From Liolophura sinensis (lineage: Eukaryota > Mollusca > Polyplacophora > Chitonida > Chitonidae): a DNA stretch of 64,000 nucleotides. The stretch's first letter is position 1. Each line of letters opens with the position of its first letter. The notes beneath the pieces are model-generated. The model saw only the letters and a list, made by a program, of their open reading frames with translations. It was not told the DNA's origin and did no database searches. Positions 1-64,000 of the stretch are shown piece by piece. A program made the position numbers and the translations under genes. Location: NCBI RefSeq assembly GCF_032854445.1, contig NC_088302.1, positions 22,517,788-22,581,787 on the forward strand. Reading direction: 5' to 3'.

Positions 1-2496
<2,496 letters not shown>

Positions 2497-5400
2497 ATGA
2501 GACGGAGAAATTTAAAACCAAGTGATGCGCAGAATGACACATCTTCCATCGCACGGTATATATATATATATACACTTGTTCTACTTTATGGATTCTCTTT
2601 TATTACATTTGTTTATTCATATGTGGATTTATGTATCACTAATCAGTAATCTAATTGAGATGTACACAAAACTCCAGTCTGAGGATGACTTATTATCATA
2701 TCCAATGATACTGAGGGACTGCTCTCTATGCCTGTGAACAACACACAACCCAATATTTAGAGTTCACAGCTGCTTTCTTAGTTACTTATCAGGGACTTGA
2801 GCATACACTGCGATCCTTGGATGTTAAGAAAAATCAGCATTGATATATTTTTAAAAAATGAACAAAACCCACAAAAATCATGATCATCAAACATATTGGA
2901 ATAAACTTACAGTAGCCTAATTCCTCAACCTTTTCAAATATGCACTTTATGCTCATTTATGAATATATTTTGGAGACAAAACTATATTGGTTGGATTAGC
3001 CAGTCTCAAGTCTGCACAGAATGATGCCTTCCAAATATGATTAAATAAACATTCTACCAACATTTTGAAAGGTTGAAAAATTACAGTACCTTAAAATGTT
3101 TAAAAGTCAAAACTTGATCTCTTTTAGCCCATGATAGAGATTTTATGGATTTCGGATCTCATAATTAGGGCTAAAAACAACAGTTGAAATATACCGCATC
3201 TTGTGCTAAAAATGCAACCAGCCTGTGAGGAATTGATGCACCTTGAGTAACTTCATGTGCCATAATGTGTATTTAATTATTTATTGAAATAGATGGTAGC
3301 TGGCCTACATCTACCATAGTGATTACGTTTGCAATTAACAACTTGTGCAGCACATGTATCACATATTACAGTGCATATCATTCACAGCACATCTGCTATA
3401 GGTTACGACTTAAAAAATCATCCGCTGTAAGTTACAATGTGTACGACTTATAACACGTCCGCTGTAAGTTACAATGTGTACGTCTCATAACACGTGCGCT
3501 GAAGTTGACAATGTGTACGCTTATAACATGTCTGCTGTAGTTTACAATGTCTACCACTTATAACACATCAATGTGCTCAAGACTTTTTAATGGGCTCAAA
3601 ACCAACAAAACCTAAGGGTTTCTATTTCTTGTGTTTGGGTGCTTGCTCACATTGGGGTATACCTTGTAACAAACAAACAGACAGACACTCTAATAAAGCA
3701 AGCCATTCTGTGGCGTGCTGTGCCGTAAACATTCCCTAAAGCATTTCAGAAGCCATGTACTACAGGTATGCCACTAAGTTTGTTGACATTAGGCGGAAAA
3801 AGACTACAATTCTCTATCCTGCAAGAGCTCTCAATGGTATTCCAGGTTCAAGTTGATTTTGTTATGCCTTGCCACAGATCTTAACATTTGTAACGCAATG
3901 AATGAATGCTTGGGTTTTTACGATGTACTTAACAATTTTTCAGTCATATGACGATGATGTATCAACAATGATCTGACCATACACACATGTATATATATGT
4001 AGAGGTACATAGGTACACATATTAAGTACTAAGCTGTTTGGTTTGGGACTGGTTTAAGGTTTGCTCCTCTACACAGATCTAATCTGTTTTTCCATAACTA
4101 CACCAACATGTTTTCATATTTTATGCCTTCTATTGCACGACAGGGCCTGATCGAGGATAAGGGTTTGGCAACAATACGGCACATATTAGTGTTCAGTGGT
4201 TTTCACAGGATGGTTTCTCATTCGTGTTGGAGACAATATGAAACAAAGCGTTAAATAAATAAACCCCATAATGTCTTTTTTGAAAAATTTACAAACAAAA
4301 CAAGCCAGTTATTTTTGATTCAACATCATTTATGTATAGTCTTGTTTGGGTATTGAAATTATTGACATCTTCAATAAATATGTCGCTGTGTCTGTGTGGT
4401 ATATATGTACTGTAATTCTTCAACCTTTGCATGTTTGCAAAGTGTTTATTCAAACATACACTGAAGGCATTAATCTGTGTAGACTGATAAAATTATACAT
4501 TTTGTGATGTGGCCAGTCCAAGTTGATTTGTGTGCAAAATCTAATTATTATGTGTATAAATTGCACTGAAAGTTGCTTTTGCATATGCAAAAGGGTCAAG
4601 GAATTAAGGTATACAGTTGTAATGCCGATGATAAATTAGAGTTTTATCATCTAAATTTTTGTTCTCAAAAGTCAAGCTTAGAAGTCATTTGAAAGTTACG
4701 ACATAGAACAATGTCTGGGTTACATCGCCCATTTAGGGTGGGTTCATGTCAGTAAAGGTACCCCCACTCTGAGTAACAGGTTAGGTGAACTCGTCTTCCA
4801 ACATCAGTTTGCTGAATAAGGCAGCATATTGTGGATTAAAATGTAATTAAAGCACTTGATTACAGTTTTCATTGCAGTAGCTCTAATCAGTGAATGATCT
4901 TTACATTTATTGTCTTGCAGACAGGATCATTCAAAAGCGCATTCCGAATTTCATTGGGATCTCTGGTTGATTCTTGCATTGGATAATTGGATCTTTGATT
5001 TCGGAAGGCCAATAGCTGCGGTATGCAAATTAGTATATTAACTCGCATTCCAGATTTAAATTGTCAATAAATTTTTAGGCTACTTTCATGACTGCATTTG
5101 TATTAGAAAGATGCAAGATCTTGTAAGGCATATAAGTATCTCCCATGTTTTTATAAGTGAAATCCTTTTATAAGTGAAGGTCCACATAGAACACCAATCA
5201 GTTGGGAAACGAAGTCAGTCTTGCTTCCTGTGGATGTGTTTTTAACAAAATCTGAACATTCTAGTTATTATTGTAAAGCAGGGTCATCATTGCTCAATGG
5301 TTGATCTCTATCGCCTGTCAACACAATATGGCTGAAATATTACTGATGTGGCATTGAGTCATAATTACTCATTCTAATGAGTGACAATGCAGATAATTTT

Positions 5401-8400
5401 CATTTCAACCCCAACTATAGTGATTACTTCTAAATGATGTATCATTCAGGTAATGAGAAACGGTACCAATTTAGGATACCCTACTAAGGGTAGACAACTC
5501 TGTGATAAAGCCCTTTATTAAGATATGCACATCCTCATAGCGCTGTGCCTATCTTAGTCCCTTAGTTATAACCTAGTATTGGAAAATACTAGCTATATTT
5601 GATACTTTGTTGTTTTGAGCTAGGGGTTTAGAGTCAATGACAGTATTGCTTTGTACACAGTATCACCTTGTATGCAATATCACCTTGTACACAGTATCAC
5701 CTTGTAGACAGTATCACCTTGTATGCAGTATCACCTAATGTTGTTATGCAGTATAAGGCCATCAAAGAGCTGGCTTAACTAGTGATAGTACTCCATCATG
5801 AAATGATTCATTTCAGTCCTCTCAGATCTTTCAGTCATAGTACATAATGGACACTGGGCTAACCAGTACTTCACTTTTTCATGTGTTTTGTATTCAGCTG
5901 TTTGTACCTCTAGAGTGGTCTCCCTTGAATAAACCCAGCATTGGGGATTACTTTCACATGGCCTACAATGTGATCACACCTTTCTGCTTACTGAAGGTAA
6001 ATTCTCCAAAAAGTACACTAATATAGAACTGCAGCTGTAGAATACGGAGTTGTTCATTCTCTGAATTTACATGTATAAACTGTTTTGTAGATGTCATATT
6101 TCAACGGAATCTTGTGCTGCCTTGTAAGAGCTCCATGGTTGGCTCAATAGTTGTTTTTATTTATTCTTTTATTATTCTTGTTAAATTGATTATTTTGTTT
6201 TTTTCCTGTAACAAAAACTATGCTAAAATCAACAGTTGATAGGTGAAATTCGACCTTTGTTGCAATTACTATATTCAACTTCATTTGATTGGGCACTAGT
6301 TTTAGTGCAAGTATCATGGCCAAGGGGGTTAGCACGCCAGCATGGTGCAATCACCCGGGAGCCTCTCGCCAATGTCGTCCCTGTGAGTTTAAGTCCAGCT
6401 CATGCCGGCTTCCTCTCCGGCCTTACGTGGGAAGGTTTGCGAGCAACCTGCGGATGGCGTTTTCCCCCGGGCTCTGCCCCATTTCCTTCATCTATAATGC
6501 TGGCTGCTATGGTCTAAGTGAAATATTCTTGAGTCTGGCATAAAACACCAATCAAATAAATAAATAAATAAATATGTAAATAATACAAGTATCCAAATAC
6601 AAGTGTATTGGCACTTTCAGGAATGCGGATCTTCATTTTTGTTTGTCTTTCATTTCCTCTAGCTTTTAGAGCGATGTCCGAAGAAGATTTCATCTACAGT
6701 GACGTATCTGACTGTGATTACGTTTGTGATGGGCGCGAGTCTTCACCTGGTGGGAGATTCAATCAACCATCGACTAATCCACAGCGGGTATCTCAATCAT
6801 CTGTCTGTACGGGAAAACCCCATCATGAAACAACTACAGCCTCACTCACTGGTATGTCACAGCTCTGTCTAGAATTGATTCTGGGAACAACTTAGAGAAT
6901 TTACAACTTACAGCTCATTATCATGGGCATATTACACTTAAGTGAAAACTGGAAGTACACATAAAGGTTTGAAGCTTAGTTTGGGGTATTTTTTATTTTC
7001 GGAAACAATGATAAAGTAAATAAATAAATAAGTAAGAAAAGTGTGTTGGTACCGAAATTTTAACTTCCCGTACCTAAGACCGTGAATTGAGAAATTATGG
7101 CTTTATTGACTGTGCATGCCCTAATTCTTCATTAATTTCAGTCGCCTGGCAACCAATAATTTGAAACATTCTGTGAGATCTTTGTGGTGTAGAGAAATAA
7201 TTTGCACAGTTTTATAAAGCTTACATCATTAGTGACACAAGCAAATCTTTTTGGAACCATTTGATAGTAGTAAAATAAAAAATAATGCATGTAATAGTAA
7301 TGAAAAATGGACCATTGCTGGTGAACAGAGGCCTTATATATTTGTTAAGAAAACTAACTAAGATGTTCCTTATCAGTTCAGCACTATTTTCGGTATTTCC
7401 ATTTAGACAGTCTTTTAAAACAGCACGAAATTGATTTACTGCAGAGAACACTCTACATGTACATGTATATACAAACAGCATGTCTAAATGTCTGTGTTGA
7501 TTTGTTGAAATTCTTCTGTATTTGAATGACCCTAAAATGTACTTTTCCTGTGATAGGTTAATCTCTGTATGAAAAAAACAAATTACACTCTCTTTGTGGT
7601 TTAAGGTTGCTTCATTTGAACTCCTGTATGCATATGATGAAGAAATTGGACATTTGATGTGGTAAGTTTGAGAAGAGTTTTCAAGGGAAACAAGCCATAA
7701 AAAGATAAAGTAAGCATGGTTAGAAAGACCATTAAAAACGGTACGTGTACCGAAAAATAACTTTACTTATTTTCTTTCTTTTTTTTCCCACTTTATTAAG
7801 TGCTTTCAAACGCTCGGATTGTAAGGTGGGCTGTATCAACCATGTTGATGATGCATGTCACCACTAAAATCACACAAGCATTTTCCGGGCTGTGAATGAA
7901 GTATTTAATGTCAGATTTAAATTTCCATGCACAGGCACACATTACATGCTTAATGGTCACAAGAATTTTACTCAGACCAGAAGGTAAAAACAGGTGTAGA
8001 ACAGGTTGCCGTTTGTCAGTGGTGGTATACATTTTGTAATTATCAATATGGTAAAGAAGGCATATCTTACAAACTGCATTTCAGTATTCCGTAAATAAAC
8101 GTACATATATACGCATTTTAAGGCACATTTTTATTATGGCCTTTCTACTTTGCTAACTTTATTTTATGGTTTCATTCCCTTGTATAATCTGTTAAGCGTG
8201 AGCCAGAAAGTTTGTGGAATGATTAGGTGATGACGTAAAGCCTTTTCGCCTCATATATTTTGATATTTGCAGAGTAATGTAAAAATTGCCATACCATTCT
8301 TCTCCATTATGCCATGATGCTGTGTCAGTAGGAGTATGACTTATTGGAGACATTCATTTGTCTGTCCAAGGATCTGTAGGTAGAGATTGTCAAGTTTGCT

Positions 8401-10040
8401 TATTCACAAATGTTTTTTTTTTTCCACCTGGAAAATGATACTTCCCTGTTCGTTTTTATTGGTTGGATGTTGCATTTCTATAATGCTCATTTATCATGGT
8501 TTACCTGCCTCTTTGGCCTTAATTATGTAACTCTGGGAAATTTTCACTGTCTGTGAAATTGTAATAGCTGTTGTTAGTTAAGAAGTATCTTCGTAGTATT
8601 TGTATAGATTTTCTGAATAATAGTTTGTTCACATATTATTCATATCTCGTGTTTCAGTGACAGTAGGTCTGTCTGTCTGTTCACACTTTAATTTCAATCC
8701 AGTATTATGCCAAGTTTTTTTGGCTCATGGTCACTTGTGGAACCTCACTTCAAGTTGGAAAACCAGCCAGATCCATAAATAAATTTTGTATGTTTCATTC
8801 CTTGATTCTTGGTCACCATGCAATAACAGTGTCTGATTTTGGTAAAATTTTGTACTCAGGTTTGTTTTGTGTGGCCTCATATCAATGATAAGTTAGCTTG
8901 CTTCGTGCAGAAGTTCTTGATATTTGGCGTGGTATGAAAATTTATCTGAATTCCGTTGTTGATTTGTGATTTGTCTCCATTTCTGTTTTACAGGTATATT
9001 CCTTTCTTTGTCACTGTGTGCTTGTATTTCTCCGCATGCTTTGTGAAGAAATCCTCGTTGGTCACCAAATTGTCAGTGACAAAATGGATACTAGTGAAGT
9101 TGTCTGCATTGTATTACTGGTATGTAGGCTACAGTTTCATTTTTTGTTGTTGTCAAGATATTTATTCATTGCCTGATTTCTAAACTAAATATTTTTTATG
9201 TTTACAATATAATGGAAAAATAGTATGAAGTCAGCCTGTATATTAATGTCCTTTTGCACAACTGTGATTTTCTTGGGGAACTACAATGTTATTCATCAGG
9301 CCCTTGATGGTCTGTTTGGCTTAACTGGGGGATGGACGCAGTCTTGAATCCAGTCCTGTGGGCCTTGTATGTGGCACAGAGGTGGGCAGTTGGAATGAAA
9401 TGTCTGTGGTGCTCGTCAGTGAAGTGCTACATGATTTTAGCTGGAAACCACTTGCCATTCATAAAAAAATTTCACCAGTTTGATCTGCCACACGTCGCAG
9501 TGTTTTACACCTGGCACATGCTGATTTTCTCCTCTCATAGTATAATGGCTGAAAACATCAAGTAACAAATTCAGTCCTCGCCTCTTCAGCTGTCCGTTTC
9601 CGCGAGTGGGCTTGTCAGATACCTGGTGAAACGAAAGCAGGTGGTTTACCCTGGGGATTCGTACAAATCTTGACACCTTTCATTATCAATCAGATTAATA
9701 AATACCTAAATGTTGACTCATCAGTATCTTGTTGAATTTACCCAGCAGGTGTACATGTATGTTCTTTACCTGTAGGTATTTGGTGACAGAAGGTCAAGTG
9801 TTTGTCATATTTTTGCTGACCTATGTCTTCATGCTGTTCACAACTCTGAGAGAGACAAAACGAGGCAACAAGCTGGACATCAACGGTTGTTTCTTGTTAA
9901 TGGTCTTCTCTGTGACCCTGGGACTGGTGGCGGTGTGGGTGGGGTGGCTGTGGAGAGACCCAGTCCTGAGGGCGAGGTACCCAGGCTTCCTCTACATTCC
10001 TGAACCCTGGGCATATTACACCCTCTACATTAAGGCTTGA
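2497..10040 (+). CDS. CLN6: CLN6 transmembrane ER protein (seven coding exons, complete)
   Basis: Exons: 2497-2555, 4921-5020, 5898-5996, 6663-6851, 7606-7661, 8994-9119, 9776-10040. All introns are GT-AG and phases match, giving 894 nt and 297 residues (human CLN6: 311). CLN6 is a polytopic ER membrane protein that with CLN8 helps export lysosomal enzymes; loss causes neuronal ceroid lipofuscinosis in people. Family signatures lie in order: [108 protein letters not shown], and the ending [21 protein letters not shown]. Several hydrophobic membrane segments are evident. An in-frame ATG at 2464 would add 11 residues; 2497 is preferred because it leads straight into the basic N-terminus [11 protein letters not shown] candidate ATTAAA signal lies at 10650. 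It is head-to-head with FEM1B and tail-to-tail with the CFAP141-like gene. Confidence 0.96.
2913..3090 (+). mobile_element. MITE-A copy 1 (CLN6 intron 1)
   Basis: Begins CCTAATTCCTCAACCTTTT and ends AAAGGTTGAAAAATTACAGTA, an imperfect inverted repeat. The interior shares with other copies the phrase 'ggagacaaaactatattggttggatt' and 'cagaatgatgccttc'. It has no coding capacity. Other copies lie at 4408, 37555, 40785, 43191, 46190, 46989, 47946 and 54270. Confidence 0.75.
3405..3568. repeat. Tandem repeat, about 4 diverged units of 43-45 bp
   Basis: Successive units carry 'cgctgtaagttacaatgtgtacgacttataacac' with substitutions. It lies in CLN6 intron 1 and has no coding meaning. Confidence 0.7.
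3903..3975 (+). repeat. Fragment of dispersed repeat R1
   Basis: Contains 'gaatgcttgggtttttacgatgtacttaacaatttttcagtcatatgacgatg', the head of the longer copy at 21298-21660. It lies in CLN6 intron 1. Confidence 0.6.
4408..4612 (-). mobile_element. MITE-A copy 2, inverted (CLN6 intron 1)
   Basis: Reverse-oriented member starting TACTGTAATTCTTCAACCTTT and ending AAAAGGGTCAAGGAATTAAGG. It includes the inverted core 'tctgtgtagactgataaaattata'. It sits about 1.3 kb from copy 1 in the opposite orientation. Confidence 0.75.
5290..5390 (+). repeat. SINE-like tail fragment
   Basis: 'cacaatatggctgaaatattactgatgtggcattgagtcataattactcattc' matches fragments near 1890-1945 and 20705-20775. It resembles the 3' tail of a molluscan SINE. 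It lies in CLN6 intron 2. Confidence 0.5.
5655..5745. repeat. Short tandem repeat, five units of about 18 bp
   Basis: Units read 'acagtatcaccttgtatg' with small changes. It lies in CLN6 intron 2. Confidence 0.75.
6315..6578 (+). mobile_element. tRNA-derived SINE (SINE-1), near full length
   Basis: A tRNA-like head is present with an A-box-like 'tggccaagggggttagcacg' and a B-box-like 'gtgagtttaagtcc'. It is followed by the conserved body 'gctcatgccggcttcctctccgg' and the tail 'gtgaaatattcttgagt...taaaacaccaatcaaataaataaata'. It is the best-preserved copy in the window and sits 85 bp upstream of CLN6 exon 4. The body resembles the Meta-SINE-type elements described from lophotrochozoans; that link is from memory. 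Confidence 0.85.
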
Positions 10041-11280
10041 TGACAAGTTATTATGTGTTAACGAATGTTATTTCAAGGAGAAGAAAACATAAAAATGATG
10101 CACCTTCAGATGAAATGGTGTGAAAAGTTAAGTGTAAATGTTGTGTTCAGCATTCTTTTTGGAATCGAGATCTGATCAGAGAAAATATTGAAGACCATAT
10201 TTATTAATAACTTTTGACATTCTGTCATCTGAAGTAAACTTATATTATTATGTTTTCTCCACCTTAAAGAATCTTGATTTGTTGATTTTTGGCATTGAAT
10301 GCCTGAAAAAATTGTTCTTTCTATTTTTCCCAAATGTTAGAGGTGGACTACAAATTTGCCATTCTTTGATGAAAGATGAACTGCTTGAGCAAAATTCACG
10401 CTTTGAGAAAACTTTCATTTTTGATGATAACATGCGCGCTAGTGATTTACAAAAACATTTTCAAGATTATGTGATAACATTTTAAGACTGATTGATAGAA
10501 GTTGTGAAATATTTTGGGAAAAGAAAGTGGGGTGACTGATTTTGTCAAGATAAGCCTTTATGATTTAGAATGATAGTATTATTAAGCACAGATCTCATTT
10601 TTTTCCTCAGATTTTATGTCATTTTTATTATTATAATTATTACAATGTAATTAAATTATTGTTACATGGAATGTTGAGTAAAAGTCTGTCTATGCATACA
10701 GTGATTGCATATTTTTCACTACTCTCTGTGCTTCCTACACATGTATATCACTACCAGAAAATTTTGCACTGAAATGTTAAATACGAAGTTTTCTGGGGTC
10801 ACAATGATGAGGTTTAACCTTTGCTTCTATTCGTACTATTAAGAAAACGGCAAATCATAAATCTACATCCAGGCATGGCAGTAGTATGTTATTTGCAGTT
10901 GGCTGCTGTGGAAACTAGAACTAGAAACTCAAAACAGTGCCAGTTTAAATAAGAACTTGGTTTATCTCAATATGAAAGTGCAGACTAAATATGAATTTGT
11001 TCTCTCTGCACTAATCCAGCGATTGGACTTGTATTGCGACCATGATGTTCTTACAAAGAAATGAATAGACACTGTGATAATACATGTAATATCCTGAAGG
11101 GGTAAGGGGTATGGTCGCAGTCATGTCTATCTGTTCACAAAGAAATTCTAAATTTCTTGAACATTTTCGTCTCTGCTTGAATTAAAAGATTTTCAAGGTC
11201 AAATAAATGTTTGACATATATCCATAAGTACTTGTTGATGGGTTTTAGTGCAGTTTTAAATTTAATGTTCATTTATTTTT

Positions 11281-11395
11281 ACTCTTGAGTGCGCCATAAA
11301 ACACCAATCAAATAAATATATGTGGGATGGTCTGTCGGCAACCTGTGAATTGTTGTGGGTTTTCCATGGCCTCCCACCATATCCCATCAGAATTC
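11281..11395 (+). mobile_element. Two SINE-1 fragments
   Basis: The first piece is a 3' tail, 'gccataaaacaccaatcaaataaat'. The second, from about 11320, is a body fragment: 'gggatggtctgtcggcaacctgtgaattgttgtgggttttcc'. Confidence 0.65.
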
Positions 11396-11748
11396 ATTTT
11401 ATGCATTTGCACCCTTTCCTTTTAAGGTGATTATTTTGTTTTTAACAAGTTCAAATATTTATTTATTTGACTTACCACAAGTGATAGAAAAAAGCTGTGT
11501 TTCCATGGTTACCTCTGATGGTCCAAAACTTATAAACCATGCTTTAAAGCAGTAAGACTTTTTACTTGGGTCTGTTATATTTTACGTCTACAATACTCCA
11601 AAACTTACAAGAGAGGGTACTGATACTACACTAAATTGGTTATTTTTCAAGAAAACAATCCAGATTATCTTGGTCTATACCATTTAATTGTTATTTTTAT
11701 ACTTAAGGAAATAGATAGGCTCTTTAAATGTACAACTTCCTTTTTACA

Positions 11749-11947
11749 TACTGTATTTCACCTTCATGTAGCATTTGGCCTGTAAAATGCACTTTAAGAG
11801 GCACAAAAGGCCTTGAAATGATACTTTTAATGACAACACTTCATTTTTTATGATAAGTAATCAAACTTCTTTAAAAAACCCTAATTGGCCTTATAAGGTG
11901 GATGAATCAATCAGAATGAAGTTAAACTTGTCAGGTGAAATACAGTA
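11749..11947. mobile_element. MITE-B with 15-bp terminal inverted repeats
   Basis: The left end TACTGTATTTCACCT and right end AGGTGAAATACAGTA are exact reverse complements, bounding 199 bp of non-coding AT-rich DNA. A related right end, 'caggtgaaatgcagtaca', occurs near 24809-24826. The TA at each end is consistent with a TA target duplication, as in Tc1/mariner-derived MITEs. Confidence 0.75.
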
Positions 11948-12507
11948 TTTAAAGATGTGTTATTATGCCTTTGTAAATTTTTTGTTGTGGTGAGGTTTCT
12001 ACCACTTACATGAACATGTATACAAACCTCGCCACTACAAGAGTCAGTGCAAGGTTTAACTTCCAAATCCTTATGGTCATATACATGTATATTGTCACCA
12101 AAGAACCTTGTTTTTGTATACAAATGTTTATTTACATTTCGATGTATATAAATTTACAATGAAGTATAAGTTGTATGACATTTGTTATATAAGGTGCACT
12201 GTATGGATTCTAAAAAATAATTTTTGATCCTTGACAAATTATATTAATATAAAATAAAATGTGAATATTTGTAACAATTTCTAATGTGTGTATCACATGT
12301 GTACATTGTTGTCTGCCCATTCATATCCCTCAAGTACAAACTTGTATACGACAGCATCTCAAGCTTACGAGGTAAAAATTGTAAAGCAAGATGATGGCAT
12401 TATATTTGCGTTACAATACACACACAACCTTCCAAAAAGCAGTGAGTTAATGAGGTTGTGTGTTGTTAAAATTGATCTGTGTAAACATGATGGATTCTGA
12501 TTGGCTG

Positions 12508-14755
12508 TCATATCCTCTGGAAGTAGAATGTTTTGCCTGCTGTGTTGAGTTCTGACTGAAACATTGTCCGTTCCTGCTGTAACTGCTGCCTTAAAGCTTC
12601 TTGTCTGACCTGAAACAAATTTAATAATCTTAGAACAACACCGGCCATAAGTGGGAAGGTCTGACAGCAACCTGCAGATGGTCATGGGATTCTCCTGGGA
12701 TCTGCTGCTGTCGTGAAAGTGAAACATTCTTTAGTATTTATTTCAAATAAATGATATGAACAATAGCAAATCTGCAACAGCTTCAACATGCCACATTACT
12801 TCTTAGGATACGGTGTCATCTTACACTCAGGCTGTGGCTAAGTGAATAGCCCACATTAAAATATATGACAGACAGACAAACAAATGGATACAACAATTTA
12901 TAAGAACTGCAGCTTTGCTGTAATCGAAGAAAGTACATGTATGTACATGAGCCTAGATCCTCTGGACTGTACACACTGTGACTTACATTAACTGGTCTTG
13001 AAACTTAAAAAATGGTAATGTTAAATGGAATAGGAAAGAAAATGCATGACATGATTTACATATGTTTTGCTGTTTTAAGCTGCATCTTTTTTAGCTGCAA
13101 CAAGTAGGTCAACATGTATGTATGTGCGTCTGTCAGTCGGTTGGTCAAATTTTTGACATCCTGTCACTGAACATGTGGTCTGAGTCTGAATGCAAGATGA
13201 ACTCTATGCGGTATGTTGCAGATGTGTGTATCTGATTTGCTAATTTGGCTGGGCTGCTCACTTTTCTAGGAACCCCCACCTTCCCGAATTCTGAAGGCTG
13301 GCCAAGGCCCTGTAGGATGAAGGATTCACCTTCAAACTGAGAAGTGAAAGTACTAGTACATGTACGATGTACTAGTAACACTTACTGCCAAAGCTGCTTT
13401 CCTCCCTAATCTGACTTCCTCTTTAATTGTCTTAAAGCTTTCCGTCAAGCGTTTTCTTCCGGCCACTTCTTCCAGCTTTTCATTCCAGTCTGCCTTTAGG
13501 GTAATTTCATGATCTCTGTCCCCCAAAAAGTAAGGAGAAAAACACATGGTAACATCACATAATGACAGTCCATGGCTGTAAGTCAGTGATTTATCAGGTA
13601 CATGTACGTGATGAATGCTGCCGCCTTAGCACATAGAATCAAGAAAATCATGAGTCTCCTGAGCTCCACGGTTAGATAATGCAAATACTGTATAGCCTTA
13701 GTCTTATATGACTAACTTTTCATGTATTAAGGATATTTTAATCAAGTAGGGCCTAGTGCATGTAGATGTTTATATCATATTAAGGCATTTCCTGTATATA
13801 AATATACAAAAAAATGAACATATTAAAATGTATCAAAACTTCCATTTGATCCATCATGATCTAAATTGTATACCATTCAATGTACTGTACCTCTTTAGTC
13901 CACGTTCTCTGTCAGCGTGTAATTCCTCCGCCTAAGAACAAAACAGGTTAAATCATAATTAATTAGACCAACAATGTTTTAATACAGGAACAGATGACAT
14001 GTACAGTAGGCTGTACACAGACGCAAATGAAACATACATGTACATATGAAATGTACATATGAAATGTATGTACACGGTAATTGTAAGGAAATCAGGTTTA
14101 CTTGACTACCGGTACTGCACTATGGTACATGTTCAAGATTAAATTGTTGGCAATCAAAAATGTAAGCTACACGGGCCTGTATTGTGTATTACATGCCGTA
14201 AGGTAAGGAGTCTGCATTGAAACTAGTTTCATGCTTGTGTGAATTTCCTAGTTTTTACACATGGGGACTCCTACCTAGAACTGACAGCTTGAGACGACTG
14301 TGACCACGGACAGACAAATTATTTGGTGCCAAGCAGCCGTACAATGAAGTCAACAAGGGGAGTACGGAGGTGTTCAAGGTAAGCTTATGGAACAAGACAG
14401 GGCTGTGATAGTATACGTTATCACAGCTTTACAGAACTAGACAAGGCTGTGACACTATACGTAATCAAAGCCCCACAGAGCTAGGATCTTGCGAAGGATG
14501 AAAAACTGTGACAAATCGGTAAATTGATCAATGTCTTGAGGCACGTGGCGTTGGCTTTAGTCCAAATGTTTGCCTCACCAAATTCTGAATATCGGCCTAC
14601 ATATGATTATTACTTGTATCGATCCCGTACTTAATTTTCAGAAGTTGGTACAAACAACAACTCACCTCTACACGGTCTCTTTGTCCTCGCAATGCACGCT
14701 GCAGACTTTTGTTGGCGTTGTTAACCTCAAATCTGTAAGACGTTGCCAAACTCAT
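12508..14755 (-). CDS. CFAP141: CFAP141-like ciliary microtubule inner protein (four exons, complete)
   Basis: Exons in transcription order: 14755-14666, 13931-13891, 13515-13386, 12609-12508. Introns are GT-AG with matching phases, giving 363 nt and 120 residues. The start codon has a strong context (ACCATGA). The protein is highly charged and helical: MSLATSYRFEVNNANKSL, then a Lys/Glu/Arg-rich middle (EEVAGRKRLTESFKTIKEEV), then the C-terminus VRQEALRQQLQQERTMFQSE followed by LNTAGKTFYFQRI. The ending matches human CFAP141 (C1orf189, 101 residues), which has VRQAALHQLFEKE and a final ELNQMGKAFYVERF as I recall it. CFAP141 is a small protein inside axonemal doublet microtubules, so a structural role in motile cilia is inferred. 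The N-terminal half is less certain by homology. The gene lies between the CLN6 and CHAF1A 3' ends. Confidence 0.8.
12640..12748 (+). mobile_element. SINE-1 body fragment beside the CFAP141 last exon
   Basis: 'ggccataagtgggaaggtctgacagcaacctgcagatggtcatggg' followed by 'gtgaaacattcttt' is the SINE-1 body and tail. It lies in the last intron, about 30 bp from the splice acceptor of the final exon. Confidence 0.7.
14398..14486. repeat. Tandem pair of short palindromes in CFAP141 intron 1
   Basis: 'ggctgtgatagtatacgttatcacagc' folds back on itself (GCTGTGATA/TATCACAGC). A diverged copy, 'ggctgtgacactatacgtaatcaaagc', follows about 52 bp later. Function is unknown. Confidence 0.5.
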
Positions 14756-16557
14756 GGTGTTATTTTGACTGTAAGGATCTGCACAAGTGTTACAAATCCG
14801 ACATAAAAAGCTCCAAGCTGTCAAGCACAAGCTCGGCGTTACCAAGGAACCGACGCACAGCCATCAAAGAAAGTAGTGCATGCGGTGTGTGCCCTTTCTT
14901 CATCCATATGCATGCATGTAGTCTTTTTTAAAATTTTTATTATTCACTTATAAAGGTAATTTAAATGGTATATGTGCAATGAAAACGGAGCTGAATAGCC
15001 TAAAATGGAGAAAAAGAATATCAATGTTCATGCGCATCAGGTTGCCAATGTAAACAAAGGTTCAGGGGAGATAACTTTGAAATGTAAAGTTTTTGGCTGT
15101 GAATGAATGAATGACTGGAGGTTTATCGCTACATTGGCAATATTTCAGCCGTACAGTGACGATCGATGGATTGCAAATATGAGGCGTTTTAAGGTTCATG
15201 GTGGTTGTCATTAAGCTTTTCTGAACAGTTTTAATTTTAAGGTACCGATAATTTCCATTGGTGATTTATACGTTTGGGGTGAAGGAATTTTCCATTTACT
15301 GGTGCCACAGGCACCTGCCGTTGTTCAATGTATATTAGCTGTAACGTATGTCGTTGTTGTAAGGTGCCTGTTCTGGTACTGGCCTACATGTATGAGGGCA
15401 AACATGTTTATGGATGATTCAAGAAGTTCATATAAATCAAATAATTAAATGTATTTATTTCTTTAATAGTTGTTCGTAGCTTTACAAGCATTTTTTACTT
15501 GTACGATGGCGGGCATTTTTGTCACCGGAGGATTCTGGAGTTCACGCATAAACCATTGACCTGTGGCAAATCACTGGCTTAGATATGAACACCATATTGT
15601 AATGAAAGTTTTCTTCAAAGGAAGCTGAACTGCGCAGTCACATGAGGAGGTGAACATACAAATTCTATTCAAGGTTGGGAGTGAACCTATATCTCCTGTG
15701 TTCAAGCACTCCAAAGACAAGCACCGGATCTGCTCAACCTTCTCTCTCATTAAATAAATATAGGCCTGTGGCAAGTTAACATTGGGCAAACATGACTGCT
15801 GTTGTCTTCACTAGCCTTGAGGCAAAACACAGCGTGGACCAGTGAGGCTGAGTGTTCAAATCCAGCTCCTGCTAGTTTAAAAGTATGTAGAGTTCATTAT
15901 GTGAAATACTGTACAGAGTGGCATAAAACCAAATCACATGCAATTTGAAGTACGATAGCCTTGAACAACATCGTCCGGTTTAGGCCTGATTGTGTGTGCT
16001 AGTCTGTAACTGTTATGTACTTAGTACTATCTACATGTATATATTCAGACTTGTTCAGTGGATGGCGTTATGAATGGCAACATGTTACTTCAGCTGAGTG
16101 TAGCACTATCAATAGCCAGACTTGGTGTCTTTATTGCACTTTTTCTATTTTCCATATCTCTCCAATTTCATCAGAATAGCATTATGACTCGTCAGATATT
16201 TCAAAAAGAAACCCCGCCAACATCTTGTTCCAGCTTGATTGGCCTACACGTACATGAACTCATTAGATTACTAGTCATTAAATTTCAACTCAGCGATTAA
16301 AATTGACTTGATCAGAACACTGAACCTTGACTTAAAAAAGATCTGGCCCTTGAGAAATTATTCCAGAATTTATATGTCCAGGAAACCTGTATCATAGTGT
16401 GTGAAAGAAACCAGTAAGCCAAGTTACTATAAGCTTGATATGAATATTCAATCCTAAGGATAAAAACTATGGTTTAAAAATACTTAAAAAATAGTTTAAT
16501 GGAGGTTATCTCAGGCCCTGGGGCCACCTGAACAGGATGTCAGTGGGCTACATTTAA

Positions 16558-16770
16558 TATGTTTATTTATTTGATTGATGTTTTACACTGCACGTAAGAG
16601 GATTTCGCTGAACAGACCAGCCAGCATTGTGGTGTAAGGAAACCATGCAGAGCCATTGGGAAATCCATGACCATCTGAAGACAGACCCTCCAGTTATGCT
16701 GGAGAGAAAGCCAACATAAACTGGACTTGAACGCACTGCGGCCACATTGGTGAGAGGCTTTCAGTCAATG
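16558..16770 (-). mobile_element. SINE-1, inverted copy
   Basis: Reads on the minus strand as head, body and tail. On the plus strand the markers are 'atttatttgattgatgttttacactg' (tail), 'ccatgaccatctgaagacagaccctccag', and 'gctggagagaaagccaacataaactggacttgaac' (B-box side). Divergent but nearly full length. Confidence 0.75.
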
Positions 16771-17413
16771 GAATGCACAACATTCTAACCAAATGGCCAC
16801 AGCCCTCATTTATTATTTTGTCATTTATGGCCATCGTTATATTTTGTCCAATGTGATTGAGGCAAACTGTTCACTGCCCATTTTCCAGACTTCCATAGGA
16901 TGTTGTAGGAATTAAATTCCACACTGATACAGACCAAGCTCCTTTCGTGCATTGCCCTTTTCAAATGTAGTCATCAATGACAGCCTACAACTGAAAAGGG
17001 ACAGTCCTGTCCTCCACCCTGTTACCTGTGGCAACTAGAGGGTATGTTCATGTCTACCCAAGATAAAGATAAACCGTCTTGCATGGGTCCCCAGGCTGTC
17101 TGTTAACCAACCAAACAAGACAGCTTCACATGTCACAGTGTTGAGTGTCAGAGGATATAAAGACAGGCAAAAGCAAGCTAACATTGATAGTAACACGTTC
17201 GCCAGGAAACCTCCAGGTACAAGTTGACTCAACCTGGGAAATCTTTCTGCAAAAACAATGTAGCTTTCTGCTATTAAGAAACTTTCTTACAAAGCTGAGC
17301 TATTGGAAGATGGACGTAAATGTCACCAATGCATAAGTCATGAGTAATTAAGAAATTCTATACAGAATCCTGCAAGAAGAAAATACCTGAAAAATCAAGA
17401 CTTTCTTCAATTA

Positions 17414-17419
17414 TTTATT
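17414..17419 (-). terminator. Candidate CHAF1A poly(A) signal
   Basis: AATAAA on the minus strand (tttatt on plus), about 250 bp past the CHAF1A stop. It is a plausible polyadenylation signal; there is no transcript evidence. Confidence 0.4.
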
Positions 17420-17667
17420 GACCTGGTGATGAATGATATTATAGTACAAAAAATTTTTAAAACTACACTTATAAAGAGCTACATGTATAAGTAACTATTT
17501 TTTGGCCCCAATTATAAATTTGTCCTATCTAAAATGATAAATATGTCCTGAAGTTTGATAGAATACACATGGTATCTTTACTGTCGAGGATAAATCTACT
17601 ATTACTTATTTAGGGTAAATTAAAGTTCATGTGAAAACATGTAGTAATAACCTATTAAAAAAGCATC

Positions 17668-20600
17668 TTAGTCCAGGCAGATAACTTCTGTAGCACTGTA
17701 TTCAGATGATACTTTTGGCGTCTGGGATTTCAATGTTTCTGTTTTTGATGATGGAGAAAGGTTTTGACAGCTTGCGTTTACGGGTGCCTGGTCATTTCTC
17801 AGAGGTAGTTTGTCTTCATGAATAATGACAGTTGGCTCTAATGGATGACATGGTCCTGATCTTATTTGTCCAGTAGATTCTTTGGGCACTGGTTGAACTG
17901 ATTCACTCTCCGTTATGCCTGCTATCTCTGGTAGTTTGGCTTTCATGATTTCGTCTTTAGCTTTCGTGAAAAACGTTATGGACAACTGGTCGCTGGGACG
18001 TTTTGGGGCATCTGCCTTCTCCTTCAGATCTGCGGGGGAGGCCAATTGTGCAGCAGGGGACGCCGTGGCAAACATCTTGCTGTTTGGAGTTTTCCTACCT
18101 GATGTGTTCATGTTGTCTGTTGTCTCCCGTCTGTTAGGAATGGTCAAGTACTGCCATTCACATGGCACAGGTAGATGACTGAGGTTATACTGCTTAAGAA
18201 TGCTATCATGGACATACCAGCAGATCTTCTTACACAACGAACGCTTCTCTCGAACAGCAATAGCAGCGATCCGAATTTCCGTCTGCCGTTTGGAAATGTT
18301 GCATTCGTCTTTATCGTCATCAACTTTAATGGGCGTTCCGGACACTTCAGCGCAAGAAGTAGGAGGTGCATCCGAAGACCCCTGTGGCACTTCATCCACA
18401 TCCATGTCATCTTCCTTCCCGTCCGATTTTGTTCCCTCTTCGCTGAATGACTGTGAGATTTTCCGTGCCCAGTACACCCTGAATTCCTCAACCAGTCTCT
18501 TAATCCCAAGAGGATTCCCATGAACCAAGCGAATCAGATCAGGCATGGCTGTCAACACACAAATTTGTGAGACACATTTACACATGTAAAATCTAACTGG
18601 ACAAACAGCAACCCACCTATAATTTCATGGATTTTTTTCACCAATTATTAAATCGCCTTGGTGACTGGTTAGTGAAAAATGATGTCAATTTATCCCTGTA
18701 AGTGATTTGTTGTGTCTACGAATTCTTAAAATTATGTTATATCTATGTACTTATGATATAAAGTTACTTGTCAACGCATCAATAAATCAGAGCAAGTCTT
18801 ACATGTATGTAAAGAAATGATTATTTTGGACAGTCTTCCATCAAGATACTTTAGTACCAGCAGATCCTTTTATACTTCAGTAAAAGATTTACCTCAACTT
18901 GTAATAATTTATACACGTACAACAAAAATTTGAACACTTAATTAATACAAGAAGAAGAGGTGAAAAAAAAAAATCAGTTCATGAAGATTTAAAATTTTTC
19001 TTATTAATCAAGGATTTACAAATAATTTTTCAGTGAAGTCTTTAAACCAATATGGAGCATGATATAAAAGGAAGAAAACTCGCACTTTCAAGCTGTTAAA
19101 GGATACATGAAATACTTTGGTAATATTTCTTAATGTGCAGATTATGATGTGTAATAACACATAAGTGCAAACAAATTTTTCAACTACAGCTTTGAGAGGT
19201 AAAGATGGCTTCAAAGTACAGTTTGGCCCCAGTTCGGTCAGTTTGGAAATTTAGTAGCTTGCAGCGGTGGTGTCAACGATGATCCTTGTTTAAAAAGAAC
19301 TCTGAAATGGCCAAATGGGAGCTGGGGTGTGGGAACAGACATAGTGAGTGCTGGTGTAGGGGCGCGCAAAGCTGGCCTGAAGAAGCCATGCACTATCTGT
19401 GTACGTCATCTTGCCCACACTGTAGCAACACGGTTCGGGTCATTTTGGGGGTGTTCACCGAGTTCGAGTTATATCAATGATGAAATAATTTCAGAAATAC
19501 TCTGACCATTGACAGAAAATATGCATTATATAGAGGGGTAATTAACAGGTATAAAAATACTCCCAAAATGAAATTTTTTAAACAAATATTCCGCCGCATA
19601 ATTTTCTTCCTTTGACATAAAAACATAATCCTTGTTTTAGATTTCATTTTCACGTATCCTTTAACCCTCCAGTCTAAGCTACATGCAGTAATATGTTGGA
19701 ATACATACCTTCCTCTGGGACAGGTCTCTTCATTTGTCCCTTGCTGGAGGGTGTGTCCCCCTGTTTGTCAAGCCCTTCCTGGTTAGCCCCTCCCTCCAGC
19801 TTGGCTTTTTCTGCCCTGGTATACGTGGTGGGGATGGGATGGCCAGGGTCATTCAATACCACAGCCTGTGAACACACAACCAGTCAATGCTGTTCTACCT
19901 CCACCTTTTTATTCTGTTTGACATAGACAATTTTATGATTTTTCTGTTTTTAAAGGTTTTCTGATCAAGTGAACACGACTAAGAGTAAAATTGCTGACAA
20001 TGCAGATTTAGAGGATTTGTCAGTTGAACTTTTATACCCTACTCTGACACTGAAAAAAGTCATTCTGTCTGTGAAACAAAACTATGAATTGGAGCGGCCT
20101 AAAGGAGAAACAAAAGACAGAGATTGCCTGTACAACAAAAATATAAATTAGTGTGGCCTAAAGGAGAAACAAAAGACAGATCCCTTATATACTCATTCAG
20201 GCAATATTCTTAAGAAAAAATCACTGAATGGTGTTCACACAAACGAAAAAATTTGACACATTAATATTACACTGAAAATAAGATATTTTCCTTAAACCTT
20301 TGATTTACACTTTTCACTTCTTTTAAGAGAGACTTCGTTTACAGTTGTTAAAAGCCCAAGAGACAAACATTTGTGTGTAGCAGAAGATTCCCATTCTAAG
20401 CATGTGTATTTGAACCGAAGTATTTCTCTAGCCTTCATGATCACCACAGGTGCTAATTTCAGAGCCTTACTTAATGAGATCAAAGACAAAGTCAGTCAAG
20501 ACAGAAAGTGGACTTCCTGGTTTGAAAATTAGACAGTATCTGATAGTAAGTAAAGGATGCCTTTTAAATGCGCAATGCGGGGGTCAGAATGTTTGGTCAT

Positions 20601-23600
20601 TCACTCGTCTTTAAGATCTCAAAATAAAAATCTCAAAGTATCAAGCAAATTTTTATGATTTCAAGCACAGAAATGAATAGTAGAGGTATTTTTGTTGAGG
20701 TCATCACTCATCACGATATGGCTGAAACATTGATGATGCGACCTGAAACCATAATCATTTTTTCATTCACTCTTACAAGCTCAAAATATCAAACATTTTT
20801 GATCCCTGCAAACCTTGATTACAATAAATCACCTATAATTTCATTAGGTTTGTGCTGCTGTACAAATATAGACAGGTGATTATGTGGAGGAAAATCATGA
20901 AATCGTAGGTGATTTGCTCCATAAAACATCTGGCTTACCTTGAACTGAGCTAACATCTGTTGAGCCTCCTCTGGGTGTGGAGTGTCTTGTGAAGTCCAGA
21001 AGCAGCCAAATACGACAGCTTTCTGGGGCTGACATTGACGCTGCAGTTCTCTTTCCCAGGCTACTAACTTGGCTGTCTGCTGAGCCTTCAACATCTCTGG
21101 TGTCACCTGAATATTACACAAAATAAAACTATCTTTTCCCAGAAAATCAGGATTGAATGGGGTGCTTGGTTTGTTTGAAGTGTGACATGAATTTCAGCAT
21201 TAGTTCAGCCATAAGACAATATGGTGCTTATTTTAAGAAAATGGTTCTCATGCAGACACAATACCACTGCTGTACAAGTTGTGTTCCATTCCAAAGAGTG
21301 AGTGAGTGAGTGCTTGGGGTTTAACGTCGTACTCAACAATTTTTCAATCATATGACGACGAAGGAATCCTAAGGGTGCATGTACGTGTAATATGCCTCCT
21401 TGTTGCAGGACGGATATCCACCGCTCTTTTATCTAGTGCTGCTTCACTGAGACGACTTACCGAAGGCAAGTAAGCTGCCAAGCCATTATACTGATACTGA
21501 TACGGGTCAACCAGTTGTTGCACTATCCCCTTCATGCCGAACACCAAGCGAGGAAGTTACAACTTCCTCTTTTTTTAAAGTCTTAGGTGTGACTCGATCC
21601 AGGATTGATCCTGGATCTACCAGTCCCATTCCAAAGACAGGATGCTGCGCCATCATAGATCAAGGGTTATGAGAACCCTGACAGCTTGCCAGTAATGGTT
21701 TCAGTTCAAATGGCAGAGTAAGCTGACAGGACTTTTTTAATTTAATTATTCAAAACAAGTAAGTCCCCAAAGCCCGTTCAGCATTCCCACCAAGTTTCAC
21801 AAAGATGGCGTGAAAACTGTTGGATTACCTCACCCAAACATAAAACCTCACACAATCCAACAAAACTGAATAGTAGTGAGTCTCTAATTTATAATCAAAA
21901 CGAGTAAATGTCCAAACCAGGTTCATCACTCCCACCAAGTTTCACAAAGTTGATGTGAAAAGATGAGACTAGCAGACCCAAACACAAAATCTCACTTAAT
22001 TGGCCCAAACAAAAAAGCTTACTCCGACAACGCCCACCCCCCCTCCCCTCCCAAACACACACGCTCACAATACGTTGCCTTACTTTGTAACACTGAGCTA
22101 AAAATGAAAGGTAACGCTTCTGATTCTAGCATTTGTCAGTCTTCTTTTTGTATTTAAATATTTATTTATTTGAATGTTGTTTTATGCATATAAATAAATA
22201 CAACAAATATGAATTTATGTCAATATTTATGCATTTATTCATTTGATATTTTATCTGGTGTTTTGGAATGCACTATATTTTTCGCTTGTAGGAAGGAGGC
22301 TCAGGTTTATGGGTGAAGGAAACTGGAGTGTTTCCTCATTGGCCAGGTGTAAGGCCAGCCCGGTGAGAGCAAGATTACAGTTTATGACCCCCTGGTCAGT
22401 CATCAGTCAGCTGCGAGCAATGCTGTGTAACTATGTGCAGCTTACCTCCTCATCCTCTACACAGCCCTCATCCTCTGACAGGTAGCCATGAGGAACCAGC
22501 CAGCCATCCTCCTCTTCCTCTCCATCCTCCTCCTTGTTCTCCTCTTTCTCTTCTTCTCCCTGAATGGCACAGCATTCAGTCAAAGTTACACAGAGGACAA
22601 CCAATACGACACAGCAGACAACCAATACGACACAGCAGACAACCAATACGACACAGCAAACAACCAATATGACACAGCAAACAACCAATATGACACAGCA
22701 GACAACCAAAGTTACACAGCAGACAACCAAAGTTACAGAGCAAAACAACCAAAGTTACACAGCAGAGAACCAAAGTTACACAGCAAACAACCAAAGTTAC
22801 ACAGCAAACAACCAACAGCAAATAACCAAAGTTACACAGCAAACAACCAATGTGACACAAAAGCCAACCAAAGTGACACAGAAGGCAACCAAAGTGTCAC
22901 AGCAGCCAGCAAAGTGACACTGCAGACAAAGTTACACAGCTGTTCCAGATATAAAACAATGAATTTACTATAAAAATTAACATTTTTTCATAGGAAATAG
23001 TTAAGGCTCAAAGCTGTAGGTGATAAAGATTCTGAATATATGCCTTTCCTCATTTATTCCTTCTATGTTTTGAGCAAAATTTTGCAGTCGCTGTGAGTTC
23101 AAGTCCAGCTCATGCTGGCTTCCTCTCCGGCCGTAAGTGGGAAGGTCTGCAAGCAACATGTGCATGGTTGTGGGTTTCCCCGGGGCTCTGCCCAGTTTCC
23201 ACCTACCATAATGCTTGCCGCCATCGTATAAGTGAAATATTCTTGAGTACGGTGTAAAACACCAATCAAATAAATATATAAAATAAATTATGCTTTGGTC
23301 TCATGAAAATGGAAGGTCTAAATTAGTGTGTGGTCTAAAATGATTATACCCATACCTCTGAGGCAGAGAGACTCTCCCCTGGTTCTTCTTCCTCCCACTC
23401 ATCATCACTGTCCACTTCATAGTCCAGTAGCCCCTAACAAAGAAACATATATAAATTCAGTAACAAAACAACAGTAGCATCAAGAAAAGTATAAAAAACA
23501 ATATAATAACGAAATAATTAGCTCCCGCATCCCTGACAAAATAAAATCTTTACCCACCTTCATAGTTAGGTAAGCTTAACCAAAACCATGTTGAACTGAA

Positions 23601-26600
23601 CCCAAAGTCTGTTATTTATTTATGTGACCCCGGTGTTTTACCCCGTAATCAGGAATCCAAAAGTCGGTTGTTACATTTGATTAGCTTCAAAGCATTACTG
23701 TTTGTAAATCACTCCTGTTCAGACAAAAACAAACTGGATCAGTCCATGAATTTCATGAAATTTACACGCACAGCGAAAATGCGTTGTTTTTACATGTTTC
23801 ACTTCAAGGATGGGAGGTAACCTAATAACAATTGGTTGACATTGCTTTCCATTTGCATTTGAAAGACACACTTTCATTGGATGAATTCATAGGTCATTTC
23901 TGAACTGTCTAAACAGCTCAAGCATGTACTGACAAGGCTTCAAAATCGGAGTCTGCAAATCACATACTAAATGCACCAACATCTCACTAGATATGTCTGG
24001 AGCCTAATAAATCAGGCCATTGTCCATTACCAGAATCCAAATGGATTCCCATACATTCACTTTGTGGAAATTAACCAGAATCTGGTCCCACAGTGCAGAT
24101 ACTCCAGGGGTACATCTAAAACTTGTCATTATTCACATCAAAACACTCCAACGCTCACTTGCCCACAGAGGGTAGAAGTTATGACTCAGATATTCTATAA
24201 TTTTTGGTCATTTTGAAAACTGTTTTGTTGCTTATTGTATGAGAATCCAAGCAGATTCCTGCAGTTTTGGTTTACAGTAGTTATGACAAGAATTGTGTTC
24301 CAAATGAAGAATAAAGCCCACAAAACCACTCACAGAGTCTGTTTTCCATGGATTCCTAGGGGAGATAACTTTGCTCTTCTTTCTCCATGTGCCGTAGTAT
24401 GGTGGTCTGTAGTTGGTGTGGAACTGAAGTAGCTTGACATGATAGGTAACCTTCTTCATTAGCTCAGAGTCATGCTCTTGCTGGACCACATCTTCCTCCT
24501 CACACCTACACAGTCAATAACACAATCTCTCACAGGAATTTCAGGAACAGCAACGTAAGTGTAATGTATGCAAGGGCAACGCATGTATTTTATTTTTTTA
24601 CAATGTAATACGGTGTTTCACAAGTTTAGCATTTTGCAGGTCACACATTTTGTTTGATTGTGACTCACTAATTCACCTTATAGTATGACTTTAGAGTATT
24701 TTGTGAAATCTAATTAATTTCTTACCAGAAAAACTTAAGTGTTAGCATCCGAAAGCATCTTATTAAGGTCTTCATGTGCCTCAAAAAGTGAGTTCTAAAA
24801 CACCAAACTTCAGGTGAAATGCAGTACATACTAACATCTCTGCTCAGCTAACCTCTCTAGTCAAGAGCAGCCAAGATGACAGCCCACTAAGTCCACAGTG
24901 AGCAGCGCTATGTTTTACATAATTACCAGTGGATTTGAAACATTAAATTGGTCATCTTTTCAATCTGAGTAAGAGCTATACTACTTTCAGGAAACTTATG
25001 AATGTATCATTTTCTGCTAAAGAAAGGTGTGGCAGAATACATGTAAATAAGTGAGTGTGAATACATCGTAAATCCAACTGACTTTGAACTCAACATTTAT
25101 TTAGGAGTCTGTTACATAGATTCTTACCCATCGTTATCCCTGCTCCAAGACTTAGGCTGCCTTTCCCCTGTTCTTATCTCCTGCACGTACAGTTAGTGCC
25201 GTCCTAAAAAGACATTTATATGTACTATATTTACTTCATGAAGTTCATATTATTAGCTAATAAGTGAGCATACACTCTTTTGTACTTGAGAACTTTCACT
25301 TACATGTATATACATGTCCCAGGTTCAAGACATACCACCTGATTAAAAGATGTGGCCAAATAAGAAAAACTGGATTTGAACCTTGAACCTGCGGCCCCAT
25401 TAATCAAGGTCTCAAAGATTAGGGAATATTCCTGCAGAAGGCAGAAATAAGTTCCCAAGTGAAGATTTGCACTGACTCAAACACAATATAATTTTAATTA
25501 GATTGAGATCTAAATGTCTTTAAATGTCTTACCTGAGAAGCCAGGTGTTTGTCAAGATTAAGTTTAGACTCCTCAGAGATCTGACAAAAGGTTTGTGGAG
25601 CCAGTTTCATGTCCTTCTTCAGTTCAAATGGCATGAACCTACCAACACTCTGTTCATCATCTACCTATATGAGCATAAGAATGAAGGGTTAGATGTTTAA
25701 ATTGAAAAATATGAAGCTGGTCCAGGAATTTGGAACCATTCAAAATTTTTCGAGAACATATACATGTATCCATAAGTTTTACGGTCGTCTTCAGTTTTGG
25801 GTAAACCCAGAGGATTAGTCATATTTCACCTGAACCCATAAACTTAGTCATATTTGTGACTGAACTCACAAGCTTAGTCATATTCTAAGTGAACCCATAA
25901 GCTTGGTCATATTACGGGTGAACCCTTAAACTTAGTCATATTCCAGTGTCAACCCATACAATGTAAGCCTACTCATATTTCTGGATGATCTCATTAAGCT
26001 GAGTCATATACCTGGTGTACCCATAAGCTTAGTCATTTTCCGGGGGAACGTGCCAGCTTTGCCAGATTTCGGGTGAACCCGTAAGCTTGGATAGATTCTG
26101 GGTGAGCCCATATGCTGAGTAATATTCTGTGTTAACCCATAACATAACTAGGAAAGGAGTTATCTTTTGAATTTACATGTATGCTTACTTAAGTCATACT
26201 TAACAATTTTCCAGTCATATGGCAAAACAATGAGTCCTTAAGTGTGTGTACATATACTGTGTCTTTTTGTGGCGGGACGAGTCAATGCCACTAAACTACT
26301 GCATCAGTCACCGGGTCACATTATCCTGAAAAACATGTCCTGTTTCCTTGTTTTAACAACTCAGTGCTCAGTGCCAAGCCAGGCAGCAACAAGTACTACT
26401 TTATAGTCTTTGGTATGACCCAGCTTTGATCCCAGGCTGCTGAATTGCAAGGCGAACTTCCAACCATTAGACTATCAAATCAGTTGATCTTATGAATAAG
26501 TTAAGAGAGCCATGTTAGAAAAAAATTGGACTGCAGAGCTCAGAGCCTTTACCTTTCGAACCGGAGGAGTAGGTTTGGGTTTGGTGAAGAACCTCTGGAA

Positions 26601-29600
26601 GTTCTCCTGCATCTTTTTCTTCTGTGTAAGCTGAAAAGTAAACACATCTATCAATATTTGCCTTAACCAGCCAAGTAGCTGCACACACACTATGAAGTAG
26701 CCAGATCTGCACTACACATTTCACCCAAGTGATATTATAGGTTGTCCCTACATTATCTGTGATTATCGACTGCCATTGGCTGACCTGACGAGAATTTGGG
26801 ATCGTAAAACATTACATTAATCTGCACAGGGTTTAAAGTTATATATACCCCGTGTGGGCGTTGTCCACAGCTCTGACAAGTTTATGTCAACATGTTACCC
26901 CCTCTAATCAGAGAATGGCAATCAAGAATGATGGATGATTTAGGGATAATTTTAGGAGTGGAAAAAAACAGGGATACCCAGGGTAAACCGACAGACCTTT
27001 CGGCAAGTTACTGAAGAATATTCCCACCTTTGGCATTACAGACTTGCATGCAAAATACTAGTGGTGGAAGACAAGTGGCCTCGAACTTACGTACATGTAT
27101 TACTGCATAAACAGCCTTAAGGGATTGGCTGACCACTTGTCACCAAGACCCCACAAACAGGAAAATTGTACAAATTCTCAAATGAAAACTGCATACCACT
27201 GAAGACATCCATCTGTCATCATTTCTTCCAAAATCAGTTGTTCATTTGAATTAATGAATGAAATGGTTTACCACCACACTGGCAGTTTTTCTGCCATACT
27301 GCAGGCAACTTTTTTACTAATGGACTAATGTTCGATCTACATTACATCTCCTGACGACGCACAATCTCTTGCTGAACAGCACCTACCTTTTCTTCCACCT
27401 CTCTTTGCTTCTCCTCCTCTTTCTGCCGTTTTTCCTCTTCAATAAGCCTCTTCTCTTCATCCTTCCTTTTCTTCTCCTCTTGTTTAGCACTGAAATTGTT
27501 TCAACAACTTCTGGTACAAGTCTAGGATGTGCTAATTCATTTATTTGATTAGCATTTTTACTCCGTCTTCAAGAATATTTCACTTCTACAACAGCAGCCA
27601 GCATTATGGCAGGAGAAAATCCGGCAGAGCCCAGGGGAAACCCACGACCATCTGAACGTCAATGGCAGACCTTCCCCCGTACGGCCAGAGAAGAAGCCAG
27701 CATGAGCTGGACTTGAACTCCTGGGTCATTACGCTGCGCTGGCGTACTAACCCATGGGGCCACAGAGGCCCCGAATTCTAGGATGTAGGTCACATTTTTA
27801 CGCTACTGTACGATATAGACAGTAACAGATGGCTGAATCTCTTTAAAAAAGCCTATCTCATTTAATTTAAAAAGGCCCCAACCCAGGCTAAGCAGTGTAA
27901 ATGGCTTTTGTCAAGTGTACATTTACCCTTGACCATTAAGTATGCGTTGGATTATAGCTCGTCTTACTCTAGGAGTTCCTGCTTCTTCTTTCTCTCTTCT
28001 TCCTTTTGTTGCTGCTTCTCCAGTTTTTCTTTCTCGAGCTGTTCTCTCCTCAACTGTTTCTCTTGCTCCTTTAGGGCACGTTCTTTTTCTTTCTTGTCCT
28101 AGGCAATAAACGTTGCAACATGTTGAGCGACTGAAGTCCTGATTTTTAAAACACTCCTCACATGAAAACTTCCAACATTTTTTTTCTTCCTTTCACAATT
28201 ATTGGTGTATGTGCACTCATAAAACACCCATAAGAAAACTGGCATGTTATATCATATACAAAAGATGAGCTAACGTTAAAAGCTCGGTGTTAGAACCTCC
28301 ACAAAATAAAAATGTTCAAAGAAAGATCTCTGTACCAAGTAACTTTCAGCCATCACTTGAGTGAGCCATCACCTGAGTGAGCCATCACCTGAGTGAGCCA
28401 TCACCTAAGTGAGACATCACCTGAGTGAGCCATCACCTGAGTGAGCCATCACCTAAGTCAGCCATCACCTAAGTGAGACATCACCTGAGTGAGACATCAC
28501 CTGAGTGAGCCATCACCTAAGTCAGCCATCACCTAAGTGAGACATCACCTGAGTGAGCCATCACCTAAGTCAGCCATCACCAGAGTGAGACATCACCTAA
28601 GCCAGCCATCACCTAAGTGATCCATCACCTGAGTGAGCCATCACCTGAGTGAGACATCACCTAAGTGAGCCATCACCTAAGTGAGCCATCACCTGAGTGA
28701 GCCATCACCTGAGTGAGCCATCACCTGAGTGAGCCATCACCTAAGTCAGCCATCACCTAAGTCAGCCATCACCTGTGAATATTGTCTTAGAACAAAGAGA
28801 AAGAGTTGAACCTGACTCCTGTTATGGCTAGCTGCATAAATTATCATCAAATATCTAGATCAAAGCCTACCTTTTCTTCTTTCCTGAGACGTTCCTTTTC
28901 AGCCTTGGCCTCTTCCTTAAGCCTCTTTTTCTCTCGCAATTCCCTTTCCTTTTCTTCCTTTCGTTTCTGTCTTTGTGCTTCTCTCTCAGCTTTCTTTGCT
29001 GAGCTCACCTAGATATTGACATATATTCATACTTGTTTCATGCTATTTTAAAGCCTGTCCATAAGGTGAACATTATCAAAAATATTTGTTAGTGTTTAAT
29101 AAAATTTCTAGAGCTTTTCTTACCTGTCCAGGGCCAAATGCAGCGTTTGTTTTTTTAACAGTGAAGTTAGATTTATCAGGCAATATTCCAGTGGTATGGA
29201 CTTGATGAAGTTTTGAACTTGTGACAAGGAAAAGTTGGATTTCACTGTGTTTTGTGGAGCTCCACATCTCAACCTTGTTAAAAAAACCTGTTACATGTTT
29301 ATTGTTGCAGAACCATTTCACCTTCTTTAGGCAAGACCTGCAGTAATTCCACTGACTAACTTCAATAAGAATATCAGCTATCAGTTATTCACGATCACTT
29401 GAGCTGTAACTGTGAAACTAACATCACCAGTACCAATATTAGGGTAAACAGGGGACACTACTTTCATTCATCAATGAGGTTCAAGATACAGCACCGTATG
29501 CTTCCCTTTGAGCCACATTGAAGATGTACATAATACGGCAAATTGCTCTCTGGCATTTATGATAGGCTGACGAGCAAACATTCTACGGTTCTTAAGCTGT

Positions 29601-32600
29601 TTTCTCAGGCATGAAGGAAAATGGTTTTCAAGAACTTTCACCGAACTGATATTCTATGTATTCCAGCACCTTCCATAACTTTTCTGTTTAAATACAAACC
29701 TTCATGCAGAGATTAATGGAAGCCATTGTAGTAGGTTATTTACAATCTCGTTTTGAACATAATGCAATGTGATATTTTTATTGAAATTCTCATGTAATTA
29801 CAAGGGCTTCTGCCAAAATAAAACTCTTCATTCAAGGATCAGTGAGAACTCTAATTTAAAATAAATTTCTAATATGCTTTTTATAAGTATACAACTGTCA
29901 GACAAATGTACACATGTAGGTTTTCTTACAGTTTCCCAAAAGGCTGAAATCTCCTAAATCAAAAAAGCATAAATGTGCATTTCTCAACAAACATATATCA
30001 ACCTCTTCCTTGGATCACCAAAAATTGTAACCATCGCTATGTTCAGTCACCTGCAACTCTCGAAAATCATACCTTGGATCTGGGTTTGGATGTTCGCGGT
30101 GTACTACCCGCAGATGTGGCTCTCTTGAAGCTGTCATCTGCAGTTACAGGGGAGACAACTGATGATGACAGCTCTAGCACACTGTCATCCATGCTGCTGT
30201 CCGCTGTTTCGGAGGCTTCGCCTGAACCACTTTCTTTTGTCTCTGGAGTCGTTATGTGTCCAGAATCAGAACTGCATTCCACTGGGTCAGCATTTTTTTC
30301 AACAAGCTCTCCATCTACACTCTTGGGATTATCAGTTGAATTTAAAGAATCACCAGAAGATTTGATAGAATTATCTGGGGATGAAGAATGTTTATCAGAT
30401 GTGTCTTCAGATTTATCCAAGGTTTTTAATTCATTTTCAGGGACTTTTGAGATCTTATTAGTGACCTTCTCAGTTTCATCAGAGGATTTAGTTTTTGTAC
30501 AAATGGCCTTAGAGTTCAACTTAATACTTGGTTTCTCTATCGTACACTTATCATCGACACAAACACTGACAGGATTTTCATTTGAAGTCCTCTCACTTGA
30601 GGTCAAGGTTGAATTAGAATTGTCATGAATTTCATTAACAACATTTGAAGGTTGAACACACTGCTTTGGTGTTTCTTCACTGGTCTTCGATGTTTTCTCA
30701 TTCTCTGGAATTTTAATTTTCTCAACGGGCTTAACATTTACAGAATTGACAAGAAGTGTACGAATATTCTTCGCACTTGGGGACTTATCCACAATACTCT
30801 TTTCAGCTTTCCTTTTATTTGGTGACAGACACTTTTTCCCCTTAAGTTCAAACGTCTCAGAAGCCACAGTTTCAATGACTTTGCTAACATTATCAATCAA
30901 ACTTGTGTTTTCTGTTACACTATCAAGCACAATAACCTCGGACTCATTTTCCTTGTTACTGTCCACTTCCATTGGTTCATCAGAACTATGAACATCCCCA
31001 GTTGTCTTTCCTTGATTTGCGCTGTCTGATACACTCTCGGTAAGATCAATCACATCATTAGTAGATGTGATATCATCCTCTTTTCGAACACAGCTAACGA
31101 AGCGTTCTAGAGTATTCCTGCTAATTGGACGAGATGAAGAACAAACGCAGTGTAAGTCGGCTTCTGAACTTGAACTGACTTCATTGTCATTTTCTGGCTG
31201 CGATGACTTCCCAGATACTACTGGTTTCAGCGACTTTGGTTGTTTGGCAAGAGGCGTGTCCGGGTCGGAAAGTTTCCTTTTCTTGCAGTCCTTGGACACA
31301 GTTTGAACAACAGTCAATGTTTTCTGCGTTAGTGGTTTGAAAGCCAGTCTCCCTATAGTTTAAACAAAAAGTGGTGTATCAATCAAAAAGGGTAACTAAA
31401 ATATTATCTTAATGTTTAATTTCATGACCATATTACAACATTTCATGACGGACAACATTTTAATTTTAATTCCAATTCTAATGTACATAGATGTTTGCTA
31501 AGTTAAACAACGTGATTATGACTGACCGACTATCACTCTGTCACAGCTAAAAATCCTGCAATTCAGTTGGGCCCGCTTGCACAAAGTGATTGTAGACCCT
31601 ACAGTTGAGTTTACAGTTGACTGTAAAAATAATTTACGCTGCTTGCACAAAGGAATTGTAAGGCAATTGAAATTTCTTGAATTACAATCGTGATCATAGA
31701 TCAAATTTGACTTGTACATAAAGAGTGACCTGGATAAATGAACAAAGTACCAGTCAATAACTTTTCCTGCCTTGATTTTCAAAAGACTTTTACCTCATAA
31801 TGATTCAGCAGCTGGCAACAACATGTAAAAATATAATTGTAACATCTCTTTAGGACAATTACATTGCACACATTTGCAAAATGAGTTGAAAAGTACTAAT
31901 TAACAGTCTGTCGAAGGTTAACCTTAATTTTGGGGTAATTGTAAATATTTACAACAGGGTCGGCCCGATAATTTTTGGTAATTTTTGATGGTAACTTATA
32001 ACTATCGTAGCTTATAATCCCTTTGTGCAAAAGGATGTCAACTGATATCTTAGTGATTTACAATCACCTTAGGCATACCACTCCTTTGTATACATGTAAG
32101 TGGCCGCTGCTTCTCAAATTTCGCAAAATTTGTTTGTAAAATTGTATTACAGTGGGCTCCTTTTTGTGTGCATTGGACGGCCCTCTCTAGATAATCTAGT
32201 AAAAGCATTGCTCAAGCTTGAAAATGATTTTTAAGTTGGTGCAGGACATAACAAGCAAATGTTCCAGCTTCCCCAGCTAATCCCAGTTGCAATGTTATAT
32301 ACATGTATGGCAGTTTTGTCCTACGCCAAATAGTATTTTAACAGTGGTACACTGACTGTCAGTTGAGGAATAATCATGACTGTAGGTTTAGCAGCAACAA
32401 TGTTGTCTCAATACTGGGGAACAGGCTGAGTCCTGAGTAACCACGCCACTAACCTCTAGCTGGTCAAATCCACATGGTAACATGTCCCCCTCCAATCAGA
32501 ACACAAAATTTTGTGATCACAATTCGTGGAAGTGTTGTTTCAAAGGGTAAAACCTCAAGACAATGTTGTACTGTTGTATTTTTAAGATGGAGGCATGAAT

Positions 32601-34030
32601 TTAAAATGGGTGAATAAAATTTTGGGAACATGCCCATGAGCAGACTTTTGTAGTTTTTCTTTTCTAACAATGATAATCTTAGTTTTGTGCATTATTTTGG
32701 CAGAGCAATTTCTAATTCTTTTGGAAGTGGGTTATTTATAGTGTGCTAATTTTGCACTATCTTATATTAATTCAACCACGAATTTTAGAGTCCAGGAGTT
32801 TGACTGTTGGTGACGATTCAACTGTTCACGTGATATGGTCAAACAAAGAGGTAATTGGCCGTTGTGTTGAAATTGCTGGCGGCAGTATACCCTGAAGGGA
32901 TTTTACTAATGAAACGATACTTTGTTGGATTATCATTACAAAATTTTGTGTCCCAAATGGAAGGCAAGATGTTATGACGTGGATTTGACCAGTTAAAGAT
33001 AAATAGAGTGGTCATTTGGGCCGTTACCTGTTCCCCATCATTGAAATAACATTGATGGTCTCTGAAGCCATGAATAAGGCATATCCAAACATTCCTCAAC
33101 CAACAGTCAGTGTACTTGGACTATACTTTTTGGTGCTGGAAAATTGTCGAAGTGTTGTTGTTTATTTCAAGCTGATCAACTGTGGCTTGAGAAACCAATC
33201 AGTTCACGCTGATCAAGCAGAAAAGTCTGACTCTCTGAAAATGGCCAAAGCAATGCAAACCGCTGGGCAAAGCTAGCTACTCACCCTGCTTCATTCTTTT
33301 GGACTGTGGACTTATCATGTCAACTTCAGGATTTGAAACATTTGGATCAGCTGAAAGTTAAAAGCAAACTTCATAGCTTAAGATGACATTTTGAATTATC
33401 TTACACACTGTTTATTAATGTCCAAATTTCTTCAAACAAATTGTCATACTAATCTGATAATTGTATTACAACCCCACCACCCCACACTCCACCCCCACCC
33501 ACAAGGCAGATTCCCTGATAAAGACCAGGCATCACTTTCTTCATATCATCAGTATCAAGAAATATTATTTCGGTAACTGGCATCAAGAGTTTTATGCTTA
33601 TGGTATTGCTTCAAGTGTTTGTTTAAAACATTTGCAGCAGGTACCTCCCTCTCCCATCCCAGTCACATACGATTTCCATCCCAAACATCAGCCACATGTA
33701 CATTTCCTGAGATGGATTTACTGTCAACACACCAGGCATGTTATTTTCACACGTGCCGAATCAGATGACTGATATTTTCGTGTAGGACACGTTTGTCTAC
33801 AGCAACAGAAAATATTATATTATTGTTGAATAATAAAGCTCAAGTCTGATATTTAAAGCAGAAATGGCCGATGGTAGCGACACAAAAATACTATGATAGC
33901 CATTGCTGGGTCCGTTACTTTCACCACGCACTGCCAGTAAGACGGCAATCGCCACGATCTTTTCAAAGTTTAAAGGTACAAAGTGTTTCTTACTTGCATG
34001 TGAAGTAGTTTTCACAGTTTCAGCAGACAT
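17668..34030 (-). CDS. CHAF1A: Chromatin assembly factor 1 subunit A (CAF-1 p150), complete
   Basis: Exons in transcription order: 34030-33994, 33350-33285, 31352-30073, 29008-28871, 28098-27968, 27489-27387, 26630-26553, 25664-25533, 25180-25128, 24505-24334, 23433-23356, 22559-22446, 21106-20939, 19865-19709, 18548-17668. Phases agree throughout: 3588 nt, 1195 residues (human 956). It is the largest subunit of the histone H3-H4 chaperone acting at replication forks. Visible parts: N-terminal KQGRLAFKPL (compare human IQARLPFKRL), a SUMO-interaction-like DVIDLTE, a long Ser-rich low-complexity exon, the KER coiled coil in the next three exons, a PIP-like box QENFQRFFTKPK, YRPPYYGTWRKK, the acidic stretch LLDYEVDSDDEWEEEEPGES, VPHGYLSEDEG, the C-terminal module CWYVHDSI...LPVPCEWQYLT, and a final SIM-like VICLD. 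A possible extra exon lies at 29124-29273. Head-to-head with endophilin. Confidence 0.95.
19100..19660. mobile_element. MITE-C with TTAA target duplication (CHAF1A intron)
   Basis: The 561 bp begin AGGATACATGAA and end TTCACGTATCCT, with TTAA directly on both sides (19096-19099 and 19661-19664). TTAA duplications are typical of piggyBac- and Kolobok-type transposition. No transposase is encoded. A diverged relative lies at 61381-61828. Confidence 0.8.
20095..20182. repeat. Direct repeat pair, 58-bp spacing
   Basis: 'ggcctaaaggagaaacaaaagacaga' occurs twice, near 20096 and 20154. It lies in a CHAF1A intron. Confidence 0.7.
20700..20785 (+). repeat. SINE-like tail fragment
   Basis: 'cacgatatggctgaaacattgatgatgcgacctgaaaccataatcattttttcattcactc' is related to fragments at 5290 and 1890. 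Confidence 0.5.
21298..21665 (+). mobile_element. Dispersed repeat R1, long copy
   Basis: It opens with 'gtgagtgcttggggtttaacgtcgtactcaacaatttttcaatcatatgacgacg', continues through a GC-richer body ('ccaccgctcttttatctagtgctgcttcactgagacgac'), and ends in a tRNA-like tail ('gactcgatccaggattgatcctggatctacc'). A diverged relative lies at 26180-26475 and fragments at 3903. It is non-autonomous, probably SINE-like. It lies in a CHAF1A intron. Confidence 0.75.
21737..22010. repeat. Tandem duplication of about 140 bp
   Basis: Two diverged copies share 'cattcccaccaagtttcacaaag...gtgaaaa' and 'cccaaacataaaacctcac'. It lies in a CHAF1A intron. Confidence 0.65.
22581..22930. repeat. 21-bp minisatellite abutting a CHAF1A splice acceptor
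   Basis: About 16 units of 21 bp such as 'gacaaccaatacgacacagca', grading into 'caaccaaagttacacagcaaa'. The array begins about 20 bp upstream (in gene orientation) of the acceptor for the exon 22559-22446. Because the unit is a multiple of three, long stop-free frames exist on both strands. On the minus strand one runs into the exon in frame as a CCVTLVV heptapeptide repeat. These frames are a by-product of the repeat, not a gene. Confidence 0.85.
23087..23288 (+). mobile_element. SINE-1 copy
   Basis: 'gctgtgagttcaagtccagctcatgctggcttcctctccgg', 'gtgggaaggtctgcaagcaacatg', and the tail 'gtgtaaaacaccaatcaaataaatata'. The tRNA head is mostly lost. It lies in a CHAF1A intron. Confidence 0.85.
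25790..26150. repeat. Diverged tandem array, units of about 34 bp
   Basis: Around ten units contain 'gtgaacccataagcttagtcatatt' with many changes. It lies in a CHAF1A intron. Confidence 0.7.
26180..26475 (+). mobile_element. Dispersed repeat R1, diverged copy
   Basis: 'aagtcatacttaacaattttccagtcatatggc' at the head and 'gtatgacccagctttgatcccaggctgctgaattgcaaggc' at the tail parallel the 21298 copy. Confidence 0.65.
26935..27050 (+). repeat. Dispersed repeat R2
   Basis: 'gggatacccagggtaaaccgacagacctttcggcaagttactgaagaatattcccacct' matches 52495-52610 ('tatctggaggtaaaccaccaacctttggcaagttgctgacgaacttttccactt'). A shared family is evident; its class is unknown. Confidence 0.65.
27537..27775 (-). 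mobile_element. SINE-1, inverted, with tRNA head
   Basis: On the minus strand the head reads 'gtggccccatgggttagtacgccagcgcagcg' and then 'ggagttcaagtccagctcatgctggc', a clear A-box/B-box arrangement. The tail on the plus strand is 'attcatttatttgattagcatttttactccgtcttcaagaatatttcactt'. It lies between KER-domain exons of CHAF1A. Confidence 0.85.
28350..28774. repeat. 16-bp minisatellite, about 27 units
   Basis: Unit 'gagtgagccatcacct' with three interchangeable variants (gagtgagc, aagtgaga, aagtcagc). The variants recur in blocks, suggesting higher-order duplication. It lies in the CHAF1A intron between exons 29008-28871 and 28098-27968. Confidence 0.9.
29124..29273 (-). other. Possible optional exon of CHAF1A (50 codons, phase 0)
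   Basis: A stop-free 150-bp segment on the minus strand lies between a pyrimidine-rich acceptor (tttttttaacaag) and a strong donor (CAG|gtaag). Its phase fits the flanking exons whether included or skipped. The translation ends KKTNAAFGPGQ and has no signature I recognise. It may be a cassette exon or chance. Confidence 0.35.
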
Positions 34031-34159
34031 TGGATCAGATTTCTGTGAAGCCAACACGGCTCCGATCGACGAAAAAGAAGCCAAAATACGGATACTCAGT
34101 TAATTTCAGAAATTTTCCCTCCTTCGGAAATATACAAATAGTTGCATTACTCTTTGTAG

Positions 34160-34170
34160 TTGGCGCGAAA
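34160..34170 (-). promoter_or_regulatory. E2F-like site
   Basis: TTGGCGCGAAA, close to the E2F consensus TTTSSCGC read on the minus strand. It is 130 bp upstream of the CHAF1A start codon. A second, weaker site, TCGCGCAAAA, lies at 34181-34190. Confidence 0.6.
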
Positions 34171-34213
34171 GGTTGCGAGATCGCGCAAAACATGAAGGGA
34201 AGGAAACTGTTTG

Positions 34214-34218
34214 ATTGG
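34214..34218 (-). promoter_or_regulatory. Inverted CCAAT box
   Basis: ATTGG on plus, CCAAT on the CHAF1A strand, about 185 bp upstream of its start codon. A five-base motif is weak alone; the position next to E2F-like sites is typical of cell-cycle promoters. Confidence 0.4.
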
Positions 34219-34367
34219 CAGATATTCCACTGTGTAATTCCATATTTATTTTGTCAATGTTAGTTTTATTTGAATATTTACTTTTTAAATTAACAAAATG
34301 CGCGACGCATTCTATAGTTTTTTATTGTCTATTTAACAGCGAATACCATCTTCAGCCCGTATAGCTG

Positions 34368-34375
34368 TGACGTCA
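34368..34375. promoter_or_regulatory. CRE/ATF palindrome TGACGTCA
   Basis: A full 8-bp consensus CRE, 120 bp upstream of the endophilin start codon and within the shared promoter. Confidence 0.6.
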
Positions 34376-34495
34376 GATGGGGATATCCTGCGAGTAAAGT
34401 GTCAGTGGGTGTGTGACACTGTAGAGTCACCAAGCGTGTGAAACAAAACTGTCACATTATTTTTCGCTGTGGACGCTGACTTACACTCAACTAAA

Positions 34496-37400
34496 ATGTC
34501 GTTCGCAGGACTGAAGAAACAGTTTAATAAAGCAAATCAGGCAAGTATGATATATGGTTTGACAAAGTCGGTATGTAAATCCAACGTTGTTTCGCGAAAC
34601 GTTTGATATTTTGACTTTTGTCCTGTCTTGTCTTATGAAGTTCTGGCAGTGGTTCGTGGTTCATAGTTGTATTGGCGGGATATTGTTGACTGACAGTTTG
34701 ATTAAAGAGCACAGTGGAATGTAGGTGATACATTAATCGCTGTCGAATTATTGTTGTCGTATTCCAGTAAGATGTGAACAGGTGTTTTTAACCCCATCAT
34801 TTGCCTGTCATACCAGAGATGGCTTGTGGTGGTAAAATGTGGATGTTTGATGTAACCACAGGATATCATAGACCTTCCCAGTAGTCAATCCAACCACTTA
34901 AATTTAAGATGTTGATGAAATAGGTTTACGTATATAAGTAGCAAGTAATTTTACTTCAAATATTTTTCATTCACGCTTACATTTAGTTTATGTAGATAAG
35001 CTTGAACATTCACCATTAGTAATAGTTTTGAACAGCAGGCCTATATCACAATGAAACACAGCAGACCTCCAAAGCACTGAGATACACCTTTCACAGAATT
35101 TAATACCAAGAAGTCTCATAGTATACCTCAAAACTGGGAGCAGTAAGTAAGGTTTTTGGCTTCTGTTTTGGTTAAATATTAGGGTTTGATAGATCCATGA
35201 ATTGGAGAATCTGCTTTCTGTAATGGACATGTATGAAGCGGGGAAATGATGAACAGGCAGCAACCCCAAATTTTCAACAACCAGTTGTGGGGATGGGCAT
35301 TGTTCAAGGATCGAGGGGGAGGGGATAAAGGATGTCAGAGATTGAAAATTGCACTACATTTTATTTAGACATATGTCCATGGTCTTGTCAAGCTAAATAT
35401 CTGAAGGTTCAGATAGGACACTAAATATATCTATATGGTTTACATATATGATATTATTAGCAACATTCATGAAATCATGGGTCATTGCTAAATTGAGGGG
35501 CTATTTTATATATGTCTAGAGACATTTAGCATAATTTGGGTTATTTAAAGGATCAAAGGAACAGTGATGAACTATATACAGCCAGACTGTAAAAGTTCTT
35601 CAGGGGTGCATATTTTCTTAATAAACATCATTGTTTACTTGATCATTGAACTCAAAATAATTGTGTCTGTAAATAAACTTCCCTTCCCCAGCCATCTACG
35701 GTAGTTATAACATGGACCAGAGCTAATGTTTACTATCTTTTGTCTGTATCATTGTTGCTTGAAAAACATCTGGTTCATGTTCATGGGTCAGAACTTATCA
35801 AATTAGCTCTGATCATATCTTGTTTTCAAAAACAAGATCAGTGTATCTGAGCGGCAGTGATAATTATACGTATCTTCCTGTTGTCTATACATTAGGAAGT
35901 CCAGTGTGGAGAAATGTGGCAGCGTTCTCAGTTACATGAAGTGCTTTTGGCTCTCCTTTTTTTTTTCCCAGATTACATGCACATTTGTGGTTTTCATGAG
36001 TTGATATTCTTGTAATTCTAATTGAATTAAAAATTTACATGTACAGGTAATTGCAGGAGGTTAGCTAGAAATGTGAAGGAGGGTGTCCAAAGACCTCTTT
36101 TTGAGGCCATTATATTATAGCTGGGTGTCCAGATTTCATTTTCTTGTATCTCTCCAATGTTAAAAGTACCGAAAACAGGGTGTCGAAGTAACACCAGTGT
36201 TCTGTTTCACCTATCCACTTAGACAGGTAGCTGGCTAATCTTATGCGAAGGACTATGGCATTTGCTCTAAAAATTTGCCCCAAATAGTGTACTTTTAGGT
36301 GTTAATAAATGTTGTAAAATATTAGGTTTGGTGCTGGAACTTGTTTCCAGATGACTATCATTCTATCATGCAAACAAACTTCAAAATGTCGATGTCTAAG
36401 ATCAGTAGAACTCCAGAATCAGGAGAAATAAGGGATGTAGTCATAGACAGAATGTTAGGTCATATACAGCAGTTTGTTTTGAAGTTGTTCATTTTGTTCA
36501 TCTTTAAGACAGACTACTGTTGTATGCACATGCAGATAAATTCATTGTACACGTATATTAAAGGTAATTCTCACTCTCAGGTAAATGACTTGTGAATTAC
36601 TCTTCAGCATTGTGCACTGGAGAACAGTGAAGTAGCATTATACCGGAAGAAGTACAAGCAGACACATATGTTCAGTTTGTTGATAAGCTCTTCCAAAGGA
36701 AAACAATTAATATGGTGTATGCATGGAATTATTGTTCATTAAATGAAATAGTCTATTGGGTCAACAATTAAAGTGCTATATTTCGGGGTGAATTATGCTA
36801 AATATGGCATATATTGTGTGTGAAGATTTAACTGATGGGTTAAAAAAAAAAACAATGTTTCAAGAACAACCAATGGTGTTACAGCTTTGTATACAACAAT
36901 CTGGTTATACATGTAAGTTCAGTGCCCTCAGGAGCGTGTAAGTGCGTGCATTGTGCTTATAATTCTGCCTGACTGAGTTCTCAAGCGGTATCTCTTTTTA
37001 CTGGTCTGATTTTGAAAAATAAGCCATTGAACCTTGAACACTGAAGCGTATATATACAGTGTATCCACATGTACATGGAGATGGAACCCTAATACTGATT
37101 GGGACATACTCACTCCCTATATATGCATGTACTCAAGTTTGTTCATATCATCTGTAGGTTGAAGTATGCACATGCATATAAATCCATTATACATGTAAAT
37201 TAGAGGTAATTCTCATTAAAATAAATCAATTGCGAATTAATCTTCAGCATTTTGTACTGAGGAACAGTGAAGTAGCATTGTACTTGAAATAGTACAAGCA
37301 GCTATGGTTTTCATAGTCATACAAGTGTCAAACAACTGAAACTTATTTTCAATCACTGAACTGAGACTGCATGTAGAATAAACGACCTGCGTCCCTTGTA

Positions 37401-40400
37401 AGCTTCTTTTCAGATCCGTAATAAATCATTTCTGTCTGGTGAGACAAGACACTATTTGTTTTTCTCTATCCCCTAATCTACATCTGTTTATAACATTCTG
37501 TGCATAGTTTACAATTTTAATAAAAACTGCAACAGCAAAGTGCGTCTACATCTAAGCTAATTCCTCAACCTTATCACATATGAAAGATCAACTGTCAGTG
37601 CGGGTTATGTTCATTTTTAACGTGATTTTGGAGACAGCTACATGTACGTTGGACGGAATGGCGAGTTTAAGGACTTCACAAAAAGTATAATTTTATCAGT
37701 CCACACAGAATAATGCCTTCTGAATATGCATGAATAACACCTTGCAAACATGCGAAAAAGTTGAAGAATTACAGTATTCAGTACTAGAAGAATATTACCT
37801 TTCTTTCCAAGCTTTTTGAAAAACAAAGGTTTGAGTATGTTGTTCATTGTATGGTCTAACCATGTGAGAAAAAAGAACTTAAATATTCCTGCTACATGTT
37901 ATATGTACACTGGTTAAGAAGGGCAGATTCGGTGTCCCAATAATTGTATGAAATAGGGTACCCTTTTACATCTGTGCTTTCTGTCTCAAAACAGGAATAT
38001 ACCAGTGCACTTTCAAATACATGTATGCCAGATAAGGTAGACCTAGAATTACAGTGCCCCTCATTTAAAGAAAAGCAAGTATATTTCAGTACTTGACATG
38101 TGCAATCAAGTCATCTTTTAATCATCTTTTTTGCCATAGCCAAATGCTCATGAATGACTTTGCAATAAGTAGAGCATAACTTCTTTTGCGGTACTTACAA
38201 CTAACTTGTACATTTATATAGACTACAGGTCAAAGGTTTAGCGGACACCTACATATATGGTACATGTATATGGATGTAGCAGGTTTTACAGTTAAAAAAA
38301 AAAGGAAATGTAATTTTTATGTCAGTTATGCTACTTATGTTTTAATTAACTTTTACATTTCTGTAACAGATTATGAGATTTTGAAATTTGAGAGAGCTTC
38401 GTGACAGGAAAATAAGTACAATTTTGAGCACTTGTAGATTCATGCTCAGTTTACGCACTGCGTGCAGGTAGTTTTATCATGTGGAAATGACGCATTATAA
38501 TAGCCAACACTGTCAGTGTGTTTTTTCTTATTGTGACCTAATTTCCTCGATAGGCTGTTGGCTTCCTGTTTTAGTTGACCTGAAATAGTGACAAGTCATA
38601 GTCACCCCAGTTGTCAGTAGCACTTCTGCGTCTTTCAATAATTGCTGTATATGTAACAGTGTTAAGAGGGAAGTGGGGTGAGATGGAGTGGGTCAAGGCA
38701 GAATATATCCAGATAAAGACATGTTAGTGTAGCTTGGGTGGGGCTGCCCTAGAATTCGCTTTATTAAGACTCTGTATAAATAAACAGTGAGTGCCCTATA
38801 TGTTATTGTGTACAAATATCTTCATATTTGTGCATGTATGAATGAATAGATGGGAAGTTGTTTGTAAATGTTGAGCTGTGCATTCCATGAGTACATGCAT
38901 AGATCCATAGATATACATGTGCATATAAACATACAGTACTACTGTACCTGTTATTGTACATGAATACGAACACCTACAATAGCTGGATGTGCATGTACAA
39001 TGAGTCTTCATTATCGCCTTCCTACAATTATATGCTGGATTTTTCACCATGATAAATTAACTGTCCAATAATATTTTTTTTATTGTTTTCAATTTTTTTT
39101 TTTTTTGCATTTTGATCCATACCATTGTGTACCAGGTCAAAAATCTTATGCAAGTATTCTACAATACATGTAGCTGCATTGAATGTTGATATGTACATTG
39201 CATGCAAATGTAGAAGAGTTGACTGTGTTCAGTAAAAACAGAACAAACCTATAGTTGAGGTGGACACAAAATATTTTTCTTTAACATTAATAACAAAATT
39301 TCACAGTCCTTTGAACTAGGCAAAAAGCTTTGTGCTGATTCATGTTTTCATAAACATATTCTGTTGTTTTGTTAGCATTTCACGTTGTCGATGTTACAGT
39401 TACCAGATGGTGCATGCTTTGTGCAGTTGGTTTTTCAAAGAGCTCTGTATTCAAATCTAATTCTGTCAGATTTGCATTCGTAAAGGGTTTTATGTCAATA
39501 ACTACATATAGCTTGTGGGTTAAAAATCAGTGTAGTGTTGCTGTTTAATTCATGAGAATTTTATGTTTGTATTTAGTGCTTGAAAATATTCACTGAAAAT
39601 TAGCCTTATTTATTAGCAGGAGCCGAAAAAATTATACAATTCTAAGATTTTTCACCAATGGGCAGAATATTTTGATTAGGTCTATGTATGTTTGAAAAGA
39701 CTGCAGTGGATAATTTACAAAGACATCCATAAAAACAATAAAACTTTCCAGTTCTATAGTGAGAGAAATGTCAGAGTTGAAATCCTATCCTGAAGGTTGA
39801 AAGTCTGCATTGGATGAAGTTGAAGAATTTAGGCTGAGGCATCTGTCCTTTCAGTTGTAATTCAGGTCTGTCAGTCATCACTGCTGTCATATCACTGATT
39901 TTCCAATCTATGTTTTCTATAAAGCATACTTGTGATATTTTATAGTGGGTGAAGTGTTTCTATTTAAATGCAGTTTGTTTCTCCATAGTTCTCAGGATTT
40001 TCAGAATCAAGCTGTTGCATGGCTGGTATTTAGATTATGCATGATGAATATTCATGACTACATGTACATGTGAAGTGCTATCACCTACACTGTAGTGATG
40101 ATAAACGCAATCCACAAATTAGCTATTATACAGAAAGCGCAAGCGGTTGGATGGGGGTATCAGGAATTGTGAGCTCAGGGGATGTTTAACGAGTGTAGAA
40201 CACAAGTTGAACTGACAGTTGTCAAGAACTGACAATTGCTGATACCTCATCTCATCGCTTGCTCCATCTATTACATGAATAACCCTCCAAAACAGCATAC
40301 CTGCTGGCTTGGTACTTTAAAACATTGAATTTTTACGTGGATAGCGTATCTATACAGTGCAACAAAAGTAAGTTCCCCTTAAAACCCCATCGAACATCTT

Positions 40401-43400
40401 TGAGATCAGTTGAAACAATCAGTCTCTCGTCGAGGTGGGATGGAGTCCACTCTTGACGATTTCAAACGCCACCTTCAGGAAGAGTGGTTAGCCATACTGC
40501 AACGTTGGATCGCACGCCTCATCAACACAATGCGAGTGCGTTGAAAAATCTGGTTGACTCCTTTTATGAAATTTTCAAAATCGACCGATTTTCAGTTTAC
40601 GCATGCCCATTAGCGCACAACTGCACGTCCACGTTAATCCTTGATATACCACGTACGCCGGATTCCTGGAATGGTGTGTGCAAAATTTCATTGCAATCTG
40701 GTATATATCAAGGGAGATATCAAACAACATTTTGGGGGGAACTTACTGTTGTTGCACTGTTTATATCCATGATCCAGTTGTTACTTACCCAAATTCTCAA
40801 CCTTTTCGCGCATGAAAGAATGACTTTCAGTACAATTTATGTACATTTTTAATTTAATTTTGGAGACAAGACTACATTGGTTGGATTGGCCAGTTTCAGG
40901 GCTTCACAAAAAGTATAATTTTATCAGTCAACACAGAATACTGCCTTCAGAATATCTTTGAAGAAACAGCTTGTAAATATGTGGAAAGGTTGAAAAATTA
41001 CAGTAACAAAATAAGCTTGAATATGTCAGAGAGCACACAAAGGTCCACATTCCAGCAAACTTCACTACATGTACTATAGTTCTACATCAAGTTTTTATTC
41101 CTTTTGACGATTCAAAATAAAATTTGGTTATAAATGGTTTGTTTAGGGTTCAATAAGCAAAAATACCTGTAGGACAGATTTTGTATCAGTATGCCACTTT
41201 TAACCTACAAAGAATCTTTAATCCAAAGTTCCATAAGAGAGCTGTAAAATAGTATTTCAAATTTTTACTGTATGTTGATTCAGTAGCAGGGGAAATACAT
41301 GTACAGTATCTGGTATCTGGTATTTATAACAGACTGTGTTTTTTATTACTTTGATTAAATTGTTTTTCCAAGATCACTGAAATGATGTTGCTTTGTTAGA
41401 AGAACTAAAATCACAGATTGGATCTTATATACATATGTTTACATGTACAGATCTTGAATAGGTGTTACACTTGTTCAGGTTAGAGATATGTAACTGATAC
41501 TAGACTGATACTGAGTTCCAGTGTACACTGTTGCCATCAGTAGTTTTGCTTGTTTTGCTAATGTACTATTAATATAAAGCAGGGTGTGACTTAACCTCAT
41601 CTTGTTATTTTCTGAGGAGCAAAAAGTAGATGAACAGTGGTAACTGTACTAATTGGCCAGAACAATTACTGATAAAAATAAATGTTTGCATTGGCAATGG
41701 AATGAGGCTGTAAGATTGGCTCAGGCTGGTGATAAATGAATGACACATTGTCTTCTGTGTCATCTGATGTATTCAGTTTACTATATATACATGTACATGT
41801 ACACTCAAGAGGAAAAGACATTCCGGTATGAAGGCCTTTGAAAAGGTAAAACTGTTAATCTGTTGTACAGTTCACATGTGCATGTAATTGCAGGCCTGTG
41901 ACAGTGGTGTTATTTTGTTAGACCTTCAATTTAGATGGCAACTGTCATCTGTTCCTTTCTTTCGCCCATATATATATACACGTACATTTACCTGGCAGCA
42001 GGTCAAAGTATTATGAGTACAGATCTTGCACATGCAGATAGCTAACTTGTATAGGCAGCCAGAGGTTGTTATATTAATGACATTTTTGTTGATCAGAGGT
42101 TTAGCGTTTACATATGAACAACTAAATACTGAACCCCTCTCTTCTGTACGTGTGTCAATCATGTTAGAAGATGCTTCCATGGAGTAATGAAGTCGAGCTC
42201 AGCAAACTGTTGGTACAATTCTACCCAAGCTGGGTGACAACAATTTTAATGTGTTTTACTGACCAGCCAATATTAAATATCCAAAAATGGAAGAAAAATA
42301 AAATTGAGAATAAACCTTTGTTTTAAGCTTTTCTAATCGTGTAAACATATCTCCGACAAGAAAGCTTTTCAAGCCTACATTTTCCATATATTAGATGCGT
42401 TTCATGTTTTATTTTTTGACCTTCACTGGTCAAGGAAAAATTTTTGAATTAGGTTCTTTAGTTTTTAGTTTCTTTTTTTTTTTTAAAGAAGGGTCTTCTG
42501 AATTTAGTTAAGTGCTAAAAATGAAAATAATGTGTTGCGAGTTTCGTCCGTTTTTATCCTGGTTTCTGTCTCTCTGCCAAAATGGTTTTATCCCTGGCCA
42601 AAAGTTTTTCATACACATGTACTAGAGAAGGCCAGTCATTGCTCACCACTGCTAGGATATAATGTTCTTGTCTACTCTTTGCATTGTAGACATGTGGCGC
42701 CTATAAATACAATGTAACTGCATGTGTTTATTTAATTCTGCTTGGTAAATGACGAGCCTTAATAGAATCTGCATGTAGGCCAATTCATTGCCAGGAGATT
42801 CAGTTTGAAAATTATAAATGTAGTCTCCGAGTCTAGAACAAAGCAATACACAAACGTATATGTTTGTAAATATAGAAGCAATAAACATTTTTCTTCCCTT
42901 CCAACTGTATGTATACATGATGACGTATAGTCTACTAATTGTATGATGAATTCATTGCCTGGTGACATTATTTTTAAATTTGAACTGTGGGCTTTAACAA
43001 TGATTTGATACAAACATTAAACATGCATCTTACACCTGAACCTGCATATCATGGTAATTTCTAGCATTAATTGTACCTTAAATTTTATATGAATTGAGTA
43101 ATAAATACATTCAGTTTTAATATGGATATGCATGTACACATGAAATCCTTCATACACATCTCCAGTAAGTTTATACAACTGAATGTACATGTACCTTTAT
43201 TCCTACAACCTTTTTTGCACAGGAAAGAGCACCTTTCAGTGCAATTTACGCACATTTTTACGTTGATTTTTTTAGACAAACTACATTGGTGGGATTTGGC
43301 CAATTTCAGGGCTTCACAAAAAGTATAATTTTATCGGTCTACACAGAATAATGCCTTCAGAATATGCTTGAATAAACATGGGAAAAGGTTGAAGTATTAC

Positions 43401-46400
43401 AGTTTTGATGTAAGATATTAAACCTTTGATGATTTTTAGAGTCAGAATATTACTTTCTGCGCTAAAACTTAATTTTCCCAGAAAAATATCAATCTACCTT
43501 CCAAACAAACCTTAAAACACCGTTTTATCTAAGCTCAGTAGAACTTTATAAAGAATGGGGCCAAATGAGCAACTTAATTAAATAGCCATGGATGGAATTT
43601 TGGGTCATTCACAGTAATGTATTTTTACTTGAGCATGTATACATGTATACACTGTGCATTTTACATGCACACTTCTTGTTACTAAAATGATATCAAATCT
43701 ATATGTGCCGTACAAATTTGAAATGTTTTATTTCTTTATTATTTCAGTATTCCAGTCTGCACTTGAAAATAATGAAATGGCTAGATATTGTACATTCTGT
43801 ATGTGCGGGCTACATGTGAAAGCTAAGCCTGTGCAAGTCTACATGTATTTACATGTACATGTTTTCCCTGTGTTAAGGTGTCATTTGAGTAAGATTTGCT
43901 ATAGTTTGTAGTATGTGCTTGTGCAGCCTTACAATGTCTGTCTTACTCCATGACAGACTAGAAAGATATCCTGTGAGGGGCATTCTCTGATGACCATCAC
44001 AGGGGTGTCAAGTTCCACAACCACATGTGCCTGAGGGCTACAACAGCTTGGCTGGTACTCAGACCAGCAAACCTAGATATACATATACATGTACTTGTAT
44101 AGCTTTTATAAAAAACTGTATCCCTCTTTGCCCTTAGCCAAAGTCTTCCTGGTCCATGCAGTTATGTACATGACTTCATTCTCCTTCTTCGGTAATAGAT
44201 ATGACAGTCAAGACTGAAACTTGGACTTTAAGTCTGTGTTTTCAGGGGATATTTATATTTATCTTCTATAGATCCTGGTTGAGGGCATCCTGTTTAATCA
44301 TTTCCAATCTCTAAATTCTTGGTAAGAATTAAAGCCCAGACATAATTCTGTCACACATCATGATAAGAATTGTTTAGTGTGAGAGGCTTTCCACAGAAAT
44401 GACTGGCTCTGCTCGATTTAATCCAAGGATGGCCATTTGATGGAAGCTTTCTTCGGATAAATGTTGTAAAACCTCATATTCATGCCACTCCACATTATTG
44501 AATACGTGTGAGATATTGTTATCAAGAGTCCAAGGAGGGGGGGGGGGGGAGGGGGCATTGTCTGTGACGTTATGCGTTATGGCATCGGGCTTTTTAATAC
44601 AATTTGGAGATGATGATCTACACTCAAAAAATTAATCTGTTAATTTTTAACAGAAATTTGGTTGTCTTAATGAGGCCAGAGTCTATTTTTAGGTATTATA
44701 ACATAATATTCTGTCATATTCAACATTATATCATGTTAGTCTCGTAGAATCTTTTTGTTAAATTAATAAAACGTGTTATATTCAATAAAATAATCTACTG
44801 TAATGGGAGAATACATTTTAGTATCACTCAGACAACTGACTTTCTGTTAAAATTAATTGATTTAAATTAAATTGATTTTTGAGTTTAGATCTGATAAGAA
44901 CAACAACTGAGGAGAATTTTGGTCTAACTTGCATGTAAATGTTATTTTATCCCTTTGGATCAAGTGACAATATGTACTTTTAGTCTTATGGTCAATAATT
45001 GCGTGGGCAAGAAAATTCCTCTTAGAAAATTGCTTGGGCTTAGAGGGCACGTGCTCTGATCAGGTGCCTGCCGCATTGGTTAAGTTTCTTGCCACATACA
45101 GATTGTACAATACCTGGCAAGGTGCAGTAATCTTTTTTAAGAGATCCATCTAATTTCTGCCATCATTCACCCATAAACCCTATTCATCACATTCAATTAC
45201 AAAATATTTGTCTGCACCATTGAAATAAAGTGAATGTAAATCACTGGTAAAAATGCCTAATTAAGATGGACAAATTGATATTGATATGAAATATACATGT
45301 ACCTGTTAAGATGTATCTTCTTTAAGCTCTGTCAGATTTTTTCCCCATTGTTTACTGATGAACATTAATGAAATATATGTGTGCGCATCGTAAAACACCA
45401 ATGAAACAAAATTTATAAATTAATGACTAATGTGTCTAAAGTAGAAGGCAACAGAGACAACCATTGACTATACATGTTTGATCATATAGTTCACTTGTAG
45501 GCCATGAAAACCCCCATATACCCGAATGTTTCTCATTTTGGGGACATCTGATCCGCTCTTTTAACTAATATACACTTAATTGTAGCAGGAATAATTAAGA
45601 TTCTTTTTTTTTTTTCCACATGGCCAATCATCAAATAAACAACATGTTTATATCTACTTTTCCCCATAACTAGGAGAGCAGTGTAATTCTTTGCTTTCAG
45701 CACAGCTAATATCTGTCCTAAACATGAGAAGTACTGAGGTACATGTAACATGTGTTTTTGTACCTGTATGTTGTGTACATGTCATCATGCTGGATCTTTG
45801 AGTTTCAGATCAAGTCATTGCATCAGTGAAGACGCACGTTTCTTTTTCTCTCTGATAAACATGAAAGAGGAAGCACGTTTGTATGGCCGTCATATTAATT
45901 CCCTTAACAGATTTCTTGAGTAATTTTCCTGTCTCCTTTTAACAAATTTGTGAAGGTGTGCGTGCTGTAGCAATGGATTGAGGTCAAACCATTATTGATC
46001 TTCCTATTACATTATACTTTCCCAAACATCTGGTATTTGTGGGAAACTAATCATTTATTCATTTCATTCGGAAGAGTATAAGATAGTGTTCTTATTGTTC
46101 CTGATGAATGAACTATTCAGCATGGAAATGTTTTTATAGCCTAGAACAGTACAAATGTGTGGGCATATATGTAATATACATCATAATATGACCCAAATTC
46201 CTCAACTTTTTCAGCATATATAAGAGCAATTTTAAGTGTAATTTATGCAAATTTCTGATGAAACTAACATTGGTTGGATTTGCCAATTTCAGAGCTTCAC
46301 AAAAAGTATAATTTTGTCAGTCTACACAGAGTTATGCCCTCAGAATTTGCATGCATGAACAGCTTGCAAACATGCAAAAAGTTTACATTTACAGTAAAGA

Positions 46401-49400
46401 AAAGTTCACAGTCATGCCGGTAAAACTTTTAATGTCATTGAATGAGTGAAAAAGCCACTAATCTGACACTGAAAACCGATCAAATAAATGAACAAGTATA
46501 TGTTTATGAAGAACAAGTTTACTGACCCGCTCATACTGCCACAGTACAAATTGCATACATGGTACATGTTAAACCACTGTCATTTTTATTCTTGTATCGT
46601 GTTAGATCCAGCACGATGTAAATTCTTTTGACTGCCTCATATAGCCTCAGGTGAGATCTGTGGTAAAGGTCAAGCCTTTGGTCTGGTGGCCAAGATCACA
46701 TACAAGAACTTCCAAAGGCATCAGCCATGTGTATACTGCTTTAATGAATGTCAGTTTTACAGAGAATGGTTTCTACCCATCACATTTCATAAGAAAGGTC
46801 AACTGTATTAGACATGATTACTGCTCTACCTGAGAAAATTGCCATATAAATTGTAGCAGGAAGCATGTAAAGGTTTGTTATTCTGTTTGGCTTTACCACA
46901 GTGATGTCTTTGTAACAAGTTATAGGGGGTGTGTCCATGCAGTCATTCAGGGTTTAATTGTTATTAGATGGTGTCATTTTTTCATTGTGACTGTAATTCT
47001 TCAACCTTTTTGCGTGTTTGCAAGGTGTTTTTTTAAGCATATGATGGAGGCATTTTTCTGTGTAGAATGACAAAATTACACTTTTTGTGAAGCCATGAAA
47101 TTGGCCAATCCAACCGATGTAGTTTCGTCTCAAAAGTCAAATTGAAAGTATGCATGACAGTGTAAATATAATACATGTACATGTGGCTCACACATCTTGG
47201 TACATGTAGTCTTCATAAGTAAAGACACTGCATGAAACAGTACTGATTTTGTCATTTTCGTATATCCCTCAGACCTCAGAGATTGTATGCACATGTACCT
47301 TTGGAATATCTTATGAACAAGTGCATTTTTGATGTTTAGAGTCCTCCAGCCATTACTTACTTGTTGTTGTACATGAAGTTCTTAATATGTATGTAATATA
47401 TATCCTGTACAGGCTGTATAAGAGCATTCTGATGCATATGTACATGCACATTTATGTGACCCAGGAGCCTCTCACCAATGCGGTCGCTGTGAGTTCAAGT
47501 CCAGCTCATGCTGGCTTCCTCTCTGGTTGTACATGGGAAGGTCTACCAGCAACCTTTGGGGGTCGTGGGTTTTCCCTGAGCTTTGCCCAGTTCCCCCTAC
47601 CATAATGCTGGCTGCCATCGTATTAAGTGAAATATTCTTGAGTACAGTGTAAAACATCTATCACATAAATAAATAAATTTAAACCATGTTGGTACATTCA
47701 TACACTAGCTATCGACATTCATTACAACAGAGTATTCAGATTTCAACTCAAAATTGAAGGGAATAAAGCTTGATTCTTAGTAATCTGTTACAGAATTTTA
47801 AAATCTGGAACAATTCATATCCAGATGAAATGACAGTGAGACAGGAATGAAATTTGGCAAATTTATTGCAAAAAGACCCCCAGGGTCTTAACTGATAAAA
47901 CCGGGTCACTATGTCTTTGCAGGGTGGACAGTGCTAGAACACGTACTGTAAACCTTCAACCTTTTCAGCCACTGATGAATTTTTTTTTTTTTTCAGGGAA
48001 ATTTATGCATACAATTCTTATGAAAATGATGCTAAAAATGATTGTGTCGCTTAAGATGCAAGCTTCATTAGACTGTGCAAATCATTTCTCTACACCCCAC
48101 AGTCCTCTTAGAATGTTTGCAAAATATTGGTCGCAGTGGTGGTTGAAAATGTTGAAGAGTTAGGTATATCTGATTAAGATGGTAAGTAGGCCTTCTGCCT
48201 TTGAGCTCGGTGTTTACTGAAGATTTCTGAGTCATGTGACTGTAGCATTCGTTAATACATGTACATGTACGTGTACAATAATGCATGTACAATAATGCAT
48301 GTTCATTTTACTACAACTACACTGTGCATGTACAAGCAGTATCCGACATCATAGCAGAATTCTATTAGAGAATTTTAGGGGGAAAAATATGCATTGTTTG
48401 CGTAGACACAAGTCACCTAACCTTTGTAATGTTGAAATAGAATCAGCCTTATGAAAACCGTGTGACATTGTTTGTGTTGAGGAAGTGGCTATGGATGATT
48501 TTCTTTTCTTCTCCTTTTGACCTGTGTAAATAGAGAGCATTTCTGGCACGCATTGTGTATTTTCTATTGACTTCAGGTTGAGCTGAGTATCTTCAGTCTA
48601 CATATTTGGCAATACATATGTGAAGGTATACAAAAAAAGAATCGGTTCTTGTCTCGTAAGCCATGCAGCCTCCAGTTCCAGATATAAAACATCATCTAAT
48701 GTTCATAGCAGATTTATACATATAGGTCAGATCTGCTCAGAATAACTCACAGACCAGTTTTTATTAATGTAGGAATGTGTTTTCTTTTTGTTCGGGGTTT
48801 GTTTTTTTTTTTGTTTTTTTTTTATTTATTTATTTTGTTGTTTTTTTTGTTCTTCTTTTTATATAAGAAACATCCATCAGCAATTTTCCCTGTACACTGT
48901 ATTTGTAAACATGTTAATTTGTCGCCAACTTCAATGTTGATGGTATATCATCTAATAGGCTTATCTAAAGAACATTTGTTCACAGCTGAAGGATATGAAA
49001 TTTTCAAGCCAAAGCTACAAAGAATGATGAACTGCTGTTTGACAAGTACTCATTATTTGGAGAATAAAATAATGAAGTACACTTATATGTCCATACATAC
49101 CTGTAAATGTACATTGATATTTTGTACATGGACATAGGGTACATATTTTCTATGAAAGACAACATGTTATGGATATGAAAGCATTAGACATGTACATGTA
49201 ATCCCTGAAGCAGAATTATTTGTATCCTACACGTACAGTGTATATGACAATCTTCTACTGGTTAGAAATTGGGCAAAGGCAGTTTAATATAATACGATGT
49301 TTAAAAAATATACATATAGATTTTTAAGTACAGTAGACATGTACATGTATCTTGCTTGTACTATATAATGTTTTGTGTTATAATTGTTGGCAAGCAATGG

Positions 49401-52400
49401 CACAAGTTGGTAGAGATTTCTCTCTGACCAGAGAATACATCTACGTGTCAAGACATTACATCATAGAGGCCCCAGCTGGCATTCTCAGTGACCTAGACAT
49501 CTACATGTACTTTGCTGTCGACTTCAGCTATTAAAACATCACATAGGGAGCTACATGTCCAGTGTAAATTTATAGAGCTTGGCCTAAGGAAATTTTAAGT
49601 GTAAGTGAATCATTACGTGTAGCTATTCTGTTTTGCTGATTGGGGCTGTGATTTATTGTACATGTAACTTCTGTTCACAGTCATGCTTGTACAATATATA
49701 TGAGTGTCTTAAGTGTGCTGCAATTATTATCAACTACGTGTAATATCTACATGTATTTATGTTTTATTGCTCGTGGAAAATGTAGTAATGTTACAGTCTA
49801 CCAGGAGATGATTATAGGGCCACCAGAGAATCTTCCAACAACGTGTTTTAAAGCATGGTTTAACGCGAACAATAAACTGAGGAAAGAGTTCAGATGTCTT
49901 CAGATGTCTTAACCTTGCCAAGATAATAAATAAAAAATCACTGAGTATTTGGCAACACTGATTCCGAATCAGCTTTTGGATTTTGCCTATCTTTGTAATG
50001 CTTTGAGATTTGGTCAAAATCTTTTTTGACCATAGTCACGTAATTTCAACAGGCTGTAACTCGAGAACTAGAATTGAGACTTGCCCCAAATTGTAGCCCC
50101 AGTCATGTAGTTTCTGGTGCATGCCAACAGATTTGAGCTATAGTGTATCGTTTTTTCGCTAGAAATATTTAAATGACACCACCCTACTTAAAAAATAGAA
50201 ATGTAAGCCCGTGCATTTAACATAGACTTTGGAGATAACTGTGCATTAGTATACATGTGCTGCAGGTAACCTGCCCCATAGATCATCCATCTGTCACTCA
50301 AACTGAGAAATGAACAACTATCCCTCCTATTGACAGCTATCAACACACAATTTTCAGTGTTTGCGCGTAAAGCCAGCACTATTCGCAGTGCATCATGGGT
50401 AATTCTCAACAATCCCGACGGCATTCTCCCATACACCCATGCTATCAGGAGTAGAATTCCAAAGACATGGCGAAATATACCTAAAATGTCCATCCACACA
50501 TGACAACCCCAAAACATGTTACTCTTACTCGGCCGAACTCAACCGTTAAAGAATATTGCGCTTTCCAGTTTCTATTCAGTTCTAGACCTTACGTGCCCAT
50601 AAGGAAGAGACAGGCTTTAGGATGCCACACAGAAAACCGTAGGCCATGGCTTTGGACTGAGGGTCTTTTATAAAAACAACAACACACAACTCTGCTTATT
50701 CCTTCGAACTGTTTGGACCAAAATTTCATATTTATTGTCTCCTAACATTTCCTGTCGCCTACATGCACTCTGCCCTCATCCACTTTGAAAATTGAACTGA
50801 GCCCAGGCAAACCAGATGGGAGGCTAGAGTGAGGTAATTGCACGCCATGTGTCAAAAAACCTGAAATGTACATTGTCAGCCAGGAGCGGTGATCACCAAG
50901 GCCTGACTCGATCAAGACGCCGTGTGGTTGTTTTCAGTACCAGACGCATTGTATATGTTATTTGGTTATTTGGGGTTCAAACCCAGTTGATTATTTTTCA
51001 TTTTTATCATGCTTTTTCTCCATGTGGCCTGTTTTGTAAATACTTTTTCAATTTGTACATGCAGGTTGAATGTGTTGAACTTTCCATTGTCGAAGTACTT
51101 CAGCAGTTGAATAAAGCTATTCGTCGTTATGTGTGTTAGCATCTGTTGGTAAACAGATGTTTTCCAAGGCGTAATTTTTCCATTCGCGGCAAATTAGTTC
51201 AGTGCATTACTTTCATAGTGTTTTCTAATTTGACATTCGATTGGACCTTGATGCTTGGCCACTGGTATTGCTGTAAGGAAAGTAACAACTTTAATTATCG
51301 TTTGTTTTTATTTTTGCAGTATATGAGTGAAAAGATCGGTGGTGCTAAAGGGACAGAGCTTGATGATGAATTCATTGAAATGGAAAGGGTAAGTTACAGT
51401 ATCCTAAATAGATGCATGAAATGACGTGAAATAGGAGCTTTGGTCAAAGTCATCAAGCACCTACATTTTTTACTAAAGTACATGTGGCAGGCTCAGTGCA
51501 GGTACATGTAGCTGGCAGCCTCATTTCAATGAAATTTCTGATAGTAATGACATTTGTGATCTAAAAATATTTATCATTGAAGCTTATTTCACATCATTAA
51601 ACTCATTCACCTGTTTGACATTTAAATACTGCGTATGTTGAGAGTTGTTTCATTTATCTGTGTTTAAATACATATACTTGTAGGACATCGAGCATTTGCG
51701 TGCAAGATAATTGCTGTTAGCTTGCTTATTTTATGGTCTGTCAAGTTCTTTTACCACAGACATGGCATTTCATGATGATTCACATGTTCATGTACATTAA
51801 GCTGTGCTCAGTCTCAGTTGACTTGAACATTTCCTCTCAAAACATTCCACTTCCTGGAACAAAACATGTGGAGCCTTTTAGAAGATTTCCTACATTGCAA
51901 AAAAAAAAAAATGTTCTTCCTTATCAATGTTCAGAAGAATTGAGACTTCCTTCAAGAAACAGGGAAGGAAAAAAAGACTGATAAAAAGGAGTTAATGCAG
52001 ATGTACATGTAATTGTGGTCTGAGTGGTACGTTAGTCCGTCAGTCCTTGGCTCAGTGCATGCTCATGATTCTATGTCTGCCTGTGGTTCAGTAACACCAT
52101 TAAACCCCTCAGGAAGAGCAGTGTGGGTTCTGGTGGCCATTACTCTAAATCAAGGCAGATGTTGAAAATCTGATTTATATTAGGCCAATTTTTCTAGGCA
52201 CAGATTTTGTGGGGGCTTAGGGAAAAACATCTAGTTCTTGTGCAATGAACATTTCACTCGGGGTCATCCGGCTAGTGTATAGGGTCACCCAGAAACATTT
52301 GTTAAGGAAATTCAGAAGATTGAATTGGTTCAGTTCAGTCATACGTCCATCATCCATATGCATACATGTACATGTAGTCATTACATCACACTTACCATGA

Positions 52401-55400
52401 ATAGTACATTCACATGGTATTTATGAAGTTTTTTTTTTTATTTTCTTGATTGTTGTTTTAATAATATTATACTAGTACTCAAGAATTTTTCCCGATGATG
52501 ACATGGTTTTATGGGTGGAGGAAACCAGAGTATCTGGAGGTAAACCACCAACCTTTGGCAAGTTGCTGACGAACTTTTCCACTTGTGACATCGAGATATG
52601 CACATCATATTGGTCAGATGGGACTATTTCGACAAACATTTGACTGCACAATCTTACAAGCGCTGAGAGGGAGAGACATTAAGGTGCGATGCACTTTCAT
52701 TGAAGTTTTCCAAGAAATTGATACATGCACATATATAAATGTATCTAAGGATTTTTTTTTTCTTACATTTTTTGTCATATCCATGTTTTGACCCAGGCTA
52801 GTGGTCATGACAGAATGTTTTCTGAAACCATGCGACAGTTGTGGATTAAGAAGTGAAACATTCATCGAAAAATATGGATAAATAAATGAAATGGCTGTAC
52901 CCTGAATACACAAAGCCTGACGCTGAGCTGGTTGTATAATACAAACATGTAGTACAGCTCCATGTACTCCTTCGTTCTGTTCACCTGGCTCCGTCCTGTC
53001 CCACCCCCAACCCTGTATAATCTGTCTCTGTCTGATGTAATACCGTGAGGGGGCAGATCCGTGGGTATTGATTGAGCCCCATGACGAAGGTTGCGTGGGC
53101 TTCTCACCATAGGCCAGCATTTCAGTGGGATAGCCATATTGTTTTTCTCCTCTAAATCAATTAGTCTCTGAGTGTGTATTTGTAAACCGCCCATCAACAT
53201 GGGTTGAAGAAAGAGAAAGGAGAGCTCAGTGAGGAAATACACTTGTCTATTTGCTTATAGTAATAATATTGATTATATTAAATTGGAGAGGGAGCCATGG
53301 CCGAGGGTCTTTCAGTGGCTAGAGCACAAGAGGTGGGGGTTCGACCCTAGTCTTGAACAGGATTGTAGATATCCCCCTTTCCCTCCTTTTATTGTTTGTT
53401 TGGGTCTGGGTCAAAAAGGGCATGTACATTGTACTAGACTGCTGACTACAGCTATCCCAGTAGCCGTCTACTTTGGATATTCTGACCATTTAAACCAATA
53501 GTAACTGTGAAAGAATCACTTTCAATTCAGCTGCCTACTTTTAAGCTCTGGTCTCCTTCTCTAATTCAAAATGAAAACCCTGTTTGCACAGTCAAACACT
53601 TGTCTTCCATAATTATTTTTTCATATGTAGGAAAATTTGTGATTAGCTCGCCAAAGGTTGGCACTCAGGTGTACTCCATCCATAAAACTGACTGTAGTCT
53701 TGTAAGTAAAAATGTCTTGAGTATGCCATTAAACAATAATTAAAATAAATAAATAAAATACATGTAAAATAATTGCCCTAGGCTTTGACCAGTCAAACTT
53801 GCTTTGACTGTGTCAGCAGCATCTATACAGCAGGAAATTTGCCAGTCCCCTGAAGAGATAGCCATGCTTACTTCTGCACTATTTGTTTCCACCATTTACA
53901 AAACTGACCATGGTCATACAGTGCACATACCTAAATGACCTAAAATTTTGCCCACTAAAGTGTATTTTAAGAGAGACAAACAAATGTCACGAGATATCAT
54001 TTTTGTGCTGAAAATTTTCTAGTAGAATATCATCCAGTGTTCCAAGCAAACCTCACAACATCTTTCTAACCTCAATAGAACTCTCAGAATCAGGAATAAT
54101 GGGCAAGTTAGTCATGGACGAAATTTTTGGTCACTTAGGGTATTTGATGTATTCTTGAGTAGTTTTAAGCAAACTTTAAACAAAGATTTTTGGGAAGTGA
54201 AATTTAAAATTACATGTACCATTTTCGTGGGCGTCAAATACATGTGTTCCAGTTACCCCCTTGTGTGCTCTTAACAAGCGCTCATTCTATCTGCCCATTA
54301 TTTCTAAGTTTTTGGATTCTTGGACACAAAACTCCACAGATTGGATTGGCCAAATTCAAGCTCCACAAAAAGTATGATTTCATCAGTCTACATAGACTAA
54401 TGCCTACAGAATATGCTTGAGAAAACACCTTGCAAACATGCGAACAGGTTGTAGAATTATGGTATAAGCATCGGTCAGGACTACAGCTACATGTACCTTT
54501 TCATGCTTGTGTGAAATTGTGTACACATGTACATGTACATCTGTTATTAGGATTGCACGTCGTCACTAAAATTCCTCAAAATATGCCTAATTATCTCATC
54601 AGCGATCCACTTTCTTTGTGTTTATTTCAAGACAAATTTTACTTTTTAAAATTCTGGTGGAACTATTTTCTCTAGCTTTTTGTGTATCTTTAGAAATTCT
54701 CTGAATATTAAATTTATCTCATTGACTGCAAGTATATTGACATTTTAAAATTTTTTTCTGTTTCATTTTTACATGTAGGCATGGTTTACAGCTAAATTCT
54801 ACGCTGTATGCATGATGATCTTGTGTTATTTGAAGGATAAAACAAAATGAAATTTTAGTTCTATTTTTTCACCTGCACCATACGTGTACATGTACACGTA
54901 TCGTATTCTAAACATTTGCATGTAAATGTACACAATCAAATGTACAAATATCAGCCTTGATTTTTATGAGGCTCTGCATTTTAAAGCTCCATGTAAATTC
55001 TAATGTGGTACATCTTTTCGGTAAATGTTGATTATGTAGCATGGTTAATTGGCAATATTCCAAGACAAGCAAATTGATACATGCCATACATGTCCTTGTA
55101 TATATATATATATATGATACTATTACAATTCCAATGTTTTCAGAAAACAGATGTTATGGGAAAGCTTGTGGATGAGGTTATGATAAAAACACATGAATTT
55201 CTTCAGCCAAATCCAGGTAAGTTTGTGTAACTAATCAAGCTAAAGTGTTACCTGGATCGGCTTAATTATGTTCGATTCCATGACATTAACATATAACATG
55301 CACATCTGCTTAGCATTTACATGCATGTTTTATGCATCTGTATATTAATTGTTGTCAAGAAAATTTTCTTTGATAAAATTTAAAAATGCCAGTTTAATTA

Positions 55401-58400
55401 TGAGGATGCAAATGACCTCCCTGTAAACTGCTTGTATTTTGTTACTTTAGTTATTGGTTCCTCAATGTTTGGAAAGTTAAACTGCAGGCATTCATACAGT
55501 CACAATCTACTCACAGAATTCAGTGAATTGGATATCTCAACAAGAAGGGGTTCACTTGTGTAAAAGAATTAGAAAAGAAACATTTTCTAATGTCAGTTTC
55601 ATTACTCTTTCCATGCCAGCTAAACCATTCAAATTTGTATCTAGAATGTTTTTACCCCAATGAAGCCATCTGCCTTCATTTTATTGAAAAATTGTGTACG
55701 GTGCAAAACATAAGTTAAATAAACATGTTAAATGGGGAGACAAAACTGTTTATTTTTTTCTGTTCACAGCTTCCAGAGCCAAATTGGTGGCCGTCAATTC
55801 AATATCCAAGCTTAGAGGTCAGTCCAAGCACACCATGTACCCCCAGCCAGAGGGGACTCTTGGGGAAACCATGCTCAAGTACGGCAAGGAGTTGGGCGAG
55901 GAAACACCATTTGGTAAGAATCGGGGTACAAAGTTGAAAAAACTTAAAAAACATTGATATAATTTGAATATATTGGTCTGTTTTTTCTGCACGTACCCTA
56001 GCTGTTCTGGTATCAATCAGAAATACAGTATATTAAGTTTTCTCCACCAGCGTCCCAATGGAAAAGAATAGAAGTGGCAAAAGATGCCTGAATCGAAAAT
56101 GTGCATGCATGCATAAAGGATAGTGTTTGCAATATTAACACACAAGCATCACAAGAGAGATAAAAGCTGTCAAAGTTTTGTCGTGGAAAAGGTGCTAGGA
56201 TTTTATTACCAGTGGTCCTGGGCTCTCTAATTCTCCTCTAGTTCTTCAAAAACTGATTTTGACTTCATTATAGGCCGTATGAAGACCCATTTTTTTGGTA
56301 AACCATCCAAACACAATTCTTTTTTTAAATAATTCAACAACGAAATCCTTGTTATTTTTTCCCTTAACCTCCACCTCTGCAGATGTTGATTTCACCCAAA
56401 TCACAGTCGATCAGTTTAAAGCATTCTGATGACCATTCGTTGCCATACTCTGTAATGGTCACATTTGCACGGTGGCCAGCAGATAATTCTCTGTAGGCTG
56501 AAATGATTACAGAGGAACTTGCAACAAGTTTCCAGTGATGGCAGTATTTCATGTCCATTCTACAAAGAACCTTCATGTAGACTCATCGTACATGGATCAT
56601 GGCTGGCTCTTGTAACCATCCTGAGAGTGCCACATGTATATACGTGTATACATGTACAGTATGTCTGTCCATCCCACGTCAAGGGTTGGTGAACAAAATT
56701 AGTGCATCACTCAATATATAATCAAGTAATTTGGAGAGATGCAGAATTTCATACAAATGTCTCCAATCACAGACTTGAAGGTTTCAGAAAGTATCATGTT
56801 GAGTTGCATTTTGTAAAATTTCTTTATCTTCAGACACAATGGTTTGGGTTCAGAATTTTTAATTAGTTTGACATGCATGTTTACCATTTCTTATTTTTGT
56901 AAATATATGTGGCGTACTTATATGATTTCATACAATAGTGCCCCTAAGCTGGATGAGGAAGGACCGAAGCGACTTTTTGCCTGCACACACATGTACAAAC
57001 TGCAGTATATTGCAGATAAAGTTTCATTTGCAATACTACATTATAGCTAAATGTTGAAATACCCTTCCACAATGTGATGTACATCAGCATCCATTTCCAT
57101 ATGTGCATGCTATAAAAATACTGTGGCAAGTGTTGAACCGACACATGCATGTTCACACGACCATGTACACATGTACAGTGTAAGTCATCTCCAAGCATCA
57201 TTGATCAGCCCAGAGCGTCCTGTAAGCCTTGGGCCATAATTTGCAGTGCAAACTTGATATATATATACAAGTACCCCTCTGGTGGGGGGGGGGGGGGGGT
57301 GTCATGTGGCAGTAGTCAGGGGTGAGGGGTCACTTCCTGGTCTGCTGGGTATAGGTAGTGCCAATTAATCATGTGAGTGCCGGGATATCTACTTGTGTGT
57401 ATACATGTACTTGTACAGAAGGTTGGGTTAATTCTAAAGGACACTAAAATGTCTAAGTGGAAATGAGTGGATTTCGATGTTTTGAGAGAGGACTAAAAGC
57501 TTGCATGGTCAATCTTTGAAGCATATCAACCAACAGTGCTTGCCTTTCAAACTCTGTCCTGAGAGACTCCAGAAGAGGTGTATTTGTTGAGCATGATATT
57601 GAATAACATGTAAACCTACTGCTGGTATATATACTGCATACACATGTATATATCTTTCCTGTCGCCTTGGAATGTTATGCTGTTTGCTTGCAGAAATTGT
57701 CCGGAACATCAAAGGCATAATTCCATATACTATCATTGTGCAAATACAGCTTTCTATAATGGACACCACCTTAGCCTTACATCCTTCAAGTTAATTCTGT
57801 GGTAAATCCCAGCAACGCACTGTTACATCAAAATACATGTAGAATAGATGAGATCTTTGTTTTTTTGTTTGTTTTTGTTTTTTTTTTTTTTTGCTCTGAT
57901 CCTTACATTCAATGAATGGATGCATTGGAATTTATAAAGCCTGTGAAATCGGTTTCTCACTGCACTGGTTGTTGAATGGGTATTCTGATTCAAAAGGTTT
58001 GGGGGTTTTATTGTGACAGAATAAATTTGTAACTTATTTTGTCTGGTGATTCATGTAAGTGTACATATATATGTTTGAGACAGATTATATGCATATACAT
58101 GTGCACAACTGATATAATCACATCCTGAGTTGAAGCTATGTATAGAATATAATTTTTTTTTAAATTTCACAATTAAAAAATTAAGGGGTAATTAATTTAA
58201 TTAACAACACTCACATTTGCCATAAAGAGTATAATTATGGTGTTTTATGGACATTTATAGTGTTTTTCTACAGATAATTGGATTCAGCAGCTGTCATCTA
58301 ATACTGACAATAAACTGCTGCTCTTTTTGTGGAAAACAGGTGTTTATGACATGCCAGAGCACTCTCCATGCTCCCATTAATCCTGCTTGTCATCATGGCT

Positions 58401-61400
58401 CAGTCTGCACTGAAAACCAAGTCTTTTTGCCTGAAATGCCTTCAGCTGTATGGGATATTGCTGGACAGATATAGATAGTGTTTTCAAGAAACTTTGCAGA
58501 AGCTTGTAACTGCAATTCCATATTTTAGAACTACAAGTATAACAAAAATTTGATTTATTTATTTTGTTTGATTTGTGTTTTACGCCATACTCAAGAATAA
58601 TACATTTACATGGCGGCAGGAAACCAGGTAGCACAATTTAAACAAAACCCCTCATTATGTGGTGATTATTTAAGTTATTTTAACTGCCAACATTAAGACG
58701 TTAGTAGTTGGTGTGGACCTACAGCATGCATGTAGGTCTTAGACATGCACCTGTGGATTTTAGTTACATGTGATCACTTCAAATTCTGCCTTGAAAGGTT
58801 GTGTGTAGATTGGCACTTAAATGCAGTGTGAAGACTCTGTTGATTTGTTATTTGATTTGTGTTTCACACCATACTGAAGAATATTTCACTTATACGACTG
58901 CGGCCAGCATTATGGTGGGAGGAAACAGGGCAGAACCCGGGGAAAACCCACTACCATCTGGCAGACCTTCCCACTTATGGGCGGAGAGGAAGCCAGCATG
59001 AGCAGGATGAAGGCTCTAACATCCACAGGTAAATACATGAAGCTGGGTACAAGTGTTGCCTGGAGTGACAGCCATGACATAAAGGGCATGATATTCCCAC
59101 GAGACAAATCAAGGTTGAGTGTGGGACGTCTATTGCTAGAAATGACCAGTTACTATATAAAGCAGGCTTGCATGGTGTAATATTGATTAGGTATTCTGAA
59201 GGCATCATATACGGGCACACCTCCATGGTGGCTGTATTTCCATAGTGCCTGGTGAACCCTCTGTTCTATGTATATGTATAGTATGGCAGCTTGTCCTGTA
59301 TGCCAGGGTGCATGTGTTTATCTGGCCAGTGTTGAAGTTATCTGCACTCGATTGCGATCTCCGTTGAGACCCATGAAGTCATTTGTTATGCAGTATATCA
59401 TTGATGCGTTAGGATGGTGTGGAAGTAAGAGTCTCCCAGCTCTCCACAGTCTTGAGCGGGTGTAATAGCTATCAGTTGGCATCTAGCATTTATGCCTAAA
59501 ATGTCTGAGTATTAAAACATGGTACATGCCTCCACTGAAGAGGCAGGTTCAAGCCGGAAAGAAGTCAATTTGTACCAGTTAGTTATTTATTTATTTGAAT
59601 TGTGTTTTAAGTCATACTCTAGAGTATTTCACTTCCACGTGTACAACAGCAGCCGTCATTATGGTGAGAGGAAACTGGGGAAACCCACAACCATCCACAA
59701 TTGTTGGAAGACCTACTCGTGTGGCCAGAGAGGAAGCCAGCATGAACTAAACTTGAATTCTCAGTGACTGCTTTAGTGAGAGGCTCCTGGGTTTTTGTGG
59801 TGCGCATTCAACCTCAATTTTGAATTCAATTCTTTTTCAAGGGTCTACAGTTACGAGTGCTTTCTCCACTACTTAACGACAGTACAGCATTACAATAAAG
59901 GCTGATACATTGTAACCTGGTAGGCATTGCGCTACAATCCATTTTTGATGTAACAATGACTCATTGTCCTTGGGGGCTGTTTCTCAAAACCAAATTGGTC
60001 TATGGGTATTGGACCAAATTGGCCTGTGGTTGTTGGACCAAAGTGGCCTGTGGGTATTGGACCAAATTGGTCTATGGGTATTGGACCTAATTGGCCTATG
60101 GGTATTGGACCAAATTAGTCTATGGGTATTGGACCAAATTGGTCTATAGGTATTGGACCTAATTGGCCTATGGGTATTGGACCAAATTGGTCTATGGGTA
60201 TTGGACCAAATTGGTCTATGGGTATTGAACCTAATTGGCCTGTGGCTATTGGACCAAATTGGCCAATGGGTATTGGACCAAATTGGCCAATGAGTATTGC
60301 TGTAGCAATGGGTATCCATCTGTTTCTTGTAGGTTCTTGAGCCTGTGTGTCTACTATCTTTTAAAAATCCTGTTAGTAATTTTCAGTATAAATTTATCAA
60401 GTCTTGCCCAAAGGCAGATTCATTAATATAAACCTGGATTTAACATGGCTTTATTTTCAGGCCCAGAAGCTAGGTTTGCATGTTAACTATGTGGATGTTT
60501 ACCTGTATTTTACCTTCATTGATAACCATAATGATAAAGAACATCAACTATAATGACAAAGTCAGTTTTAAGCTCTCTCTAACATTAATGCTGATTTCTG
60601 TGCTATTTGTTTTCTACAGGCTCTAGTCTGGTTGAAGCTGGAGAGGCATTCAAACAGCTGGGAGAATCCAAGTATGCCCTTGAATTTGCCGTCAAGCAGA
60701 ACTTCCTTGATCCTCTTGACCAGTTACAAAACAAGGATTTAAAGGAAGTAAACGTAAGTGCTTGAGACATGAGCTGAGGTTCCAGAACCCTTCACAGCTC
60801 ACGACTTTTGGACTGGTAATTGTAAACAAGTGAAGATTTTTCTTGGATGAAGTGTTGAGTGGGTGTTGCTTGTATATGTCTTGGTGTAATGATATGTACA
60901 TTTAAGTACATTGTAATCAGTTCATTGGTTTAGAATTTCTTTATGGCAGTCGGATTTACTCCTTTGCTTTATAAATTGTAATTGAAGTACTAATAAGTGG
61001 CAAGATGCCAAATGCCTTAAAAATGCTAATCTTTGTTAGCAATCTCCTTTGTTAATGCATAAAAATGAAATGGTGTCGGACAGGCTTATATGTTTTTAAG
61101 ACGTGAATTTCGGCGTACCGCTGACAAATGATGAGAGGTCTAATTGGTGTGTTTGTGCCGCCATGGAAAATTGCAGGGTGTTTTTTTCCCCACCCTGCTT
61201 CCCCCATCACTCGTGAACATAACGGCTGTCATACATGTTAATAATTTGTGGGATTGGTATAAAAGTTAAACTCAAATATTTGAATTAAATGTTATAATTG
61301 AATTGTAACGTATAAGTTGAGTGTTTGACTCCAAATGATATTCAAGCAAAATCTGCATGTACCCTCTTGCAGTAACTTTAAAGCATACATGAACGGCTTG

Positions 61401-62330
61401 AGATTTTTCTTTATATGGAGTATGTGATATGGCCTAACATATGAAAGCACAAAAGGCTTTTCTGCTTTACTCTTGTGGCTTCAAAAATGGCTTTAAAGTA
61501 CAGTTTTCCTAAGGTCCCAACGGTCAGTCGAGAAATTAAGAGTAGCCTGCTATGGTGATTAATGTCAAAGGTGATAGTTATCAAAACAAGTTTATTTAGG
61601 AGAGAGCCAGTATTAGGGGCACAGTTCCAGTATATTCATCGATGATGACGTTTCCAAATATTTCCGACCATTGACTTAAAATATGCATAAAATGGAGGGG
61701 TTATTAAGAAATATAAAACATGCCTAAATTAAAGAAAAAAATTTATCTCATTTCTGTGGCACATCTATTTTAATTTTCCGTAAAACCGTACGCTCTGTTT
61801 TATAATACCTTTTACCTCATGCATCCTTCAAATGTTGAAAGTGTGCTGTAACTATGAGTTCTGTATGATGACAATTGTGTATTGCTGTGTCAGTCACATG
61901 TACTGCTGTGTCAGTCACATGTACTGCTGTGTCAGTCACATGTATTGCTGTGTCAGTCGCATGTATTGCTGTGTCAGTCACATATGTTGCTGTGCCAGTC
62001 ACATGTGTTGCTGTGTCAGTCACATGTGTTGCTGTGTCAGTGGCGTGCTGTATGACTAGGATGTGAGTTACACATACAATCTTGCCTACATGTATGTAGT
62101 TCTGGTGTCCTCTTGCTAAACGAATTACAAAACATGTAACATCAAAGACAGGTGTCATGTTTTATTGTGATCACATAAGTCATGTTGTGAAAAACAGAAT
62201 TCTTTCTATTTGCATAAGGATGAAGATGTGAATTGTATGTTCTTGCGGTTTTCTGTTCTTCAGCATCATAGGAAGAAACTCTCTGGCAGGAGACTGGACT
62301 ATGATTGTAAACGTAGGAAGAAAGAAAAAG
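34496..62330 (+). CDS. SH3GL1: Endophilin-A (SH3GL family), N-terminal BAR part, six exons (partial)
   Basis: Exons: 34496-34540, 51320-51388, 55144-55216, 55770-55913, 60620-60753, 62264-62330; the gene continues right of the window. Phases match, giving 177 codons plus one base. Endophilin-A bends membranes in endocytosis through an N-BAR domain and recruits dynamin and synaptojanin through a C-terminal SH3 domain, not reached here. The amphipathic H0 helix MSFAGLKKQFNKANQ keeps Phe10. Then come SEKIGGAKGTELDDEFIEME, THEFLQPNPASRAKL, YPQPEGTLGETMLKYGKELG, VKQNFLDPLDQLQNKDLKEV and HHRKKLSGRRLDYDCKRRKK, matching vertebrate SH3GL1-3. Invertebrates normally have one A-type gene, so the symbol is by synteny with CHAF1A. 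Intron 1 uses a GC donor and spans 16.8 kb; the other visible introns are GT-AG. Confidence 0.95.
34541..34546 (+). other. GC splice donor of endophilin intron 1
   Basis: CAG|GCAAGT follows codon 15. Using GC joins exon 2 in frame (Q|YMSEKIGG). The nearby GT at 34545 would shift the frame into an early stop. The rest of the site matches the strong GC-AG consensus. Confidence 0.85.
36240..36470 (+). repeat. Dispersed repeat R3, copy 1
   Basis: 'atttgccccaaatagtgtacttttagg ... cagtagaactccagaatcaggagaaataaggg' parallels copies at 43430-43625 and 53935-54150. Confidence 0.6.
36530..36662 (+). repeat. Local duplication, copy 1
   Basis: 'aggtaattctcac...cttcagcattgtgcactggagaacagtgaagtagcatt' is repeated at 37168-37303 with scattered changes. 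Confidence 0.75.
37168..37303 (+). repeat. Local duplication, copy 2
   Basis: Second copy of the segment at 36530-36662: 'gaggtaattctcattaaa...cttcagcattttgtactgaggaacagtgaagtagcatt...agtacaagcag'. Confidence 0.75.
37555..37776 (+). mobile_element. MITE-A copy 3
   Basis: Starts GCTAATTCCTCAACCTT and ends AAAAAGTTGAAGAATTACAGTA. The interior has 'aaaaagtataattttatcagtccacacagaataatgcctt'. It is a full-length reference copy of about 220 bp. Confidence 0.85.
40355..40759 (+). mobile_element. Internally deleted Tc1/mariner-like element
   Basis: The left end CAGTGCAACAAAAGTAAGTT (40355) and right end AACTTACTGTTGTTGCACTG (to 40759) are near-perfect inverted repeats of about 24 bp. TA precedes the left end. 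Only the last third of a transposase remains inside, so most of the coding region has been deleted. An MITE-A copy follows 26 bp later. Confidence 0.88.
40383..40544 (+). pseudogene. Tc1/mariner transposase C-terminal remnant
   Basis: The frame reads NPIEHL, then a TGA (40401-40403) where family members have Trp, then DQLKQSVSRRGG, LDDFKRHLQEEWLAIL and RLINTMRVR before a stop. The phrase around NPIEHLW marks the end of the DDE catalytic domain of Tc1-like transposases. The nonsense codon and missing N-terminal two thirds make it inactive. Confidence 0.88.
40785..41005 (+). mobile_element. MITE-A copy 4
   Basis: From ACCCAAATTCTCAACCTTTT to AAAGGTTGAAAAATTACAGTA, with the interior 'gacaagactacattggttggattggccagtttcagggcttcacaaaaag'. 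Confidence 0.85.
43191..43404 (+). mobile_element. MITE-A copy 5
   Basis: From 'cctttattcctacaacctttttt' to 'aaaaggttgaagtattacagt', with the shared core 'ggcttcacaaaaagtataattttatcggtctacacagaataatgccttc'. Confidence 0.85.
43430..43625 (+). repeat. Dispersed repeat R3, copy 2
   Basis: Contains 'ccaaacaaaccttaaaacaccg' and 'agctcagtagaactttataaagaatggggcc ... atggatggaattttgggtca', parallel to 36240 and 53935. It directly follows an MITE-A copy. Confidence 0.55.
44537..44555 (+). repeat. Poly-G run
   Basis: Thirteen G, one A, five G. It is unstable and possibly four-stranded; an assembly length error is possible. Confidence 0.8.
45385..45413 (+). mobile_element. SINE-1 tail fragment
   Basis: 'gcgcatcgtaaaacaccaatgaaac' matches the SINE-1 3' end. 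Confidence 0.5.
46190..46395 (+). mobile_element. MITE-A copy 6
   Basis: From 'acccaaattcctcaactttttc' to 'tttacatttacagta', with the core 'agagcttcacaaaaagtataattttgtcagtctacacag'. Confidence 0.8.
46989..47160 (-). mobile_element. MITE-A copy 7, inverted
   Basis: Begins GACTGTAATTCTTCAACCTTTT and contains the inverted core 'ctgtgtagaatgacaaaattacactttttgtgaagcc'. The far end is eroded. Confidence 0.8.
47458..47673 (+). mobile_element. SINE-1 copy
   Basis: 'gacccaggagcctctcaccaatgcggtcgctgtgagttcaagtccagctcatgctggc' through 'gtgaaatattcttgagtacagtgtaaaacatctatcacataaataaataaa'. It has a clear B box and complete tail. It lies in endophilin intron 1. Confidence 0.88.
47946..48162 (+). mobile_element. 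MITE-A-like element, diverged
   Basis: Ends are 'actgtaaaccttcaaccttttc' and 'gaaaatgttgaagagttaggta', similar inverted ends. The interior differs from other copies, so this is probably a subfamily. Confidence 0.5.
52495..52612 (+). repeat. Dispersed repeat R2, copy 2
   Basis: 'tatgggtggaggaaaccagagtatctggaggtaaaccaccaacctttggcaagttgctgacg', related to 26935-27050. It lies in endophilin intron 2. Confidence 0.65.
53287..53362 (+). mobile_element. tRNA-derived SINE head (second family)
   Basis: 'ggagccatggccgagggtctttcagtggctagagcacaag' followed by 'gggggttcgaccctagtcttga' contains A-box- and B-box-like sequence (GGTTCGACCC). It is not a foldable intact tRNA gene. A tail-like piece, 'cttgagtatgccattaaacaataattaaaataaataaata', lies at 53715-53760 and may be its 3' end. 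Confidence 0.7.
53935..54150 (+). repeat. Dispersed repeat R3, copy 3
   Basis: 'aaattttgcccactaaagtgtattttaag ... ccaagcaaacctcacaac ... tcaatagaactctcagaatcaggaataatggg', parallel to 36240 and 43430. Confidence 0.6.
54270..54463 (+). mobile_element. MITE-A copy, left end eroded
   Basis: Core 'ggattggccaaattcaagctccacaaaaagtatgatttcatcagtctacatag' and right end 'gcgaacaggttgtagaattatggta'. It follows R3 copy 3 as copy 5 precedes R3 copy 2. Confidence 0.75.
57284..57299 (+). repeat. Poly-G run of about 16
   Basis: An uninterrupted G homopolymer in endophilin intron 4. Length is probably polymorphic or uncertain in assembly. Confidence 0.8.
58555..58625 (-). mobile_element. SINE-1 tail fragment, inverted
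   Basis: 'atttattttgtttgatttgtgttttacgccatactcaagaata' and 'ggcggcaggaaacc' are the inverted tail and part of the body. Confidence 0.7.
58845..59000 (-). mobile_element. SINE-1, inverted
   Basis: 'gtgtttcacaccatactgaagaatatttcactt', 'ggccagcattatggtgggaggaaac', 'ggcagaccttcccacttatgggcggagaggaagccagcatgagc'. The tRNA head is lost. Confidence 0.85.
59583..59795 (-). mobile_element. SINE-1, inverted
   Basis: Full body from 'atttatttatttgaattgtgttttaagtcatactc' to 'gaagccagcatgaactaaacttgaattctcag' and 'gtgagaggctcctggg'. Three inverted SINE-1 copies cluster within 1.2 kb here. Confidence 0.85.
59992..60300. repeat. 24-bp minisatellite, about 13 units
   Basis: Unit 'ttggtctatgggtattggacc' plus AAA or TAA. 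Alternating variants (ccaaattggtcta and cctaattggccta) suggest a higher-order unit. Stop-free frames on both strands come from the eight-codon period. It lies 320 bp upstream of endophilin exon 5. Confidence 0.9.
61381..61828. mobile_element. MITE-C relative, diverged
   Basis: Ends 'aagcatacatgaac' and 'catgcatcctt', and shares interior text with 19100-19660: 'cgaccattgacttaaaatatgcataaaatggaggggttatta'. Shorter (448 bp) and more decayed. Confidence 0.65.
61883..62050. repeat. 21-bp minisatellite, 8 units
   Basis: Unit 'tgctgtgtcagtcacatgtat', with more changes in the later units. It lies in endophilin intron 5, about 210 bp before exon 6. Long stop-free frames across it follow from the 21-bp period. 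Confidence 0.9.
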
Positions 62331-64000
62331 GTAAAAAGTTTTATCAGAAATGGTTTTATGTACATATTTAATCTTTATTTGTGTGTCATTTATGCCGTTG
62401 TGAAGTAACTGTAAACCATCTGTGTGTGTTTTGCAGATACATATTATCTAGGTGTAGGTTTTAATACAGATGTGTATCTGTTTATAAAAGCCTTTTTTTT
62501 TCATGAGCTACCTGAAATTCCCTCCTTTTCAATATTTTCCCTAAAGGTTTGTAATGAAAACAAGTACATGTAATTAGGTTGTAGGCAACAACATACCCGT
62601 ACTGGTTTTTCATGATTTCGACATCGCAAGTTGTTTTCCTTGCTGGAAACAGTTTAAAGCATTTAAATGCATCTTTTTTTTCAAGCTTTTCGAATTCTAT
62701 CATTTGTTATGACAGTTTCTTATTTGGCTTGACATGGCTTCTATGCTGAAGTTTAGCCGTACACAGTGGCTGTAATATGCAGACCCAGTAGACCTACATG
62801 AACAATTAGCTTAGACATTTGAGCTTATAATTGCCAACTTCTCGTTTAAATTGTGAGAGTAAAATGTTCATTGTGATATCTGTAAGAGCCATTCAGAGTT
62901 AACAAATATCATTTCTATTTTTAAATGGAATATAGAATAAATTTTGTGTAATGTTGTAGCGTGGTTGTATCCATGTTGTTTTGTCCATACTGATTTATTG
63001 TTATATCTGCTAATGTAAAATTCTTCATTATTTTCATTTTGTTTCCATCTCTTTTTCATCATTTTCGTCATTTTATTGAAATACCTTTCATCTGGATTGC
63101 TTGATTTTCATTCAGCTTTCACGATCTTTGTATTCTCTAACCCCTGTTGTTTGTTTTCACTTTCATGATCTGTCAGGAGGTAAGAGTTGTTCCCCTTTCA
63201 TAGCTCATCTTGAGTCTCTTGTATGATTTCACCCTCTTCTGTTTTATGTTATCATGCTCTCATCTGCCTCACTTCAGTTGTAGGCTCTATCTTACTTGCA
63301 TGAACATAAAAGCTATTGCTAGCCTGTGTATCAGGAATGGTTGCTGTTTTGCTACATGTTTGATGTAATGATGCAAATAAAGTTGGCAGTGCATGGTGGA
63401 TAAACAGCTTACTTTTTTCGTGCCCCAAGTTCAGTAAGAACATTTTTTACAAAGTAGTAAGTTTGTGAAAAAAAAAAAAAAAATTAAAATTTTAAAATGA
63501 AAAACTTGTATAGGCCTGCCAGATGTTTTGGCCAGTTTGTATTATGTTGTTTCGAAGTTGTGTGCCAACAATTGCTCCCAAGATGAAAACCTAAATTGTG
63601 GATAAAGCTATGCATCAGACATGATCATACTGGTTTAAATCAGAAGCCTATGGGTGAAACATTGCCCTAAATTTTCTAAAAAAGCCAAAGTTACTTGAAA
63701 TATTTGAAATATTGGCATTGGAAAGAAAGTTATGAAATTGTAATTGTTGTAATATGACTTAAGCTGTGTAAAAAAATTTCGCTGTTCACAGCTGACCATA
63801 TGTATAGGATTTACATGGATGTCAGCATCTTGAAATTATATACATGCATAAATTAATTGTATTCTAAACTTTGACAAACAATTTGACAGCAATATATTCC
63901 ATATTTGAATTAAAAAGTGAATACTTTTTCAGATGGCTAGAATGTGTAATACATGGACTTGCAGCTAAATCTTGGTCAAATTATACACCAGCAGAATAGC
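62331..64000 (+). other. Endophilin intron 6, no further clear exon
   Basis: The donor at 62331 opens an intron that runs off the window. No sequence matching the next endophilin segment (the family's EELRQALEKF-like helix) is present. A candidate 3-nt microexon lies at 63177-63179. The rest is AT-rich with an A-run near 63469-63482. Confidence 0.6.
63177..63179 (+). other. Candidate 3-nt microexon (GAG) of endophilin
   Basis: A pyrimidine-rich tract and TGTCAG acceptor, three bases GAG, then a GTAAGAG donor. Including it would add one residue without changing frame. It may be chance. Confidence 0.25.

What the first reader, a model, noticed from the sequence alone, without database searches (positions are those of the whole stretch)
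17668..62330. CHAF1A and endophilin-A head-to-head: an apparently ancient bidirectional pair
The two start codons are 466 bp apart on opposite strands. To my knowledge human CHAF1A and SH3GL1 are also divergent neighbours at 19p13.3. Shared orientation in a lophotrochozoan and a vertebrate implies descent from the bilaterian ancestor. One gene is a replication-fork histone chaperone and the other an endocytic membrane bender, so retention is more likely through shared promoter or enhancer DNA than shared function.
Basis: partly seen in the sequence, partly recalled or inferred. Interest (0 to 1): 0.8.

Follow-up and report, generated by a model that had tools for sequence, protein, structure and literature searches.

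The report
Ancient CHAF1A–endophilin divergent gene pair
In a chiton, the genes for a DNA-packaging protein and a membrane-bending protein sit back to back across what looks like one shared promoter region, beside genes whose relatives are also neighbours in mammals, so the arrangement is probably inherited from the common ancestor of molluscs and vertebrates.

Summary
CHAF1A (minus strand; start codon 34028-34030, stop 17668-17670) and the only endophilin-A gene found (plus strand, from 34496) are separated by 465 bp. The endophilin gene runs past the window to 73754. The genome matches the chiton Liolophura japonica: 632 scaffolds, and a 58,388,612-bp scaffold identical in length to published scaffold_4.

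First, both start codons lie in one CpG-rich island (33676-34850), the longest in the surrounding CpG-poor 81 kb. That suggests one open promoter region, with an E2F-like palindrome on the CHAF1A side and a CRE on the endophilin side. Second, the order here is FEM1B(-) CLN6(+) CHAF1A(-) endophilin(+) DET1(-). CLN6 and FEM1B are listed side by side in cattle and pig, CHAF1A and SH3GL1 in cattle, and 4 of 6 further families tried lie on the same chiton chromosome.

Bilaterian ancestry is well supported, from two lineages. Retention by promoter sharing is plausible but unproven. Mammalian orientation and the human spacing of about 2 kb are recalled, not tested. This is a new member of a known kind: ancient bidirectional pairs.

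The parts
17668..34030 (-). CHAF1A (CAF-1 p150) gene, start codon 34028-34030, stop codon 17668-17670
   Evidence: tblastn exons with a recalled human probe, Pfam, PDB match, start and stop checked
33994..34030 (-). CHAF1A exon 1, coding part, donor GTAAGA, phase 1
   Evidence: frame continues into exon 2 and then into the exon that begins at 31352 (read)
33285..33350 (-). CHAF1A exon 2
   Evidence: acceptor TTTCAG and donor GTGAGT flank an open frame ending KRMKQ (read)
26553..26630 (-). probable CHAF1A exon with PCNA-binding box QENFQRFF (edges read by eye)
   Evidence: sequence and translation; compared with KAEITRFF quoted in PMC9570017
24334..24441 (-). CHAF1A dimerisation-domain exon (tblastn limits)
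   Evidence: Pfam CAF1A_dimeriz, tblastn
34031..34495 (.). 465-bp spacer between the two start codons; only its own match in the genome
33676..34850 (.). CpG-rich island (o/e 0.98, 44 CpG) covering both start codons, in a domain with o/e 0.38; its 34200-34299 stretch has no CpG
34160..34169 (.). E2F-like palindrome TTGGCGCGAA, 130 bp upstream of the CHAF1A start codon
   Evidence: mean 0.004 per shuffled spacer, 0.002 per 465 bp locally; seen by eye first, one of 17 patterns tried
34368..34375 (.). full CRE TGACGTCA, about 120 bp upstream of the endophilin start codon
   Evidence: mean 0.011 per shuffled spacer, 0.015 locally; seen by eye first, one of 17 patterns tried
34496..64000 (+). endophilin-A (SH3GL) gene; runs on to 73754 outside the window; intron 1 is 16.8 kb
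34496..34540 (+). endophilin exon 1, coding part (MSFAGLKKQFNKANQ), probable GC-AG donor CAG|GCAAGT
51320..51388 (+). endophilin exon 2
60619..60750 (+). endophilin BAR exon (tblastn limits)
   Evidence: Pfam BAR in G000 at the same place, tblastn
1..1177 (-). FEM1B, single long ORF (first in-frame ATG 1175-1177), continues to -727 outside the window
   Evidence: tblastn 54% to FEM1B against 36% to FEM1A, recalled human probes; ankyrin repeats; ATG
4913..10040 (+). CLN6, six matching stretches (first coding exon not found)
   Evidence: Pfam CLN6 E 4.8e-28 for the last exon; tblastn with a recalled human probe

Best explanation
CHAF1A and the endophilin-A gene are an ancestral bilaterian head-to-head pair. 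In the chiton both genes start inside one roughly 1.2-kb CpG-rich island, read as one unmethylated, open promoter region with two back-to-back core promoters. CHAF1A-side transcription is probably tuned by an E2F site (S-phase demand) and endophilin-side transcription by a CRE, so the genes share open chromatin but need not be co-expressed. Because a break or insertion inside the island would damage at least one broadly needed gene, this adjacency is lost less often than others. Shown: gene identities, orientation, spacing, island, motif positions, neighbours and chromosome context in the chiton. Inferred: methylation state, transcription starts, function of the motifs, and the selective reason for retention. 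Recalled: orientation in mammals.
For: Gene models and spacing. CpG island 33676-34850, o/e 0.98 against 0.38 for the 81-kb domain that I delimited from the profile; 6 of 1596 windows of its length reach its level and all 6 overlap it. E2F-like palindrome and CRE. CHAF1A is listed in Table 1 of a paper on RB-E2F target genes, and SH3GL1 has 0 occurrences in its main text (PMC9090780, passages). Precedent: the CDT2-INTS7 spacer, 246 bp in human, drives reporters both ways but responds to E2F1 only towards the replication gene (PMC2194621, abstract and passages). Ancestry: the cattle list has CHAF1A next to SH3GL1, with FEM1A further along (PMC7668599); human CHAF1A and SH3GL1 share one 248-kb amplification peak (PMC2873534); CLN6 is listed next to FEM1B in cattle and pig; the chiton order is FEM1B, CLN6, CHAF1A, endophilin, DET1; TLE_N, PINIT, CHD1-like_C and PUB matches are all on the same chromosome, 4 of 6 families tried, P 0.0011.
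Against: No transcript or methylation data. SAD_SRA matches lie on C6 and C1, and the RAMA match on C4, not on C8. The island has a 100-bp stretch without CpG in the middle of the spacer (34200-34299), so it could be two abutting promoters. CpG-rich stretches are common outside the depleted domain (o/e 0.79 to the left; 1.7% of 2436 windows of 465 bp in the 244 kb reach the spacer's o/e of 1.2), so the island stands out only against its own domain. The E2F and CRE patterns were noticed by eye before the test (note) and 17 patterns were tried, so their rarity is not proof of function. Human start-site spacing is about 2 kb as recalled. As recalled, fly and nematode orthologues are not adjacent. 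Only one invertebrate was examined.
Confidence: 0.6

Rival explanations
1. Inertia: the pair is ancestral but kept only because this chromosome region rearranges slowly; the short spacer and island are two ordinary promoters that happen to be close.
For: Families from the matching mammalian regions stay on this chromosome, 4 of 6 tried, and other neighbours of the pair also have relatives in those regions, so a slow lineage alone could keep the adjacency.
Against: Of the four chiton adjacencies, the two found again in mammalian lists are the divergent ones, CLN6/FEM1B and CHAF1A/SH3GL1; CLN6 and CHAF1A are on different cattle chromosomes and the listed neighbour of cattle SH3GL1 is STAP2, not DET1. 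But this is 1 chance in 6, it is not shown that the tail-to-tail adjacencies were ancestral, and loss of duplicates confounds it. Published counts report few ancestral blocks of three or more genes in the vertebrate ancestor (PMC8851819, passages) and loss of most of 372 ancestral bidirectional promoters (PMC6292497, passages), so retention there is not the default.
Confidence: 0.3
2. Regulatory-block retention: distal enhancers of one gene sit in the introns of the other, for example in the 16.8-kb intron 1 of endophilin, so the genes cannot be separated.
For: A super-enhancer table in an oral cancer study lists chr19 4,367,944-4,403,867 (reads aligned to hg38) as in SH3GL1 and upstream for CHAF1A (PMC9409227, passages). 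Long first intron in the chiton with smaller CpG-rich patches at 37376, 40251, 50301 and 50901.
Against: Neither gene is a developmental regulator of the usual target type (general knowledge); no chromatin data for the chiton; the intron patches could be unmethylated repeats.
Confidence: 0.13
3. Convergence: the two genes became head-to-head neighbours independently in molluscs and vertebrates.
For: Only two lineages could be compared.
Against: Surrounding genes and chromosome content match as well.
Confidence: 0.03

Closest known systems
CDT2(DTL)-INTS7 divergent pair (PMC2194621; abstract and passages seen)
   Same: Replication gene head-to-head with an unrelated gene; short spacer; E2F sites beside the replication gene
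   Different: Conservation reported there is among mammals and reporter evidence exists; here mollusc and mammal are compared and there are no functional data
Ancestral bidirectional promoters of chordates (amphioxus study PMC6292497, 372 putative cases; passages seen)
   Same: Ancient 5'-to-5' neighbours, enriched there in housekeeping functions
   Different: Whether CHAF1A-SH3GL is in that set could not be checked; the majority of that set was lost in vertebrates, while this pair is listed as adjacent in cattle
Ancient metazoan microsyntenic pairs (Irimia et al. 2012, PMC3514665; not held, seen only as a citation)
   Same: Neighbouring genes kept across phyla, explained by cis-regulatory constraint according to its title

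Membership tests
CAF-1 p150 (CHAF1A) | CAF1A dimerisation domain, p60-binding C-terminal region, PCNA-binding box | tested here: met
   QENFQRFF box read by eye
Endophilin-A (SH3GL1/2/3) | N-terminal BAR with endophilin-A-type sequence plus C-terminal SH3 | tested here: met
   two stretches (human SH3GL2 residues 170-202 and 244-284) not resolved
Bidirectional gene pair | divergent genes less than 1 kb apart | tested here: met
   start codons 465 bp apart; by start codon only
Bidirectional gene pair | transcription of both genes from the spacer | not testable with these tools
   no transcript data; a CpG island over both starts is indirect support
Ancient bilaterian microsynteny | orthologues adjacent in distant phyla | tested here: met
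   chiton and the gene list of a cattle region (PMC7668599); two lineages only
Ancient bilaterian microsynteny | same relative orientation in both | tested here: inconclusive
   chiton orientation shown; mammalian head-to-head orientation recalled, consistent with PMC9409227
Ancient bilaterian microsynteny | present in other mollusc, annelid, echinoderm and amphioxus genomes | not testable with these tools
   no other animal genomes in the collections offered

The most novel reading that the evidence does not exclude
The window preserves a bilaterian block of alternating divergent pairs, [FEM1B/CLN6] and [CHAF1A/endophilin], of which mammals kept the two head-to-head adjacencies and lost the tail-to-tail ones; CHAF1A/endophilin would then be a bidirectional promoter that passed through two vertebrate genome duplications, and the block a natural test that 5'-to-5' sharing, not slow rearrangement, holds genes together. 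(Lowered from 0.35 in the draft: on recheck, the ancestry of the tail-to-tail adjacencies and the mammalian orientations were not shown by any search.)
Probability: 0.3. Interest if true: 0.6.

Novelty: new member of a known kind. Interest (0 to 1): 0.4.

Why it matters
Why unrelated neighbouring genes stay together for more than 500 million years is debated: shared promoters, distant enhancers, or mere inertia. A compact pair of two broadly needed genes, each found once here, with separable motif candidates and with convergent neighbours that can serve as controls, is a clean case for testing these against each other.

Tried and rejected
Prior description. CHAF1A with SH3GL1 and 'bidirectional' gave 0 papers. 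Of 13 papers holding at least two of CHAF1A, SH3GL1 and UBXN6, 7 hold both CHAF1A and SH3GL1; I read passages of three of these 7 and saw the other four in the listing only. Endophilin plus chromatin assembly factor plus microsynteny gave 0. CHAF1A plus E2F plus head-to-head gave 1 unrelated paper (listing only). General searches on ancient microsynteny and bidirectional promoters gave 44 papers, 25 listed, and 31, 15 listed; I read passages of four of those listed and the abstract and passages of a fifth. Two of them, PMC2871058 and PMC3815023, do not contain CHAF1 or SH3GL in their main text. The library holds only open-licence papers and supplementary tables could not be read, so this does not show absence from print.

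Paralogon search: none of the 10 papers listed of 26 looked, by title and abstract start, like one on the 19p13.3/15q correspondence, and I read none; that correspondence is recalled.

CAF-1 p60 as an unlinked control rang nowhere, control genomes included, so it was dropped as uninformative and is not in the 4 of 6 count. PUB may include NGLY1 as well as UBXN6; I did not tell them apart. Assignment of families to human regions is recalled, except PIAS1 (cattle and pig lists).

Neighbour search was partial. I printed 131 coding-like open frames of the flanks but sent only selected pieces to Pfam. The intervals 10040-17668 and 73754-82727 and the endophilin introns were not scanned for further genes, so adjacency there means that no gene was recognised.

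CLN6's first coding exon was not found, so the FEM1B-CLN6 spacing is unknown. Structure prediction was not run.

Full report
Source. The window is G000:C8:22517788-22581787 in a 609,464,459-base genome of 632 contigs. The chiton Liolophura japonica assembly is reported as 609.5 Mb in 632 scaffolds, with scaffold_4 of 58,388,612 bp (PMC11068029, passages), and C8 has exactly that length. I take the window to be from this chiton, a mollusc.

Observation. The start codons are at 34028-34030 (minus) and 34496-34498 (plus), with a 465-bp spacer. CHAF1A is supported by Pfam and PDB matches. Its short first exon is joined to the rest by consistent frames, read by eye: exon 1 ends in phase 1 before GTAAGA, exon 2 ends in phase 1 before GTGAGT, and exon 3 opens into GRLAFKPL. 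Endophilin-A is supported by BAR and SH3 matches and by a far better PDB match to endophilin-A1 than to endophilin-B1. The gene continues to 73754, beyond the window. No second endophilin-A or CAF-1 p150 was found; of 24 matches to the endophilin query, 6 are at this locus and 18 elsewhere at 28-59% identity over the SH3 part.

Promoter region. The spacer matches only itself in the genome. The domain from 1551 to 82500, whose limits I set after seeing the profile, is CpG-depleted (o/e 0.38). Within it 33676-34850 has o/e 0.98 and 44 CpGs; it is the longest of 13 such islands, and the 6 of 1596 windows of its length that reach its level all overlap it. Against the whole 244 kb the spacer is less exceptional: 1.7% of 2436 windows of 465 bp have its o/e of 1.2 or more, since the left flank is CpG-rich (o/e 0.79). 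The stretch 34200-34299 has no CpG, so two abutting promoters remain possible. If gene bodies are methylated here, as in other molluscs (recalled), the island reads as an unmethylated promoter region over both starts. Of 17 motif patterns tried, the E2F-like palindrome at 34160 (mean 0.004 per shuffled spacer) and the full CRE at 34368 (0.011) are present and rare; a shorter E2F pattern overlapping the first has 0.053; CCAAT at 34214 and TTTGAA at 34269 are at chance level; NRF1, SP1, YY1, full ETS, E-box, TATA, ZNF143 and AP1 patterns are absent. Both main motifs had been noticed by eye before the test. The E2F site lies on the CHAF1A side and the CRE on the endophilin side. CHAF1A is listed in Table 1 of a paper on RB-E2F targets and SH3GL1 does not occur in its main text (PMC9090780, passages). 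The CDT2-INTS7 pair gives a tested precedent for a shared spacer that E2F1 drives in one direction only (PMC2194621, abstract and passages).

Neighbourhood. Extending 90 kb to each side showed FEM1B (minus, 54% identity against 36% for FEM1A), CLN6 (plus, six matching stretches), and DET1 (minus, 82727-85336; Pfam E 3.6e-159). Further right an HNRNPK-like gene at about 129-142 kb is suggested by eye only; the two pieces sent to Pfam matched nothing. Further left lie repeated alpha-L-fucosidase-like genes. The intervals between the named genes were not scanned fully. Cattle chromosome 7 is listed with FEM1A, then after several genes CHAF1A, SH3GL1, STAP2, MPND (PMC7668599, passage). In human, CHAF1A and SH3GL1 are named together for one 248-kb amplification peak at 19p13.3 (PMC2873534, passage). 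Cattle and pig lists give PIAS1, CALML4, CLN6, FEM1B, ITGA11 (PMC9052698 and PMC9593086, passages). So the chiton genes correspond to two mammalian regions (human 15q and 19p13.3, recalled), as expected if one ancestral block was duplicated and thinned in vertebrates.

Chromosome-scale check. Six families were taken from those human regions and related ones (locations recalled). The matches of TLE_N (4), PINIT (1), CHD1-like_C (1) and PUB (2) all lie on C8; those of SAD_SRA (4, on C1 and C6) and RAMA (1, on C4) do not. C8 is 9.6% of the genome; 4 or more of 6 has probability 0.0011 by chance. The last two families were chosen after the first four were known. A seventh search, for CAF-1 p60, found nothing anywhere and is not counted.

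Why kept. Four chiton adjacencies join FEM1B, CLN6, CHAF1A, endophilin and DET1, two divergent and two convergent. The two found again in mammalian lists are the divergent ones; CLN6 and CHAF1A are on different cattle chromosomes, and STAP2, not DET1, is listed beside cattle SH3GL1. This fits retention through shared 5' DNA, but the odds are only 1 in 6, the convergent adjacencies are not shown to be ancestral, DET1 was not compared with SH3GL2 or SH3GL3, and loss of duplicates is a confounder. [quoted passage not shown] Against a strict shared-promoter reading, the human starts are about 2 kb apart as I recall, and a human super-enhancer region is listed in SH3GL1 and upstream for CHAF1A (PMC9409227, passages), so longer-range sharing is possible.

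Verdict. The pair is real and most likely ancestral to bilaterians. A shared promoter island in the chiton is indicated. The reason for its retention remains open. It belongs to a known class, ancient bidirectional pairs; whether it has been listed before could not be checked.

Noticed in passing
window 1-10040 and upstream to -727: FEM1B and CLN6 are a second divergent pair, whose relatives are listed side by side in cattle and pig.
   Followed up: partly
window 34535-34546: Endophilin intron 1 seems to use a GC donor (CAG|GCAAGT); by my reading the nearby GT donor would put exon 2 out of frame into a stop.
   Followed up: partly
window about 26553-26630: The chiton CAF-1 PCNA box reads QENFQRFF, with Q where human and mouse have K (KAEITRFF, PMC9570017, passages), although that paper stresses the lysine.
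   Followed up: no
extended coordinates -90000 to 82500: CpG landscape changes near FEM1B: o/e 0.79 to the left, 0.38 to the right, as if an unmethylated domain meets a methylated one.
   Followed up: no
extended coordinates about -88000 to -43000 (L015-L019): Repeated alpha-L-fucosidase-like segments in a row, several nearly identical by eye; one piece confirmed by Pfam.
   Followed up: no
extended coordinates 91350-91625 (L004): Weak match, below cut-off, to the Mos1 transposase HTH domain, perhaps a mariner remnant.
   Followed up: no
G000:C8:39386100-39386417: A 28% match covering endophilin residues 174-279 of the query in one open frame, on the same chromosome; possibly an endophilin-B or other SH3 gene.
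   Followed up: no
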